From Candidatus Limosilactobacillus intestinipullorum (lineage in GTDB: Bacteria; Bacillota; Bacilli; Lactobacillales; Lactobacillaceae): DNA of 46,964 nucleotides. The stretch lies in contig DXAF01000063.1 of NCBI GenBank assembly GCA_019117185.1, positions 1 through 46,964 on the forward strand. Direction: 5' to 3'. The notes below the pieces were generated by a model, which did no database searches, was not told where the DNA came from, and saw nothing but the letters and a program-made list of their open reading frames with translations. Made by a program: the position numbers and the translations under genes. This document shows, in pieces, positions 1 to 46,964 of the stretch. Positions within the stretch are counted from its first letter, which is position 1. Every line of letters begins with the position of its first letter.

Positions 1-376
1 ATGCTTTCATTTTCGCATCTATTAGCGCAGCCCTTGTAATTCGCCTTGTCGTGCCCTAACAGGTCTTTTTTAATGGAGTAACAGATTTTATCGTTCAACC
101 AATAAAGTAAGCTAAAACAAGGGTTATTTGATCCCTCATCGAATATTACAGATTGTCTTAGGATTTCAACCATAACTTTTAAACAAAAAGCTTCGATTCC
201 TAGATAGAGAATCGAAGCTCTTCATTTTTTATGCCAGCTTTTTACCAACTTATTTTAGTTGAATTTGGTGTATTTTTGGTGTACACACACCAAGATTACT
301 AACTTTTTACAAGCTAGCAACTAAATTTGTCTAAATTCACAGAGTCGTCGAAAAGCCGTCATATCAGGCTTTCAGA
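1..376. other. Gene-poor left edge
   Basis: I see no convincing gene here. It holds a strong inverted repeat (189-219) and a cluster of TTTGGTGTA repeats (264-293). On the minus strand an open frame starts with ATG at 173 and runs off the edge (57 codons), but it has no ribosome binding site, no recognisable motif and no promoter, so I do not call it. A short AAAGCC/GGCTTT hairpin lies just downstream of the lysS stop and may help end that transcript. Confidence 0.5.
181..230. terminator. Bidirectional intrinsic terminator downstream of lysS
   Basis: A perfect 11-bp stem (189-199 with 209-219, loop of 9) is flanked by a T-rich run on the plus strand (220-230) and by an A-rich run (181-189) that reads as T-rich on the minus strand. 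It can therefore stop transcripts from both sides. On the minus strand it would end the long dusB-lysS transcript. Confidence 0.8.
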
Positions 377-1891
377 CTACTTTTTCTTATTTTTCTTACC
401 CTTCTCTTCCTTTTCCGGACGCATCGTTGGGAAGAGGATAACGTCACGAATTGACTTAGCATCAGTCAACAGCATTACCAAGCGGTCAATACCAATGCCG
501 AGTCCACCCGTTGGTGGCATCCCGTATTCTAAGGCTTGAACGTAGTCTAAGTCCACTGGTTCGGCTTCGTCATTCCCGTTGGCCTTTTCCTTTGCCTGCA
601 TTTCAAACCGTTCCTTCTGGTCAATTGGGTCATTCAGTTCGCTAAAGGCGTTCCCCAATTCACTACCATCAACATACAGTTCAAAGCGGTCCGTCATCGC
701 CGGGTTTTCCTTGTTCCGCTTGGCTAATGGAGAAACCTCAACTGGATATTCATACACAAACGTTGGTTGGATTAAGGTATCCTCGACGAATTCTTCAAAG
801 AAGGCATTGAGGATATGTCCCTTGGTCCAGTACGGCTTGTATTCGACCTTGTGTTCGTCCGCCAACTTCTTTGCATCATCATCAGTCATGGATTGGTCAC
901 CAAAGTCAATCCCCGTCTTCTCCTTAACGGCATCAACCATGGTAACCCGCTTAAAGTCACCGCCCAGGTCAATTTCATGCCCCTGGTAGGTAATCTTACC
1001 ATTATCGGAAACCACCTTGGCCGCCGCCTTAACAATTCCTTCAGTCTCATCCATTACATCATGGAAGTCGAAGTAGGCAGCATAAGTTTCCATCGTGGTA
1101 AATTCAGGGTTGTGGTGAGGGTCCATCCCTTCATTCCGGAAAATCCGACCAAGTTCATATACCCGTTCAAAGCCACCAACAATTAACCGCTTTAAGTACA
1201 GCTCCGTAGCAATCCGCAGGTACATGTCAATGTCTAAGGCGTTATGGTGGGTCACAAACGGCCGCGCATTGGCTCCACCCGCCTGTGTGTTAAGAATGGG
1301 AGTTTCTACTTCCGTGAAGCCATGGTCATCCATGTACTTACGAACCGCCTTAATAATTGCTGTCCGTTGGTGGAACCGCTTGAAGCTCTCAGGATTGGAA
1401 ATCAAATCAAGGTAGCGCTGACGGTAAATTGTTTCCGGATCAGTAACCCCTTCCCACTTATTTGGTAGGGGACGCAATGCCTTAGACAAGAAAGTAATCT
1501 TATGGGCCCGAACGGTCAATTCACCAGTATTAGTCTTGATGACATCCCCTTCGATACCGAGGAAGTCACCGATATCAGCCCGCTTAAAAATATGGTATGG
1601 TTCATCACCCACCATGTCCTTACGAGCATAAACTTGAATTTTACCGGTCCGGTCAACGAAGTCCGCAAAGCCCGCTTTACCGCTGCTCCGCTTCCGGGTC
1701 ATCCGGCCGGCAATGATCACCATCTCGCCCTTTTCGTTTAATTCTTCCTTGTCATACTTGTCATATTCATCGTGTAGGTCTTGGGCCAGGTGGTCACGCT
1801 TAAAACGACGGCCAAAGGGTTCGATCCCGGCTTCTTTAAGTTCTTCCATCTTTTCACGACGAACGCGCATCTGATCTAGTTCTTGTGACAC
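377..1891 (-). CDS. lysS: Lysyl-tRNA synthetase, class II
   Basis: Charges tRNA-Lys with lysine in the cytoplasm. The 504-residue length is usual for bacterial LysS. An N-terminal OB-fold anticodon-binding domain (about 55-140) precedes the class II catalytic core. Motif 2 is seen as FRNEG at about 251-255 and motif 3 as GIGIDR near 465-470. The C-terminus is a Lys/Glu-rich tail. It is the last gene of the block that begins at pth, 15 bp after dusB. The start is supported by GAGGAGG-type sequence just upstream. Confidence 0.97.
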
Positions 1892-1906
1892 AGATTTCTC
1901 CTCCTC

Positions 1907-2920
1907 TTATTGAGCTTCTTTTCTGCTAACCTTCCGTGCTTCCCACTCGGCAGTCTTTTCCGCAAAGTCGTCAAACAGGTCGTTCATTTCCTGGCGTGTC
2001 TCCGCTTCGACCAACTTAGCCTTGGTCCGTGCCGCACGTGGAATCCCCTTTAGGTAGTAGGTTGACAACCCCCGGAATTCACGAACACCAATGTATTCAC
2101 CCTTCAGATCAATCAGTCGGTTCAAGTGCTCTTTAGCCATCTTGATCTTCTTTTCTGGCGTAGCTTCCGGCAACAACTCACCGGTCGCTAAGTAGTGGGC
2201 CGTCCGGGTCAACATCCACGGGTTACCCATGGCTGCCCGACCAATCATTGCCGCGGTTGCACCGGTTAGGTCCAAGACCTTCTTGGCATCCTCAGGGGTT
2301 CGGATATCCCCATTAGCCATGAATGGGATTGTCAGCTGGCTAGCAACCTCTTTTAGTATATTCCAATCCGCGTGTCCCGTATACATTTGTTTTCGGGTCC
2401 GCCCGTGCATGGCAATCGCCGCGGCACCTGCCCGTTGCGCCGCCAATGCATTTTCGACCGCGTAGATATGCTTGTCATCCCAGCCGGTCCGCATCTTAAC
2501 CGTAACCGGCTTTTTCACTGCATCGGTAACGTAGGAGACCATCTCGTAGACTTTATTGGGGTCAAGTAACCACCGGGCCCCCGCATCGGTCTTCACAACC
2601 TTGTTAACTGGACACCCCATATTGATGTCAATCACGTCAGCAGCAGTGTGTTGGTCAACGTACTTAGCCGCCTCCACCAACGTCTCCTTGGTACCCCCAA
2701 AGATCTGAATCCCCATTGGATGTTCGCTCGGGTCCACGTCCATCATGTTCAACGTCTTCTTGTTATGGTACATGATTCCCCGGTCCGAGATCATTTCACA
2801 GACTACATAGCCAGCGCCGAATTCCTTACAGATAACCCGGAAGGCCGAGTTGGTTACACCAGCCATCGGTGCAACGACTACCTGGTTAGGAATCTCGACA
2901 TCGCCAATCTTCCACTTCAT
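1907..2920 (-). CDS. dusB: tRNA-dihydrouridine synthase
   Basis: FMN-dependent reduction of specific uridines in tRNA to dihydrouridine. The TIM-barrel signature PMAGVTN is at 18-24 and the catalytic Cys at 103 in MGCPVNK; a phosphate-binding GRAAMGNPW motif lies toward the C-terminus. The open frame extends 16 codons further upstream, but the ATG at 2920 has GAGGTG 8 nt before it and gives the family's usual N-terminus, so I use 337 residues. It lies between hslO and lysS, the standard lactobacillar order. Confidence 0.95.
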   Translation of the reverse strand: MKWKIGDVEIPNQVVVAPMAGVTNSAFRVICKEFGAGYVVCEMISDRGIMYHNKKTLNMMDVDPSEHPMGIQIFGGTKETLVEAAKYVDQHTAADVIDINMGCPVNKVVKTDAGARWLLDPNKVYEMVSYVTDAVKKPVTVKMRTGWDDKHIYAVENALAAQRAGAAAIAMHGRTRKQMYTGHADWNILKEVASQLTIPFMANGDIRTPEDAKKVLDLTGATAAMIGRAAMGNPWMLTRTAHYLATGELLPEATPEKKIKMAKEHLNRLIDLKGEYIGVREFRGLSTYYLKGIPRAARTKAKLVEAETRQEMNDLFDDFAEKTAEWEARKVSRKEAQ

Positions 2921-3034
2921 TTTTTTCACCTCATTACTGTTAATCCGGCACCAGTGAGCTGGCTTCACTCGTGTTTTCCTAGTGGTTCAATAACTCAACC
3001 ATCATAGCACATCAAGGGCGTTGGTACCAAGTAA

Positions 3035-3991
3035 CTACTTTTCTTCCTTCTTTGATTTCGCTGCTTGCTGTTGTTCGGCAATTTCTTTGTCGGCTTCCGC
3101 GTCAGCAACCTTCTTATCATAAATTAACTGCAGTTCATCTTCACTGAAGTCATACTTCTTACCACAGAATTGGCAAACTGTTTCAGCATGGTGGTCCTCA
3201 TCAATTAACTGCTTAAGGTCCTTGGCATTCAAGCTTTCCAGTGCATGGGCAAACCGTTGCTTCGAGCAGTCACATTCGTAGCGCACCGGCATCTGGTCAA
3301 GGATCTTCAAGTCATCGCCAAAGAGCTTTTTCAAGATATCCTCAGGGGTATCTCCATCCCGGAGCATTTTGGAAACCAGTGGTAGCCCCTTTAACGTCTT
3401 TTCCAACTTACTAATTTCTTCATCACTAGCACCTGGCATGACCTGGATCATAAAGCCTCCGGCCACTTCAATGCTATCGTCAGGGTTAACAAATACGGAC
3501 AAGCCCACTGCAGACGGAATTTGTTCAGACTGGGCCAGGTAGTAAGTGAAGTCATCCCCCAGCTCGCCGGAAACCAGGTTAACCTCACCAGTATATGGTG
3601 TCTTATCACCCGGGGCCATCTTAGTAACAGACAGTGTCCCCTTGGTACCAACCGCGCCAGCAACATCGATTTTTCCCTTGCTGTTTGCTGGCAGGTTAAC
3701 GTGGGGGTTACCCATGTAGCCCTTGACGGTCCCCTTAGCAGTACCGTCCGCTACAATGTAGCCTACTGGGCCGTTACCTTGGATCTTAACGGTCATCCCC
3801 GCTTCACCTTCAAGCCCCGCGGTGGCGAGCAAGAGGGTCCCTACCAGGGTCCGCCCCAGTGCGGCTGATGATGCTGACCAGGTATCATGAATTTCATGTG
3901 CTTTTTCAACCAGCTGGGTAGCATTAACCGCATAGGCCCGGAACTTACCATCCTTGGTCATACTCTTTACTAAATAATCAGTTGTTTTCAT
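3035..3991 (-). CDS. hslO: Hsp33 redox-regulated chaperonin
   Basis: A holdase chaperone switched on by oxidation. Four zinc-binding cysteines form the C-terminal redox switch: CxC at 240/242 and CxxC at 273/276. The frame is open for 18 codons upstream, but the ATG at 3991 is preceded by AGGAGG and gives the expected MKTTDYL-type N-terminus (318 residues). The C-terminus is a charged, Lys/Glu/Gln-rich tail. It lies downstream of ftsH beyond a hairpin, so it may have partly separate expression. Confidence 0.95.
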   Translation of the reverse strand: MKTTDYLVKSMTKDGKFRAYAVNATQLVEKAHEIHDTWSASSAALGRTLVGTLLLATAGLEGEAGMTVKIQGNGPVGYIVADGTAKGTVKGYMGNPHVNLPANSKGKIDVAGAVGTKGTLSVTKMAPGDKTPYTGEVNLVSGELGDDFTYYLAQSEQIPSAVGLSVFVNPDDSIEVAGGFMIQVMPGASDEEISKLEKTLKGLPLVSKMLRDGDTPEDILKKLFGDDLKILDQMPVRYECDCSKQRFAHALESLNAKDLKQLIDEDHHAETVCQFCGKKYDFSEDELQLIYDKKVADAEADKEIAEQQQAAKSKKEEK

Positions 3992-4018
3992 TATCAGTTC
4001 CTCCTTCAATAAATTAAA

Positions 4019-4057
4019 AATAGGAGTGTGAGCTAGTCGGCTCAATCACTCCTATTC
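4019..4057 (-). terminator. Hairpin terminator between ftsH and hslO
   Basis: On the minus strand AATAGGAGTG pairs with CACTCCTATT around an inner AGC/GCT stem, and the 3' arm runs into TTTTTAATTTA. It follows the ftsH stop closely and precedes hslO, so it probably ends or attenuates the ftsH transcript. Confidence 0.65.
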
Positions 4058-4067
4058 TATCATTTTA

Positions 4068-6194
4068 TTAATTCTGGTGGTTAGAATCACCATCGGAATG
4101 TTGGTCATCATTGTCTGAACCAGCTTGGTCACCGGTCGACTGGTCTGCTTGGTCATCAGGTAACGCCTTGTTTTCGTTTGCCTTATCGACCCGCTTTTCG
4201 TCTTCCATCCGTTCCAATGCCCGCTTGGATTCTTCAAAAGTCTGTGCATAGGCTTCCTTATCAGCGTCTGCATGGGCCTTTTCGGGAATCTTACCGGTCT
4301 TGTACAGACTAAGGATTTCCTTTTCATCCAGCGTTTCGTACTTAAGCAATGCTTCGGCAATCACCTTGTGCTGTTCCCGATGCGTCTCAAGAATGTGCAG
4401 TGCCCGCTCATGTCCTTCATTAAGGATCCGGCGAACCTCTTCATCCACCAGTGCCGCCGTCTTCTCAGAATAAGTTGACTGGTCATAGCCCTGACCAGTA
4501 AAGACCTGACCAGAACTCTGCAATTCAACTGGTCCGATCTTATCACTCATCCCGTACTGGGTGACCATCGCCCGGGCAATCTGGGTCGCCTGCTCAAAGT
4601 CATTGGAGGCACCAGAAGATTGGGACTTGAAGATTAACTCTTCAGCCGCACGACCACCCATCAAACCGGCGATCTGCTCTTCAGCATTCTTCTTTGACAT
4701 CAGCATTTGGTCTTCACGTGGCAGCATAATTGCGTAACCGCCGGCCCGTCCACGGGGCACAATCGTTACCTTATGGACAACCCGGGCATCGTTTAAGACC
4801 AACCCCACAATCGTATGTCCGGCTTCGTGGTAGGCCACGGTCTTCCGCTCTTGCGGTGACTGGACCCGATCGTGTTTGGCAGGCCCGGCAATGACCCGGT
4901 CTTCCGCCTCATCGAGGTCTGCAGCGTCAATTTGCGTCTTGTTCCGCCGGGCAGCCAGTAAGGCCGCTTCGTTAAGCAGGTTTGCCAGGTCGGCCCCCAC
5001 AAAACCAGGGGTCTCCTTGGCAATTTCCTTAAGGTCCACGTCAGATGCCAGTGGCTTGTTCTTGGCGTGAACGCGTAAGATTGCTTCACGGCCCTTAACG
5101 TCAGGCCGACCAACCAGGATCTTCCGGTCGAACCGACCAGGACGAAGTAGGGCCGGGTCTAAAACATCGGACCGGTTCGTTGCGGCCATCACGATGATTC
5201 CTTCGTCGCCTTGGAAACCATCCATTTCGACCAACAGTTGGTTTAGGGTTTGCTCACGTTCATCGTGGCCACCCCCCATGCCGTTACCACGGCGCCGACC
5301 AACTGCATCAATTTCATCGATAAAGATAATCGCTGGCGCGGCCTTTTTGGCTTGATCAAAGAGGTCCCGAACACGGCTGGCACCAACCCCGACAAACATT
5401 TCAACGAAGTCAGAACCAGAGATTGAGAAGAACGGTACCCCGGATTCACCAGCCACCGCCTTAGCTAGTAAGGTCTTACCAGTACCCGGAGGCCCCTCCA
5501 GGAGGACCCCCGATGGAATCCGGGCACCTAACTTGGTGAACTTCTTAGGATTCTTTAAGAATTCAACAACTTCAACCAGTTCCTGCTTTTCTTCTTCTTC
5601 ACCGGCAACGTCCGAGAAACGAACCTTGTTCTTCTTAGCATCTGCTGGTTTCGCTTTCGTTTTACCAAAGCTCATTACCCCACGACCGCCACCGCCTTGG
5701 CCGGCTTGGCCCATCATCATGTAGAAGAAGAAAATCATGATGACTAGCGGTAAGACCGTCAATAACAAGTTCATCCAGACGCTATTCGATTCCTCGGCCC
5801 GGGTACTCAGCTTAACGTCATGCTTATTAGCATAGCGCTGCAGTTGACCAACCGTTACATCACTTTGGAGAACAGAACTCTGGAACTGTGAAACCTTGTT
5901 ATTACGTTGTGTAGAAAAAGCAAAGCCACCGTTGGAGTTGCTACTATTGTTGGATTGGGGTTTGCGATAAGTCCCCGTTACCTTGTAGACTCCACCATTT
6001 GGCTGAAGCTGGACACTCTTAACCTTGTTGCCCTTCAGCTCAGAGATAAACTCGCTTTGGGTCACCGTCTTGCTCTGCCCGGTGGATTGGTTACCACCAA
6101 AGAAGAAGTAGGCAATTCCCATAATGCACAAGAACATCACTGCGTAGAAGAGAACGTTATGAGTAAAATTATTATTTCGCCGATTGTTGTTCAT
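4068..6194 (-). CDS. ftsH: ATP-dependent zinc metalloprotease FtsH
   Basis: Membrane-anchored AAA+ protease that degrades misfolded membrane and regulatory proteins. Transmembrane segments lie at about 14-32 and 142-161, flanking an extracytoplasmic domain with an Asn/Ser-rich insert (about 80-92). Walker A GPPGTGKT is at 234-241, Walker B FIDEID at about 291-296, and the zinc site HEAGH at 456-460. The last 60 residues are an acidic Asp/Gln/Asn-rich tail typical of lactobacilli. AGGAGG lies before the ATG. Length 708. Confidence 0.97.
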
Positions 6195-6281
6195 AACAAC
6201 CTCCTATCTACCAGCAACATAATTAATTGTACCAACTATCATAGCATACTTGACAAATGTTGACCATTAAATTGCCAACAA

Positions 6282-6824
6282 TTAATCTTCACTATAAACC
6301 GACGACTTCAACACGCCGACATAGGGGAGGTTCCGGTAGTAACCCTTGTAGTCCAAGCCGTAGCCGACCAAGAATTCATTTGGCACCTTAAAGCCGTAGT
6401 ATTCAACATTGACATCAAATTCGCGTCCCTCTGGCTTATTTAACAGGGAAACCGTCTTAACGCTCTTTGCTCCCCGCTCCTTAAGCAGGTTAACCAAGAA
6501 CTGCAGCGTTCGACCACTATCCACAATATCTTCCGTAATCAACACGTTACGGTCCTTAACATCAGTTGTCAGGTCATGGATCAACTTTAGGTGCCCCGTC
6601 GTCGCCGTGCCGCCAAAGTACGTTGACACGTCAATAAAGTCCAGCTGGGCCATGATGTCCATCTTCTTAATCAGGTCAACGGTAAATAGGACCGCCCCCG
6701 AGAGTACCGACACAATTAACGGGTCCTTATCACGGTACTCTTCCGATAGTTGGTCAGCCAGCTTGGCAATTGTCGCTTGGATGTTTTCCTCACTATACAG
6801 CACTTTTTCGATGTCGTTATTCAT
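6282..6824 (-). CDS. hpt: Hypoxanthine phosphoribosyltransferase
   Basis: Purine salvage: converts hypoxanthine or guanine plus PRPP to IMP or GMP. The PRPP-binding loop EDIVDSGRT is at about 98-106, and the 180-residue length fits. It lies 12 bp after tilS and 87 bp before ftsH; tilS-hpt-ftsH is a conserved trio in Bacillota, usually one transcript. Confidence 0.96.
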   Translation of the reverse strand: MNNDIEKVLYSEENIQATIAKLADQLSEEYRDKDPLIVSVLSGAVLFTVDLIKKMDIMAQLDFIDVSTYFGGTATTGHLKLIHDLTTDVKDRNVLITEDIVDSGRTLQFLVNLLKERGAKSVKTVSLLNKPEGREFDVNVEYYGFKVPNEFLVGYGLDYKGYYRNLPYVGVLKSSVYSED

Positions 6825-6836
6825 ACTAACTCTCCT

Positions 6837-8201
6837 CTATTGTTCTTGAATGGCAATCATTACCCGTCGCCAACGATATCGGTAATCAGTTGGCCGGTCA
6901 AACCAACTCCACTTACGACCAACCACCCAGACGACTGTCCCCTGAGCATCAACCAATACGTATTGCTGGGCACGGTCTTGATTAGGCACCTTTTGGTCAA
7001 TTAAAATTCGGCGAACCTGCTGGTGACCACCACCCCTTAGGCGGATAAAATCCCCCGGCTGCCAATGACGAAGTCGCAAGGGCCATTGTTCGGGGGCCAA
7101 CCACATTTCTTGGGCGTACACGGCATTATCCGGTCGGCACTCCTTGGTCAGTATCAATTGCTGGTCGTTAATGGGATACCATTGGCCCAATTCTACCACA
7201 GTCGTCCCCTCATTTTGGGGCTTTCCCAACATTTTTCTCGGCGGCTGAATAAAAGCCACCGCATAGTTAACCACCAATTGATACCCCGCCGGCAATGATA
7301 ATTCTTGCTGGGGGTGGTGCCGGCTAGTCAATGCTGCCATCGCAGCATCGATTACGGCCTGCTTAATATCAGGAACGGACCGTTCTAACCATCGTTCCAG
7401 CACCAACCGTTGTGCAGCCACCGGTAACTGCCGCCACCGACTGACCACCAGCTGTCCCGCCGTTGTGACGTCAGCCAATTGCCGGTCGGCTTGATGGTGG
7501 GCCCAACTAACCAGGTCCATGAGTTGCTGGTGGTACGCAGTCAGGTGGTCTAGAAAGTGTGGATTTTCCCGTTCCAGCGCCGGAAGTAGTTCATGGCGGT
7601 AACGATTACGGGTAATTGTCTCGTCCTGGTTGGTATCGTCCTCATACCAGGTTAAGTGGTGATAGTTCGCATACGCGCGTAAGCGGGCCTTGGGAAAGGG
7701 CAATAACGGCCGGACCAGTTGCCCAGACGCAAAGGAGCGTTGGTCACGGATACCCACTAGTTGGCTTAGCTGGCCACCCCGAACCAGTTTCATTAACATC
7801 GTTTCGGCCAGGTCATTTTGGTGGTGGGCCGTTAACAAGTAGCCGGCACCGGTAGCCGCCATTGTCGCAGCAAAAAAGTGGTAACGAAATTGGCGGGCGG
7901 CCGCTTCCACACCAGTCGCCGGGTGCTGCGCGCGTGGCCAATGTGCTACCCGTAGTCTAAGACCGTGACGGCGGCAAAACCGGCGGATAAACTGTTCTTC
8001 TTGGTTACTTTGCGTGCGGAGCTCGTGGTTAACGTGGGCAACCACCAACCGGGGCCGGTACTCTGTCGGTAGCTGCATCAGTAAGTGGAGCAGGACCATT
8101 GAGTCAACTCCCGTGGAGACCGCTACTACTACTAGGTCATCCCTAGAAAAAAAGCGGCCCCTTTGCAGGTGCCGCTTAAAGTCTTCTTCGAGTTTTGACA
8201 T
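6837..8201 (-). CDS. tilS: tRNA(Ile)-lysidine synthetase
   Basis: Modifies C34 of the CAU-anticodon tRNA-Ile to lysidine with ATP and lysine, so that it reads AUA. The N-terminal PP-loop reads STGVDS at 29-34 (the common form is SGGxDS), a conservative change that keeps the Ser, Asp and Ser. The C-terminal half carries the TilS-specific RNA-binding domains, and 454 residues is normal. It overlaps neither neighbour: yabR ends 6 bp upstream and hpt starts 12 bp downstream. Confidence 0.94.
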   Translation of the reverse strand: MSKLEEDFKRHLQRGRFFSRDDLVVVAVSTGVDSMVLLHLLMQLPTEYRPRLVVAHVNHELRTQSNQEEQFIRRFCRRHGLRLRVAHWPRAQHPATGVEAAARQFRYHFFAATMAATGAGYLLTAHHQNDLAETMLMKLVRGGQLSQLVGIRDQRSFASGQLVRPLLPFPKARLRAYANYHHLTWYEDDTNQDETITRNRYRHELLPALERENPHFLDHLTAYHQQLMDLVSWAHHQADRQLADVTTAGQLVVSRWRQLPVAAQRLVLERWLERSVPDIKQAVIDAAMAALTSRHHPQQELSLPAGYQLVVNYAVAFIQPPRKMLGKPQNEGTTVVELGQWYPINDQQLILTKECRPDNAVYAQEMWLAPEQWPLRLRHWQPGDFIRLRGGGHQQVRRILIDQKVPNQDRAQQYVLVDAQGTVVWVVGRKWSWFDRPTDYRYRWRRVMIAIQEQ

Positions 8202-8207
8202 AACAGA

Positions 8208-8720
8208 TTAGCTCCGGCGTCCACCACGACCGCCACGCTTACCGTCAGTCTGCCGCTTGAGCGTTGATAGCCGTGACTCGCTCTCTTTAAGGTAACCAGC
8301 TAACATATCATTAAAGTCTTCATGCTGGTGACTATTGTGGTTATGGTGACCAACATTAAAACCGCCATGGTAACCATTTTGACGACCGTGGAAGTTATTG
8401 TTATGACCTTCATGGTGGAAGCGATGCTGGTTATCACCATGGAAACGGTGCTCGTGTTCTCGGTCATGGTGTTCCCGGTGTTCGTGTGGTGCAGCAGCTT
8501 TCATTGACAAAGCAATCTTACCATCATCGCCAATCCGGGTTACCTTCACCGTTACCACATCGCCAACCGATAATACATCATGAACATCCTTAATGTACTT
8601 ATCAGAAATTTGACTGATATGTACTAGCCCCGTCTGGTTGTCATCTAAATCGACAAATGCACCGAAATTTGTGATTCCCGAGACCTTCCCGGAAACCTTT
8701 GCTCCCACTTCAATTGCCAT
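8208..8720 (-). CDS. yabR: S1-domain RNA-binding protein with His-rich linker
   Basis: Residues 1-73 form an S1 RNA-binding domain resembling polynucleotide phosphorylase and ribosomal protein S1 repeats (the GKVSGITNFGAFVDL pattern). Residues about 79-140 are very rich in His, Asn, Glu and Gly, followed by an Arg/Gly-rich end. YabR-type proteins sit between divIC and tilS across Bacillota and are thought to associate with ribosomes; the exact role is not settled. The His-rich stretch could bind metal ions, but that is inference. Confidence 0.85.
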   Translation of the reverse strand: MAIEVGAKVSGKVSGITNFGAFVDLDDNQTGLVHISQISDKYIKDVHDVLSVGDVVTVKVTRIGDDGKIALSMKAAAPHEHREHHDREHEHRFHGDNQHRFHHEGHNNNFHGRQNGYHGGFNVGHHNHNSHQHEDFNDMLAGYLKESESRLSTLKRQTDGKRGGRGGRRS

Positions 8721-8804
8721 GAAACTTATAGCTCCTCCTCAAGTCATCTAAAAATTTACAATTAATTGTAGTTGAGTATACCATACCCGCTTAGCAAAAA
8801 GTAA

Positions 8805-9161
8805 CTAGTTATCTAAATTATAAACCGTTTCGCCTTTCTTCGAGTAGTTATACTTGGCCCGTACAACCTGTTGAATGTAGTCCGGGTCATGCAGCAACTT
8901 AATTCGCTGCTTAAGCTGCTTGCTAGTTTTCCGTTGTTCTTGCAACTGGGCCTGGCATTGGTTGATATTTCCATTGACCTTAGCTAATGTCTGCTTGCTA
9001 TGGAAGATTTGCACTCCTAAAACAATAAAAGCCACTAAAAAGGCCAGAATGATCCGTCGACAGCGCCGAATATGGACCTGCCGTCTTTGCTGATCAGCCG
9101 AAAACTTATGAATATATGGTGTATTAAGCTGTGATACTTTATTGTCACCCTGGCGCTTCAT
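8805..9161 (-). CDS. divIC: Septum formation initiator DivIC/FtsB family
   Basis: Small bitopic divisome protein, 118 residues. A basic cytoplasmic N-terminus is followed by one transmembrane segment (about 36-53) and an extracytoplasmic coiled coil rich in Gln, Lys and Leu, ending in the family's short C-terminal region (YNYSKKGE...). DivIC works with FtsL and DivIB to activate septal wall synthesis. GAGGT lies before the ATG. The neighbours rqcP and yabR are the usual ones. Confidence 0.9.
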   Translation of the reverse strand: MKRQGDNKVSQLNTPYIHKFSADQQRRQVHIRRCRRIILAFLVAFIVLGVQIFHSKQTLAKVNGNINQCQAQLQEQRKTSKQLKQRIKLLHDPDYIQQVVRAKYNYSKKGETVYNLDN

Positions 9162-9263
9162 GCTTTTACCTCACTTTACTAGCTTATAACAGTTTAAGTA
9201 TAGCAAGGTCCCCCGGCCACTGTCTATATCTAACCAGGAGAAATATCATTTTTTTTATAACGG

Positions 9264-9530
9264 TTAATTAAAGTCTTCTGCATAGGTTTCATCGAGGAGC
9301 TCATACATATCCTCGGCTTCACTCTTCTTGGTGGTTTCAACGATCCGGTTAATCTTAATGGTTTCGGTCTTGTTACCAAACTTGATCGTCAACGTGTCAC
9401 CAACTTTGACCTTACTCGACGACTTAGCCGGGAGGTTATTAATCAAGATCCGTCCCTGGTCAGCAATCTCCTTGGCTACTGACCGCCGCTTAATAATCCG
9501 TGAGACTTTCAAAAACTTATCTAGGCGCAT
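9264..9530 (-). CDS. rqcP: S4-domain ribosome quality-control protein RqcP (YabO/HslR)
   Basis: An 88-residue S4 RNA-binding protein (MRLDKFLKVSRIIKRR start). In Bacillus the homologue RqcP binds stalled 50S subunits and assists RqcH in alanine tailing of aborted peptides. The frame is open five codons further upstream, but GGAGG lies just before the ATG at 9530. It follows mfd by 11 bp, which implies co-transcription. Confidence 0.92.
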   Translation of the reverse strand: MRLDKFLKVSRIIKRRSVAKEIADQGRILINNLPAKSSSKVKVGDTLTIKFGNKTETIKINRIVETTKKSEAEDMYELLDETYAEDFN

Positions 9531-9541
9531 AATTTCCTCCA

Positions 9542-12500
9542 TCATTCTTTAACTGTCTTGGTATTTGTTTCACTAATTGCATTGCTCAGCCCGGTAACCA
9601 GTTTAAACAGCTGGTTAAGCCAATCTGCCGTCGTCATCTTCGGCTGGATCACCAAACGGACCGTCAGTTGGTGGTCCTGTTCGCCCAACGTTGCTTTAAA
9701 CTTAGTTTGGGCCAGCAACTTGATGATTGTCGGTGCCTTGATCAGGTGGCTACCGGCAGGAGTAAAGGTAATCATAATGTTATCACGCTGCCGTTTAACC
9801 TGGCTAATCAGTGCCGTATCGGCATGCTGCTTAAGTTTACTAATCAATAAGAGGTTACCTACCGCGGTTGGGTAGTCACCAAACCGGTCAATCAGGTCCC
9901 CCTGGATCTCGAGCAGTTCATCATCATCTTGGGCCTGGCGGATAGTCTTATATAGTTCAATCTTTTGCCGTTGGTCGTTAATATAGCTGTCTGGTAAGTA
10001 AGCTTCGACACCCAATTCCACCTCGGCATCCGCTTGGGCCGCCTTCTTCTTTCCCTGCTTTTTAGCAACCGCCTCGTTTAGCATCGCTGAGTACAGGTCG
10101 TACCCCACTGAATCAATGAAGCCGTGCTGCTGCTTACCAAGGATGTTGCCGGCACCACGAATCGACAGGTCCCGCATTGCGATCTTAAATCCAGACCCCA
10201 GCTCTGTGAAGTCGCGGATAGCGGCCAGGCGCTTTTCGCCAAGTTCCGTCAGCACCTTATTAGGCTGGTACATGAAGTAAGCATAGGCAAGGCGGTTGCT
10301 CCGCCCAATCCGTCCCCGAATCTGGTAAAGCTGGGCCAGTCCGAGGTGGTCGGCATTTTCCACAAACAAGGTATTGACGTTGGGAATGTCCACCCCGGTC
10401 TCAATGATCGAAGTCGTGACCAGCACATCGTAGTTGCCCTGGATAAACTCATATAGGACCGTTTCCAATTCGTTTTCACTCATCTGGCCATGGATATAGC
10501 CAATTTGGGCCTCTGGAACCAACTCCTGAAGCTTTAACACCGTTTCCTCAATGTCACTAACCCGGTTGTGAAGGTAGTAAATCTGGCCACCACGTTGCAT
10601 TTCACGCATGATGCCGTCACGGATCGCGCCGGCATTTTGCTCCATTACGTAGGTCTGAATGGGGAACCGCCCTGCCGGTGGTGTTTCCAGAACCGATAAG
10701 TCCCGCACCCCCAGCATCGACATATTCAAGGTCCGGGGGATTGGCGTGGCGGTCAGTGTTAACACGTCAACGTTATTTTTGAGTTCCTTTAGCCGTTCCT
10801 TGTGCTTAACACCAAAGCGCTGCTCCTCATCAACAATTACTAGTCCGAGGTCGTTAAATTGAACATCCTTCGAGAGGATACGGTGGGTCCCGACAACAAT
10901 GTCAATGCTGCCATCGGCCAAGCCAGCATCGGTTTCCTTAAGCTCCTTGTTAGTTTTAAACCGCGACATCAGGGCAATCTTGACCGGGAACCCGGCGAAG
11001 CGTTTGTTCAAGGTGTCAAAGTGCTGTTGGGCCAAGACCGTCGTCGGCACCAAGAAGGCCACCTGTTTGCCACCGGTAACTGCCTTGAAGATTGCCCGCA
11101 TAGCAACCTCAGTTTTCCCGTAACCAACGTCACCGACGAGCAGCCGGTCCATCGGCCGGGGCTTCTCCATGTCCCGCTTAATTTCCTTAATGCTCCGCAA
11201 TTGGTCGCGGGTTTCCGTATACGGGAAGTTGGCGTCAAACTGGTTTTGCAAGTAATCGTCAGCCGGGAACGCATACCCCTTAGCTGCCTCGCGCTTAGCA
11301 TAGAGGTCCACCAGCTCGTCAGCAATGTCTTCGACTTTAGAGGCCACCCGGCGCTTAGTCCTTGCCCACTCATTGCCGCCCAAGCGGTTAATCCGGGGCG
11401 TCTTTGATTCGGACGAAACGTATTTTTGGACCAAGTTTAACTGCGTGACGGGTACAAAGATCTGGGCGTTATTACGGTAGTTGATGATCATGTAGTCCTG
11501 GTGGACACCATCAACCTCCATTGTTTTAATACCGCTAAAGATCCCAATCCCGTGGTTAACGTGTACCACGTAGTCACCGGGCTTGAGGTCGGTATAGTTC
11601 TTTATCCGTTCCGCATTAGCTAGCTTCTGGGGACGGTGGTGGTGCTTTTTGACCTGCTTAAACATTTCACCTTCAGTAATCACCACCAGACCAGCCGCGG
11701 GAATTTCAAAGCCGTTGTTTAAACTCCCCGCCGCCAGTTGAACGTGGTTAATGGTCAGCGCCGCCGGGGTAGTTTCGGCAGTGGGAATGCCAAAGTCAGC
11801 CAGGGTCTGGGCAATCTGTTTGCGCCGTTCCTGGTTAGCAGCTAGTAAAAGAACGGTCTGCCCCTGGTCAATCCACCGTTGTAACTCGGTCTTTAACAGG
11901 GGCATCTGCCCAAAGAAGCGCTGCATTGGCCGGCTCGTCAACTCCACCAACTGATTGAAGCGAACGTTGCCGGTCCCCTTTTTAAACAAGGCCCCTAATA
12001 TTTGGGCATGGTGGTCCCCTTTGACCAGTGCCGTTAAACTATTACCCAGCTGTGGTGCAACGGTCAACTGGTGGTACTTCACCTTGTCTTTTAACCACTC
12101 CTGGTCCTCTTCCTCTTGCTGGTCAGCATTTTCCTTTAACCGTCCGAAGTCATCAAAGTACACCGCACCGGATTTGGCTAAGTAATCCATTAAGGAATGG
12201 TGATCCGGGTAGAGGAGGTCACTAAATTCAAGCATTGCACTGGGCAGGCGGTGTTCGCCAAGCGCCGTCAGCAATGGGTTAAATCGGTTGTTAACCTGCT
12301 GGATGATGTCTTTGTCCCCATCTGTTAGTCCTGCCTTTAGCTGGTTATGCTGGCTGGTAAGGGCCGTTTGAACACGGGGAAATTCTCCTGGTGGTAAAAT
12401 CAGGTCAGTTGCCGGAAGGATCTCAACCGCATCCAGGTTATCAATACTCTTTTGAGTGCTAGCGTCAAAGGACCGTAGTGAATCAACCTCCGTGTCAAAT

Positions 12501-13081
12501 AGGTCAATCCGAACGGGGTCCGCCGTGTTTAACGCGTAAACATCAATGATCGATCCCCGGATGGCAAAGTCACCGGGACGCAAAACCATCTTCTGCAACT
12601 GGTAACCCATCGCGCTGAGTTGGTCGCGGGCCGTTTGGGGATCCAGCTCACCACCGACCTTAACCTTGAGGGTGGCTTGGGCGAAGAAGTCGGGGGCCAC
12701 CACGTTGCGGCGTAACCCAGAAACCGCGGTAACCACGACTACCGGACGCTGACTGGTCAGCGCGTTTAAGGCCTGTACCCGCTGCAAGCGGTAATTAGGT
12801 GAGCTAGTCGCCACCTCCGCCGCTAAAATTTCCTCCACCGGAAATTGGTAAACTTGGTCAGGTTCAAGAAGATTGCCCAAGTCGTCGGCTAACTCTGCCA
12901 TCCGACTTAGACTATCGGTAACCACTAAAAGTGGCTCCTGACGTTCTTGGACCAGGCTCGCCAGTAATAATGTTCGCGCCGATCCAGATGGACCAGTAAC
13001 TAACTGTCGCTTGCCTGGCTGCCAGCCCTTGATAATCTGTTTAAATTCACTGGTTTTCTCAATAAAGTTAGTTAAGCGCAC
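9542..13081 (-). CDS. mfd: Transcription-repair coupling factor
   Basis: Removes RNA polymerase stalled at DNA damage and recruits UvrABC. The N-terminus holds UvrB-like domains, the middle the RNA polymerase-interaction domain (KPGDYVVHVNHGIG), followed by SF2 translocase motifs including Walker A GDVGYGKT and DEEQRFG, a TRG motif region and a C-terminal regulatory domain. Length 1179. The start codon is GTG, preceded by GGGGAGGT. Order pth-mfd-rqcP is conserved; the spoVB-like gene often found here in other Bacillota is absent. Confidence 0.97.
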   Translation of the reverse strand: MRLTNFIEKTSEFKQIIKGWQPGKRQLVTGPSGSARTLLLASLVQERQEPLLVVTDSLSRMAELADDLGNLLEPDQVYQFPVEEILAAEVATSSPNYRLQRVQALNALTSQRPVVVVTAVSGLRRNVVAPDFFAQATLKVKVGGELDPQTARDQLSAMGYQLQKMVLRPGDFAIRGSIIDVYALNTADPVRIDLFDTEVDSLRSFDASTQKSIDNLDAVEILPATDLILPPGEFPRVQTALTSQHNQLKAGLTDGDKDIIQQVNNRFNPLLTALGEHRLPSAMLEFSDLLYPDHHSLMDYLAKSGAVYFDDFGRLKENADQQEEEDQEWLKDKVKYHQLTVAPQLGNSLTALVKGDHHAQILGALFKKGTGNVRFNQLVELTSRPMQRFFGQMPLLKTELQRWIDQGQTVLLLAANQERRKQIAQTLADFGIPTAETTPAALTINHVQLAAGSLNNGFEIPAAGLVVITEGEMFKQVKKHHHRPQKLANAERIKNYTDLKPGDYVVHVNHGIGIFSGIKTMEVDGVHQDYMIINYRNNAQIFVPVTQLNLVQKYVSSESKTPRINRLGGNEWARTKRRVASKVEDIADELVDLYAKREAAKGYAFPADDYLQNQFDANFPYTETRDQLRSIKEIKRDMEKPRPMDRLLVGDVGYGKTEVAMRAIFKAVTGGKQVAFLVPTTVLAQQHFDTLNKRFAGFPVKIALMSRFKTNKELKETDAGLADGSIDIVVGTHRILSKDVQFNDLGLVIVDEEQRFGVKHKERLKELKNNVDVLTLTATPIPRTLNMSMLGVRDLSVLETPPAGRFPIQTYVMEQNAGAIRDGIMREMQRGGQIYYLHNRVSDIEETVLKLQELVPEAQIGYIHGQMSENELETVLYEFIQGNYDVLVTTSIIETGVDIPNVNTLFVENADHLGLAQLYQIRGRIGRSNRLAYAYFMYQPNKVLTELGEKRLAAIRDFTELGSGFKIAMRDLSIRGAGNILGKQQHGFIDSVGYDLYSAMLNEAVAKKQGKKKAAQADAEVELGVEAYLPDSYINDQRQKIELYKTIRQAQDDDELLEIQGDLIDRFGDYPTAVGNLLLISKLKQHADTALISQVKRQRDNIMITFTPAGSHLIKAPTIIKLLAQTKFKATLGEQDHQLTVRLVIQPKMTTADWLNQLFKLVTGLSNAISETNTKTVKE

Positions 13082-13106
13082 AGTCTGTTACCTCCCCGTC
13101 AACGCG

Positions 13107-13667
13107 CTAATTATACTCGTTCATCAACTGGTTGAAGTCTTCACCCTTAATCCAATCTTCCAACGCATGTTCAGCAAGTTCGACCGCATCATCAAACTGG
13201 GGCCGCTCCTCCTTACTAAACCTACCAAGGACATGACTAACCACCGTCCCATTTTTCGGATGGTCAATCCCAAGTTTAACCCGGTTAAATTCCTTTGTTC
13301 CCAGTGCGTTGATGATACTCTTCAGTCCGTTATGGCCACCTGACGCCCCGTGGGTCTTTAGACGAACCTTCCCCACCGGCATGTCAAGATCATCATTAAC
13401 CACCACGAGGTCGGCGCGGTCAATGTTATAGTAATCGACTAGTGGGCCGACCGCCCGACCAGAATCATTCATGAAAGTCGTCGGCTTAACCAACATTACC
13501 TTTTCACCATTGATCACCCCGGACGCCGCCACAGCTTCTTGCTTGAGGTGGGTAAACGCACCCAGGTGGTAGTCACGGGCTAATTGGTCAACAACCATAA
13601 AGCCTGTATTATGCCGCGTTTTGTCATAGCGACTTCCAATATTTCCTAAACCAACGATCATCTTCAT
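13107..13667 (-). CDS. pth: Peptidyl-tRNA hydrolase
   Basis: Recycles peptidyl-tRNA that drops off ribosomes. The N-terminal MKMIVGLGN signature and RHN at 18-20 (catalytic His19) are present, as is the FMNDSG motif. The longest frame would add 22 residues, but GAAGGGATGG sits at good spacing from the ATG at 13667 and the 187-residue product matches the family. First gene of the minus-strand housekeeping block. Confidence 0.95.
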   Translation of the reverse strand: MKMIVGLGNIGSRYDKTRHNTGFMVVDQLARDYHLGAFTHLKQEAVAASGVINGEKVMLVKPTTFMNDSGRAVGPLVDYYNIDRADLVVVNDDLDMPVGKVRLKTHGASGGHNGLKSIINALGTKEFNRVKLGIDHPKNGTVVSHVLGRFSKEERPQFDDAVELAEHALEDWIKGEDFNQLMNEYN

Positions 13668-13881
13668 CTTATTGTCCATCCCTTCGCTACTTGAATACAA
13701 AAAGGCCGCACGAGACCCTTTCCCGTCCAGCACTAATATCGCCTTATATTATACAGTAGAACTTCTAAAACGAAAATCATCAGCTCCGCTACTCTTTAAT
13801 TATTCTCATTTTTCTCTCATATTATATTAAAATATGTTATGATGTTTAGTGCACTTAATTACGAAGTAGAGGAAGTTTACC

Positions 13882-14520
13882 ATGATTTTCAGTTCACTCA
13901 TTAAAACCAAAGAAAAGCTCACCACCCTCCCGGAAACGGCGACGCTAGAGGAAGCACTCGCGGTTTTGGAAGACACCGGTTTTCGTTGTGTACCGGTCTT
14001 GGACCAGACCGGCCGAATCTTCCGGGGAAACATCTACAAGATGCACCTGTACCGCCACAAGTCGCGTAATGGTGACATGTCCCTGCCGGTCACGGCTCTG
14101 CTAAAAAACGCCACCAAGTTTGTTTCGATTAACGCGGCGTTTTTCTCCGTCTTCTTTGCCATGCGTGACCTCCCCTACATCGCGGTCCTAAATAATGATA
14201 ACCAGTTTTATGGTATTCTTACCCATAACAGTATGTTACGGATGTTGGCTGCTGGGTGGAACGTTAACAACGGCAGCTACGTACTGACCGTCACCACCCC
14301 GGATGAACGGGGCTCACTGATGACTGCTAGCAAGGAAATCACCCGCTACTGCCAGATCGTCAATGTTTTATCCTTTGACCCGGAGCATTCGGCACTAAAA
14401 CAGGTCCTCTTTACCTTGCCGGCTGACGTCGACCATGACAAGATGGTCAAAATCGTTCGCCGGTTAAAGAAGAAGGGGTTCGAAGTCCCGGAGATTGAGG
14501 ACCTCAAGCACCAGTATTAA
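13882..14520 (+). CDS. CBS-domain regulatory protein (c-di-AMP-binding Cbp type)
   Basis: 212 residues: two CBS motifs (about 12-70 and 78-130) followed by an ACT-like C-terminal region (about 137-205). This CBS-ACT layout resembles the c-di-AMP-binding CbpA/CbpB-like proteins of Bacillota, which sense nucleotides; I infer that ligand from layout only. It is the only plus-strand gene between pth and the dlt operon, transcribed divergently from pth and convergent with mazF. GAGGAAG lies upstream of the ATG. Confidence 0.7.
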   Translation: MIFSSLIKTKEKLTTLPETATLEEALAVLEDTGFRCVPVLDQTGRIFRGNIYKMHLYRHKSRNGDMSLPVTALLKNATKFVSINAAFFSVFFAMRDLPYIAVLNNDNQFYGILTHNSMLRMLAAGWNVNNGSYVLTVTTPDERGSLMTASKEITRYCQIVNVLSFDPEHSALKQVLFTLPADVDHDKMVKIVRRLKKKGFEVPEIEDLKHQY

Positions 14521-14524
14521 AAGT

Positions 14525-14569
14525 AAAGAAGCTGGGAAAAACTCGTAGTTTTCCCAGCTTCTTTATTTT
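14525..14569. terminator. Bidirectional terminator between the CBS gene and mazF
   Basis: A 16-bp perfect stem (14525-14540 with 14549-14564) has a T run on the plus side and an A run giving U residues on the minus side. It lies between two convergent genes and can serve both. Confidence 0.9.
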
Positions 14570-14919
14570 TACAACCCTAAACTAACCCTTAACGCCCGGT
14601 CAACCTGCTTCATCCGGGACGCTTTGAGTTGCGTAATCCGGTCCTGGAGTCGGCGCTTGTCAATAGTCCGGACCTGCTCCAATAAAATTATGGAATCATG
14701 GGCTAGCGGTGTCTCTTCTCTTGTTAATAAAACATGCGTGGGCAGGCTATTTTTTTGCACCTGGGTGGTGATAGCCGCCACAATTACCGTTGGACTGTAG
14801 TGGTTACCAACATCATTTTGCAAAATCAATACCGGACGGACACCTCCCTGTTCAGAGCCTACAACTGGTGAGAGGTCCGCATAGTAGATCTCGCCCCGTT
14901 TCACCCGATTCTTTGCCAT
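14569..14919 (-). CDS. mazF: MazF/NdoA-type endoribonuclease toxin
   Basis: 116-residue PemK/MazF fold: the [19 protein letters not shown] start and the PVLILQND strand match EndoA, which cuts mRNA at specific short sequences. It lies 14 bp after alr, as ndoA does in Bacillus. However, no antitoxin gene (mazE/ndoAI) is present: alr ends immediately upstream with no space for one. The partner, if any, must be elsewhere. Confidence 0.9.
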
Positions 14920-14933
14920 TTTTACTCTCCCAA

Positions 14934-16058
14934 CTAATCGTGATAGGTCCGGTGGATCCGATTATTAAAGTTCGTCAAGATTTCATAATTAATGGTATGC
15001 GCTTGTTCAGCCATGTCTTCAGCCGTGATCACCCGGTCACCAGACTTACCCATTAATATAACTGGGGTATCGACAGGATAGTACTTTGGTAAGCGGATCA
15101 TCATTTGGTCCATGCAGACCCGACCAGCGATTGGGCAATACTGTCCATCGACTAGCACCTTAAATCCCGTCATGCACCGGGGATAGCCATCCGCATAACC
15201 AATTGGCACCGTGGCCAACCATTCATCCTTAGCCGCCGTATAGGTTGCTCCATAGGAAACCGACTCACCAGCCGCTAGCTTTTTAATAAAGCAGATCGCC
15301 GTCTTAAGCGTGCCGACTGGCTGGAGGTCCAAGTCAACCGGCAACTCCTTGCCAGACGGGTTATAGCCAAACATTGAGATTCCCATCCGAATCGTGTTGG
15401 CGGTGATTTGTGACCGGTGCCACAGCCCAGTCGCAGAATTAGCCATGTGAACATACGGTGGTAACTCGGTCAGGCTGTTCGTAAATTGCTGCCAGCGAGC
15501 ATACTGACGGTCAAAATAAGTAGAATCCGCACTATCCGCCGTTGCGAAGTGGGTAAACATCCCCTCAAATTCAAATTCAGGGTATTGGCGGAGCAGGGTT
15601 GCGGCCTGTTGAAATTCCGCCACGTTGGTAAAACCAATCCGTCCCATCCCGGTGTCAACGGCCAGGTGGACTTTCAACGGCTTCGTCCAGTTAAACTGGC
15701 GGGCAAACTGGTGATACTTAGTCAGCCATTCTAGTGAACCTACCGTCAAGGAAACGCCCGCTTCTGCCGCCACATTAGCTTCTTCTACCGGGGTAATCCC
15801 CAAAACTAGGGTGATGGCATCGACACCACTATCCCGTAGTTCCAAGGCCTCATCTAAAATTGCCACACACATCCCAGTTGCCCCCGCCCGTAAGGCGGCC
15901 TGCGCAACGGGAACCAGCCCATGGCCATAGGCATTGGCCTTCACCACCGCCAGGACCCTACTGCCGGCCGGCATCACCGCCCGTTGCGCCTGGATGTTGT
16001 TCCGCAATGCCTTTAAGTTAATCACGTATTCAGTATTTCTTAAACGACCACTAATCAT
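14934..16058 (-). CDS. alr: Alanine racemase
   Basis: PLP enzyme that interconverts L- and D-alanine. Lys40 in [10 protein letters not shown] is the PLP lysine, and the second catalytic residue is the Tyr of SYGATY in the C-terminal domain. Length 374, normal. D-alanine feeds peptidoglycan (MurF adds the D-Ala-D-Ala dipeptide) and the adjacent divergent dlt operon. acpS, which often lies just upstream of alr in Bacillota, is absent here. Confidence 0.96.
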
Positions 16059-16311
16059 TATTTATCACTTTCTCCATTTTTCACTGCTTCCCATTCTATC
16101 AAAAATGTTTGTCCTGCGCACAATCCTTACCCAATTCTTAAAGATCAGTAATTCCTACTTTAGTGATTTCGCTGATTGATATATAATCTTACTTGTTACT
16201 TCTGCTTTAATTGGTGGGTCCCTAATTATTTATAAAAAAGTTAAAATTAGGCGGCCTAATTTATTCTCCCAATGAAACGTGGTAATTTTTTAGATACGAA
16301 AGGAGTGATTC
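16059..16311. promoter_or_regulatory. Divergent alr/dlt control region
   Basis: About 250 bp between alr (minus) and dltX (plus). On the plus strand a TATAAT box at 16182-16187 is a candidate -10, with only a weak -35 (TTTAGT) 17 bp upstream. An 8-bp perfect inverted repeat with a 3-nt centre (AAATTAGG/CCTAATTT, 16244-16262) lies in the presumed dlt leader and could be an operator or RNA hairpin. GAAAGGAG at about 16299-16305 is the dltX ribosome binding site. Confidence 0.45.
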
Positions 16312-16458
16312 ATAATCCTATCAAAAAGTATTAAGAATCATCCCACACTAAAGTTCATACTAAAGACGGTTTTTTATTTTGCCGTTATCCTCCTGCTGAT
16401 CTACCTGTACGGTTATTACGGGGCGGGGCAAGAACCGTTTATTTATAATGAATTCTAA
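16312..16458 (+). CDS. dltX: DltX, small membrane protein of the dlt operon
   Basis: A 48-codon frame directly before dltA with the DltX pattern: basic N-terminus (KNHPTLKF), one transmembrane segment, and the conserved C-terminus ending QEPFIYNEF. DltX acts with DltB and DltD in moving D-alanine to the cell surface. No ATG, GTG or TTG exists between the in-frame TGA upstream and the conserved body; GAAAGGAG is 6 nt before ATA (16312) and 9 nt before ATC (16315), so initiation at a near-cognate isoleucine codon is inferred. The exact start is uncertain. Confidence 0.8.
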   Translation: MILSKSIKNHPTLKFILKTVFYFAVILLLIYLYGYYGAGQEPFIYNEF

Positions 16459-16473
16459 CGTGGAGGAAGAAAA

Positions 16474-18000
16474 ATGATTAAGAATCTTGTTTCTGCTTTC
16501 GACCAAGTCGCCACTGCCAATGCCGACCGGCTGGCCTACGACGAGATGGGAAAGCAAACTAGCTATGGCCAGCTCAAGGCCGCGGCGGACAGTTTAGCCG
16601 CCTGGCTTGACCAGCAGTCACTGCCTGACCACAGTCCAGTGCTCGTCTTTGGTGACCACCAGGTTGAAATGATCGCCAGTTTTTTGGCGGCACTTAAAAC
16701 TGGTCACTCATACATCCCGGTAGCGGCTGATTCAGCCCTACCACGAATCCAATCCATCCTTGATACCGGTCAACCGAGCCTAATCATCGCAATTGATGAT
16801 TTCCCGCACGACCAACTGACGGTCACGGCACCAGTTATCACTAAGGAACAGGTTACGAAAGTAATCGCGGCTAGCCACCCCTTAACTAGCGAACACCCGG
16901 TGAGCGGCAATGACCTGGCTTACGTCCTCTTTACGTCCGGTACCACCGGTTCACCAAAGGGGGTGGAGGTTAGCCATGATAACTTAGTTACCTTCATCAA
17001 CTGGATGCTAGGTGCTGATTTTGACTTACCCCAAGCAGCTAACTACCTTGGACAACCACCATACTCATTTGACCTGTCAAACATGTTCCTCTATCCCGCA
17101 CTAATGAGCGGCAGCACGGTTAAGGCCATCCCCCATGAAGTTGTCGAAAACTTCGGGAAGCTCTTTACCGCCCTCCCTCAACTTGACCTAAACGTCTTTG
17201 TCGGGACCCCTTCGTTTGTTGATATGCTGATGCTGAGTCCAGCATTCAACGAGCAACAAATGGGTGGCTTAACCCACTTCTTGTTCTGTGGTGAAGAACT
17301 GACGGTCAAGACGGCTAAGAATCTCCACCAGCGGTTCCCACATGCCCACATCTTTAACACCTATGGGCCAACGGAAGCCACGGTGGCCGTCTCCGGAATC
17401 GAAATCACTCCGGAAATTATTGCTAACAGTGACCGGCTCCCAGTCGGTTATGCAAAGCCGGGGATTAAACTCTCCATCTGGAACGGCGACCACCAGGTAA
17501 CCGCTCCCGACCAGCAGGGTGAAATCATCATTGCGGGTGACAGTGTTGCACAGGGCTACATGAATAATCCCGCAAAAACTGCGCAAGCCTTCTTTACGCT
17601 TAATGGTCAACCGGCTTACCGGACTGGGGATGCAGGGGTACTCGATGCGGATGGCCTGCTTCACCATAAGGGGCGGATGGATTTCCAAATTAAACTCCAT
17701 GGCTTCCGGATTGAATTAGATGAGGTTCGGGCGAGTCTGGAAAAGAGCCCCCTCATTAAGCAGGCGGTGGCACTCCCGAAGTATAACCGCGATCATAAAG
17801 TCACCCACCTCATTGCCGCCGTAATCCCTACCGACCCGACTGGTGATGATAATGAACGGACGCAAAAAATTCGTGAAAGCCTGAAAGACCTCATCATGCC
17901 ATACATGATGCCAACCCAATTTGTTTACCGGGATAGTTTCCCGATGTCTGCAAACGGCAAGATTGCAGTTAAGCAAATGATTAAAGAGGTTAACCAATAA
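16474..18000 (+). CDS. dltA: D-alanine--D-alanyl carrier protein ligase
   Basis: Activates D-alanine with ATP and loads it onto DltC. Adenylate-forming family: P-loop-like TSGTTGSPKG at 154-163, the acyl-adenylate TYGPTEA motif mid-protein, and the catalytic lysine in the C-terminal ANGK motif near 496. Length 508. GGAGGA lies before the ATG. The stop overlaps the dltB start (TAATG), indicating translational coupling. Confidence 0.97.
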   Translation: MIKNLVSAFDQVATANADRLAYDEMGKQTSYGQLKAAADSLAAWLDQQSLPDHSPVLVFGDHQVEMIASFLAALKTGHSYIPVAADSALPRIQSILDTGQPSLIIAIDDFPHDQLTVTAPVITKEQVTKVIAASHPLTSEHPVSGNDLAYVLFTSGTTGSPKGVEVSHDNLVTFINWMLGADFDLPQAANYLGQPPYSFDLSNMFLYPALMSGSTVKAIPHEVVENFGKLFTALPQLDLNVFVGTPSFVDMLMLSPAFNEQQMGGLTHFLFCGEELTVKTAKNLHQRFPHAHIFNTYGPTEATVAVSGIEITPEIIANSDRLPVGYAKPGIKLSIWNGDHQVTAPDQQGEIIIAGDSVAQGYMNNPAKTAQAFFTLNGQPAYRTGDAGVLDADGLLHHKGRMDFQIKLHGFRIELDEVRASLEKSPLIKQAVALPKYNRDHKVTHLIAAVIPTDPTGDDNERTQKIRESLKDLIMPYMMPTQFVYRDSFPMSANGKIAVKQMIKEVNQ

Positions 18001-19217
18001 TGGTTAATTGGATTTCAAGCCTGCCAAACTTCAGTGCCTACGGAACCCCGGTTTACTTTTTCTACTTAATCCTTGCCATCTTACCGTTGGGGATTGGCCT
18101 TTACTTTGGCAAACGTTTTAGCTGGTATGAAGCATTAATTAGCTTTATCTTTATCTTCTTGATGTTCGACGGTAGCAGCTGGCAACAGGGGATTTCTTTG
18201 ATCTGCTATGTCATCTACGAAACCATCTTGGTAATGTTTTACAGTCATTACCGCAAACACCAAAACAGTGCGGGGATTTTCTACCTCATTTCCGGACTAT
18301 CGATCCTCCCACTAGTAATTGTCAAGTTATCCCCGGCAATGGTCGGACATAATTCACTGCTTGGTTTTATGGGAATCTCATACCTAACCTTCCGGGCAGT
18401 CGGTACCGTCATTGAAACCCGTGATGGTATGATCAAATCAATTTCACCGTGGAAGTTTATCCGCTTTATCCTTTTCATGCCCACAATCACTTCCGGGCCA
18501 ATCGACCGCTACCGGCGGTTTGAAAAGGATTACCAAAAGGTTCCCGACCGCGATAAGTACTTGGGCCTTGTTAATAAGGGGATCTTCTACCTGTTCTTAG
18601 GCTTCTTATACAAGTTCGTAATCGGCTACTTCTTTGGGCAACGCTTCTACCCACTCTTCGAACGGCTGGCCCTAACGGATAGCAGTCCCTTTAGCTGGCA
18701 CATGCTCGGCGTAATGTACATGTACGGTTTCTACCTCTTCTTTGACTTTGCCGGTTACTCGCTCTTTGCCGTAGCGATTTCCTACTTTATGGGTGTTCAA
18801 ACGCCAATGAACTTTAAGCAGCCGTTTAAGTCAAAGAACATCAAGGAATTCTGGAACCGGTGGCACATCAGCCTTTCATTCTGGTTCCGGGACTACATCT
18901 TCATGCGGTTCGTCTTTATGGCAACCAAGAAACGGTGGTTTAAAAACCGGAACGCCTTGTCATCCACGGCCTACATGCTTAATATGGTGTTGATGGGCTT
19001 TTGGCACGGGATCACCTGGTATTACATTCTCTACGGTTTCCTGCACGGGATCGCCCTGGTGGTTAATGACTGGTGGCTGCGTTACAAACGTAAGCACCTG
19101 CCTAACCTGCCCCATAACCGACTGACAACCGGGATTGCCATCTTTGTCACCTTTAACTTTGTTATGTTTACCTTTTTAATTTTCAGTGGTTTCTTAAACA
19201 CATACTTCTTTAGCTAA
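18000..19217 (+). CDS. dltB: D-alanyl transfer protein DltB, MBOAT family
   Basis: Polytopic membrane O-acyltransferase, 405 residues, with about ten or more hydrophobic segments. The MBOAT catalytic histidine lies in the GFWHGITWYY region; a second conserved HG follows. It takes D-alanine from DltC at the inner face for transfer outward. Its start overlaps the dltA stop. Confidence 0.96.
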   Translation: MVNWISSLPNFSAYGTPVYFFYLILAILPLGIGLYFGKRFSWYEALISFIFIFLMFDGSSWQQGISLICYVIYETILVMFYSHYRKHQNSAGIFYLISGLSILPLVIVKLSPAMVGHNSLLGFMGISYLTFRAVGTVIETRDGMIKSISPWKFIRFILFMPTITSGPIDRYRRFEKDYQKVPDRDKYLGLVNKGIFYLFLGFLYKFVIGYFFGQRFYPLFERLALTDSSPFSWHMLGVMYMYGFYLFFDFAGYSLFAVAISYFMGVQTPMNFKQPFKSKNIKEFWNRWHISLSFWFRDYIFMRFVFMATKKRWFKNRNALSSTAYMLNMVLMGFWHGITWYYILYGFLHGIALVVNDWWLRYKRKHLPNLPHNRLTTGIAIFVTFNFVMFTFLIFSGFLNTYFFS

Positions 19218-19247
19218 CCACGAACTACGTTTAGGAGGATTATCATT

Positions 19248-19487
19248 ATGCAAGAACAAATCATTAACATTTTAGCTGACGCAACTGGTCGCGACGCTGC
19301 TGACTTTAGCGATGCCTCACAAGACCTCTTCACTAGTGGTCTGTTAGACTCAATGGCTACTGTTAGCGTGCTACTCGGTCTACAAGACGAATTTGGTGTT
19401 CAGGTTCCCGTTTCTGAATTCGACCGGAGCCAATGGAACACGATCGAAAAGATTGAACAACGGGTAAAGGAGCTTCAAAATGCATAG
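19248..19487 (+). CDS. dltC: D-alanyl carrier protein
   Basis: 79-residue acyl-carrier-like protein. Ser35 in the LLDSMATV motif carries the 4'-phosphopantetheine arm that bears D-alanine. It needs a phosphopantetheinyl transferase (AcpS type), which is not encoded in the window. TAGGAGG lies before the ATG; the last 8 nt overlap dltD. Confidence 0.96.
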   Translation: MQEQIINILADATGRDAADFSDASQDLFTSGLLDSMATVSVLLGLQDEFGVQVPVSEFDRSQWNTIEKIEQRVKELQNA

Positions 19488-20775
19488 TGGCCGGAAACTG
19501 TGGTCGATCTTTGGCCCCGTTATCCTGGCGTTCGCTTTGGTACTGATCCTCTTTTCCCTGCCGATTAAAAACAAGCACAGTCTTCAAACGGAGAAGCAAG
19601 CGGCAGTTTCACTAAGCCCCATTGTCTTTAAGAATCAATCGATTAAAAAGCAGGCGCTCAGTGATCACAACGCGAAATTCGTGCCATTTTTTGGCTCGAG
19701 CGAGTTACGGCGGATGGACCGCTACCACCCCTCAGTGATGGCCGCCCGGTACCATAACTACACCCCCTTCCTCTTTGGGTCCCGGGGAACGCAGTCATTA
19801 CCACAGTTTTTCAACATTAATTCAATGGAAAATGAAATGACGGATCAAAAGGCCGTCTACATCATTTCACCACAGTGGTTTACTGAGCAAGGTGTCCAAG
19901 CACCAGCTTTCAAATACTACAATAGTTCGTTTGCTAACCTGACATGGTTACAAACGGCCAACCCCAAGTCCCCATATGACCGTTATACTGCCCGCCGGCT
20001 ATTAACCCTCGTTGGTAGCGACGGTACGGTTGGTGCCGCAGCCCGCAAGATTGCTGCAGGTGAAGCCCTAACCGACTGGGACCGGTTCGTAATCAATTCC
20101 CGGGTTAAGTTACTTGAACACGAGGATGCCCTTTTCTCCGAGTTCCAAACCAATAAGAACTACGAAAAACACATTCTCCCTAATATCAGTAAGCTACCAA
20201 AAAAGTATAACTACGACACCCTATACCAGGACGCAGTTAAAACGGGGAAACATGACACAACCAACAACCGTTTCCGGGTAAATAACAGCTTCTATACCAA
20301 GCGGATCAAGCCGCACGAAAAGAAGTTGGCGAACTCACAGAAGCGGGTTAACTACACGGCCTCACCAGAGTATGGTGACTTGCAAGTGGTTCTTAACCAG
20401 TTCAAGAGCACGAACTCAAATGTACTCTTTGTGATCCCACCAGTTAACGCTAAGTGGGAGAAGTTCACTGGCCTGGATATGAACATGTACTACCGGTCAG
20501 TTGAAAAGATAAAGTTCCAGTTACAAGAACAGGGCTTTAACAACGTTCTTGACCTTTCCCATGATGGTGGAAAGACTTCCTTCATGGAAGATACCATCCA
20601 CATCGGTTGGGCCGGCTGGGTTAAGTTTGACCGGGCAACGAATAACTTCATCGAGAAGTCGCAACCGGTACCCCACTACCACTTGAGCAACCAGTTCTTA
20701 GGCAGCAAGTGGCGTAACCTTAATCCTACTCCTGCAAATCTGCAGCGCTTTAAGGAAGATCAATTAGATAAGTAG
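19480..20775 (+). CDS. dltD: D-alanyl transfer protein DltD
   Basis: Final step of teichoic acid D-alanylation at the outer membrane face. An N-terminal membrane anchor (about 8-28) is followed by an SGNH-like extracellular domain with the nucleophile motif FGSSEL at about 71-76; the catalytic His is probably in the late AGWVKFD/DTIHIG region. 431 residues. The start lies inside the dltC end, and a strong terminator follows. Confidence 0.95.
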   Translation: MHSGRKLWSIFGPVILAFALVLILFSLPIKNKHSLQTEKQAAVSLSPIVFKNQSIKKQALSDHNAKFVPFFGSSELRRMDRYHPSVMAARYHNYTPFLFGSRGTQSLPQFFNINSMENEMTDQKAVYIISPQWFTEQGVQAPAFKYYNSSFANLTWLQTANPKSPYDRYTARRLLTLVGSDGTVGAAARKIAAGEALTDWDRFVINSRVKLLEHEDALFSEFQTNKNYEKHILPNISKLPKKYNYDTLYQDAVKTGKHDTTNNRFRVNNSFYTKRIKPHEKKLANSQKRVNYTASPEYGDLQVVLNQFKSTNSNVLFVIPPVNAKWEKFTGLDMNMYYRSVEKIKFQLQEQGFNNVLDLSHDGGKTSFMEDTIHIGWAGWVKFDRATNNFIEKSQPVPHYHLSNQFLGSKWRNLNPTPANLQRFKEDQLDK

Positions 20776-20800
20776 GTGCCAATAATTACCTGCACCATGC

Positions 20801-20853
20801 AAAAAGAGAGCTTTACTATTCGGAAAAATCCGAACGGTAAAGCTCTCTTTTTA
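20801..20853. terminator. dlt operon terminator
   Basis: A long hairpin (AAAAAGAGAGCTTTAC paired with GTAAAGCTCTCTTTTT, with an inner ATTCGG/CCGAA stem) ends in a T run on the plus strand. The A run on the other side lets it also work for the convergent cshA transcript. Confidence 0.9.
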
Positions 20854-20910
20854 CTATTTCTCGACAAGCGTAGGCAGTAACCATTACTCAGTCCGCCTTA
20901 CGATAATCAA

Positions 20911-22410
20911 CTAGTCTTCCTTCCGGTGGCGGATGTTAAACGCATGCCGGCTCGAATGACTATGACCATGGTTGTCGTGACGGTGGCCACCCCGTCCACG
21001 GTAATTATTGTTACGCCGGCGACCACCATTATGATGACGGTAGTGGTTGCCACCATGATAGTCATTACGCTTATTTCCCCGGTGCCGCCGTGGTAGGGGC
21101 CGTTCCGGTGTAATCTTAACGGGCACCTCACTGGCGGCTTCCTTGGTCATGTCATTTAGCAAGGCCGCAACCAGGTCAGCCGCATTGTGAGTCTCTAACA
21201 ATTCTTCTGCTGCTTCCCGGTAACGGTCCGTGGAGTCTTGCGCAATTAACTCATCAATGTCGTTAAAGGCGCTGGCCACCTGTCCTTTAAACGCTTCTTC
21301 TGCAGACGGTGGCTTCAGTGGCAGCATCCGGACCCGGGTTAACTTCTCAATTTCATGAAGGTATTCCATTTCATTCGGCGTTACGAACGTTAATGACGTA
21401 CCGTGGTGCCCAGCCCGGCCCGTCCGACCAATCCGGTGAACATAGCTATCGGGATCCGATGGAATATCATAATTGTAAACATGGGTAACCCCTGAAATAT
21501 CGAGGCCCCGGGCGGCAACATCGGTGGCTACTAAGATGTCCAAGTCGCCATTTTTGAACTTCTTCATAATCTTAGTCCGTCGTTCCTGGGTGAGGTCACC
21601 ATGAATACCGGCAGCATTGTACCCCCGGGCAATTAGGCCCTTCGATAGCTCATCAACCCGACGCTTCGTCCGCCCAAACACAATCGTCAAGTCTGGATCT
21701 TGGACGTCAATCAAGCGGGTCATGATGTCAAACTTCTCATAATCCCGGGCCCGGACGTAGTATTGGTCAACTAGGTCGGTCGTTAACTCCTTTGCCTTGA
21801 TCCGCACCGTTTCTGGATTGGTCATAAACTGTTCACCGATCTTCTTGATCTCTGGTGGCATAGTTGCCGAGAACAGCAAGGTTTGCCGTTTTGCTGGGGT
21901 TTCCTTGATAATTGCTTCGATATCTTCAAGAAAGCCCATGTTAAGCATTTCGTCTGCCTCATCCAAGACTAAGGTTTGAATATGGTCAAGTTTAACCGTA
22001 TGCCGACGAAGGTGGTCACGAAGCCGGCCGGGGGTCCCCACCAGGATTTGTGGGTGGTGCTTCAGGTTCTTAACTTGCCGCCGAATATCTGCGCCACCAT
22101 AAACTACTTGTACCCGAGCATGCTTATCCTTTCCCAAACGGTAGAGCTCTTCTTGCGTCTGAATTGCTAACTCCCGGGTTGGTGAAATAATAATGGCCTG
22201 AATACTGGGATTGTCCGTATCCACGTGTTCAATAATTGGTAACCCAAATGCGGCGGTCTTACCGGTCCCAGTCTGCGCCTGACCGATTACGTCCTGGCCC
22301 TTTAACACCATTGGAATCGTCTGCTCTTGGATTGGTGTTGCCTCTTCATAGCCACTCCGCTTGATTGCCTTCAATAAACTTTGCGATAATCCTAATTCGC
22401 TAAACTTCAA
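20911..22410 (-). CDS. cshA: DEAD-box RNA helicase CshA
   Basis: ATP-dependent RNA helicase linked to RNA turnover and cold growth. Walker A AQTGTGKT is at 45-52, DEAD at about 154, SAT at about 185, and the HRIGRTGRAG motif near 330. The last about 70 residues are rich in Arg, Gly, Asn and His, the usual unstructured RNA-binding tail. Length 499. AGGAGG precedes the ATG. The leader contains a strong RNA hairpin (next entry). Confidence 0.95.
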   Translation of the reverse strand: MKFSELGLSQSLLKAIKRSGYEEATPIQEQTIPMVLKGQDVIGQAQTGTGKTAAFGLPIIEHVDTDNPSIQAIIISPTRELAIQTQEELYRLGKDKHARVQVVYGGADIRRQVKNLKHHPQILVGTPGRLRDHLRRHTVKLDHIQTLVLDEADEMLNMGFLEDIEAIIKETPAKRQTLLFSATMPPEIKKIGEQFMTNPETVRIKAKELTTDLVDQYYVRARDYEKFDIMTRLIDVQDPDLTIVFGRTKRRVDELSKGLIARGYNAAGIHGDLTQERRTKIMKKFKNGDLDILVATDVAARGLDISGVTHVYNYDIPSDPDSYVHRIGRTGRAGHHGTSLTFVTPNEMEYLHEIEKLTRVRMLPLKPPSAEEAFKGQVASAFNDIDELIAQDSTDRYREAAEELLETHNAADLVAALLNDMTKEAASEVPVKITPERPLPRRHRGNKRNDYHGGNHYRHHNGGRRRNNNYRGRGGHRHDNHGHSHSSRHAFNIRHRKED

Positions 22411-22457
22411 AAAATTTCCTCCTAAAATATCCAGCCACTACACTAATACTGTCCGCT

Positions 22458-22553
22458 GAAATAAGCGAGCCCTTGCAGCTTGTTACGAACGACGATAGAC
22501 ACGCGCCATCTTTCGATCTTAACAAGCCAACAGGGCTCCGTGAGACTTATTCC
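22458..22553 (-). ncRNA. Structured RNA between murF and cshA
   Basis: Read on the minus strand, three successive helices line up in one long hairpin: GGAATAAG with CTTATTTC (8 bp with one G-U), GAGCCCT paired with AGGGCTC (7 bp), and TAACAAGC with GCTTGTTA (8 bp), closing on a less ordered apical part of about 33 nt. It begins about 30 nt after the murF stop and ends about 47 nt before the cshA start. It may be a cis-acting leader controlling the helicase or a small RNA. I cannot assign it to a named family. Confidence 0.65.
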
Positions 22554-22583
22554 ACCGCCTGTGGTACCGGCTGGTAGTTAACT

Positions 22584-23963
22584 CTATTGTTTCTTAATCG
22601 CTGCTAGGACCTTTTCTAAGTGAATCCCGTGACTAGCTTTTAATAGTACCATATCATCAGCCGTTAAAACAGTATTAAGGTCAGCACTTAACTGGTCTAA
22701 CTGGTCGGCTGGATAGTAGTGGATCGCCGCAGCTGGATAACCGTCTTGCAAGAGCTGGTCACGGAGGTGAGTAATCGCAGTGCCGACGAGGTAAACCGCT
22801 TGAATCTTGTCTGGATTAATCTGGCTGGCTAAGCTAGCATGCAGGCGTGGCGCCGCATCCCCTAACTCGAGCATGTCGCCCAGCACCGCAATCCGGCGAC
22901 CATTAACCGGCAGCTGGGTAATGGTCTTTAACACTTGCTTAGCGGCCGTCGGGTTAGAATTATAGACGTCGCTTAAAATTTGGGCGCCATTTTTACTGGT
23001 AAACCATTCAGCCCGGTTTTCCGTCAATTCCACGTCAGCCAGCGCTGCCTTCATATGGCTAGGGCTGATGTGCAGACGCTTACCGACCGCCATTGCTGCC
23101 AGAGCATTATTAACGTTATACTCTCCAACCATTGGAATCGTGAACTCTTCATCTGGCCACCCATTCACCTTAAACTTAATCGACCGTGCCGTATCCGTGA
23201 CACTAGTTGCGTACAGGTCATCAGTTAGTTGCCGGCCAAACCGGTACGTCTGCTGAGTGATCTTTGCTGCCCGTTCGTTTAACAGCGGCTCATCACCGTT
23301 ATAAACGAGAAGTCCGTCTTCCTTTAAGCCATTGGTGATCTCCATCTTAGCATCAGCAATCCGGTCGCGGCTACCAAAGAATTCAATGTGTGCTTCACCG
23401 ATCATCGTGATAACCGCAATGTCAGGACTGACCAACTTACTTAAGAAGTCCAGCTGGCCAAACCGATCCATTCCCATTTCAACAACTACTACTTCCGTAT
23501 TGGCCTCCATATTTAATAAGGTCACCGGGACACCAATCTCATTATTGAAGTTAGCATATGTCTTGGTAACGTTCAGCTGAGTGCTTAAGATCGATGCGAT
23601 CATATCCTTGGTCGTCGTCTTACCGTTACTACCAGTCACTGCAACCACAATCGGATTGATCTTGTGTAAGTAATACTTTCCCAACTGCTGAAGAGCCTTT
23701 AACGGGTCCGCCACCACAAGCACAGGGTGGTTATGGTCAGTTAAATCATGGTCACTCGCCCATAGTGAAGCGGCCGCCCCATTAGCAAAGGCAGTCTCAA
23801 CGTACTGGTGACCATCATGAGCCCCTTGAAGGGGGATAAAGAGTGCTCCTTGTTCAAGGTGACGACTATCAAATGAAACACTAGTCACCTCAATATCTTT
23901 CCATTGTTCAATTTCATTTTGCGCCTCAATTGCACTCGCAATCTCGGCTAACTTCATCTTCAT
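22584..23963 (-). CDS. murF: UDP-MurNAc-tripeptide:D-alanyl-D-alanine ligase
   Basis: Last cytoplasmic step of the peptidoglycan stem: adds D-Ala-D-Ala to UDP-MurNAc-tripeptide. The Mur ligase ATP motif GSNGKTTTK lies at about 111-119. 459 residues from the ATG at 23963; the frame is open 14 codons further, but GAGGT lies upstream of this ATG and the N-terminus matches the family. It is the left-hand core gene bordering the selenium island. Confidence 0.94.
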   Translation of the reverse strand: MKMKLAEIASAIEAQNEIEQWKDIEVTSVSFDSRHLEQGALFIPLQGAHDGHQYVETAFANGAAASLWASDHDLTDHNHPVLVVADPLKALQQLGKYYLHKINPIVVAVTGSNGKTTTKDMIASILSTQLNVTKTYANFNNEIGVPVTLLNMEANTEVVVVEMGMDRFGQLDFLSKLVSPDIAVITMIGEAHIEFFGSRDRIADAKMEITNGLKEDGLLVYNGDEPLLNERAAKITQQTYRFGRQLTDDLYATSVTDTARSIKFKVNGWPDEEFTIPMVGEYNVNNALAAMAVGKRLHISPSHMKAALADVELTENRAEWFTSKNGAQILSDVYNSNPTAAKQVLKTITQLPVNGRRIAVLGDMLELGDAAPRLHASLASQINPDKIQAVYLVGTAITHLRDQLLQDGYPAAAIHYYPADQLDQLSADLNTVLTADDMVLLKASHGIHLEKVLAAIKKQ

Positions 23964-24081
23964 TGAAAAGCTACCTCTTCTTTTAATACTTTGGTCTAGC
24001 CTCATAATTATACCACCCTCCCGCCGGAAAGGCAGTAATATATCAGCAACATCGATTACAAATCATATATTGCCGAGATTT

Positions 24082-24114
24082 GCGACCTTAATCTAATTCT
24101 AGGAATTTAGTCGC
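24082..24114. terminator. Weak hairpin at the left border of the island
   Basis: GCGAC pairs with GTCGC around an inner AATTC/GAATT stem. It lies between the end of the last island gene and the murF start. A T-rich tail is present on the plus side only, so its value as a minus-strand terminator is doubtful. Confidence 0.35.
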
Positions 24115-24126
24115 TTTTCTACTGGG

Positions 24127-25011
24127 CTAGCGTAATTTTCGAATACCCTCTACTAGCATTAAGACTGATGTATAGATCATTACGCCAATGACTAGCCACA
24201 TTAGTATTGTGATATCAAGGCTCTTCACAAAGGTAATTGCCATGAAGACACCGATGCATCCACAAATCGTAATGGATAAAGCTGGTCCCCGCGCATAAAC
24301 CTTGTTTTTAATAAATACCCGCGCGGCAATTGGCATCACCGATGCAGCAGACGACATCATAATCGGAAACGCCACCATTGGATTTAGCCCTAATAAATAA
24401 ACCAAGGCCAGACAGGGTGCATATAGCCCGATTCCCGCGGTCATCAACGAACCTAAAACGAAGTTAACTGCACACGCAACGATTAACTTCCACCCGTGAA
24501 ATCCCGTCGCCGAATTGTGCATTCCCAGTTTACCCGTAACACCGGTTGCTGATAGGATCATTAATATTGCCGTAACTGCTAGCGCACAGCCCATTACGAC
24601 CTGAATTTTTCTTTCATCAAGTTTGGCAACAACCCGCGCACCAATAAAGGAGCCTAACATTGCCATAATAACCATCGACAATAACGTTATCCCATCAACC
24701 TTGACGGTTTTAATATACATAAATGCTTCGGTCATTACCGGAATGGCGCACCCAACATTTAACGTTCCCGGAAGTAACTTATCATTTTTTAATGATCGCG
24801 TTAGCTTTAAAAACATCGTTGTTGGTGCATAAGAACCAATACCCAACGTATCAAAAAAGTTAGTTGTAAATCCAATCAAGCCAGTTATAATCGGACTCCG
24901 CCTACCATCGTTAAGGTGCTTTCGATTAATAATAAGATCGTAACCATAATTATAAATCTGAAATAATAACAACGCGCCAAGGAGTAATTGAGTTATCAGT
25001 GTTATTTCCAT
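24127..25011 (-). CDS. TauE/SafE (TSUP) family permease, copy 1
   Basis: 294 residues with about eight hydrophobic segments and the family's repeated halves (GIIGF...NFFDTLGIGSYAP and GALMTAGIGLYAPC-like segments). TSUP proteins move sulfite, sulfonates and related anions; the substrate here is unknown. It is closely similar along its length to the second copy at 31810. Its place after selA suggests a selenium oxyanion or selenide role, but that is inference. The ATG at 25011 has GAGGAG 8 nt upstream, and is preferred to a GTG three codons earlier. Confidence 0.85.
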   Translation of the reverse strand: MEITLITQLLLGALLLFQIYNYGYDLIINRKHLNDGRRSPIITGLIGFTTNFFDTLGIGSYAPTTMFLKLTRSLKNDKLLPGTLNVGCAIPVMTEAFMYIKTVKVDGITLLSMVIMAMLGSFIGARVVAKLDERKIQVVMGCALAVTAILMILSATGVTGKLGMHNSATGFHGWKLIVACAVNFVLGSLMTAGIGLYAPCLALVYLLGLNPMVAFPIMMSSAASVMPIAARVFIKNKVYARGPALSITICGCIGVFMAITFVKSLDITILMWLVIGVMIYTSVLMLVEGIRKLR

Positions 25012-25109
25012 TTTTGTCACTCCTCATCATTAAGGTGGTTAACTATTTATTATGGTAAACCTTTACTAAATGCCAAGGAGCCGGTTCACCTTCCGCCACT
25101 TTCAATGCC

Positions 25110-25223
25110 TCACGTCCCCGACTTTGATATCCAGGACGGTATTGATTGCGGATTTTGTGGACATTCACTTGAAGCCTCAATCTCCTCATTTTTTATCTCA
25201 TCGCAATCGCCAATGCTTTTCAT
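25110..25223 (-). CDS. Possible 37-residue peptide between selA and the permease
   Basis: An ATG frame of 37 codons ends in TGA in an otherwise empty gap of about 240 bp. It is acidic and contains two Cys and several Pro/Ser. No ribosome binding site is evident. It might be the remnant of a longer gene or chance; I do not recognise it. Confidence 0.2.
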   Translation of the reverse strand: MKSIGDCDEIKNEEIEASSECPQNPQSIPSWISKSGT

Positions 25224-25248
25224 TGCAAAATACCGGTAACAACATAAC

Positions 25249-26652
25249 TTATTTATCAAATAATTCTCTTAGTCTGGCAGTGATTTGTTGGATATCACCG
25301 TTTTGAAGTGTGCGAACGTCGATAATAACTTTATCCTGCTCTAGACGGGTAATGATCGGGAACTCTCCAGTTCGCAAAAGCCGTTCTAACTCGGTTGATG
25401 AATAATAACCACTTCGGGGACTAATGCAAACTAAGGTCGTTGGTAGAAAGTAGCCAGGGTATGACCCGCCACCAACTTGAGAAGTCCCTGAAGCAGTCGC
25501 CACTTGGATCCCATTTATTGTTGACAAACTACTTGCTAAGTCCTCTGCCCGTTGCTTGAGTCGTTCAGAATCGATAGTAATCATTTGTAAAGTTGGAATC
25601 TTCTTAAGTGCTTCCGCCGGATTACGATAAAACTGTAGGGTCGCTGCCAAGGCTGCTAAAGTCATCTTATCAACCCGCAGTGCCCGCAGTAATTGATTCT
25701 GTTTAATTTGCTCAATTAACTCGCGCTTCCCAGCAATAACGCCCGCCTGTGGGCCGCCAAGTAATTTATCGCCAGAGAAAGTAACAATATCACTTGTCGC
25801 TACTGCTTCTTGAATTAATGGTTCACGAGGTAGTCCATACTTGCTTAAGTCTATCAAAAGGCCACTGCCGAGGTCATTAATCATCGGAATTCCGGCCTGG
25901 TGAGCAAGTTCTTGCAGCTCTGCCGGGTCCGGCTTTTCCGTAAAGCCAATGATACGGTAGTTACTCGTATGAACTTTTAAGATGGCGCCCGTCTGGTCCG
26001 TAAGAGCGGCTTGATAATCCTGCAGGTGGGTCTTATTCGTTGTTCCAACTTCCCGAAGAGTGCCACCACCCTTAGTAATAATCTCCGGCACCCGAAATGA
26101 GCCACCAATCTCTACTAACTCACCCCGAGAAACGATCACCTCTTTGTGGGGTACCAGGGTATCAAGCGTTAGCATTACTGCTGCCGCATTGTTATTAACA
26201 ACAAGGGCATCCTCTGCTCCAGTTAACTCACATAACAATTTTTCAATATGGTGGTAACGCAATCCCCGCTTTTTAGCAGCCAAGTTGTATTCCAGGTTAG
26301 AATACGAAAACATAATCTGGTTAAGATATTCTTCGATTGCGGGACTCAGCAGGGAACGCCCCAGATTAGTATGAAGAATAACCCCAGTCCCATTAATAAC
26401 GGGTCTTAATGATGGAAGGTTATCAAGGTGGCTTTGGGTGTTAATCATTTCAATAACATTGGATAGATTAACCGCCGTTAGTTTACCACTTAATATTTGC
26501 TGACGAATCTCATCTAGTACTTGGTGAATCACCTTTTTTATTTCATGCTCACCATTTTGCGCGATTAATTGCTGAATCGCTTTCTCCTGCATAAGGTCAT
26601 TAACTGCCGGAATCTCTCTAAATAGTTTACGCTGAACTTCCTTATTCTCCAT
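25249..26652 (-). CDS. selA: L-seryl-tRNA(Sec) selenium transferase
   Basis: Converts Ser-tRNA-Sec to Sec-tRNA-Sec using selenophosphate. 467 residues, with an N-terminal tRNA-binding domain and a PLP-dependent fold; Lys296 in FSGDKLLGGPQAG is the PLP lysine (E. coli SelA uses Lys295). The start overlaps the end of the csd-like gene by 11 nt. Together with selB, selC and selD in the same island it completes bacterial selenocysteine synthesis and decoding. Confidence 0.96.
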   Translation of the reverse strand: MENKEVQRKLFREIPAVNDLMQEKAIQQLIAQNGEHEIKKVIHQVLDEIRQQILSGKLTAVNLSNVIEMINTQSHLDNLPSLRPVINGTGVILHTNLGRSLLSPAIEEYLNQIMFSYSNLEYNLAAKKRGLRYHHIEKLLCELTGAEDALVVNNNAAAVMLTLDTLVPHKEVIVSRGELVEIGGSFRVPEIITKGGGTLREVGTTNKTHLQDYQAALTDQTGAILKVHTSNYRIIGFTEKPDPAELQELAHQAGIPMINDLGSGLLIDLSKYGLPREPLIQEAVATSDIVTFSGDKLLGGPQAGVIAGKRELIEQIKQNQLLRALRVDKMTLAALAATLQFYRNPAEALKKIPTLQMITIDSERLKQRAEDLASSLSTINGIQVATASGTSQVGGGSYPGYFLPTTLVCISPRSGYYSSTELERLLRTGEFPIITRLEQDKVIIDVRTLQNGDIQQITARLRELFDK

Positions 26653-27802
26653 GGTTTTCCCTCATCATCTTTGCAATTTTATTAACCGCGGTGCTTGCTG
26701 CCTCGACATCTGCCATTGTATTAAACGAACAAAACGAGAAGCGAACAATTCCTTGTTCAACCGTCCCTAGGGCATGGTGAATCAGTGGTGCACAATGCGC
26801 TCCAGACCGCGTTGCAATTCCTTGTGTTGTTAAATAATCACTTACGTCGGCCGAATTGATGCCGGCAATATTTAGACCGATTGTTCCCACATGTGGTGCT
26901 GCAAGGTTCGTATAAATTTTAACGTTACTATTTTGCTGGACCTGGTGGGCAAATTGGTCAGCTAGGGCAATTGTTTTTCTACCCATTACTTGTAAATCGT
27001 TTTTTAGCAGGTAGTCAATGCCAGCCCCCAAGCCAGCAATTCCGGGAACATTAATTGTTCCCCCTTCTAGCCGTTCGGGAAGGCGGTCCGGCATAGCATG
27101 GTTAAACGAATCGATCCCACTGCCACCAGAAATTAGTGGTTCAACCGGCAGGTCCCGTCGGAAACAGATCCCACCGGTACCCTCGGGCCCATACAAGGAC
27201 TTATGACCAGTAAAGCACAGGATATCGATTCCTAATGCCTGCATGTCAATCGGCAACACTCCCGCCGTCTGCGCCGCATCTAAGACTACAATTACGTGGT
27301 GACGGTGACAAATTTCGACAATCTGCTTTAAGTCAACTGTGTTCCCAATTACATTTGAGGCATGAGTACATACCAGCATTTTAGTATTGGGCTTAATAAG
27401 GTGTTCCAATGCCGCTACGTCAACTAGGTTTGTTGTCGGATCAAGTGGCAAAAAATTATGGGTTACTTGCTGGGCAGCAAGTTGATAAATCGGCCGAACA
27501 ACTGAATTATGATCATAAGCGGTCGCAATTACGTCGTCGCCAGGCTTTAGGTAACCCTTAATAACGGTGTTGAGCGCTTCAGTGACGTTCTTTGTAAAAA
27601 CTACCAGTGAACTGTCCGGAACATTAAATAGTCGTGCAACCTTTTGCCGCGTCTGGTATACGACCTCATTTGCGTTTACCGCGATCGGGTAGGCTCCCCG
27701 CGAAGGATTCCCATACTCCTCACTACTCAACACATTAAAAACCGCTTTGGCAACCGACAAGGGTTTTTGAACCGTTGTTGCACCATTGTCTAAATAAATC
27801 AT
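26642..27802 (-). CDS. Cysteine desulfurase-like protein of the selenium cluster
   Basis: 386-residue class V aminotransferase-fold PLP protein (IYLDNGATTVQKP start; PLP lysine in FTGHKSLYGPEG; active-site Cys in GAHCAPL). This type is often encoded beside selA/selD and yedF, and is thought to deliver reduced selenium (from selenocysteine or as a persulfide relay) to SelD. ATG at 27802 has AAGGG 8 nt upstream; an earlier GTG is possible. It starts 12 bp after selB and overlaps selA. Confidence 0.9.
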   Translation of the reverse strand: MIYLDNGATTVQKPLSVAKAVFNVLSSEEYGNPSRGAYPIAVNANEVVYQTRQKVARLFNVPDSSLVVFTKNVTEALNTVIKGYLKPGDDVIATAYDHNSVVRPIYQLAAQQVTHNFLPLDPTTNLVDVAALEHLIKPNTKMLVCTHASNVIGNTVDLKQIVEICHRHHVIVVLDAAQTAGVLPIDMQALGIDILCFTGHKSLYGPEGTGGICFRRDLPVEPLISGGSGIDSFNHAMPDRLPERLEGGTINVPGIAGLGAGIDYLLKNDLQVMGRKTIALADQFAHQVQQNSNVKIYTNLAAPHVGTIGLNIAGINSADVSDYLTTQGIATRSGAHCAPLIHHALGTVEQGIVRFSFCSFNTMADVEAASTAVNKIAKMMRENHGE

Positions 27803-27813
27803 TCTTCTCACCC

Positions 27814-29694
27814 TTAAGCATTTAATACGTGGACCCGATTGAGTCGTTTAGTAACGCCGTCTTTGTCTAGTCGTTCCAACACCATCATGGCATACTTACG
27901 TGAAGTTGCGGTCAAATCACGGTAACCACCCAGGTCAATTCCCGTCGGGTGGTCACGCAAATATTCAGTAACTTTTGCAACCACCCGCTGATAAACTGGA
28001 CGTGCAAAGTAGTAGCCGTCTGCTAGGCTAATAAAGTCTTGCCCATCAAATGCCACTAACAACGGCGTTGGGTCCTGACCATCAATCATGAGGTCAGTAA
28101 CTTTAAGCGGTGTCAAGTCATCCGTAGTCATCCGCTTTAGTAGTGCTGCCTTTTGCCGGACCTGCGCGGCAGTTAGTTGGACGGTAAAATCACTAGTTGC
28201 TACTAAATTATCCGCTACTTTTACCACACCGCTTGCCTGGACCCGTCCAAAGATTTCACTACCTAACGGTAACTGCAGCCAATCATTGATCTGTGAGATC
28301 ACCTCTGGCCGGGGAAGACCTGGGCGTAACGGGTTCTTTTGCTGTGCCGTACACAAATACGTTAAAACCCGTTCCTGAATACCTTGCCAGTATTGCTCGG
28401 TGAGGTAATAGTCCCCCACTTTTACTAGCTGTTTTTTAGCAACTAGTTCAGCGAGTAGCTTAACTACATCGTCATCATCAATATCCAACAAGCTTGCTAA
28501 AGCGGCCGCCGTCGCAACACCGCTCCCGGCGTTAGCCAGATAGTCAAGAATAATCGCGGACTGGTCACCACTCGCCCTAATCTTAAGGGTATTAATAATT
28601 GACTTATTATTTCGTGAATGGTACTTGGCATTGGCCGAAAGAACTCGGCCCCCCGCCACGGTAATCATTGGTGAATACGTCCGCATAATAAAGCGGTCAC
28701 CATTCTTAACCGCCACCGGTGCTTCAAGACGCAACTGGGCTAAGCACTTGCTACCACTATTGATGGTATCTTCGCCCATCGGGTAGATCCGGCCAAACGT
28801 TTCGACCGAACCAATATAAAGCCGGAAACGTTCGTTTAACTTTAAGGCAGGCACTCCCGGAAGCATCTGGAGTTCGACATCCAGTAATTTACCTGGTTGG
28901 ACGTTCCCCTTAACGGTAATGACATCACCCTTATGAAGCAAATTAGCTTTCACGTCAAGATTCAATGCTACCCGGTGGTCCGGTGCTGCTACCGGTTGGT
29001 CTGCATCATTGACTTGGATGTTCTTCACCCTTACAGGCAGTTGGTCCGGATAAACCATCAAGTTATCGCCGAGCTTAATAGCTCCATCAATCAGTGTCCC
29101 GGTTACAACCGTGCCGTGGCCCCTAATTGTAAATACCCGGTCAATATTTAACCGGGGATTGGTTCCTGGCCGATGCTTTTGAACTTTGCTAGCCACCTGG
29201 TCCATCACCTTAATCAGGTCATCAATTCCGCGACCAGTAACTGCATCCGTGACCACTAACGGTGCGCTCGCCAATGGTGTCTCCTTAAAATGTTCACGAA
29301 TATCATCGATGGTTAACTGGCACATTTCAGGGTCAACAGAGTCAGCCTTGGTAACCGCAATTACGAAGTTTTTAATCCCTAGCAAGGTTAAAATTGCTGC
29401 GTGCTCTTCTGTTTGCGGCATCACACCTTCTCCAGCGTCAACTACCAACAGCGCCATGTCAATTCCCGTCAGTCCAGAGATCATATTCTTCAAGAACTTT
29501 TCGTGCCCTGGAACGTCAACAAACGCAACCCGTTTTTTGCTCGGTAAATCAAAATAAGCGAAGCCTAAGTTAATTGTTAGACCCCGCTTCTTTTCTTCCG
29601 GAGCAGTATCGGTATCCGTGCCTGTTAGACGTTTAATAAGGGTGGTTTTGCCATGGTCGACATGTCCTGCGGTTGCAGTAACAATATAATCCAT
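27814..29694 (-). CDS. selB: Selenocysteine-specific elongation factor
   Basis: Carries Sec-tRNA-Sec to the ribosome at UGA codons that have a SECIS hairpin. EF-Tu-like GTPase with G1 AGHVDHGKTT at 9-18, DVPGHE at about 60-65 and an NKXD-like TKAD motif. The C-terminal third consists of winged-helix repeats that bind the SECIS RNA. 626 residues, close to E. coli SelB. The ribosome binding site is weak. Confidence 0.97.
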   Translation of the reverse strand: MDYIVTATAGHVDHGKTTLIKRLTGTDTDTAPEEKKRGLTINLGFAYFDLPSKKRVAFVDVPGHEKFLKNMISGLTGIDMALLVVDAGEGVMPQTEEHAAILTLLGIKNFVIAVTKADSVDPEMCQLTIDDIREHFKETPLASAPLVVTDAVTGRGIDDLIKVMDQVASKVQKHRPGTNPRLNIDRVFTIRGHGTVVTGTLIDGAIKLGDNLMVYPDQLPVRVKNIQVNDADQPVAAPDHRVALNLDVKANLLHKGDVITVKGNVQPGKLLDVELQMLPGVPALKLNERFRLYIGSVETFGRIYPMGEDTINSGSKCLAQLRLEAPVAVKNGDRFIMRTYSPMITVAGGRVLSANAKYHSRNNKSIINTLKIRASGDQSAIILDYLANAGSGVATAAALASLLDIDDDDVVKLLAELVAKKQLVKVGDYYLTEQYWQGIQERVLTYLCTAQQKNPLRPGLPRPEVISQINDWLQLPLGSEIFGRVQASGVVKVADNLVATSDFTVQLTAAQVRQKAALLKRMTTDDLTPLKVTDLMIDGQDPTPLLVAFDGQDFISLADGYYFARPVYQRVVAKVTEYLRDHPTGIDLGGYRDLTATSRKYAMMVLERLDKDGVTKRLNRVHVLNA

Positions 29695-29714
29695 GATTCA
29701 CTAATCCCGCTTTC

Positions 29715-29972
29715 TTATTTAATCGCCGTATAACTACTCTTAATTCCGTCACGTAGAGCATGATAAATGCCCTTGTAAGTGACACCATTATCATCTAGTA
29801 ACCTTCGTAACCGATTAGTATCGGTAAGTTCAAACCGCAAGCTTAAACCACAACCTGCAACAATCTGGCCTGGTGTTCCAATTAATCTTGCGTGAAATTG
29901 ATTATCCTTTGCTAATGTTTCCGTCTTGATTGCTTCGTGAGTTGAGTCAAAAACAACCAGACCGTATTCCAT
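29715..29972 (-). CDS. DUF3343 small protein (putative Se/S carrier)
   Basis: About 85 residues, with a single Cys in the AGCGLSLRF segment. DUF3343 genes recur next to yedF and cysteine-desulfurase genes in selenium-using bacteria and have been proposed as selenium or sulfur carriers; biochemical proof is lacking as far as I know. The start is uncertain: TTG, GTG and ATG lie within 13 nt, and I chose ATG. It is 21 bp upstream of selB. Confidence 0.75.
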   Translation of the reverse strand: MEYGLVVFDSTHEAIKTETLAKDNQFHARLIGTPGQIVAGCGLSLRFELTDTNRLRRLLDDNGVTYKGIYHALRDGIKSSYTAIK

Positions 29973-29991
29973 GTGCACGGTCAATCACCCA

Positions 29992-30648
29992 CTAGCATGG
30001 TTTTACAACCCGTTGGGCGGTCCGCATTAACTCGGTGATCCGGAACATGTTAGTAATTGAGCCAACTCCTAACTGGTCCTTGATATCAAAGAAGTTAACA
30101 CAAATCCCGCATTCCATAATCTTAACACCCATTTTTTCAAGTGCTTGAAGATCTTCTACGGTGTCCGCGTCCTTCATGGCCAACTTCACACCACTATTAA
30201 ACATTAAGATGTATTCTGGCAAGACGTCCTGCTCAGTTAATGAAGAAACAAAGCTCTTCGCTAATTGCTTACCTAGCGTAGAGTCACCCCGACCAACTTC
30301 GTCTGAATCAAGAACAACAATGTAGCCGTCAGAAAGACGAATACTATTGAACGCTGCTGGTTCAACCCGTTGCTGATCATTACCGTCATCGACAACAGTG
30401 GCATTAATCGCTGCATCACAAGCTGTAGGAGCTGCTGTTGCTTGCTTTTCTACGGTGACCGCCCATTCATGGTCACCCTTTTGTTCAACAGAAACCTTAT
30501 ACCCCAGCTGCTTAGCCATCTTAGAAATGTTTTCCGTCGCGATTTCTTCACTTACACGTGTCACAACAACATCATTATCCCGCAAAGCTTTACGAGTCAT
30601 AATAACAGGCGTTGGACAAGCCTTTCCCATTGCATCAACTGTTTGCAT
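29992..30648 (-). CDS. yedF: Selenium metabolism protein YedF
   Basis: 218 residues in two domains. The N-terminus is TusA/SirA-like with the signature ACPTPV (Cys11), a persulfide carrier motif. The C-terminus is DsrE-like with MECGICVNFF. This fused form is the selenium-associated YedF found beside selD. It probably passes reduced selenium or sulfur between the desulfurase-like protein and SelD (inference). A clear AAAGGAG precedes the ATG, 26 bp after selD. Confidence 0.88.
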   Translation of the reverse strand: MQTVDAMGKACPTPVIMTRKALRDNDVVVTRVSEEIATENISKMAKQLGYKVSVEQKGDHEWAVTVEKQATAAPTACDAAINATVVDDGNDQQRVEPAAFNSIRLSDGYIVVLDSDEVGRGDSTLGKQLAKSFVSSLTEQDVLPEYILMFNSGVKLAMKDADTVEDLQALEKMGVKIMECGICVNFFDIKDQLGVGSITNMFRITELMRTAQRVVKPC

Positions 30649-30674
30649 ACCTAAAGATCTCCTTTTTACTTAAC

Positions 30675-31715
30675 TTAATCAACAATAATCTCAACTGGGT
30701 CAGTAGGGTCCTTCTTCGTGACTTTGCCAATAATTGCTGGCTTAGTTGCTAACTCATTCATTTTTGCCATCATTTCATCTGCATATTCTGGTTGGACCGC
30801 AATTAGCAGACCACCAGACGTCTGCGGATCAAATAGGACTTCTTCGAGAGCATAATCATCAAAAGTCATTTTAATGCGGTTACCAATAAAGTCACGGTTG
30901 CGCTGACCACCAGCCGTGGTCAGAAATTCACCACCACATTCGTATGCTTCTGGAATCATCGGAATATTTTCGGCAGTCAACGTTGCCTGATGTTCACCAT
31001 GCAGCATTTCAGTTAGGTGACCGGCCAAACCAAAGCCGGTAATATCAGTACAGGAATCGACTGGATACTCACGCATGATATCAGCAGCATATTTATTAAG
31101 TGTCGTCATCGAAGTAATTGCTGCCTGGTAGGCTGCCTCACTGGTTTGCTTGGCGTTATACGCGGAAACAACCATTCCCACTCCTAGTGGCTTGGTCAGG
31201 ATTAGTACATCACCGTCTTGAACCCGGTCATTACGCAGGATCTTATCTGGTGCAACCTTCCCCATTACCGACAGGCCATACTTAGCCCGGTGGTCATGGA
31301 TTGAGTGTCCACCGGCCAGAATTCCGCCGGCTTCTTTCACCTTTTCCGCACCCCCCTTTAGGATTTTCTCCAATATGTTCATATTGCTATCCTCAGGGAA
31401 GCATACAATATTAAGACAGGTCACAACATCTCCACCCATTGCAAAGACGTCTGATAAAGCATTAGTTGCAGCAATTTGGCCAAATAGGTATGGGTCAGTA
31501 ACCATTGATGGAAAAAAATCAAGGGTCTGGATAATAGCGGTATCGTCATCAATCCGATAAACCGCTGCATCATCGTCTGAATTATAGCCGACTAACAACC
31601 GATCACTTTGCTTGGGACGCGGTAATGATTTTAAAATTGCTGCTAAATTACCAGCGCCAATTTTAGCATTGCAACCACCACACACGGTTAAAAAGTCATC
31701 ATTAGCTGATGCCAT
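30675..31715 (-). CDS. selD: Selenophosphate synthetase
   Basis: Makes selenophosphate from selenide and ATP. 346 residues. The active-site loop is CGGCNAK, with Cys15 and Lys18 in the positions of E. coli Cys17 and Lys20; it is a Cys form with no in-frame UGA. Gly-rich ATP-binding segments (AMGGD, GGHSIHD) follow. AAGGAG precedes the ATG. Two small hairpins lie between the upstream permease and selD. Confidence 0.97.
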   Translation of the reverse strand: MASANDDFLTVCGGCNAKIGAGNLAAILKSLPRPKQSDRLLVGYNSDDDAAVYRIDDDTAIIQTLDFFPSMVTDPYLFGQIAATNALSDVFAMGGDVVTCLNIVCFPEDSNMNILEKILKGGAEKVKEAGGILAGGHSIHDHRAKYGLSVMGKVAPDKILRNDRVQDGDVLILTKPLGVGMVVSAYNAKQTSEAAYQAAITSMTTLNKYAADIMREYPVDSCTDITGFGLAGHLTEMLHGEHQATLTAENIPMIPEAYECGGEFLTTAGGQRNRDFIGNRIKMTFDDYALEEVLFDPQTSGGLLIAVQPEYADEMMAKMNELATKPAIIGKVTKKDPTDPVEIIVD

Positions 31716-31741
31716 CCTTGTTTCACTCCTTATGTTTATTA

Positions 31742-31785
31742 AGGCTTACTAAAGCCTATGTATGGCCATGAAGCTAATCATGGCC
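31742..31785 (-). promoter_or_regulatory. Tandem hairpins before selD
   Basis: On the minus strand GGCCATGA/TCATGGCC (8 bp, loop 6; 31764-31785) is followed by AGGCTT/AAGCCT (6 bp, loop 4; 31742-31757). Neither has a T run, so they look like RNA-stability, processing or attenuation elements inside the prdF-permease-selD transcript. Confidence 0.5.
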
Positions 31786-31809
31786 AAGAAAAAATATGTG
31801 TTTAAGCAA

Positions 31810-32703
31810 TTACGCTTGCTTCTGCGCCTTAAACTTCTTAATACCTTCAACAAGCATCAAGATTGAAGTATAAATCATAACGATGATAACTAACCACGTC
31901 AGCATCTTAACATTCATACTCTTAACAAACGTGTAGGCTACATAGACACCTAGACTACCAAAAATAGTAATCGCAACTGATGGTACCCGCGCATAGTCAT
32001 TATTCTTGATGAAAGTGTGTGCAGCAACTGGCATCAATGCCGCACAAGAAGCCATCATGATCGGGAAAGTAACTAATGGGTTCATCCCCATTAAGTAGAC
32101 TAACGCCAAACATGGTGCATAAAGACCAATTCCGGCGGTCATTAAAGCCCCTAAAATGAAGTTGATAATTGCGGAAACCCACAGCTTCCAACCGTGGATC
32201 CCCATTGCAGTATTACCAGCACCAAGGGCAGCAGTAACACCAGTGGCGGAAAGGATCATTAGGACCGCAGTAATTGCCAACGCAATCCCCATAACAACCT
32301 GGATCTTCTTTTCATCAAACTGCGCAACCACCTTTGAACCCAGCCAAGAGCCAAGAATAGCGGCAACCACCATTACAAGTAAGGTCGTACTCTCAACTTT
32401 AACTGTCCCGGTATAAAGGAAGGCTTCTACCAGGACTGGGATTGAACAAGCAACCGTTAAAGTACCTGGTAATAACTTATCGTTTTTTAAGGAGTGCGTT
32501 AACTTTAGGAACATCGTCGTCGGTGCATAGGAACCAATTCCTAAAGTATCGAAGAAGTTGGTAATAAAACCAATAATTCCCGTAACAATCCAATTCCCAT
32601 CGTTAATTTTCTTCCGGTTAACGATCAAGTCACGGCCAAAGATAATCACAATATAAACTGACATAATGGCCAAGATGATCCGGACAATAACCGTACCGTT
32701 CAT
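31810..32703 (-). CDS. TauE/SafE (TSUP) family permease, copy 2
   Basis: 297 residues, about eight membrane segments, closely similar to copy 1 at 24127 throughout. It begins 23 bp after prdF and precedes selD, so it is embedded in the prd-sel operon. The substrate is unknown: a selenium or sulfur anion, or the product 5-aminovalerate, are both reasonable from context. AGGAGG precedes the ATG. Confidence 0.87.
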   Translation of the reverse strand: MNGTVIVRIILAIMSVYIVIIFGRDLIVNRKKINDGNWIVTGIIGFITNFFDTLGIGSYAPTTMFLKLTHSLKNDKLLPGTLTVACSIPVLVEAFLYTGTVKVESTTLLVMVVAAILGSWLGSKVVAQFDEKKIQVVMGIALAITAVLMILSATGVTAALGAGNTAMGIHGWKLWVSAIINFILGALMTAGIGLYAPCLALVYLMGMNPLVTFPIMMASCAALMPVAAHTFIKNNDYARVPSVAITIFGSLGVYVAYTFVKSMNVKMLTWLVIIVMIYTSILMLVEGIKKFKAQKQA

Positions 32704-32726
32704 ATGCTAATACCTCCTAAATGATT

Positions 32727-33743
32727 TTATTTGAGGTTAAAACCTCCTGATAGTGGATCATGCGGATCAAATAGTAAGGTATTAAAGCCAGTAATATATG
32801 CAGAACCCGTAACTTCTGGAATAACGGCCTTTTGGTCTCCTATTGTCGTTTCCTTCAGAACCCTACCAACAAATTTAGTTTGTAAAATACTCTCATAAAC
32901 AAACTTCTCGTTCAGGCCTAGTTCACCTTTAGCATGTAAGGTGGCCATTTTGGCACTCGTCCCCGTCCCACAAGGTGAGCGATCAACCTGACCGTCACCG
33001 AAGACAACTACGTTTTGCATCGTTGCGTCTTCGGACTTTGGATCACCATACATTTCAACCAAGTCGATTGTATTAATGTACGGCATTGTTGGGTGTTGAA
33101 CCTTAATTTGTTCATTAGCAGCACGTAGGATCTTCATCCCAATCTCAGCTAACTTAGATGAGTTTTCAGGATTAATCTTTTCCTTAACTTCCGCAACCGG
33201 TAAGATTGCAAAGAAGCTACCACCAAATGAAACATCTAGTGTAATCTTTCCCAGATCAGGAACATCAATCGTGACATCCTTCTTGTACAAGAATGCTGGA
33301 ACGTTTTGGAACGAAACGCTATCAACAACGAACGGTTCTGACATGTGTGCAGTTGCCCGAATAATACCTGCTGGCGCTTCTAAGACAACTTGCTTTTCAC
33401 GGTCTTCTTCCTTAACGTCCACCATACCGGTCTCGACAATTGCCGTTACTGCAGCAATTGTATTATGGCCACACATGTTGAGGTAGCCACCAGTATCCAT
33501 AAAAATAATTCCAAAATCGGCCTCAGGGTTTTTAGCGGGTACCAAAAAGGCACCAAACATTTCACTGTGACCCCGTGGCTCTAGCATAATGGCCTTTCGT
33601 AAATCATCATGGTGGTCAATCAAATATTGCTTTTCTTCAGCAATCGTGTTTCCTTCTAGCTTGGGAATACCACCAATAACGATCCGTGCGGCTTCACCGG
33701 CCGTATGTGAATCAATAACGCTTAGCATTCTGTTAAACTTCAT
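32727..33743 (-). CDS. prdF: Proline racemase
   Basis: Converts L-proline to D-proline, the substrate of the reductase. Cofactor-independent two-cysteine enzyme: Cys91 in NMCGHNT and Cys258 in SPCGTGT are the acid/base pair. 338 residues. GGAGG lies 9 nt from the ATG at 33743 and only 3 nt from an ATG two codons earlier, so I take the inner one. Its place after prdE is as in clostridial prd clusters. Confidence 0.94.
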   Translation of the reverse strand: MKFNRMLSVIDSHTAGEAARIVIGGIPKLEGNTIAEEKQYLIDHHDDLRKAIMLEPRGHSEMFGAFLVPAKNPEADFGIIFMDTGGYLNMCGHNTIAAVTAIVETGMVDVKEEDREKQVVLEAPAGIIRATAHMSEPFVVDSVSFQNVPAFLYKKDVTIDVPDLGKITLDVSFGGSFFAILPVAEVKEKINPENSSKLAEIGMKILRAANEQIKVQHPTMPYINTIDLVEMYGDPKSEDATMQNVVVFGDGQVDRSPCGTGTSAKMATLHAKGELGLNEKFVYESILQTKFVGRVLKETTIGDQKAVIPEVTGSAYITGFNTLLFDPHDPLSGGFNLK

Positions 33744-33760
33744 CTTCATATACCTCCCGT

Positions 33761-34237
33761 CTATTCATTTCCATCAGCTCGCATCTTGAGCTTCAGTAAA
33801 CCGAGAGCCTTATTTGCATCATGCAAATCAAGGTTATTCTCGCCAACAACCGTGGTTTCTATTCCCTGAGCAGACTTATTTATATCCAAGACATACTTTG
33901 TATAGTCATTACTAACCACAAAAGTTGCTTGCTTACCAATAAACTTTAAGCCAACAACCGAAATGCCTTCATCGCCGATCGCCGACATGGTATTCATAAA
34001 ATCAACGTCTGAGTTTCCCCAGCCATCAGCAGAAATAACGGCCCCATGGGTCCCCATTCCCTTTAACCACTTAGCCGTTCGCTGACCAACTAAGTGTTTT
34101 AGGCTATTATCCTGTGGTGTACCAACGACCACAATTCCCTGAAGGTTAATATCGGGATCATTTCCAAAAACCTGTACTAATGGATCATGGAAGTGGTGAA
34201 GGGTTGTTTCCTTAGTGGACGGTCCGACACCCATCAT
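33761..34237 (-). CDS. prdE: PrdE, PrdA C-terminal-half paralogue
   Basis: 158 residues. It starts MMGVGPSTKETT and aligns with the segment of PrdA that begins at the pyruvoyl cleavage site (CIGPASKETS). The catalytic Cys of PrdA is replaced by Gly, so no pyruvoyl group is expected. Prd clusters of clostridia carry the same gene after prdD; its function is not known to me. It follows prdD by 12 bp with an AAAGG site. Confidence 0.88.
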   Translation of the reverse strand: MMGVGPSTKETTLHHFHDPLVQVFGNDPDINLQGIVVVGTPQDNSLKHLVGQRTAKWLKGMGTHGAVISADGWGNSDVDFMNTMSAIGDEGISVVGLKFIGKQATFVVSNDYTKYVLDINKSAQGIETTVVGENNLDLHDANKALGLLKLKMRADGNE

Positions 34238-34249
34238 TAATCATCCTTT

Positions 34250-34996
34250 CTAAACCATTGCGTGAATTGCACCATCACGATACTCGTTTGGTGTTAGCAA
34301 CACTGGGAAGTTATCCATATCGATAATCGATTCGCCCCCGTGCATCCCACTAGGTTCAGTTGGGACCAAAAGATTGTCATACATGGCCCCTTGTCCTGCC
34401 ACTTGTTTGACAATTACAACATTGGGCTTTCCCTTGCCTTGGCTTGGATAATTATGGTATTCATGGGTTTCACTTGCTTCCCGCCCATCAATCATCTTCA
34501 TGATTTTTCTCAGCGGTTGCAAATAATCATCCGCGTACTTAAAAATATCGGTAAATAATTCACGACTATATTCATACTTAGCGCCAAGTAAGACGTCAAA
34601 GGAAATAATATAGTCCTCGGGTCCTGGTGTACCGGCCTTTCCTAGTTTAATTTGGTCTTCCAAAATCCCATCAGAAGAACCAAAGTCATGTAGTTGCTTA
34701 CCAGTAACATCGGCACCCGTAATAATCATATCGACCCCGGTTAGCGTATGCGTTAAGCCGTTTCCCAAGCTTCCAAGTACCTTTGTTGAAATTGGGACAA
34801 CATCCATAATGGAGTTAACCGGTACATTAAGATGGTGTGGTCGAATTATACGAATTTTTATTGAATCATAAAACGAAGGCAATTCTTCGTTAATCTGCCT
34901 AGGGATTACAAGGTGACCAGCATCGAAATGGTACTCATCACCAAAAGTAACATCCTGAACATCAAAGGATTTAATTTTCAAGATATCATCTTCCAT
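34250..34996 (-). CDS. prdD: PrdD, PrdA N-terminal-half paralogue
   Basis: 248 residues resembling the PrdA region just before the cleavage site: it shares the FGSSxG, the IMGQGAMHDNL-like (VAGQGAMYDNL) and DGxIHA motifs, and stops right after IHAMV, exactly where PrdA is cut. With prdE it looks like a naturally split, non-cleaving PrdA copy. Role unknown; a scaffold or assembly partner is possible. GAGGGG precedes the ATG. Confidence 0.88.
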   Translation of the reverse strand: MEDDILKIKSFDVQDVTFGDEYHFDAGHLVIPRQINEELPSFYDSIKIRIIRPHHLNVPVNSIMDVVPISTKVLGSLGNGLTHTLTGVDMIITGADVTGKQLHDFGSSDGILEDQIKLGKAGTPGPEDYIISFDVLLGAKYEYSRELFTDIFKYADDYLQPLRKIMKMIDGREASETHEYHNYPSQGKGKPNVVIVKQVAGQGAMYDNLLVPTEPSGMHGGESIIDMDNFPVLLTPNEYRDGAIHAMV

Positions 34997-35014
34997 AGGT
35001 TTCCCCTCTTTCTA

Positions 35015-35060
35015 AATAAGGCGCGGCCATACAGAATAACTCATATAGCCGCGCCTTATT
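35015..35060 (-). promoter_or_regulatory. GC-rich hairpin between prdB and prdD
   Basis: A perfect 13-bp stem (35015-35027 with 35048-35060) with a 20-nt loop starts 14 nt after the prdB stop. No T run follows on the minus strand. It may stabilise the 3' end of the prdA-prdB message or reduce read-through into prdD, giving more catalytic subunits than downstream proteins. Confidence 0.6.
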
Positions 35061-35074
35061 AGCCTTATTTGAGG

Positions 35075-35800
35075 TTAAATATCGGCAACATATTCGTACG
35101 GAAGTGGTACGATCTTGCCAGGTTGGTCAATTTCCACCAGTTGTTTCAACGTATCTTTTACGATGCCCGTTTGCATCTCCACGTTGTTTGGTTCGCCGGC
35201 ATTGGCACCCATTGGTACACGAGGAGCAACGGCACGTGGCGTACCTTGCTGACGTACTACTGGAGGTAACGCTGCAATGATAATAGTAGGAATCCCTAGA
35301 GATTCAATAGCTCGCTGCACGATCACGGCAGTTCTGTGGCAGGTACCTCAACCAGCAGTCAGAATAACGCCATCGACGCCTTCCTCTTTAACCTTCTTTG
35401 CAATTGCTGGACCAGTTTCTTCAGTGAAGACCTTAACGTCTCCACCACCACCCATACAAGTGTAGAAGTTTGGAGCAAGTGAACCGATGAAGCCTTCATC
35501 AGCAAGTTCACGTAAACGATCAATTGGGAACATGCAGTTGATGTCCTTGTTAACATCGGTGTTATCATAACCACCGTGTGAAACCATCAATTCATCATCC
35601 GTAGCAGTGCTTGGGACAACCCGGTAACTAGTATCACCGGCTAAATTGAAAGGCTTATCTTTCTTCAAGTGGACACCAGCGGCAGTAACAATCGCAATCT
35701 TCATGTCCTTAAGCGGCTTCGTTACTTTTGCGAAAACCGGCTTTGGTGTGATGGGCACGAAGACTTCGGATTGTAAGCCATCAACTTTTAATAAGCTCAT
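35075..35800 (-). CDS. prdB: D-proline reductase selenoprotein subunit PrdB (UGA = Sec151)
   Basis: Read through the in-frame TGA at 35348-35350, the product is 241 residues, the usual PrdB length. The UGA falls in the LTAG-Sec-GTCHR context, giving a UxxC redox motif at 151-154 in place of CxxC. The frame is uninterrupted on both sides: 150 codons before and 90 after. Sec151 attacks D-proline to open the ring with the PrdA pyruvoyl group, yielding 5-aminovalerate. The start overlaps the upstream gene by 4 nt (ATGA). An annotation that ignores Sec would split or truncate this gene. Confidence 0.96.
35315..35331 (-). promoter_or_regulatory. bSECIS-like hairpin in prdB
   Basis: On the minus strand CTGC-CG-TGAT-CG-T-GCAG forms a six-pair stem with one bulged T and a UGAU apical loop containing G. 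The loop begins 22 nt after the UGA, inside the 16-37 nt range described for bacterial SECIS elements. The fold is by hand, so the stem limits are approximate. Confidence 0.6.
35348..35350 (-). other. prdB: Selenocysteine UGA codon of prdB
   Basis: TGA on the minus strand, codon 151 of prdB, followed by GGT ACC TGC (Gly-Thr-Cys). The presence of selA, selB, selC and selD in the same island supports recoding rather than a nonsense mutation. Confidence 0.93.
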
Positions 35801-36120
35801 TCCTGTTTCCTTCCTTTCTCTTTGGCAATTGCTGCCATTCGTTTTTTATACTCATGAAGCGCACCTAAATACTTTTGGTTAGCTTCTGTATCAAGAACTT
35901 CTGGATAAGACATTAACCAGCCGACCTCTTCACCAACTTTTGGATCATACTCCGTAATTAGGAGACGACGTGGAACATCCATTTTCCCCATTCGTCCTTT
36001 GAAGTCGATTTTAACACTAACGTCATTTACTTCGGTAATCACGCCTTCAAATACGCGTTCCGTTGATGAATACTTTAGCTTATCGATTTCCGAAGAATAA
36101 TCCATCCGTTTATCAGTCAT
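35797..36120 (-). CDS. Small conserved protein of prd operons
   Basis: 107 residues, predicted soluble. A beta-rich middle (FEGVITEVNDVSVKIDFKGR) is followed by a charged helical end. Similar small genes occur between prdA and prdB in clostridial clusters (CBO2463/CBO2479-type family, named from memory). Function unknown. It overlaps prdA by one base (TAATG) and prdB by four, so all three are translationally coupled, which suggests near-equal amounts and a part in assembly or maturation. Confidence 0.75.
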   Translation of the reverse strand: MTDKRMDYSSEIDKLKYSSTERVFEGVITEVNDVSVKIDFKGRMGKMDVPRRLLITEYDPKVGEEVGWLMSYPEVLDTEANQKYLGALHEYKKRMAAIAKEKGRKQE

Positions 36121-38018
36121 TAGTCAACATCCTTCTCATAGTGTTCCTTACGTTTCTTACTCATTGGTAAGCTTTGTTCGTTCTTAACCAGGTTGATCTT
36201 CTTACCAGTGGCCTTTTCAATTAAGTCAATGTTATTCAACTTAACATTAGGGTTCCACTTACGTTCTGGCTTCTTGATCTTTCCACCGGCCATCTTCGTT
36301 TCAAGCATTGCAAGAGCCCGAATAGCGTCTTCTTGACAAAGTGTGTTGTTTTCAAGAACTTCGTTTTCGATTCCCCACTTGGACTTGTTGTTATCAACGA
36401 TGGCGTCCATGTACTTGTTACCAGTAACCAGTTCCCCTTGAACAGCGGAGTAAGTAATACCAACAACTGGAACACCACGTGAACCGATCGCTTCAATGTT
36501 TTCACCGTAGTCAATGTGGTTGTTACCAAAACCTTCAGTCGTAACAATAGCACCATCCAGGTCCATTGCTTCAGCCCACATACCAAGCCGCTTAGAAACG
36601 TAGCTCTTTTGCGTGTTAGCTTGTGGCGAACCGATTAGGCAGACACCAACAACGTCAATGTCTTTATCAGCCAAGGCTTCTTCAACCAGTGGTTCACGCC
36701 AGTAGTGACGAGAAGTTTCCTTTGAAGCAGGTCCAATACAAGTCAATGCATGGATACCACCATCAAGGATTTCCAGTGGTGAAAGCATAATTGGTAAGTT
36801 ACCAAGGTCAACGTTAGCTTGTGCGCCAAGAGTACCAACTGGTTCCTTTGGCAGAATCAAGTTATCGTGCATAGCACCTTGTCCCATGATTTCCTTAACC
36901 AAGAGAACCCGCTTGTTACCGAAGCGACGCTTTTGTTCAAGCTTTTCAGTATTAACAACTAGGCTATCATCAGCCTTTTTAAGGGCTTCACGAATGTGCT
37001 CAACGATTGTGTCGGCTGCTTCGTGGGCGCCACGTGGGCCACGACGTTCACGGTTAGTACCTGCTTGGACAGTGGCATCGATGACAAGCATGATTTCACC
37101 CTTGTCAATGGCACCAGGACGGCCCCACATAACGTTTTCATCAACGTAACCTTCTGAAGAACCGAATTCACCGACTTGAACACCATTCTCATCGGTACCA
37201 GTTAGGACGGTAACAACACCATCAAGAACCCGGGTAACACCTTCACCAAGTTCACCCTTTTCCTTGGTAGCAATTGGTTGAACATCCATGATACTGTTGG
37301 TGTACTTGTGGTAATCATCAGGGGTAATGACACTAATCTTCATGTCCTTAACGATTTCTTGAGCTTCAACAGCATCCTTGCAAAGTTGGTCAGGGTTACC
37401 AATAACTAACGTTGTTCCGTCAATCTTGGTCTCGTCCCCGAACTCGATCTTATCGATCTTAAAGTGCTTCCGAGTCAAGCTCCGTACAACTTCTTCATCA
37501 ACTTCTGGTTCTTGTTGAGAAGCAGCCGTTTCGTTACTTGCTTGGCTAGCAGCAGGTGCACTTTGCACAGCACCTTGGTTAACCATTGCCAATGGAACAT
37601 CTAACTTGATGTCCTTACCTTCCTTAACGGAAAGGTGTAACATCCCATCAGATACACCATTATTAGCAACAGCGGTAGTTACATCTGAAGAAGCCGCTGA
37701 TGATCCTTCATCCTTAGCAGATGAATCTTCCGTAGCTTCTTCGTCATCATTTTGTGCTGAAGGATCTTGAATGTTATCAACAACATCCGGCGTCAGCGGA
37801 AGCAAAGCATCCATAGTCTTGTTTAGAGTGGCTCCTAAGACCTGACCAATGGTCAAAACATTGTCAGGCAACTCTAGTAGACCAGAATCCTCGTAGTCAG
37901 GGAACAGCGTTGGGTCTTCCAAATCGGAAGCTTCCAATAGCTTACCCTTTTCCCGCCGGCAACATAATACGGCCGGGTCGTTGAGGTGCTCCTTAGCAGT
38001 TTCAACTGAAATAGACAT
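36120..38018 (-). CDS. prdA: D-proline reductase proprotein PrdA
   Basis: Proprotein of 632 residues cleaved at Thr426-Cys427 (IHALT/CIGPASKET) so that Cys427 becomes the pyruvoyl group of the small subunit; the C. sticklandii equivalent is Cys421. The pyruvoyl binds D-proline for reductive opening with PrdB. An N-terminal domain (1-80, with CC at 19-20) is joined by a linker rich in Asp, Glu, Ser and Ala (about 83-175). AAGGAGG precedes the ATG. First gene of the operon that runs to the island's left end. Confidence 0.96.
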   Translation of the reverse strand: MSISVETAKEHLNDPAVLCCRREKGKLLEASDLEDPTLFPDYEDSGLLELPDNVLTIGQVLGATLNKTMDALLPLTPDVVDNIQDPSAQNDDEEATEDSSAKDEGSSAASSDVTTAVANNGVSDGMLHLSVKEGKDIKLDVPLAMVNQGAVQSAPAASQASNETAASQQEPEVDEEVVRSLTRKHFKIDKIEFGDETKIDGTTLVIGNPDQLCKDAVEAQEIVKDMKISVITPDDYHKYTNSIMDVQPIATKEKGELGEGVTRVLDGVVTVLTGTDENGVQVGEFGSSEGYVDENVMWGRPGAIDKGEIMLVIDATVQAGTNRERRGPRGAHEAADTIVEHIREALKKADDSLVVNTEKLEQKRRFGNKRVLLVKEIMGQGAMHDNLILPKEPVGTLGAQANVDLGNLPIMLSPLEILDGGIHALTCIGPASKETSRHYWREPLVEEALADKDIDVVGVCLIGSPQANTQKSYVSKRLGMWAEAMDLDGAIVTTEGFGNNHIDYGENIEAIGSRGVPVVGITYSAVQGELVTGNKYMDAIVDNNKSKWGIENEVLENNTLCQEDAIRALAMLETKMAGGKIKKPERKWNPNVKLNNIDLIEKATGKKINLVKNEQSLPMSKKRKEHYEKDVD

Positions 38019-38398
38019 AGGCCAACCTCCTTAAATAATGTTCAGTTAGCCGAATCTGTAGACGGATCGATGATTCATGTGTGGTTTGTATCATTTATTG
38101 TGAATCCGCCCACAAATCACGACATAACCAACCTATAATCCTGCTTGATATCATTGCAGCTTTTATCAAGCACATTCATTATATTTCATTTTTGAATCGT
38201 TTTCAATCTAATTAGTATTAAACTTCAACTCATTTTTATCACAAAATGATCATTTTCTTATCACTATTGATAAATTTATGGTGTAACAATTTACCGTATG
38301 TCATTTATGCGTTCTTTCACAATTGTACTTAAATGCTACCGTCATTTTTATGAAGACGGGTTTATTGGCCCCCAGTTTGTGATGACGAACGCAAAAAA
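38019..38398 (-). promoter_or_regulatory. prdA promoter and regulatory region
   Basis: AT-rich, no gene. On the minus strand TTGAAA (38201-38206) and TATAAT (38178-38183) are 17 bp apart, a near-ideal promoter. A cre-like site TGAAAACGATTCAA (38192-38205, 12 of 14 matches by my reading) overlaps the -35, suggesting CcpA repression. A 9-bp inverted repeat (38142-38172) sits at the expected +1. Upstream are a 14-bp palindrome AAAATGATCATTTT (38243-38256) and nearby TTATCAC repeats. The leader is about 150 nt and includes a 13-nt motif shared with prdC (38077-38089). Confidence 0.75.
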
Positions 38399-38443
38399 GA
38401 CGGGGCAGACAAGGATTGGTAAAATATCTTGTCTGTCCCGTCT
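38393..38443 (-). terminator. Terminator after the proline iminopeptidase gene
   Basis: On the minus strand GACGGGACAGACAAGAT pairs with ATCCTTGTCTGCCCCGTC (about 16 pairs with one mismatch) and is followed by TTTTTT. It separates the iminopeptidase transcript from the prdA promoter. Confidence 0.9.
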
Positions 38444-38456
38444 CATTCACCGGGTT

Positions 38457-39347
38457 TTAATCATTTGCGTTTAACCAGTCAATCAATAATTTTTCATAGT
38501 CATCATGACGTTCAACGAATGACATATGACGACAATATTCAAATAAGTGCCACTTGGCATTCGGAATCCGATCATACATTGACTTAGCAGTATATGGTGT
38601 GCACAAGTCATCGGTCCCACTGGTAATTAATACCGGAACGTTAATATCTTTCAGTTGGTCCATGTAGTCATAATCCTTCAGGTTACCTTCTGGATTGTAC
38701 TCATTTGGCCCCCAACCAGTAATATATGCTACGGAACCGGCATTTTTCTTCCGCCGAAGTGGTTCAGGGTCATCGGGTGATGGTGCCGCATTACAATGCA
38801 TCTCCATAAATTTAGCGTTGGCCCGTTGGTATTCAGGACTCGTAAACTCATCTTTGGCCTCAGCCTCGGCAATTGCCTTTTGGTCGGCTGGGTCCATGAA
38901 CTTTATCATCCGGTGCAGCTCCTTGTCCCACATCCATGAAGCCGGCAAGGTACTTGCTAAAATTCCGGACTTAATCCCTTGCGGTTGCTCATCACAAAGG
39001 TAAATGATTTCTAACATTCCACCCCAGGATTGGCCCAGTAAGTGAACCTGATCTAAATGCAAGTACTCACGCAGGGCCTTTAATTCCTTGACCCAGGTTG
39101 GGGCATTGTATAACTCATCAGCCTTATCATCTGGCATTGAAGACTTTCCGCAACCAATTTGATCATACATCACTAATTGACGGTGGTCTTTTTCAGCCAA
39201 GTCATCAAGCACTTCAAAGTAATTGTGCGTTGAACCCGGGCCACCGTGCAGCAATAGCAGTGGCGCCTTATCACTTTTTTCACCAACAATCCGATAATAA
39301 GTCTTATACTCACCAAGCGGCATGTATCCTTCTTGTACCTTGGTCAT
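38457..39347 (-). CDS. pip: Proline iminopeptidase (alpha/beta hydrolase)
   Basis: 296 residues. The oxyanion HGGPG motif is at about 34-38 and the nucleophile Ser107 in GQSWGG, as in family S33 prolyl aminopeptidases, which release N-terminal proline from peptides. No signal peptide, so intracellular. The ATG at 39347 has AAGGAG 8 nt upstream. Set between selC and the prdA promoter, it plausibly supplies proline to the reductase. Another aminopeptidase specificity cannot be ruled out. Confidence 0.88.
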   Translation of the reverse strand: MTKVQEGYMPLGEYKTYYRIVGEKSDKAPLLLLHGGPGSTHNYFEVLDDLAEKDHRQLVMYDQIGCGKSSMPDDKADELYNAPTWVKELKALREYLHLDQVHLLGQSWGGMLEIIYLCDEQPQGIKSGILASTLPASWMWDKELHRMIKFMDPADQKAIAEAEAKDEFTSPEYQRANAKFMEMHCNAAPSPDDPEPLRRKKNAGSVAYITGWGPNEYNPEGNLKDYDYMDQLKDINVPVLITSGTDDLCTPYTAKSMYDRIPNAKWHLFEYCRHMSFVERHDDYEKLLIDWLNAND

Positions 39348-39366
39348 TTTATACACTCCTTATAAT

Positions 39367-39396
39367 AAAAAAGAGAGCCGAAAACTTTCGACTCTC
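39367..39396 (-). terminator. selC: selC terminator
   Basis: On the minus strand GAGAGTCGAA pairs with TTCGGCTCTC (one G-T pair) and is followed by TTTTTT. It begins 29 nt after the tRNA CCA end, giving selC a short transcript of its own. Confidence 0.85.
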
Positions 39397-39424
39397 ACTA
39401 CTCTTAAGTGATTAATATTCATCC

Positions 39425-39521
39425 TGGCGGGAATACGTAGGAATCGAACCTACCTAAGAGGCTTTTAACCCCTCGCACTGGTTTTGAGGACCAGGGAGCA
39501 CACCAGAACTCATCTATTCCC
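39425..39521 (-). tRNA. selC: tRNA-Sec (anticodon UCA)
   Basis: 97 nt with encoded CCA. The acceptor pairs GGGAATA with TATTCCC; the anticodon stem CTGGT/ACCAG encloses loop CCTCAAA, with anticodon TCA at 39485-39487, which reads UGA. There is an extended variable arm (about 20 nt, GAGG/CCTC core), and the T arm is GTAGG-TTCGATT-CCTAC. Length, long variable arm and anticodon identify selenocysteine tRNA. The eighth acceptor pair typical of bacterial tRNA-Sec reads G opposite G here. It sits 37 nt after the peptide transporter stop. Confidence 0.95.
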
Positions 39522-39528
39522 ACTGAAC

Positions 39529-39557
39529 ATTCTAACGAAAGAGATAAGAATCGTCAA
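39529..39557 (-). promoter_or_regulatory. selC: selC promoter
   Basis: On the minus strand TTGACG (39552-39557), a 17-bp spacer and TAGAAT (39529-39534) are followed 7 nt later by the first G of the tRNA. The fit to the consensus and the spacing to the mature 5' end are excellent. Confidence 0.85.
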
Positions 39558-39558
39558 C

Positions 39559-41040
39559 CTACAATTGAATTAGCTTTGCCAGCATCCCCCGCATGGAGAA
39601 CAGAATTACCGCAATCACAATTGCAACTACCCCCATCACACCAAAGTACATGGCGGCATTTGGTACACTGTATAGTTTTACCAATTGGGCATTAAACGAT
39701 TGCGCGGCAGCATCCCCTAAAAACCAAATACTCATCATCTGAGCATTAAAGGCCTTCGGTGCTAACTTTGTCGTCAATGATAATCCGGAAGGTGAAAGGA
39801 AAACTTCACCAATTTCAACAATGGCGATACTTAAGATCAACCACCAACCAGAGAACTTAACTCCAACCCCATTAATTGCGATTGGAATCAGTAATACCAA
39901 GAACGAGAACGCTGATGCCAGCAGCCCGATAGTAAACTTTGAGGTTGAAGAAGGCTGCTTCTTTCCCATCTTAGTCCACATTGCCGCTACAATCGGCGAA
40001 TAAACTAAAACAAATAATGCGTTAAAACCAGTAAATTGACTAGCCTGAACATGAATACCGAATAATTTCAAATCAGTCATTTGTTGAGCAACCAGTGGGA
40101 AAATCGTCATCGTTTGCTCATAAATTGACCAGAAGAAAACACTGGCGATAAAGACAACAATATAAACAATTACGTTTTTCCGATCCTTAGGAGTAATCTT
40201 AGGGCTCCGAAAAATGTTAAAGAAGTAAATCGCTGGTAGCAGGATCCCTAAAATCGTAATGATAAAGATAATATTATTAACGTTTAACGTGTGGGTGAAG
40301 TACATGATTAGTAAGCCAACCACGACGATCGCCGTTACCCAACTTACCTGTTTAATAACTTTAGCCTTTTCGTCCGGCTTAATCGGGTCATTAGGCAAAA
40401 GACCATCCTTACCAAGATATTTCTTACTTCCAATGCAGTATTGGATCAAGCCTAGCACCATTCCAACCGTTGAGAGCGCAAACCCAGCATGGTAACTGTA
40501 GGTTTGACCGACCCAACCAACGATAAACGGTGCTAACAATGCCCCAATATTGATCCCCATATAGTAAATGTTGAACCCAGCATCACGCCGTGTATCTTCT
40601 TTGCTGTATAGGCCACCAACCATGTCAGAGACGTTGGGCTTAAGAAAACCAGTCCCTAAAACAATAATTACAATCGATACGTATAAGCCAACAAACCGTA
40701 GTGGCAATACCAAGATAAAGTTACCGAGGGCAATTAAAACACCACCCCAAAAGACGGTCCGCCGTGGTCCCAAGATCCGGTCACTGATAAAACCACCAAT
40801 CACTGTTGACATATAAATTAGGGCCCCGTAAATAGCAACAATCGAGGTTGCAATTGAGGTGTTCATCCCTAATCCGCCCTTACTGAAACTATCAATTAGG
40901 TAGAACAGTAAGATTGCGTGCATACTATAATAACTAAACCGTTCCCACATTTCGGTGAAGAACAGCGTTGATAATCCATGTGGGTGACCAAAAAAGGCAG
41001 TGTCTTCAGGATGTCGTCCACTAGGTGAATCATTACTCAT
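39559..41040 (-). CDS. dtpT: Proton-dependent oligopeptide transporter (POT family)
   Basis: 493 residues, about 12-14 membrane segments. Family motifs are clear: ExxER (TEMWERFSYY, near residue 30-39), the GGFISDRxxGxRRT loop after TM2, and FYxxINxGA (NIYYMGINIGALLAP). Takes up di- and tripeptides with protons. Within the island it would import proline-containing peptides for the iminopeptidase (inference). Confidence 0.9.
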   Translation of the reverse strand: MSNDSPSGRHPEDTAFFGHPHGLSTLFFTEMWERFSYYSMHAILLFYLIDSFSKGGLGMNTSIATSIVAIYGALIYMSTVIGGFISDRILGPRRTVFWGGVLIALGNFILVLPLRFVGLYVSIVIIVLGTGFLKPNVSDMVGGLYSKEDTRRDAGFNIYYMGINIGALLAPFIVGWVGQTYSYHAGFALSTVGMVLGLIQYCIGSKKYLGKDGLLPNDPIKPDEKAKVIKQVSWVTAIVVVGLLIMYFTHTLNVNNIIFIITILGILLPAIYFFNIFRSPKITPKDRKNVIVYIVVFIASVFFWSIYEQTMTIFPLVAQQMTDLKLFGIHVQASQFTGFNALFVLVYSPIVAAMWTKMGKKQPSSTSKFTIGLLASAFSFLVLLIPIAINGVGVKFSGWWLILSIAIVEIGEVFLSPSGLSLTTKLAPKAFNAQMMSIWFLGDAAAQSFNAQLVKLYSVPNAAMYFGVMGVVAIVIAVILFSMRGMLAKLIQL

Positions 41041-41371
41041 AATAAATACATTCCCTTCACTAACGCGCCAATATAAATTAATAATACATATTAAATTATA
41101 TCAGTTCCTTTCATTTGCGCAAAACTACTCAGAAGGTTAGATTTTGGCTAAAAAATTAACAAATATCGAATATTAGTCGCTTTATCCCATTAAATAATGA
41201 ATATTCTTGTCTTGCCCGTCTAACTGACCAATCGCGATAATGTGGTAATAGTTGTGACGGTAAGCTTTATTGATCAGTAGTGCGCAAGGCCCACGATAAA
41301 AAAACACATAATATAAGTACGCTGGTCGCACCCACTATTATGCATTTTTCATCTTATCAAACTAAAAATCC
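41041..41371 (-). promoter_or_regulatory. Gap between prdC and the peptide transporter
   Basis: 331 bp, no gene. A promoter for the transporter is likely on the minus strand: TATAAT at 41095-41100 with TTGCGC 16 bp upstream (41117-41122). I see no convincing terminator for prdC in the rest, only AT-rich sequence with partial inverted repeats. Confidence 0.55.
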
Positions 41372-42706
41372 CTATTCATTATTTTCAGGCAAAATGTGCC
41401 GCATAATCCGCATATCCACTGCCCGCCGTGCGAAGTCGGTGGTGTGGTAAACTGGCATATTCAGTTTTGGTGCAACACCCATAACGGTATTCGTACAATC
41501 AGTACAATTACCAACCAAGAGGGTCTTAGCACCGCCCTTCCGTAATTTGAGAATCGTTTGTGCTTGTCCAGGGCAGATACCAGGGTTCTTACACTTTGCG
41601 GTTCCCGTCTTCGGGTTAACTACGGCGTTCTTACACCATTCAACGCCGGTAACGTCAGCGTTCATCTTTTCAGCAATTTCCTTCATCCGTGCCGGGGTTG
41701 CGCTGCAAGCACAGGCTAACAAGCCAACCTTTTCACCATGGAGGTTCGGGAATGGAATCGTTGCAATAATACCGCCGTCTACCTTAGTGATTGGGCTTTC
41801 GAGCGTCGTACTATGACCAGTGAATGGTCCACCCATAATTAATTCGCCATAATCTGCCATGTTCGGGAATGCACTCAAGACGTCACCAACTAATGTCCCA
41901 ACCGGAACATCCTTGTGGACAAGGACCATCTTGTTGTCACCATTTAGCCGGCCGGCAACCGTGATATCCTTACTCATTACTGGTTCACGGTTTTCAATCG
42001 CCCGTGCTGCCCGGTAGACAGTCTCAACATTCGTCACGATTGCGTTAGCCGCATATGGTAATTCAGTCGTCTTCAAAACCGCGTTTTCACCGTCTGGCTT
42101 CTTGTACAATCCTGAATCACGAAGGACTGCCCGTTCTTCACCTTCTGGGTACCGGTTCCACATCAATTCCAGTGAAATATCATCATGAGTACGAACTAGC
42201 TCCTCAAGCAATGCCACAGTGTTGGTGTGGTAACGCTTAATCGCAATATGAATATCCTTGGCTTGAACAATTTCTTTGATGTATTCCGCACCACGAATAA
42301 TTTGTTCAGCATCAGTCGTAATCCGTGAAATATTGTGTCCTAAAATCGGCTCACATTCTGCTGCGTTAATAAACAGGTGTCCACCTGGGATTGGCCGTGC
42401 ATACTTAGCAGCAGCTGGGAAACCAGCACCACCAGCACCGATAACCCCCGCCTCACGAATCGCGTCGAGGTTAGAATCCGTGTCTGGAATCTTGACGAAG
42501 TCCTTTGGTTGTTCTTCATCGGCTTCGATAACGATTGCTTGGTCGTTAATTTCTGTGATGGTCCCATATACACTAGCATGCAAATTAGCACCCAGTCCAT
42601 CTGGCTTACCAATCAATTGACCACGCTTAACATGGTCACCAACCTTAACGATCGGCGTTACTGGAACACCGACACTTTCTTTCAGTGGTAACACTAACTT
42701 ACTCAT
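41372..42706 (-). CDS. prdC: PrdC, RnfC-like electron donor for proline reductase (all-Cys form)
   Basis: 444 residues. The start is a biotinyl-like/RnfC N-terminal domain (VTPIVKVGDHVKRGQLIG), followed by a GAGGAGFP flavin/NADH-type loop as in RnfC/NuoF. Cysteine-rich segments (ACACS, CKNPGICPG, and CTDC at 401-404) follow. PrdC passes electrons from NADH to PrdB in clostridia, where it is itself a selenoprotein; here there is no in-frame UGA and CTDC is Cys-only. It is separated from prdA by about 3.3 kb. Confidence 0.88.
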   Translation of the reverse strand: MSKLVLPLKESVGVPVTPIVKVGDHVKRGQLIGKPDGLGANLHASVYGTITEINDQAIVIEADEEQPKDFVKIPDTDSNLDAIREAGVIGAGGAGFPAAAKYARPIPGGHLFINAAECEPILGHNISRITTDAEQIIRGAEYIKEIVQAKDIHIAIKRYHTNTVALLEELVRTHDDISLELMWNRYPEGEERAVLRDSGLYKKPDGENAVLKTTELPYAANAIVTNVETVYRAARAIENREPVMSKDITVAGRLNGDNKMVLVHKDVPVGTLVGDVLSAFPNMADYGELIMGGPFTGHSTTLESPITKVDGGIIATIPFPNLHGEKVGLLACACSATPARMKEIAEKMNADVTGVEWCKNAVVNPKTGTAKCKNPGICPGQAQTILKLRKGGAKTLLVGNCTDCTNTVMGVAPKLNMPVYHTTDFARRAVDMRIMRHILPENNE

Positions 42707-42800
42707 AAGTGCATCTCCTATTCAATGCACAAACCACACATAAACCTAAGTTAATATTATCACAATTCTCGTGTCTTGAAAACGGTTCCTGGAACTTTAG
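42707..42800 (-). promoter_or_regulatory. prdC: prdC promoter region
   Basis: On the minus strand an extended -10 (TGTGATAAT, with GATAAT at 42756-42761) is preceded by a weak TTTCAA -35. A cre-like site TGAAAACGGTTCCT (42777-42790, plus-strand orientation) overlaps the -35, matching the prdA site in its first 11 positions except one. The leader contains ACAAACCACACAT (42729-42741), the 13-nt motif also present near prdA in the other orientation. GGAGAT precedes the ATG. Confidence 0.55.
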
Positions 42801-42868
42801 CCTAAAAGTGACTCACAGTACAACGCTTTGCCCCTTATCGTTCAACACTGAATTCGCTTTAATTTAAA

Positions 42869-42915
42869 TTGGAAACGGGGCTGGGACAAAATCACGCTTT
42901 GCCACCAGCTCCGTT
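42869..42915 (-). terminator. Hairpin after htpX at the right island border
   Basis: AAACGGAGCTGG pairs imperfectly with CCAGCCCCGTTT around a 20-nt loop. There is no clear T run. It lies directly after htpX and before the prdC promoter and probably ends the lemA-htpX message. Confidence 0.5.
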
Positions 42916-42932
42916 TAGCTATTTATTCATAA

Positions 42933-43829
42933 TTACATTTCTTCAAGTCGCTTAATCCGCGCGTCCAACGGCGGGTGGGTCGCAAACAGGTCATCATACC
43001 AGCGGTGATGACCATTCTCTTCGGGGTCACTAATGTAGAGACCACTGCTGCTCGGTGCCATGTGTTTCATCGGCTGTGCTGTCTTCAACTTTTCTAAAGC
43101 GCTTATCATTCCCTGCGGGTTCCGGGTTAATTCCACGGATCCTGCATCGGCTAGGTACTCCCGGTTTCGTGACAGTGCCATTTGAGCAATCGTTGCGGCA
43201 AGTGGCGCTAGCATAATTAAGAGGATGGAACCCACGATTGCTAGGATCCCCCAGCCACCATCATTTTCATCACGGTCACGACGGCCACCGAACCACCAAA
43301 AGTTACCCGCAAAGTTGACCAGCATGCTAATGGCAGCCGCAAGGGCCAAGGCAATTGTCTGCAAACGGATATCATAGTTACGGACGTGGCTCATTTCGTG
43401 CCCCATGACGGCCTCTAACTCTTCACGGTTCATAATCTGAAGTAGGCCGGTAGTTGCCGCAACTGCCGCATGTTCCGGATTATTTCCCGTTGCAAAAGCG
43501 TTAGGGCTCGGGTCGTCAATAATGTAGACCCGCGGCATTGGTACCTGGGCCACCATCGCCATGTCCTCAACCACGTGCCACAACGCTGGTGCTTCCTGTG
43601 CTGAATGGATTTCGTGAGCATTGTTCATATTCATGACAACGTCGGTCGACTGACCAATAATCACCGACATGTATATCAGCGCGATAATGCCGGCAATGAT
43701 AATTCCACCAACTGCCGATCCCGCGAAAAGGTAACCGATCGCCGCGCCAATCAGGGCCACCAACAAGAAGAAACCGACCATTACTAATACGGTCTTCCGC
43801 TTATTTTGTGCGATCTGTTGATACAACAT
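42933..43829 (-). CDS. htpX: HtpX-type membrane zinc metalloprotease
   Basis: 298 residues, M48 family. Two N-terminal transmembrane segments (about 14-34 and 39-58), the zinc motif HEMSH at 144-148, and two further hydrophobic stretches. Degrades damaged membrane proteins, overlapping in role with FtsH. It follows lemA by 10 bp; lemA-htpX is a conserved pair in Lactobacillales. This is the right-hand core border of the island. Confidence 0.94.
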
Positions 43830-43839
43830 TTAACTCACC

Positions 43840-44400
43840 CTATTCATCAAAGGAAACGTTGGGAACATCCTTGGCACTCTCTGGAACCTGTAGGTAGTCC
43901 ATCGCGGTAATGTGATGAATCTTAGCCACCAGGTTACTGGGGAAACTTTGAATTTTAGCATCTAAGGCAGCAACCGTGCTGTTATAGAGTTGACGGGAGT
44001 ACGCGATTTTATTTTCCGTATTGCTCAATTCTTCCATCAACTGCTGATATTCGGTACTGGCCTTTAAGTCCGGATAGTTTTCTGACACTGCAAAGAGCGT
44101 TCGTAGCGTCCCCGATAATTCATTAGAAACTTCCATTTTCTTGGCGTGGTCATCATCCGGCACGTTATTCAACGCGGTCCGTAATTCGGTAACCTTCGCC
44201 AACGTTGATGCCTCATACTTACTGTAACCCTTCACCGTTGACACCAGGTTCGGAATCAGGTCATTACGGCGCTGGAGTTGCACATCGATTTGACTCCACG
44301 ATTCTTGAGCATGGACCCGCAACTGTACCAGGCCGTTATACATGGCAATATAAATTCCAATAATGATTACCACTACTAGAATGATAATAATAAGTGCCAT
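43840..44400 (-). CDS. lemA: LemA family protein
   Basis: 186 residues: an N-terminal hydrophobic segment (about 2-22) followed by a long alpha-helical domain with the family pattern YNGLVQLRVHAQESWSQIDVQL and RRNDLIPNLVSTV. Function not settled. AAAGGAGG precedes the ATG. Confidence 0.92.
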   Translation of the reverse strand: MALIIIILVVVIIIGIYIAMYNGLVQLRVHAQESWSQIDVQLQRRNDLIPNLVSTVKGYSKYEASTLAKVTELRTALNNVPDDDHAKKMEVSNELSGTLRTLFAVSENYPDLKASTEYQQLMEELSNTENKIAYSRQLYNSTVAALDAKIQSFPSNLVAKIHHITAMDYLQVPESAKDVPNVSFDE

Positions 44401-44422
44401 CTTGCACTCCTCCTTTATTTTA

Positions 44423-44450
44423 GGTATATTTTATCAAAAATTACGGACAA
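44423..44450 (-). promoter_or_regulatory. Candidate lemA-htpX promoter
   Basis: Minus strand TTGTCC (44445-44450) and TATACC (44423-44428) with a 16-bp spacer. A CCGGAA/TTCCGG inverted repeat lies directly upstream. Modest match. Confidence 0.4.
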
Positions 44451-44535
44451 CCGGAATCTTTCCGGCCGCGTCCTTAGCAAATCTTTATTAGTTCATGTAT
44501 GATAAAGGGAGAGCTTTATATCTGGGGTGTTAAAA

Positions 44536-45000
44536 ATGAATGTTTTATTCGTGTGCTTAGGAAACATCTGCCGGTCACCGATGGCGGAAAGTATGTTCAA
44601 ACAACTAGTTGATGCGGCCGGCCTAAGTGAGCAAATCACCGTTGATTCAGCCGGGACCAGTGATGAAGAAGAGGGGAATGGACCCCACCCTGGTGCACTG
44701 GCAACGATGCACCGTCACCACTTGCCAACGGCTGGATTGATATCTCGGCCAATTACCCAACACGACTTCGTGTGGGCTGATTACATTATCTGCATGGATA
44801 ACATGAACTTGTACAATTTACAGCAACGCGCACCGGCAGCAAACCGGGGCAAGATCCACCTTGCCAACGAACTCGTATCCGGACACGAAACTGAAGAAAT
44901 CCCAGATCCCTGGTACACCCACCGCTTTGAGGATACCTACCAAAGCCTCGCCCGAGCACTACCACTGTGGTTGAACCAGATGAAAGGGCAACTAAATTAA
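44536..45000 (+). CDS. Low-molecular-weight protein tyrosine phosphatase
   Basis: 154 residues. The P-loop CLGNICRSP near the N-terminus contains the nucleophile Cys and Arg; the DPW general-acid loop lies in the second half. The residue before the Cys-Arg end of the loop is Ile, as in tyrosine phosphatases, whereas the arginine phosphatase YwlE has Thr, so I favour phosphotyrosine. ATG at 44536 has GGGGTG 6 nt upstream. Confidence 0.88.
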   Translation: MNVLFVCLGNICRSPMAESMFKQLVDAAGLSEQITVDSAGTSDEEEGNGPHPGALATMHRHHLPTAGLISRPITQHDFVWADYIICMDNMNLYNLQQRAPAANRGKIHLANELVSGHETEEIPDPWYTHRFEDTYQSLARALPLWLNQMKGQLN

Positions 45001-45015
45001 TCCTTGGCTACCACA

Positions 45016-45052
45016 AAACCCGACAGCGTATCACAGCGTTGTCGGGTTTATT
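45016..45052 (+). terminator. Terminator after the phosphatase gene
   Basis: AAACCCGACA (45016-45025) pairs perfectly with TGTCGGGTTT (45040-45049), followed by ATTT. Plus-strand tail is T-rich; the opposite side is A-rich, so it may work both ways. Confidence 0.85.
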
Positions 45053-45113
45053 TATGGGACACATACGAGGAATAAATCAGTACCTGTCCCTTATTAATTA
45101 TCAAGAACTAGTC

Positions 45114-45405
45114 CTAATCGTCTGGGTCGTATTTACCTGCCTTTTCCAAAATCTCTTTGGCTTTTTCAAGGTAGTGGTGTTCAGCCCGGAAGGCCTTAAT
45201 CTTGTCACCTTCAGTATTCGTAAGTTGGCTCAGCTTATCGTCAAGCCCTTTAAAGGCCTTTTCAAGGTCCTTAATTACGCCCATCTCATCTTCCATGTAG
45301 ATGTAATGGTTTTCTGCTGGATCCTTGTGGCCTTCGCCAGCCCGTTGTTCCAGTTTATCAGCATCCTTATCTACTTTACGAGCATGCTTTAATTAATTGT
45401 TTCAT
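45114..45405 (-). pseudogene. Frameshifted small helical protein
   Basis: The frame ending at 45114 stays open upstream to about 45389 and encodes a charged helical protein (ARKVDKDADKLEQRAGEGHK..., then EDEMGVIKDLEKAFKGL..., ending AGKYDPDD) but has no usable start. An ATG at 45405 (MKQLIKA) is in the neighbouring frame and would join it with a single-base shift near 45385. No good ribosome binding site lies before the ATG or before the in-frame ATG at 45296. Likely a decayed gene of about 95 codons; a sequencing error is possible. Function unknown. Confidence 0.55.
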
Positions 45406-45406
45406 G

Positions 45407-45532
45407 TTAGGCAGTGCGATGTTTCTTATTATCAACACTGTCCTCAATCTTAGTTAAGTGTCCTTCAGCGTCCGCAATTTTCTTTACGATTCGATCTAAC
45501 GCCTTCAGTTGACATTTTGCATAATCAGCCAT
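45407..45532 (-). CDS. Small hypothetical protein, 41 residues
   Basis: ATG at 45532 is preceded by a strong AAGGAGG, and the frame encodes MADYAKCQLKALDRIVKKI... ending KKHRTA. One Cys, strongly helical, charged. It stops just before the ATG of the frameshifted gene (TAACATG), suggesting a two-gene unit of helical proteins. Not recognised. Confidence 0.6.
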   Translation of the reverse strand: MADYAKCQLKALDRIVKKIADAEGHLTKIEDSVDNKKHRTA

Positions 45533-45838
45533 AATAATTACCTCCTTAAAAGTAAAACTATTATGCATGCTCCATTATTATGGGGCTGTGATATAATCTC
45601 TACAGCCTAGCTAAAGCACGAACAGTTCAGTACACAAATGGCCTCCAGTGCCCGGCAAAGTCGAACATTGGAGGCCTATTTGTGCTTGCGGGGGTTCCCT
45701 ACAGGCTTGCTTCGCTTCGAAAGACGAACTAGCAAGCTAGTTCTGTCTCCCATTTAGGTTCACCAGTAGAAACTGCATTAGTTCCTAACTGATCAATAAT
45801 GGTCCTAACCATAATAGTTTTGCTCTCCTATTAGATAA
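45533..45838. repeat. Repeat-rich intergenic region
   Basis: 306 bp without a gene. It holds a long inverted repeat (45633-45650 with 45666-45684, about 17 pairs with one bulge, CACAAATGGCCTCC core) and a second one (GAACTAGC AA GCTAGTTC, 45726-45743, extended by AGAC/GTCT). Neither has a T run. They could be RNA hairpins or remnants of a small mobile repeat. Confidence 0.55.
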
Positions 45839-46552
45839 TTATGAATTACGTCCCGTAGTGTACTTACTGCTAAAGTTCTTTTGAACATTTCGTGGCGCCT
45901 GTTTAAATGGTTCTGACTTTACTAAGTGCCCCCTCAGCAATAACCGGCGCTGGCCGTTAGCATTACAAGTAATCAGAGTAATAATTGGCTGTGCAGTGTC
46001 ATTAACCACCTCAACCTGGGTCGGTTCGATAAACTTGCGTTCATAGAGCTTATATTCATATACCCGCTTAAGATCAGTGATGTAAACCTTTTGACCCACC
46101 TTGGCGTGGTAATAAAGCGGGGAAAACAAGATCTTGCTACCGTTGGCCATGTTATGGCCGGCTAACGCATAGTTCCCCTTCCCCATCTGCATATCTTCGC
46201 GCATGGTTCCGGCAGCCAAGGCTAACGTTGTGTTGTCAACCCCCTTGGCAATCGGCAGGGTCATGTTACTATCCGGTGCCGTAATCTCACCAATAATATT
46301 AATCGGCTGCTTCTTAGCCCGAACCTGCGCTACAGTTTGGAGGTCTAAATCCTTAACATCACTAAAATTATAGTTCGCCTTTTTCCCTGCATCCCTTTTA
46401 ATCGTCTGCTGGGTAATGGTTGGTCGATAAGACCCCACTAAGTGTTCCTTAATCTGCTGGTTAAAGATCAAGCAGGCCGCAATTACCATTAACACAACCA
46501 CTAGTGTCCAGCGGAGCCAGTTTGGCATCCCCCGTTTTTTCTTCTTATCCAA
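45839..46552 (-). CDS. srtA: Class A sortase
   Basis: Transpeptidase that anchors LPxTG surface proteins to the wall. Lys-rich N-terminus, transmembrane anchor (about 15-32), His in AGHNM, the catalytic Cys at about 196 in TLITC, and Arg in the following QRRLLLRG. 237 residues from a TTG at 46552, which has AAGGGGG at correct spacing; the first inner ATG (46528) has no spacing from its only G-run. The longest frame overlaps the rpmE2 terminator and cannot be right. Confidence 0.9.
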   Translation of the reverse strand: MDKKKKRGMPNWLRWTLVVVLMVIAACLIFNQQIKEHLVGSYRPTITQQTIKRDAGKKANYNFSDVKDLDLQTVAQVRAKKQPINIIGEITAPDSNMTLPIAKGVDNTTLALAAGTMREDMQMGKGNYALAGHNMANGSKILFSPLYYHAKVGQKVYITDLKRVYEYKLYERKFIEPTQVEVVNDTAQPIITLITCNANGQRRLLLRGHLVKSEPFKQAPRNVQKNFSSKYTTGRNS

Positions 46553-46612
46553 GGCCTTTGCCCCCTTAGTTATTTGAACTTGCTCTAGTCTATCACAAAC
46601 TAATGGTAGTAG

Positions 46613-46652
46613 GAACAAAAACGGGTACGACAACCGCCGTACCCGTTTTTTT
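46613..46652. terminator. rpmE2 terminator
   Basis: AAAAACGGGTACG pairs with CGTACCCGTTTTT around an 8-nt loop, with T-rich tails on both strands. It ends rpmE2 on the minus strand ahead of the sortase gene. Confidence 0.9.
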
Positions 46653-46667
46653 GAATATAAGCCAGTC

Positions 46668-46913
46668 TTACTTGAGACCGTACTTCTTGTTGAACTTGTC
46701 CACCGCACCATCGGCTTGGGTAAACTTTTGCTTACCAGTGTAGAATGGGTGTGAATCAGAAGTAACTTCAACCCGGATCAATGGGTATTCATTACCATCT
46801 TCCCACTTGATGGTTTCCTTTGAAGTGGCAGTTGAACCAGAGATAAACTTGTAACCAGTAGATGAATCTTCGAATACTACTGGGTGGTAATCTGGATGAA
46901 TTCCTTGTTTCAT
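46668..46913 (-). CDS. rpmE2: Ribosomal protein L31 type B
   Basis: 81 residues ([20 protein letters not shown] start), the zinc-free form: the four Cys of type A L31 are missing. Such forms can replace the zinc protein when zinc is scarce. ATG at 46913 is preceded by AAGGAG; the eight-codon upstream extension is not supported. Confidence 0.95.
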
Positions 46914-46964
46914 AACTTTATACGCTCCTTTTGCCATGAATCATTGCCTGAAACATAGATAATC

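Follow-up and report, generated by a model that had tools for sequence, protein, structure and literature searches.

A probable selenium-dependent D-proline reductase island with its own selenocysteine machinery in a Limosilactobacillus

Between murF and htpX, the genome of Candidatus Limosilactobacillus intestinipullorum carries an island that is very probably a complete-looking selenium-dependent D-proline reductase module, equipped with its own selenocysteine (Sec) machinery and housed in a heterofermentative lactobacillus. The window, i.e., the whole stretch of DNA analyzed, spans 46,964 nucleotides of contig DXAF01000063.1 (assembly GCA_019117185.1). Sequence analysis backs this reading through gene content, an in-frame UGA with conserved codons behind it, a gene order shared across genera, an empty site in relatives, and phylogenetic trees; from these features we infer the expression, activity, transport substrates, and physiology of the island. 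An earlier note on this DNA had described a contiguous minus-strand block of prd and Sec genes between murF and htpX, and curated models confirmed both the genes named and their position (24127-42706). Read along the minus strand, the interval between murF and htpX holds prdC, dtpT, selC, pepI, prdA, a CBO2463-domain gene, prdB, prdD, prdE, and prdF, followed by a TauE-like gene, selD, yedF, a DUF3343 gene, selB, a cysteine desulfurase gene, selA, and a second TauE-like gene, all on the minus strand.

Four members of the claimed prdA-to-prdF set are recognized outright. The genes for the D-proline reductase proprotein, prdA (36120..38018; TIGR04480, 988.3 bits, cut-off 700), for an RnfC-like electron-transfer protein, prdC (41372..42706; TIGR04481, 627.8 bits, cut-off 490), and prdD (34250..34996; TIGR04482, 351.2 bits, cut-off 320) exceed their thresholds, as does the selenoprotein subunit gene prdB (35075..35800; TIGR04483, 405.2 bits, cut-off 300) when read through one TGA. 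PrdA contains a Thr-Cys pair (in TCIGP), which we take to be the expected pyruvoyl cleavage site. The remaining two members stay under model cut-offs: prdE (33761..34237), encoding 158 aa that resemble the C-terminal part of PrdA, matches positions 414-564 of TIGR04480 with 142.2 bits, far under the cut-off of 700, which is set for whole PrdA, and prdF (32727..33749) scores 496.8 bits against the curated proline racemase model NF010576, short of its cut-off of 556. The latter is termed racemase-like because this is the best-scoring model in the library and the gene occupies the prdF place. The CBO2463-domain protein is a small predicted barrel (35797..36120; NF041553, 93.1 bits, cut-off 50), and in all 80 of the 80 named loci its gene separates prdA from prdB. 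PrdC carries the motif CTDC here, and CxxU in 58 of the 63 loci in which the motif could be read; this Cys form leaves prdB as the only recognized UGA gene of the island. No PrdR-like regulator was recognized among the island proteins scanned with curated models and Pfam, and the prdA upstream regions compared held no 9-mer common to at least five of them.

The Sec pathway is complete, as had been claimed, with each component over its cut-off: the Sec synthase gene selA (25249..26652; TIGR00474, 593.3 bits, cut-off 267.9), the elongation factor gene selB (27814..29694; TIGR00475, 336.4 bits, cut-off 242.25), whose product ends in a winged-helix domain (SelB-wing_3, 46.4 bits), the selenophosphate synthetase gene selD, free of in-frame UGA (30675..31715; TIGR00476, 378.6 bits, cut-off 125), and, between dtpT and pepI, selC, encoding tRNA-Sec with anticodon TCA (39425..39521 by ARAGORN, 39429-39521 by Rfam; RF01852, 65.7 bits, gathering score 47). 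Among the proposed selenium accessories, yedF (29992..30648; TIGR03527, 199.4 bits, cut-off 110) and the DUF3343/Se_S_carrier gene (29715..29984; Pfam PF11823, 79.5 bits, cut-off 25) were upheld. The third, a possible selenium donor (26642..27811), reached 313.6 bits against the selenocysteine lyase model SclA (cut-off 525) and is therefore filed in the cysteine desulfurase family TIGR01977 (380.2 bits, cut-off 377). The suggested proline-releasing peptidase and peptide importer correspond to the proline iminopeptidase gene pepI (38457..39356; NF045945, 491.4 bits, cut-off 400) and to dtpT, encoding a POT-family peptide:H+ symporter (39559..41040; TIGR00924, 387.4 bits, cut-off 130.2). Both reported permeases are present and prove to be TauE/SafE-family transporters: TauE1 (24127..25020; PF01925, 55.1 bits, cut-off 32.6), also placed by trees, and TauE2 (31810..32703; PF01925, 46.7 bits, cut-off 32.6).

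The UGA of prdB bears the marks of a Sec codon. A TGA at 35348-35350 splits the gene into two ORFs and falls within the active-site motif G-U-G-T-C-H-R, where U is the in-frame UGA; of 87 loci tried, 84 fitted the active-site pattern, and every one of these has TGA at this codon. Codons +6 to +11 past the UGA are identical in 1.0, 0.90, 0.90, 0.86, 0.98, and 1.0 of comparisons, against a background of 0.46 elsewhere; codon +12 is at 0.05, and the whole block including it at 0.80. This is the kind of conservation that an RNA element would impose on the codons past the UGA. Directly 3' of the UGA, a predicted fold, comparison among loci, and synonymous-codon conservation point to a putative SECIS hairpin with the core CTGCCGTGATCGTGCAG (35315..35331, minus strand), to which SelB may bind. 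Among 397 Lactobacillaceae genomes, SelB exceeds its cut-off in 13, in agreement with the claimed rarity of Sec use in Lactobacillales, and PrdA exceeds its own in 13, with 12 genomes common to both; the one PrdA genome lacking SelB (G265) carries a Cys PrdB. The Sec machinery would then serve one recognized UGA, that of prdB, a count that applies to the island, which is the part of the genome it covers.

The island occupies a site that is empty in most genus relatives. When the murF-htpX interval was compared among relatives, as the earlier note had proposed, the two genes adjoined (at most 300 bp apart) in 43 of 46 other genomes, and in 10 of 10 junctions aligned with blastn, homology ended at 24015-24033 and resumed at 42931-43004. 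The stretch missing from the relatives' junctions is accordingly set at 24021..42932 (unstranded), the murF-side boundary being accurate to within about 15 bases. The alleged AT richness was substantiated, GC being 43.9% inside and 48.6% outside, and GC3 is 0.41 for 17 island genes versus 0.56 for 20 flank genes (Mann-Whitney p=5e-7). No integrase was found among the 20 proteins scanned (18 from the island plus MurF and HtpX).

Of the claimed transfer into this site, the insertion specific to this genome is supported, whereas a recent clostridial source is not. That a clostridium recently donated the entire block would fit the lowered GC and GC3 as well as the sporadic distribution, prdB being detected in 1 of 50 genus genomes, but it is largely refuted by the PrdA and SelB trees that had been called for, and we consider it highly improbable. 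In the former, 14 Lactobacillaceae rows form one clade (support 99), with the Cys-type G265 row apart, and the island PrdA stands beside those of L. salivarius, Loigolactobacillus, Bombilactobacillus, and G151 (support 98); in the latter, 15 Lactobacillaceae rows form one clade (support 97). The best PrdA identity, 67%, is likewise to lactobacilli, versus at most 62% for the clostridia listed. On this evidence, the island appears to be one of a line of prd/sel islands of the lactobacilli and not a recent import from clostridia. There is equally little to be said for an artefact of assembly or binning that joined a foreign island to the contig: the assembly is a draft of 74 contigs, 90.8% complete, and GC differs inside the island, but a single contig spans both junctions and has flanks typical of the genus, the closest grouping of pepI and of the two TauE genes is likewise with genus copies, and estimated contamination is 0.51%. 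A non-functional remnant in which the prdB UGA is a true stop would accord with a paper on L. salivarius, where a prdB homologue is listed as a probable pseudogene (PMC4165912). Such decay is nevertheless very unlikely given that PrdA, PrdC, PrdD, SelA, SelB, SelD, and YedF match their models over the full length, or almost all of it, uninterrupted by a stop, that the UGA and the codons past it are conserved across the Firmicutes compared, and that SelB presence tracks Sec-type Prd.

Islands of this kind were already known in lactobacilli: region R1 of Ligilactobacillus salivarius pMP1046A was published in part in 2014 (PMC4165912). This megaplasmid (NZ_CP007647.1) shares with the island the order prdA-cbo-prdB-prdD-prdE-prdF-TauE, then yedF-DUF3343-selB-desulfurase-selA, a Cys-form PrdC (73% identical), selD, tRNA-Sec, and a self-contained character; unlike the island, it has prdC and selD after selA and carries genes for an APC permease, YedE, and TusA-like proteins, while its 40.7-kb stretch contains only one TauE of this type and nothing that matches pepI or dtpT. 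The full run prdA-cbo-prdB-prdD-prdE-prdF-TauE-selD-yedF-DUF3343-selB-desulfurase-selA recurs in Companilactobacillus and Bombilactobacillus, where the sel order is identical, and in several Enterococcus, Vagococcus, and Listeria loci, and nearly so on L. salivarius megaplasmids. Loci of Companilactobacillus, Bombilactobacillus, and Loigolactobacillus share the prd order and the lactobacillar PrdA and SelB clades, but nothing in the stretches compared matches pepI or dtpT, and Companilactobacillus PrdC, unlike that of the island, has an in-frame UGA. Farther afield, the 21-kb prd plasmids of Terrisporobacter (NZ_CP081136.1) likewise unite prd with selA, selB, selC, and selD on one small unit, but are clostridial and plasmid-borne, with PrdA 56% identical and, according to the paper describing them, a chromosomal PrdF (PMC10564238). 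The prd operons of Clostridioides difficile and Clostridium sticklandii share the PrdA-F set; in the four C. difficile loci compared, a TauE-like gene also follows prdF, whereas no sel gene was matched beside them. The C. sticklandii PrdC carries Sec, in contrast to the Cys form here (PMC3091704).

Of 69 usable named loci, 66 have a TauE-like gene after prdF; its product is probably the PrdG of PMC3091704, described there as a prd-cluster membrane protein proposed to excrete 5-aminovalerate. The TauE-like protein is linked to proline in two settings, prd islands and the pepI operon of relatives: dtpT-pepI-TauE in G029 and G030 and pepI-TauE in G027 and G028 occur without prd or sel genes, at one shared chromosomal site according to flank alignment. 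Such proteins probably move proline or 5-aminovalerate. Within the comparison set of genus genes and prd loci, dtpT (78-81% identical to G029/G030) and pepI are nearest to same-genus genes; thus, the genus may itself be the source of some of the block.

That these genes form a small operon in prd-less relatives suggests either that they are what remains of an older island or that the island took in a native operon. Tentatively, and short of calling it probable, we favor an island of long standing in this part of the genus, kept here at murF-htpX, whose prd and sel genes were lost by relatives that retain pepI-TauE (with dtpT in two) at their single site. The TauE subfamily (at least 50% identity) occurs in 15 of the 397 genomes of the family, and PrdA is present in 12 of these. 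TauE1 and TauE2 share a clade with the pepI-linked copies (100/98), in which TauE1 joins G029/G030 (95/91); placement of TauE2 with L. salivarius, Loigolactobacillus, Bombilactobacillus, and G151, a group picked after a tree had been seen, was rejected (p-AU 1e-6). However, no prd or sel remnant was found at the pepI-TauE site, the pepI-TauE-type loci number only five, one of them (G010) possibly contamination, and pepI identities to the island copy (81% in G030, 67% in G027) conflict with those of murF (84% and 86%), a disagreement that makes transfers within the genus likely. It is possible, if somewhat doubtful, that an imported prd/sel cassette instead entered a native dtpT-pepI-TauE operon, at murF-htpX or en route to it. 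This would place selC between dtpT and pepI, and prdA to selA between pepI and TauE1. Without selC and prdA-selA, the order of dtpT, pepI, and TauE1 equals that of the G030 operon, and identity to the G029/G030 counterparts is about 80% for both dtpT and pepI, near core-gene identity; yet TauE2, which the cassette should have brought along, falls among the TauE copies of the genus, and the island site differs from that of the relatives' operon. To return to the old island, an extended version, in which its loss in relatives left a dtpT-pepI-TauE relic, PrdG transports proline rather than 5-aminovalerate or sulfite, and Sec decoding was lost as a unit with its single client, is distinctly speculative; its transport element derives from the survival of the TauE-like gene next to one for a proline iminopeptidase where proline reductase is missing from the genome.

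The host had been taken for a heterofermenter, and the genus indeed looks obligately so: phosphoketolase occurs in 43 of 47 genus genomes, and PfkA is absent in four of four members tested, unlike the Companilactobacillus, Bombilactobacillus, and Loigolactobacillus members tested, which have it. This assembly (91% complete), however, yielded no phosphoketolase. The mechanism of the clostridial enzyme is described in PMC3091704. In the working proposed here, DtpT would bring in proline peptides, PepI would release N-terminal proline, and PrdF would convert it to D-proline, whose ring would be opened by processed (pyruvoyl) PrdA and Sec-containing PrdB to yield 5-aminovalerate, with PrdC handing on electrons from NADH. 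SelA, SelB, SelC, and SelD, aided by the desulfurase, YedF, and DUF3343 proteins, would decode the prdB UGA, and proline reduction would spare ethanol formation and permit that of acetate and ATP.

What is new here is the apparently obligate heterofermentation of the host genus, a Cys-form PrdC with prdB as the sole recognized UGA gene, and the presence in the island of dtpT, pepI, and TauE genes that form a small operon elsewhere in prd-less relatives. In the open-licence PMC literature, "Limosilactobacillus" and "proline reductase" never occur together, nor do "Companilactobacillus" and "selenocysteine", although papers using other genus names or behind subscription may escape such searches; Sec is hardly mentioned for Lactobacillaceae in that searchable literature. 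Judging by the island, a family of food and probiotic bacteria thus includes a member that keeps the Sec machinery for one UGA codon. If active, the module would provide its heterofermentative host with ATP and a further outlet for electrons, and that host would compete with C. difficile for proline and yield 5-aminovalerate. The pepI-linked TauE copies offer a natural test of the cargo of the PrdG/TauE transporter, and the island helps to show how such blocks are assembled and lost.

The window is one complete contig of a 74-contig, 1.74-Mb genome that is 90.8% complete. Curated models and a tRNA search recovered, at 24127-42706 on the minus strand, all of the genes that the earlier note had named. 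In transcriptional order, the island reads prdC, dtpT, selC, pepI, prdA, a CBO2463-domain gene, prdB, prdD, prdE, prdF, TauE2 (31810-32703), selD, yedF, a DUF3343 gene, selB, a desulfurase gene, selA, and TauE1 (24127-25020), where TauE1 and TauE2 are TauE/SafE-family transporter genes; gene order is largely common to the compared prd loci. Two labels need care: the racemase (prdF) falls below its curated cut-off (496.8 vs. 556 bits), and the desulfurase lies below the SclA cut-off (313.6 vs. 525 bits) but above that of TIGR01977. The CBO2463-domain protein (35797-36120), encoded between prdA and prdB in all 80 named loci, is predicted to form an OB/S1-like barrel plus a C-terminal helix and is possibly a maturation factor. 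An ordinary L31-Firmicutes ribosomal protein leader (Rfam RF03156) occupies 46925-46958.

Acquisition by transfer between murF and htpX had been suggested. By a tally made by eye from listings of 47 genomes including the window's, the two genes lie at most 300 bp apart in 43 of the 46 other genus genomes, with their order swapped in one (G034). In the three exceptions, the genes are on two different contigs (G019) or htpX and a full murF match are lacking (G020 and G046). All ten fetched relative junctions align as far as 24015-24033 and resume from 42931-43004, and prdB was found in one of 50 genus genomes. The lower GC noticed by eye was borne out (43.9% in the island vs. 48.6% outside; GC3, 0.41 vs. 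0.56). A repeat search at the island ends gave only a 9-mer, about chance level.

A TGA at 35348-35350 divides prdB into two parts; translated through it, PrdB reaches 405.2 bits (cut-off, 300). Among 87 loci tried, TGA occupies the active-site Sec position in all 84 that match the pattern; those unmatched are L044, L050, and L149, the last later read as a Cys form. Compared only at positions with the same amino acid, in up to 83 sequences whose relatedness is the reason for giving no p value, synonymous-codon identity to the window is 86-100% at codons +6 to +11 after the UGA vs. 46% elsewhere, with 5% at codon +12 and 80% over the block +6 to +12. The 17-base core of the putative SECIS hairpin (35315-35331, minus strand) has the same letters in the window and a C. 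difficile locus (L039), and that of the Terrisporobacter plasmid differs. Because PrdC of the window carries Cys (CTDC), a single codon within the island is recognized as Sec. Cys-form PrdC also occurs in L. salivarius, Bombilactobacillus, genome G151, and locus L079; across 88 loci tried, this position is UGA in 58 and Cys in five, with the motif not found in 20 and prdC lacking in five. Companilactobacillus-type PrdC (L004-L007, L011, L014, L139, and L144) has an in-frame UGA (CQDU), and those clusters therefore contain two UGA genes.

Among 397 Lactobacillaceae genomes, PrdA exceeded the cut-off in 13, from six genera, and SelB in 13, 12 of them also PrdA-positive. The two mismatches fit the pattern. 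G265 is PrdA-positive, with no SelB above the cut-off and Cys in PrdB (L149, about 12818), and its reductase is apparently a selenium-free variant. G081 is SelB-positive, with a weak PrdA-family match (71.5 bits) and a PrdB-like match of 32% identity, a pair that is probably of the glycine/betaine/sarcosine reductase type; at this locus (L153), a sel set and tRNA-Sec lie near the pair and prd is absent. Carriers among the best 80 of 465 PrdA matches include Companilactobacillus, Loigolactobacillus, Bombilactobacillus, Enterococcus, Vagococcus, Listeria, and Gemella, and plasmid records with PrdA comprise five from L. salivarius and eight from Terrisporobacter. Trees, in which several rows, including the window's SelB, show long branches or odd composition, unite 14 Lactobacillaceae rows for PrdA (support 99) and 15 for SelB (support 97). 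The window stands beside L. salivarius, Loigolactobacillus, Bombilactobacillus, and G151 for PrdA (support 98; G265 is separate on a long branch), with G115 and G250 for SelB (support 98), and with L. salivarius and G151 for PrdC (support 100).

For dtpT and pepI of the window, the genus relatives G029 and G030 carry a matching pair at 78-81% identity; there the genes lie about 20 bp apart, dtpT appears frameshifted, and a TauE gene follows that shares 71-72% identity with TauE1. That locus occupies another site than the island and holds no prd, sel, or selC. Of the 26 pepI loci listed besides the window's own, 24 were fetched; TauE adjoins pepI in five of these (G027, G028, G029, G030, and G010), two of which also have dtpT; flank alignments place those of G027 to G030 at one site. 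In the window, dtpT, pepI, and TauE1 bracket the rest (dtpT, selC, pepI, prdA to selA, TauE1). Over 4.8 kb, the G010 contig (L163, 5090 bases) and G028 share 99.9% identity; murF identities to the window are 69% (G010) and 86% (G028), and the contig may reflect recent transfer or bin contamination. An insert at 11450-14450 in L159, next to the dtpT that appears frameshifted in the pepI-TauE operon, gave matches to a Limosilactobacillus panis plasmid (99.7%) and to ISL3-family transposase regions (about 74%). GC3 of pepI and TauE is low in G028 (0.40 and 0.36) and not in G030 (0.61 and 0.59); thus, base composition gives no date for these events. The link between proline release and prd may have more than one origin, since pepI (59-61%) and weak permease matches (22-27%) lie ahead of prdC in ten Enterococcus prd loci too; the pepI genes of these loci form a separate branch in the pepI tree.

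Of the 69 named loci having prdF and room (80 loci, minus seven without prdF at threshold and four cut), 66 have a TauE-like gene after prdF. At 50% identity or more, the protein occurs in 15 of the 397 genomes: 12 that have PrdA, plus G027, G028, and G292 (51%), the last without a further island-gene match in its 20-kb stretch. A single clade (100/98) unites TauE1 and TauE2 with the five pepI-linked copies; within it, TauE1 groups with G029/G030 (95/91). A grouping of TauE2 with L. salivarius, Loigolactobacillus, Bombilactobacillus, and G151, chosen post hoc from a tree, was rejected (p-AU 1e-6). An earlier paper suggests 5-aminovalerate excretion for PrdG, a potential membrane protein (PMC3091704). 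We infer that PrdG is the TauE-like protein. Its adjacency to pepI where proline reductase is absent argues for proline as the substrate, unless the pepI-linked copy is a decaying relic.

Of 47 genus genomes, 43 yielded a phosphoketolase; the four negatives, the window's included, are 66-91% complete. PfkA was not found in any of four genus members tested and was found in all eight tested members of other genera that have prd or sel. In heterofermenters, an added electron acceptor brings a gain in ATP.

Region R1 of pMP1046A, listed in 2014, is already such a self-contained prd/sel island of a lactobacillus; the paper enters its prdB as a probable pseudogene and reads the genes as L-/D-proline interconversion and L-selenocysteine synthesis (PMC4165912). 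The usual Sec UGA is present in this L. salivarius JCM1046 prdB (L150, 20995-21720), and the plasmid record now labels prd and sel genes by name. A 21-kb prd/sel plasmid of Terrisporobacter is likewise published (PMC10564238). Because of these precedents, this kind of island is already known in lactobacilli and Terrisporobacter. The present case, solid and somewhat surprising, adds a host that is heterofermentative, an island with a single recognized UGA, and a proline operon with its possible relics, and it leaves a testable transporter question.
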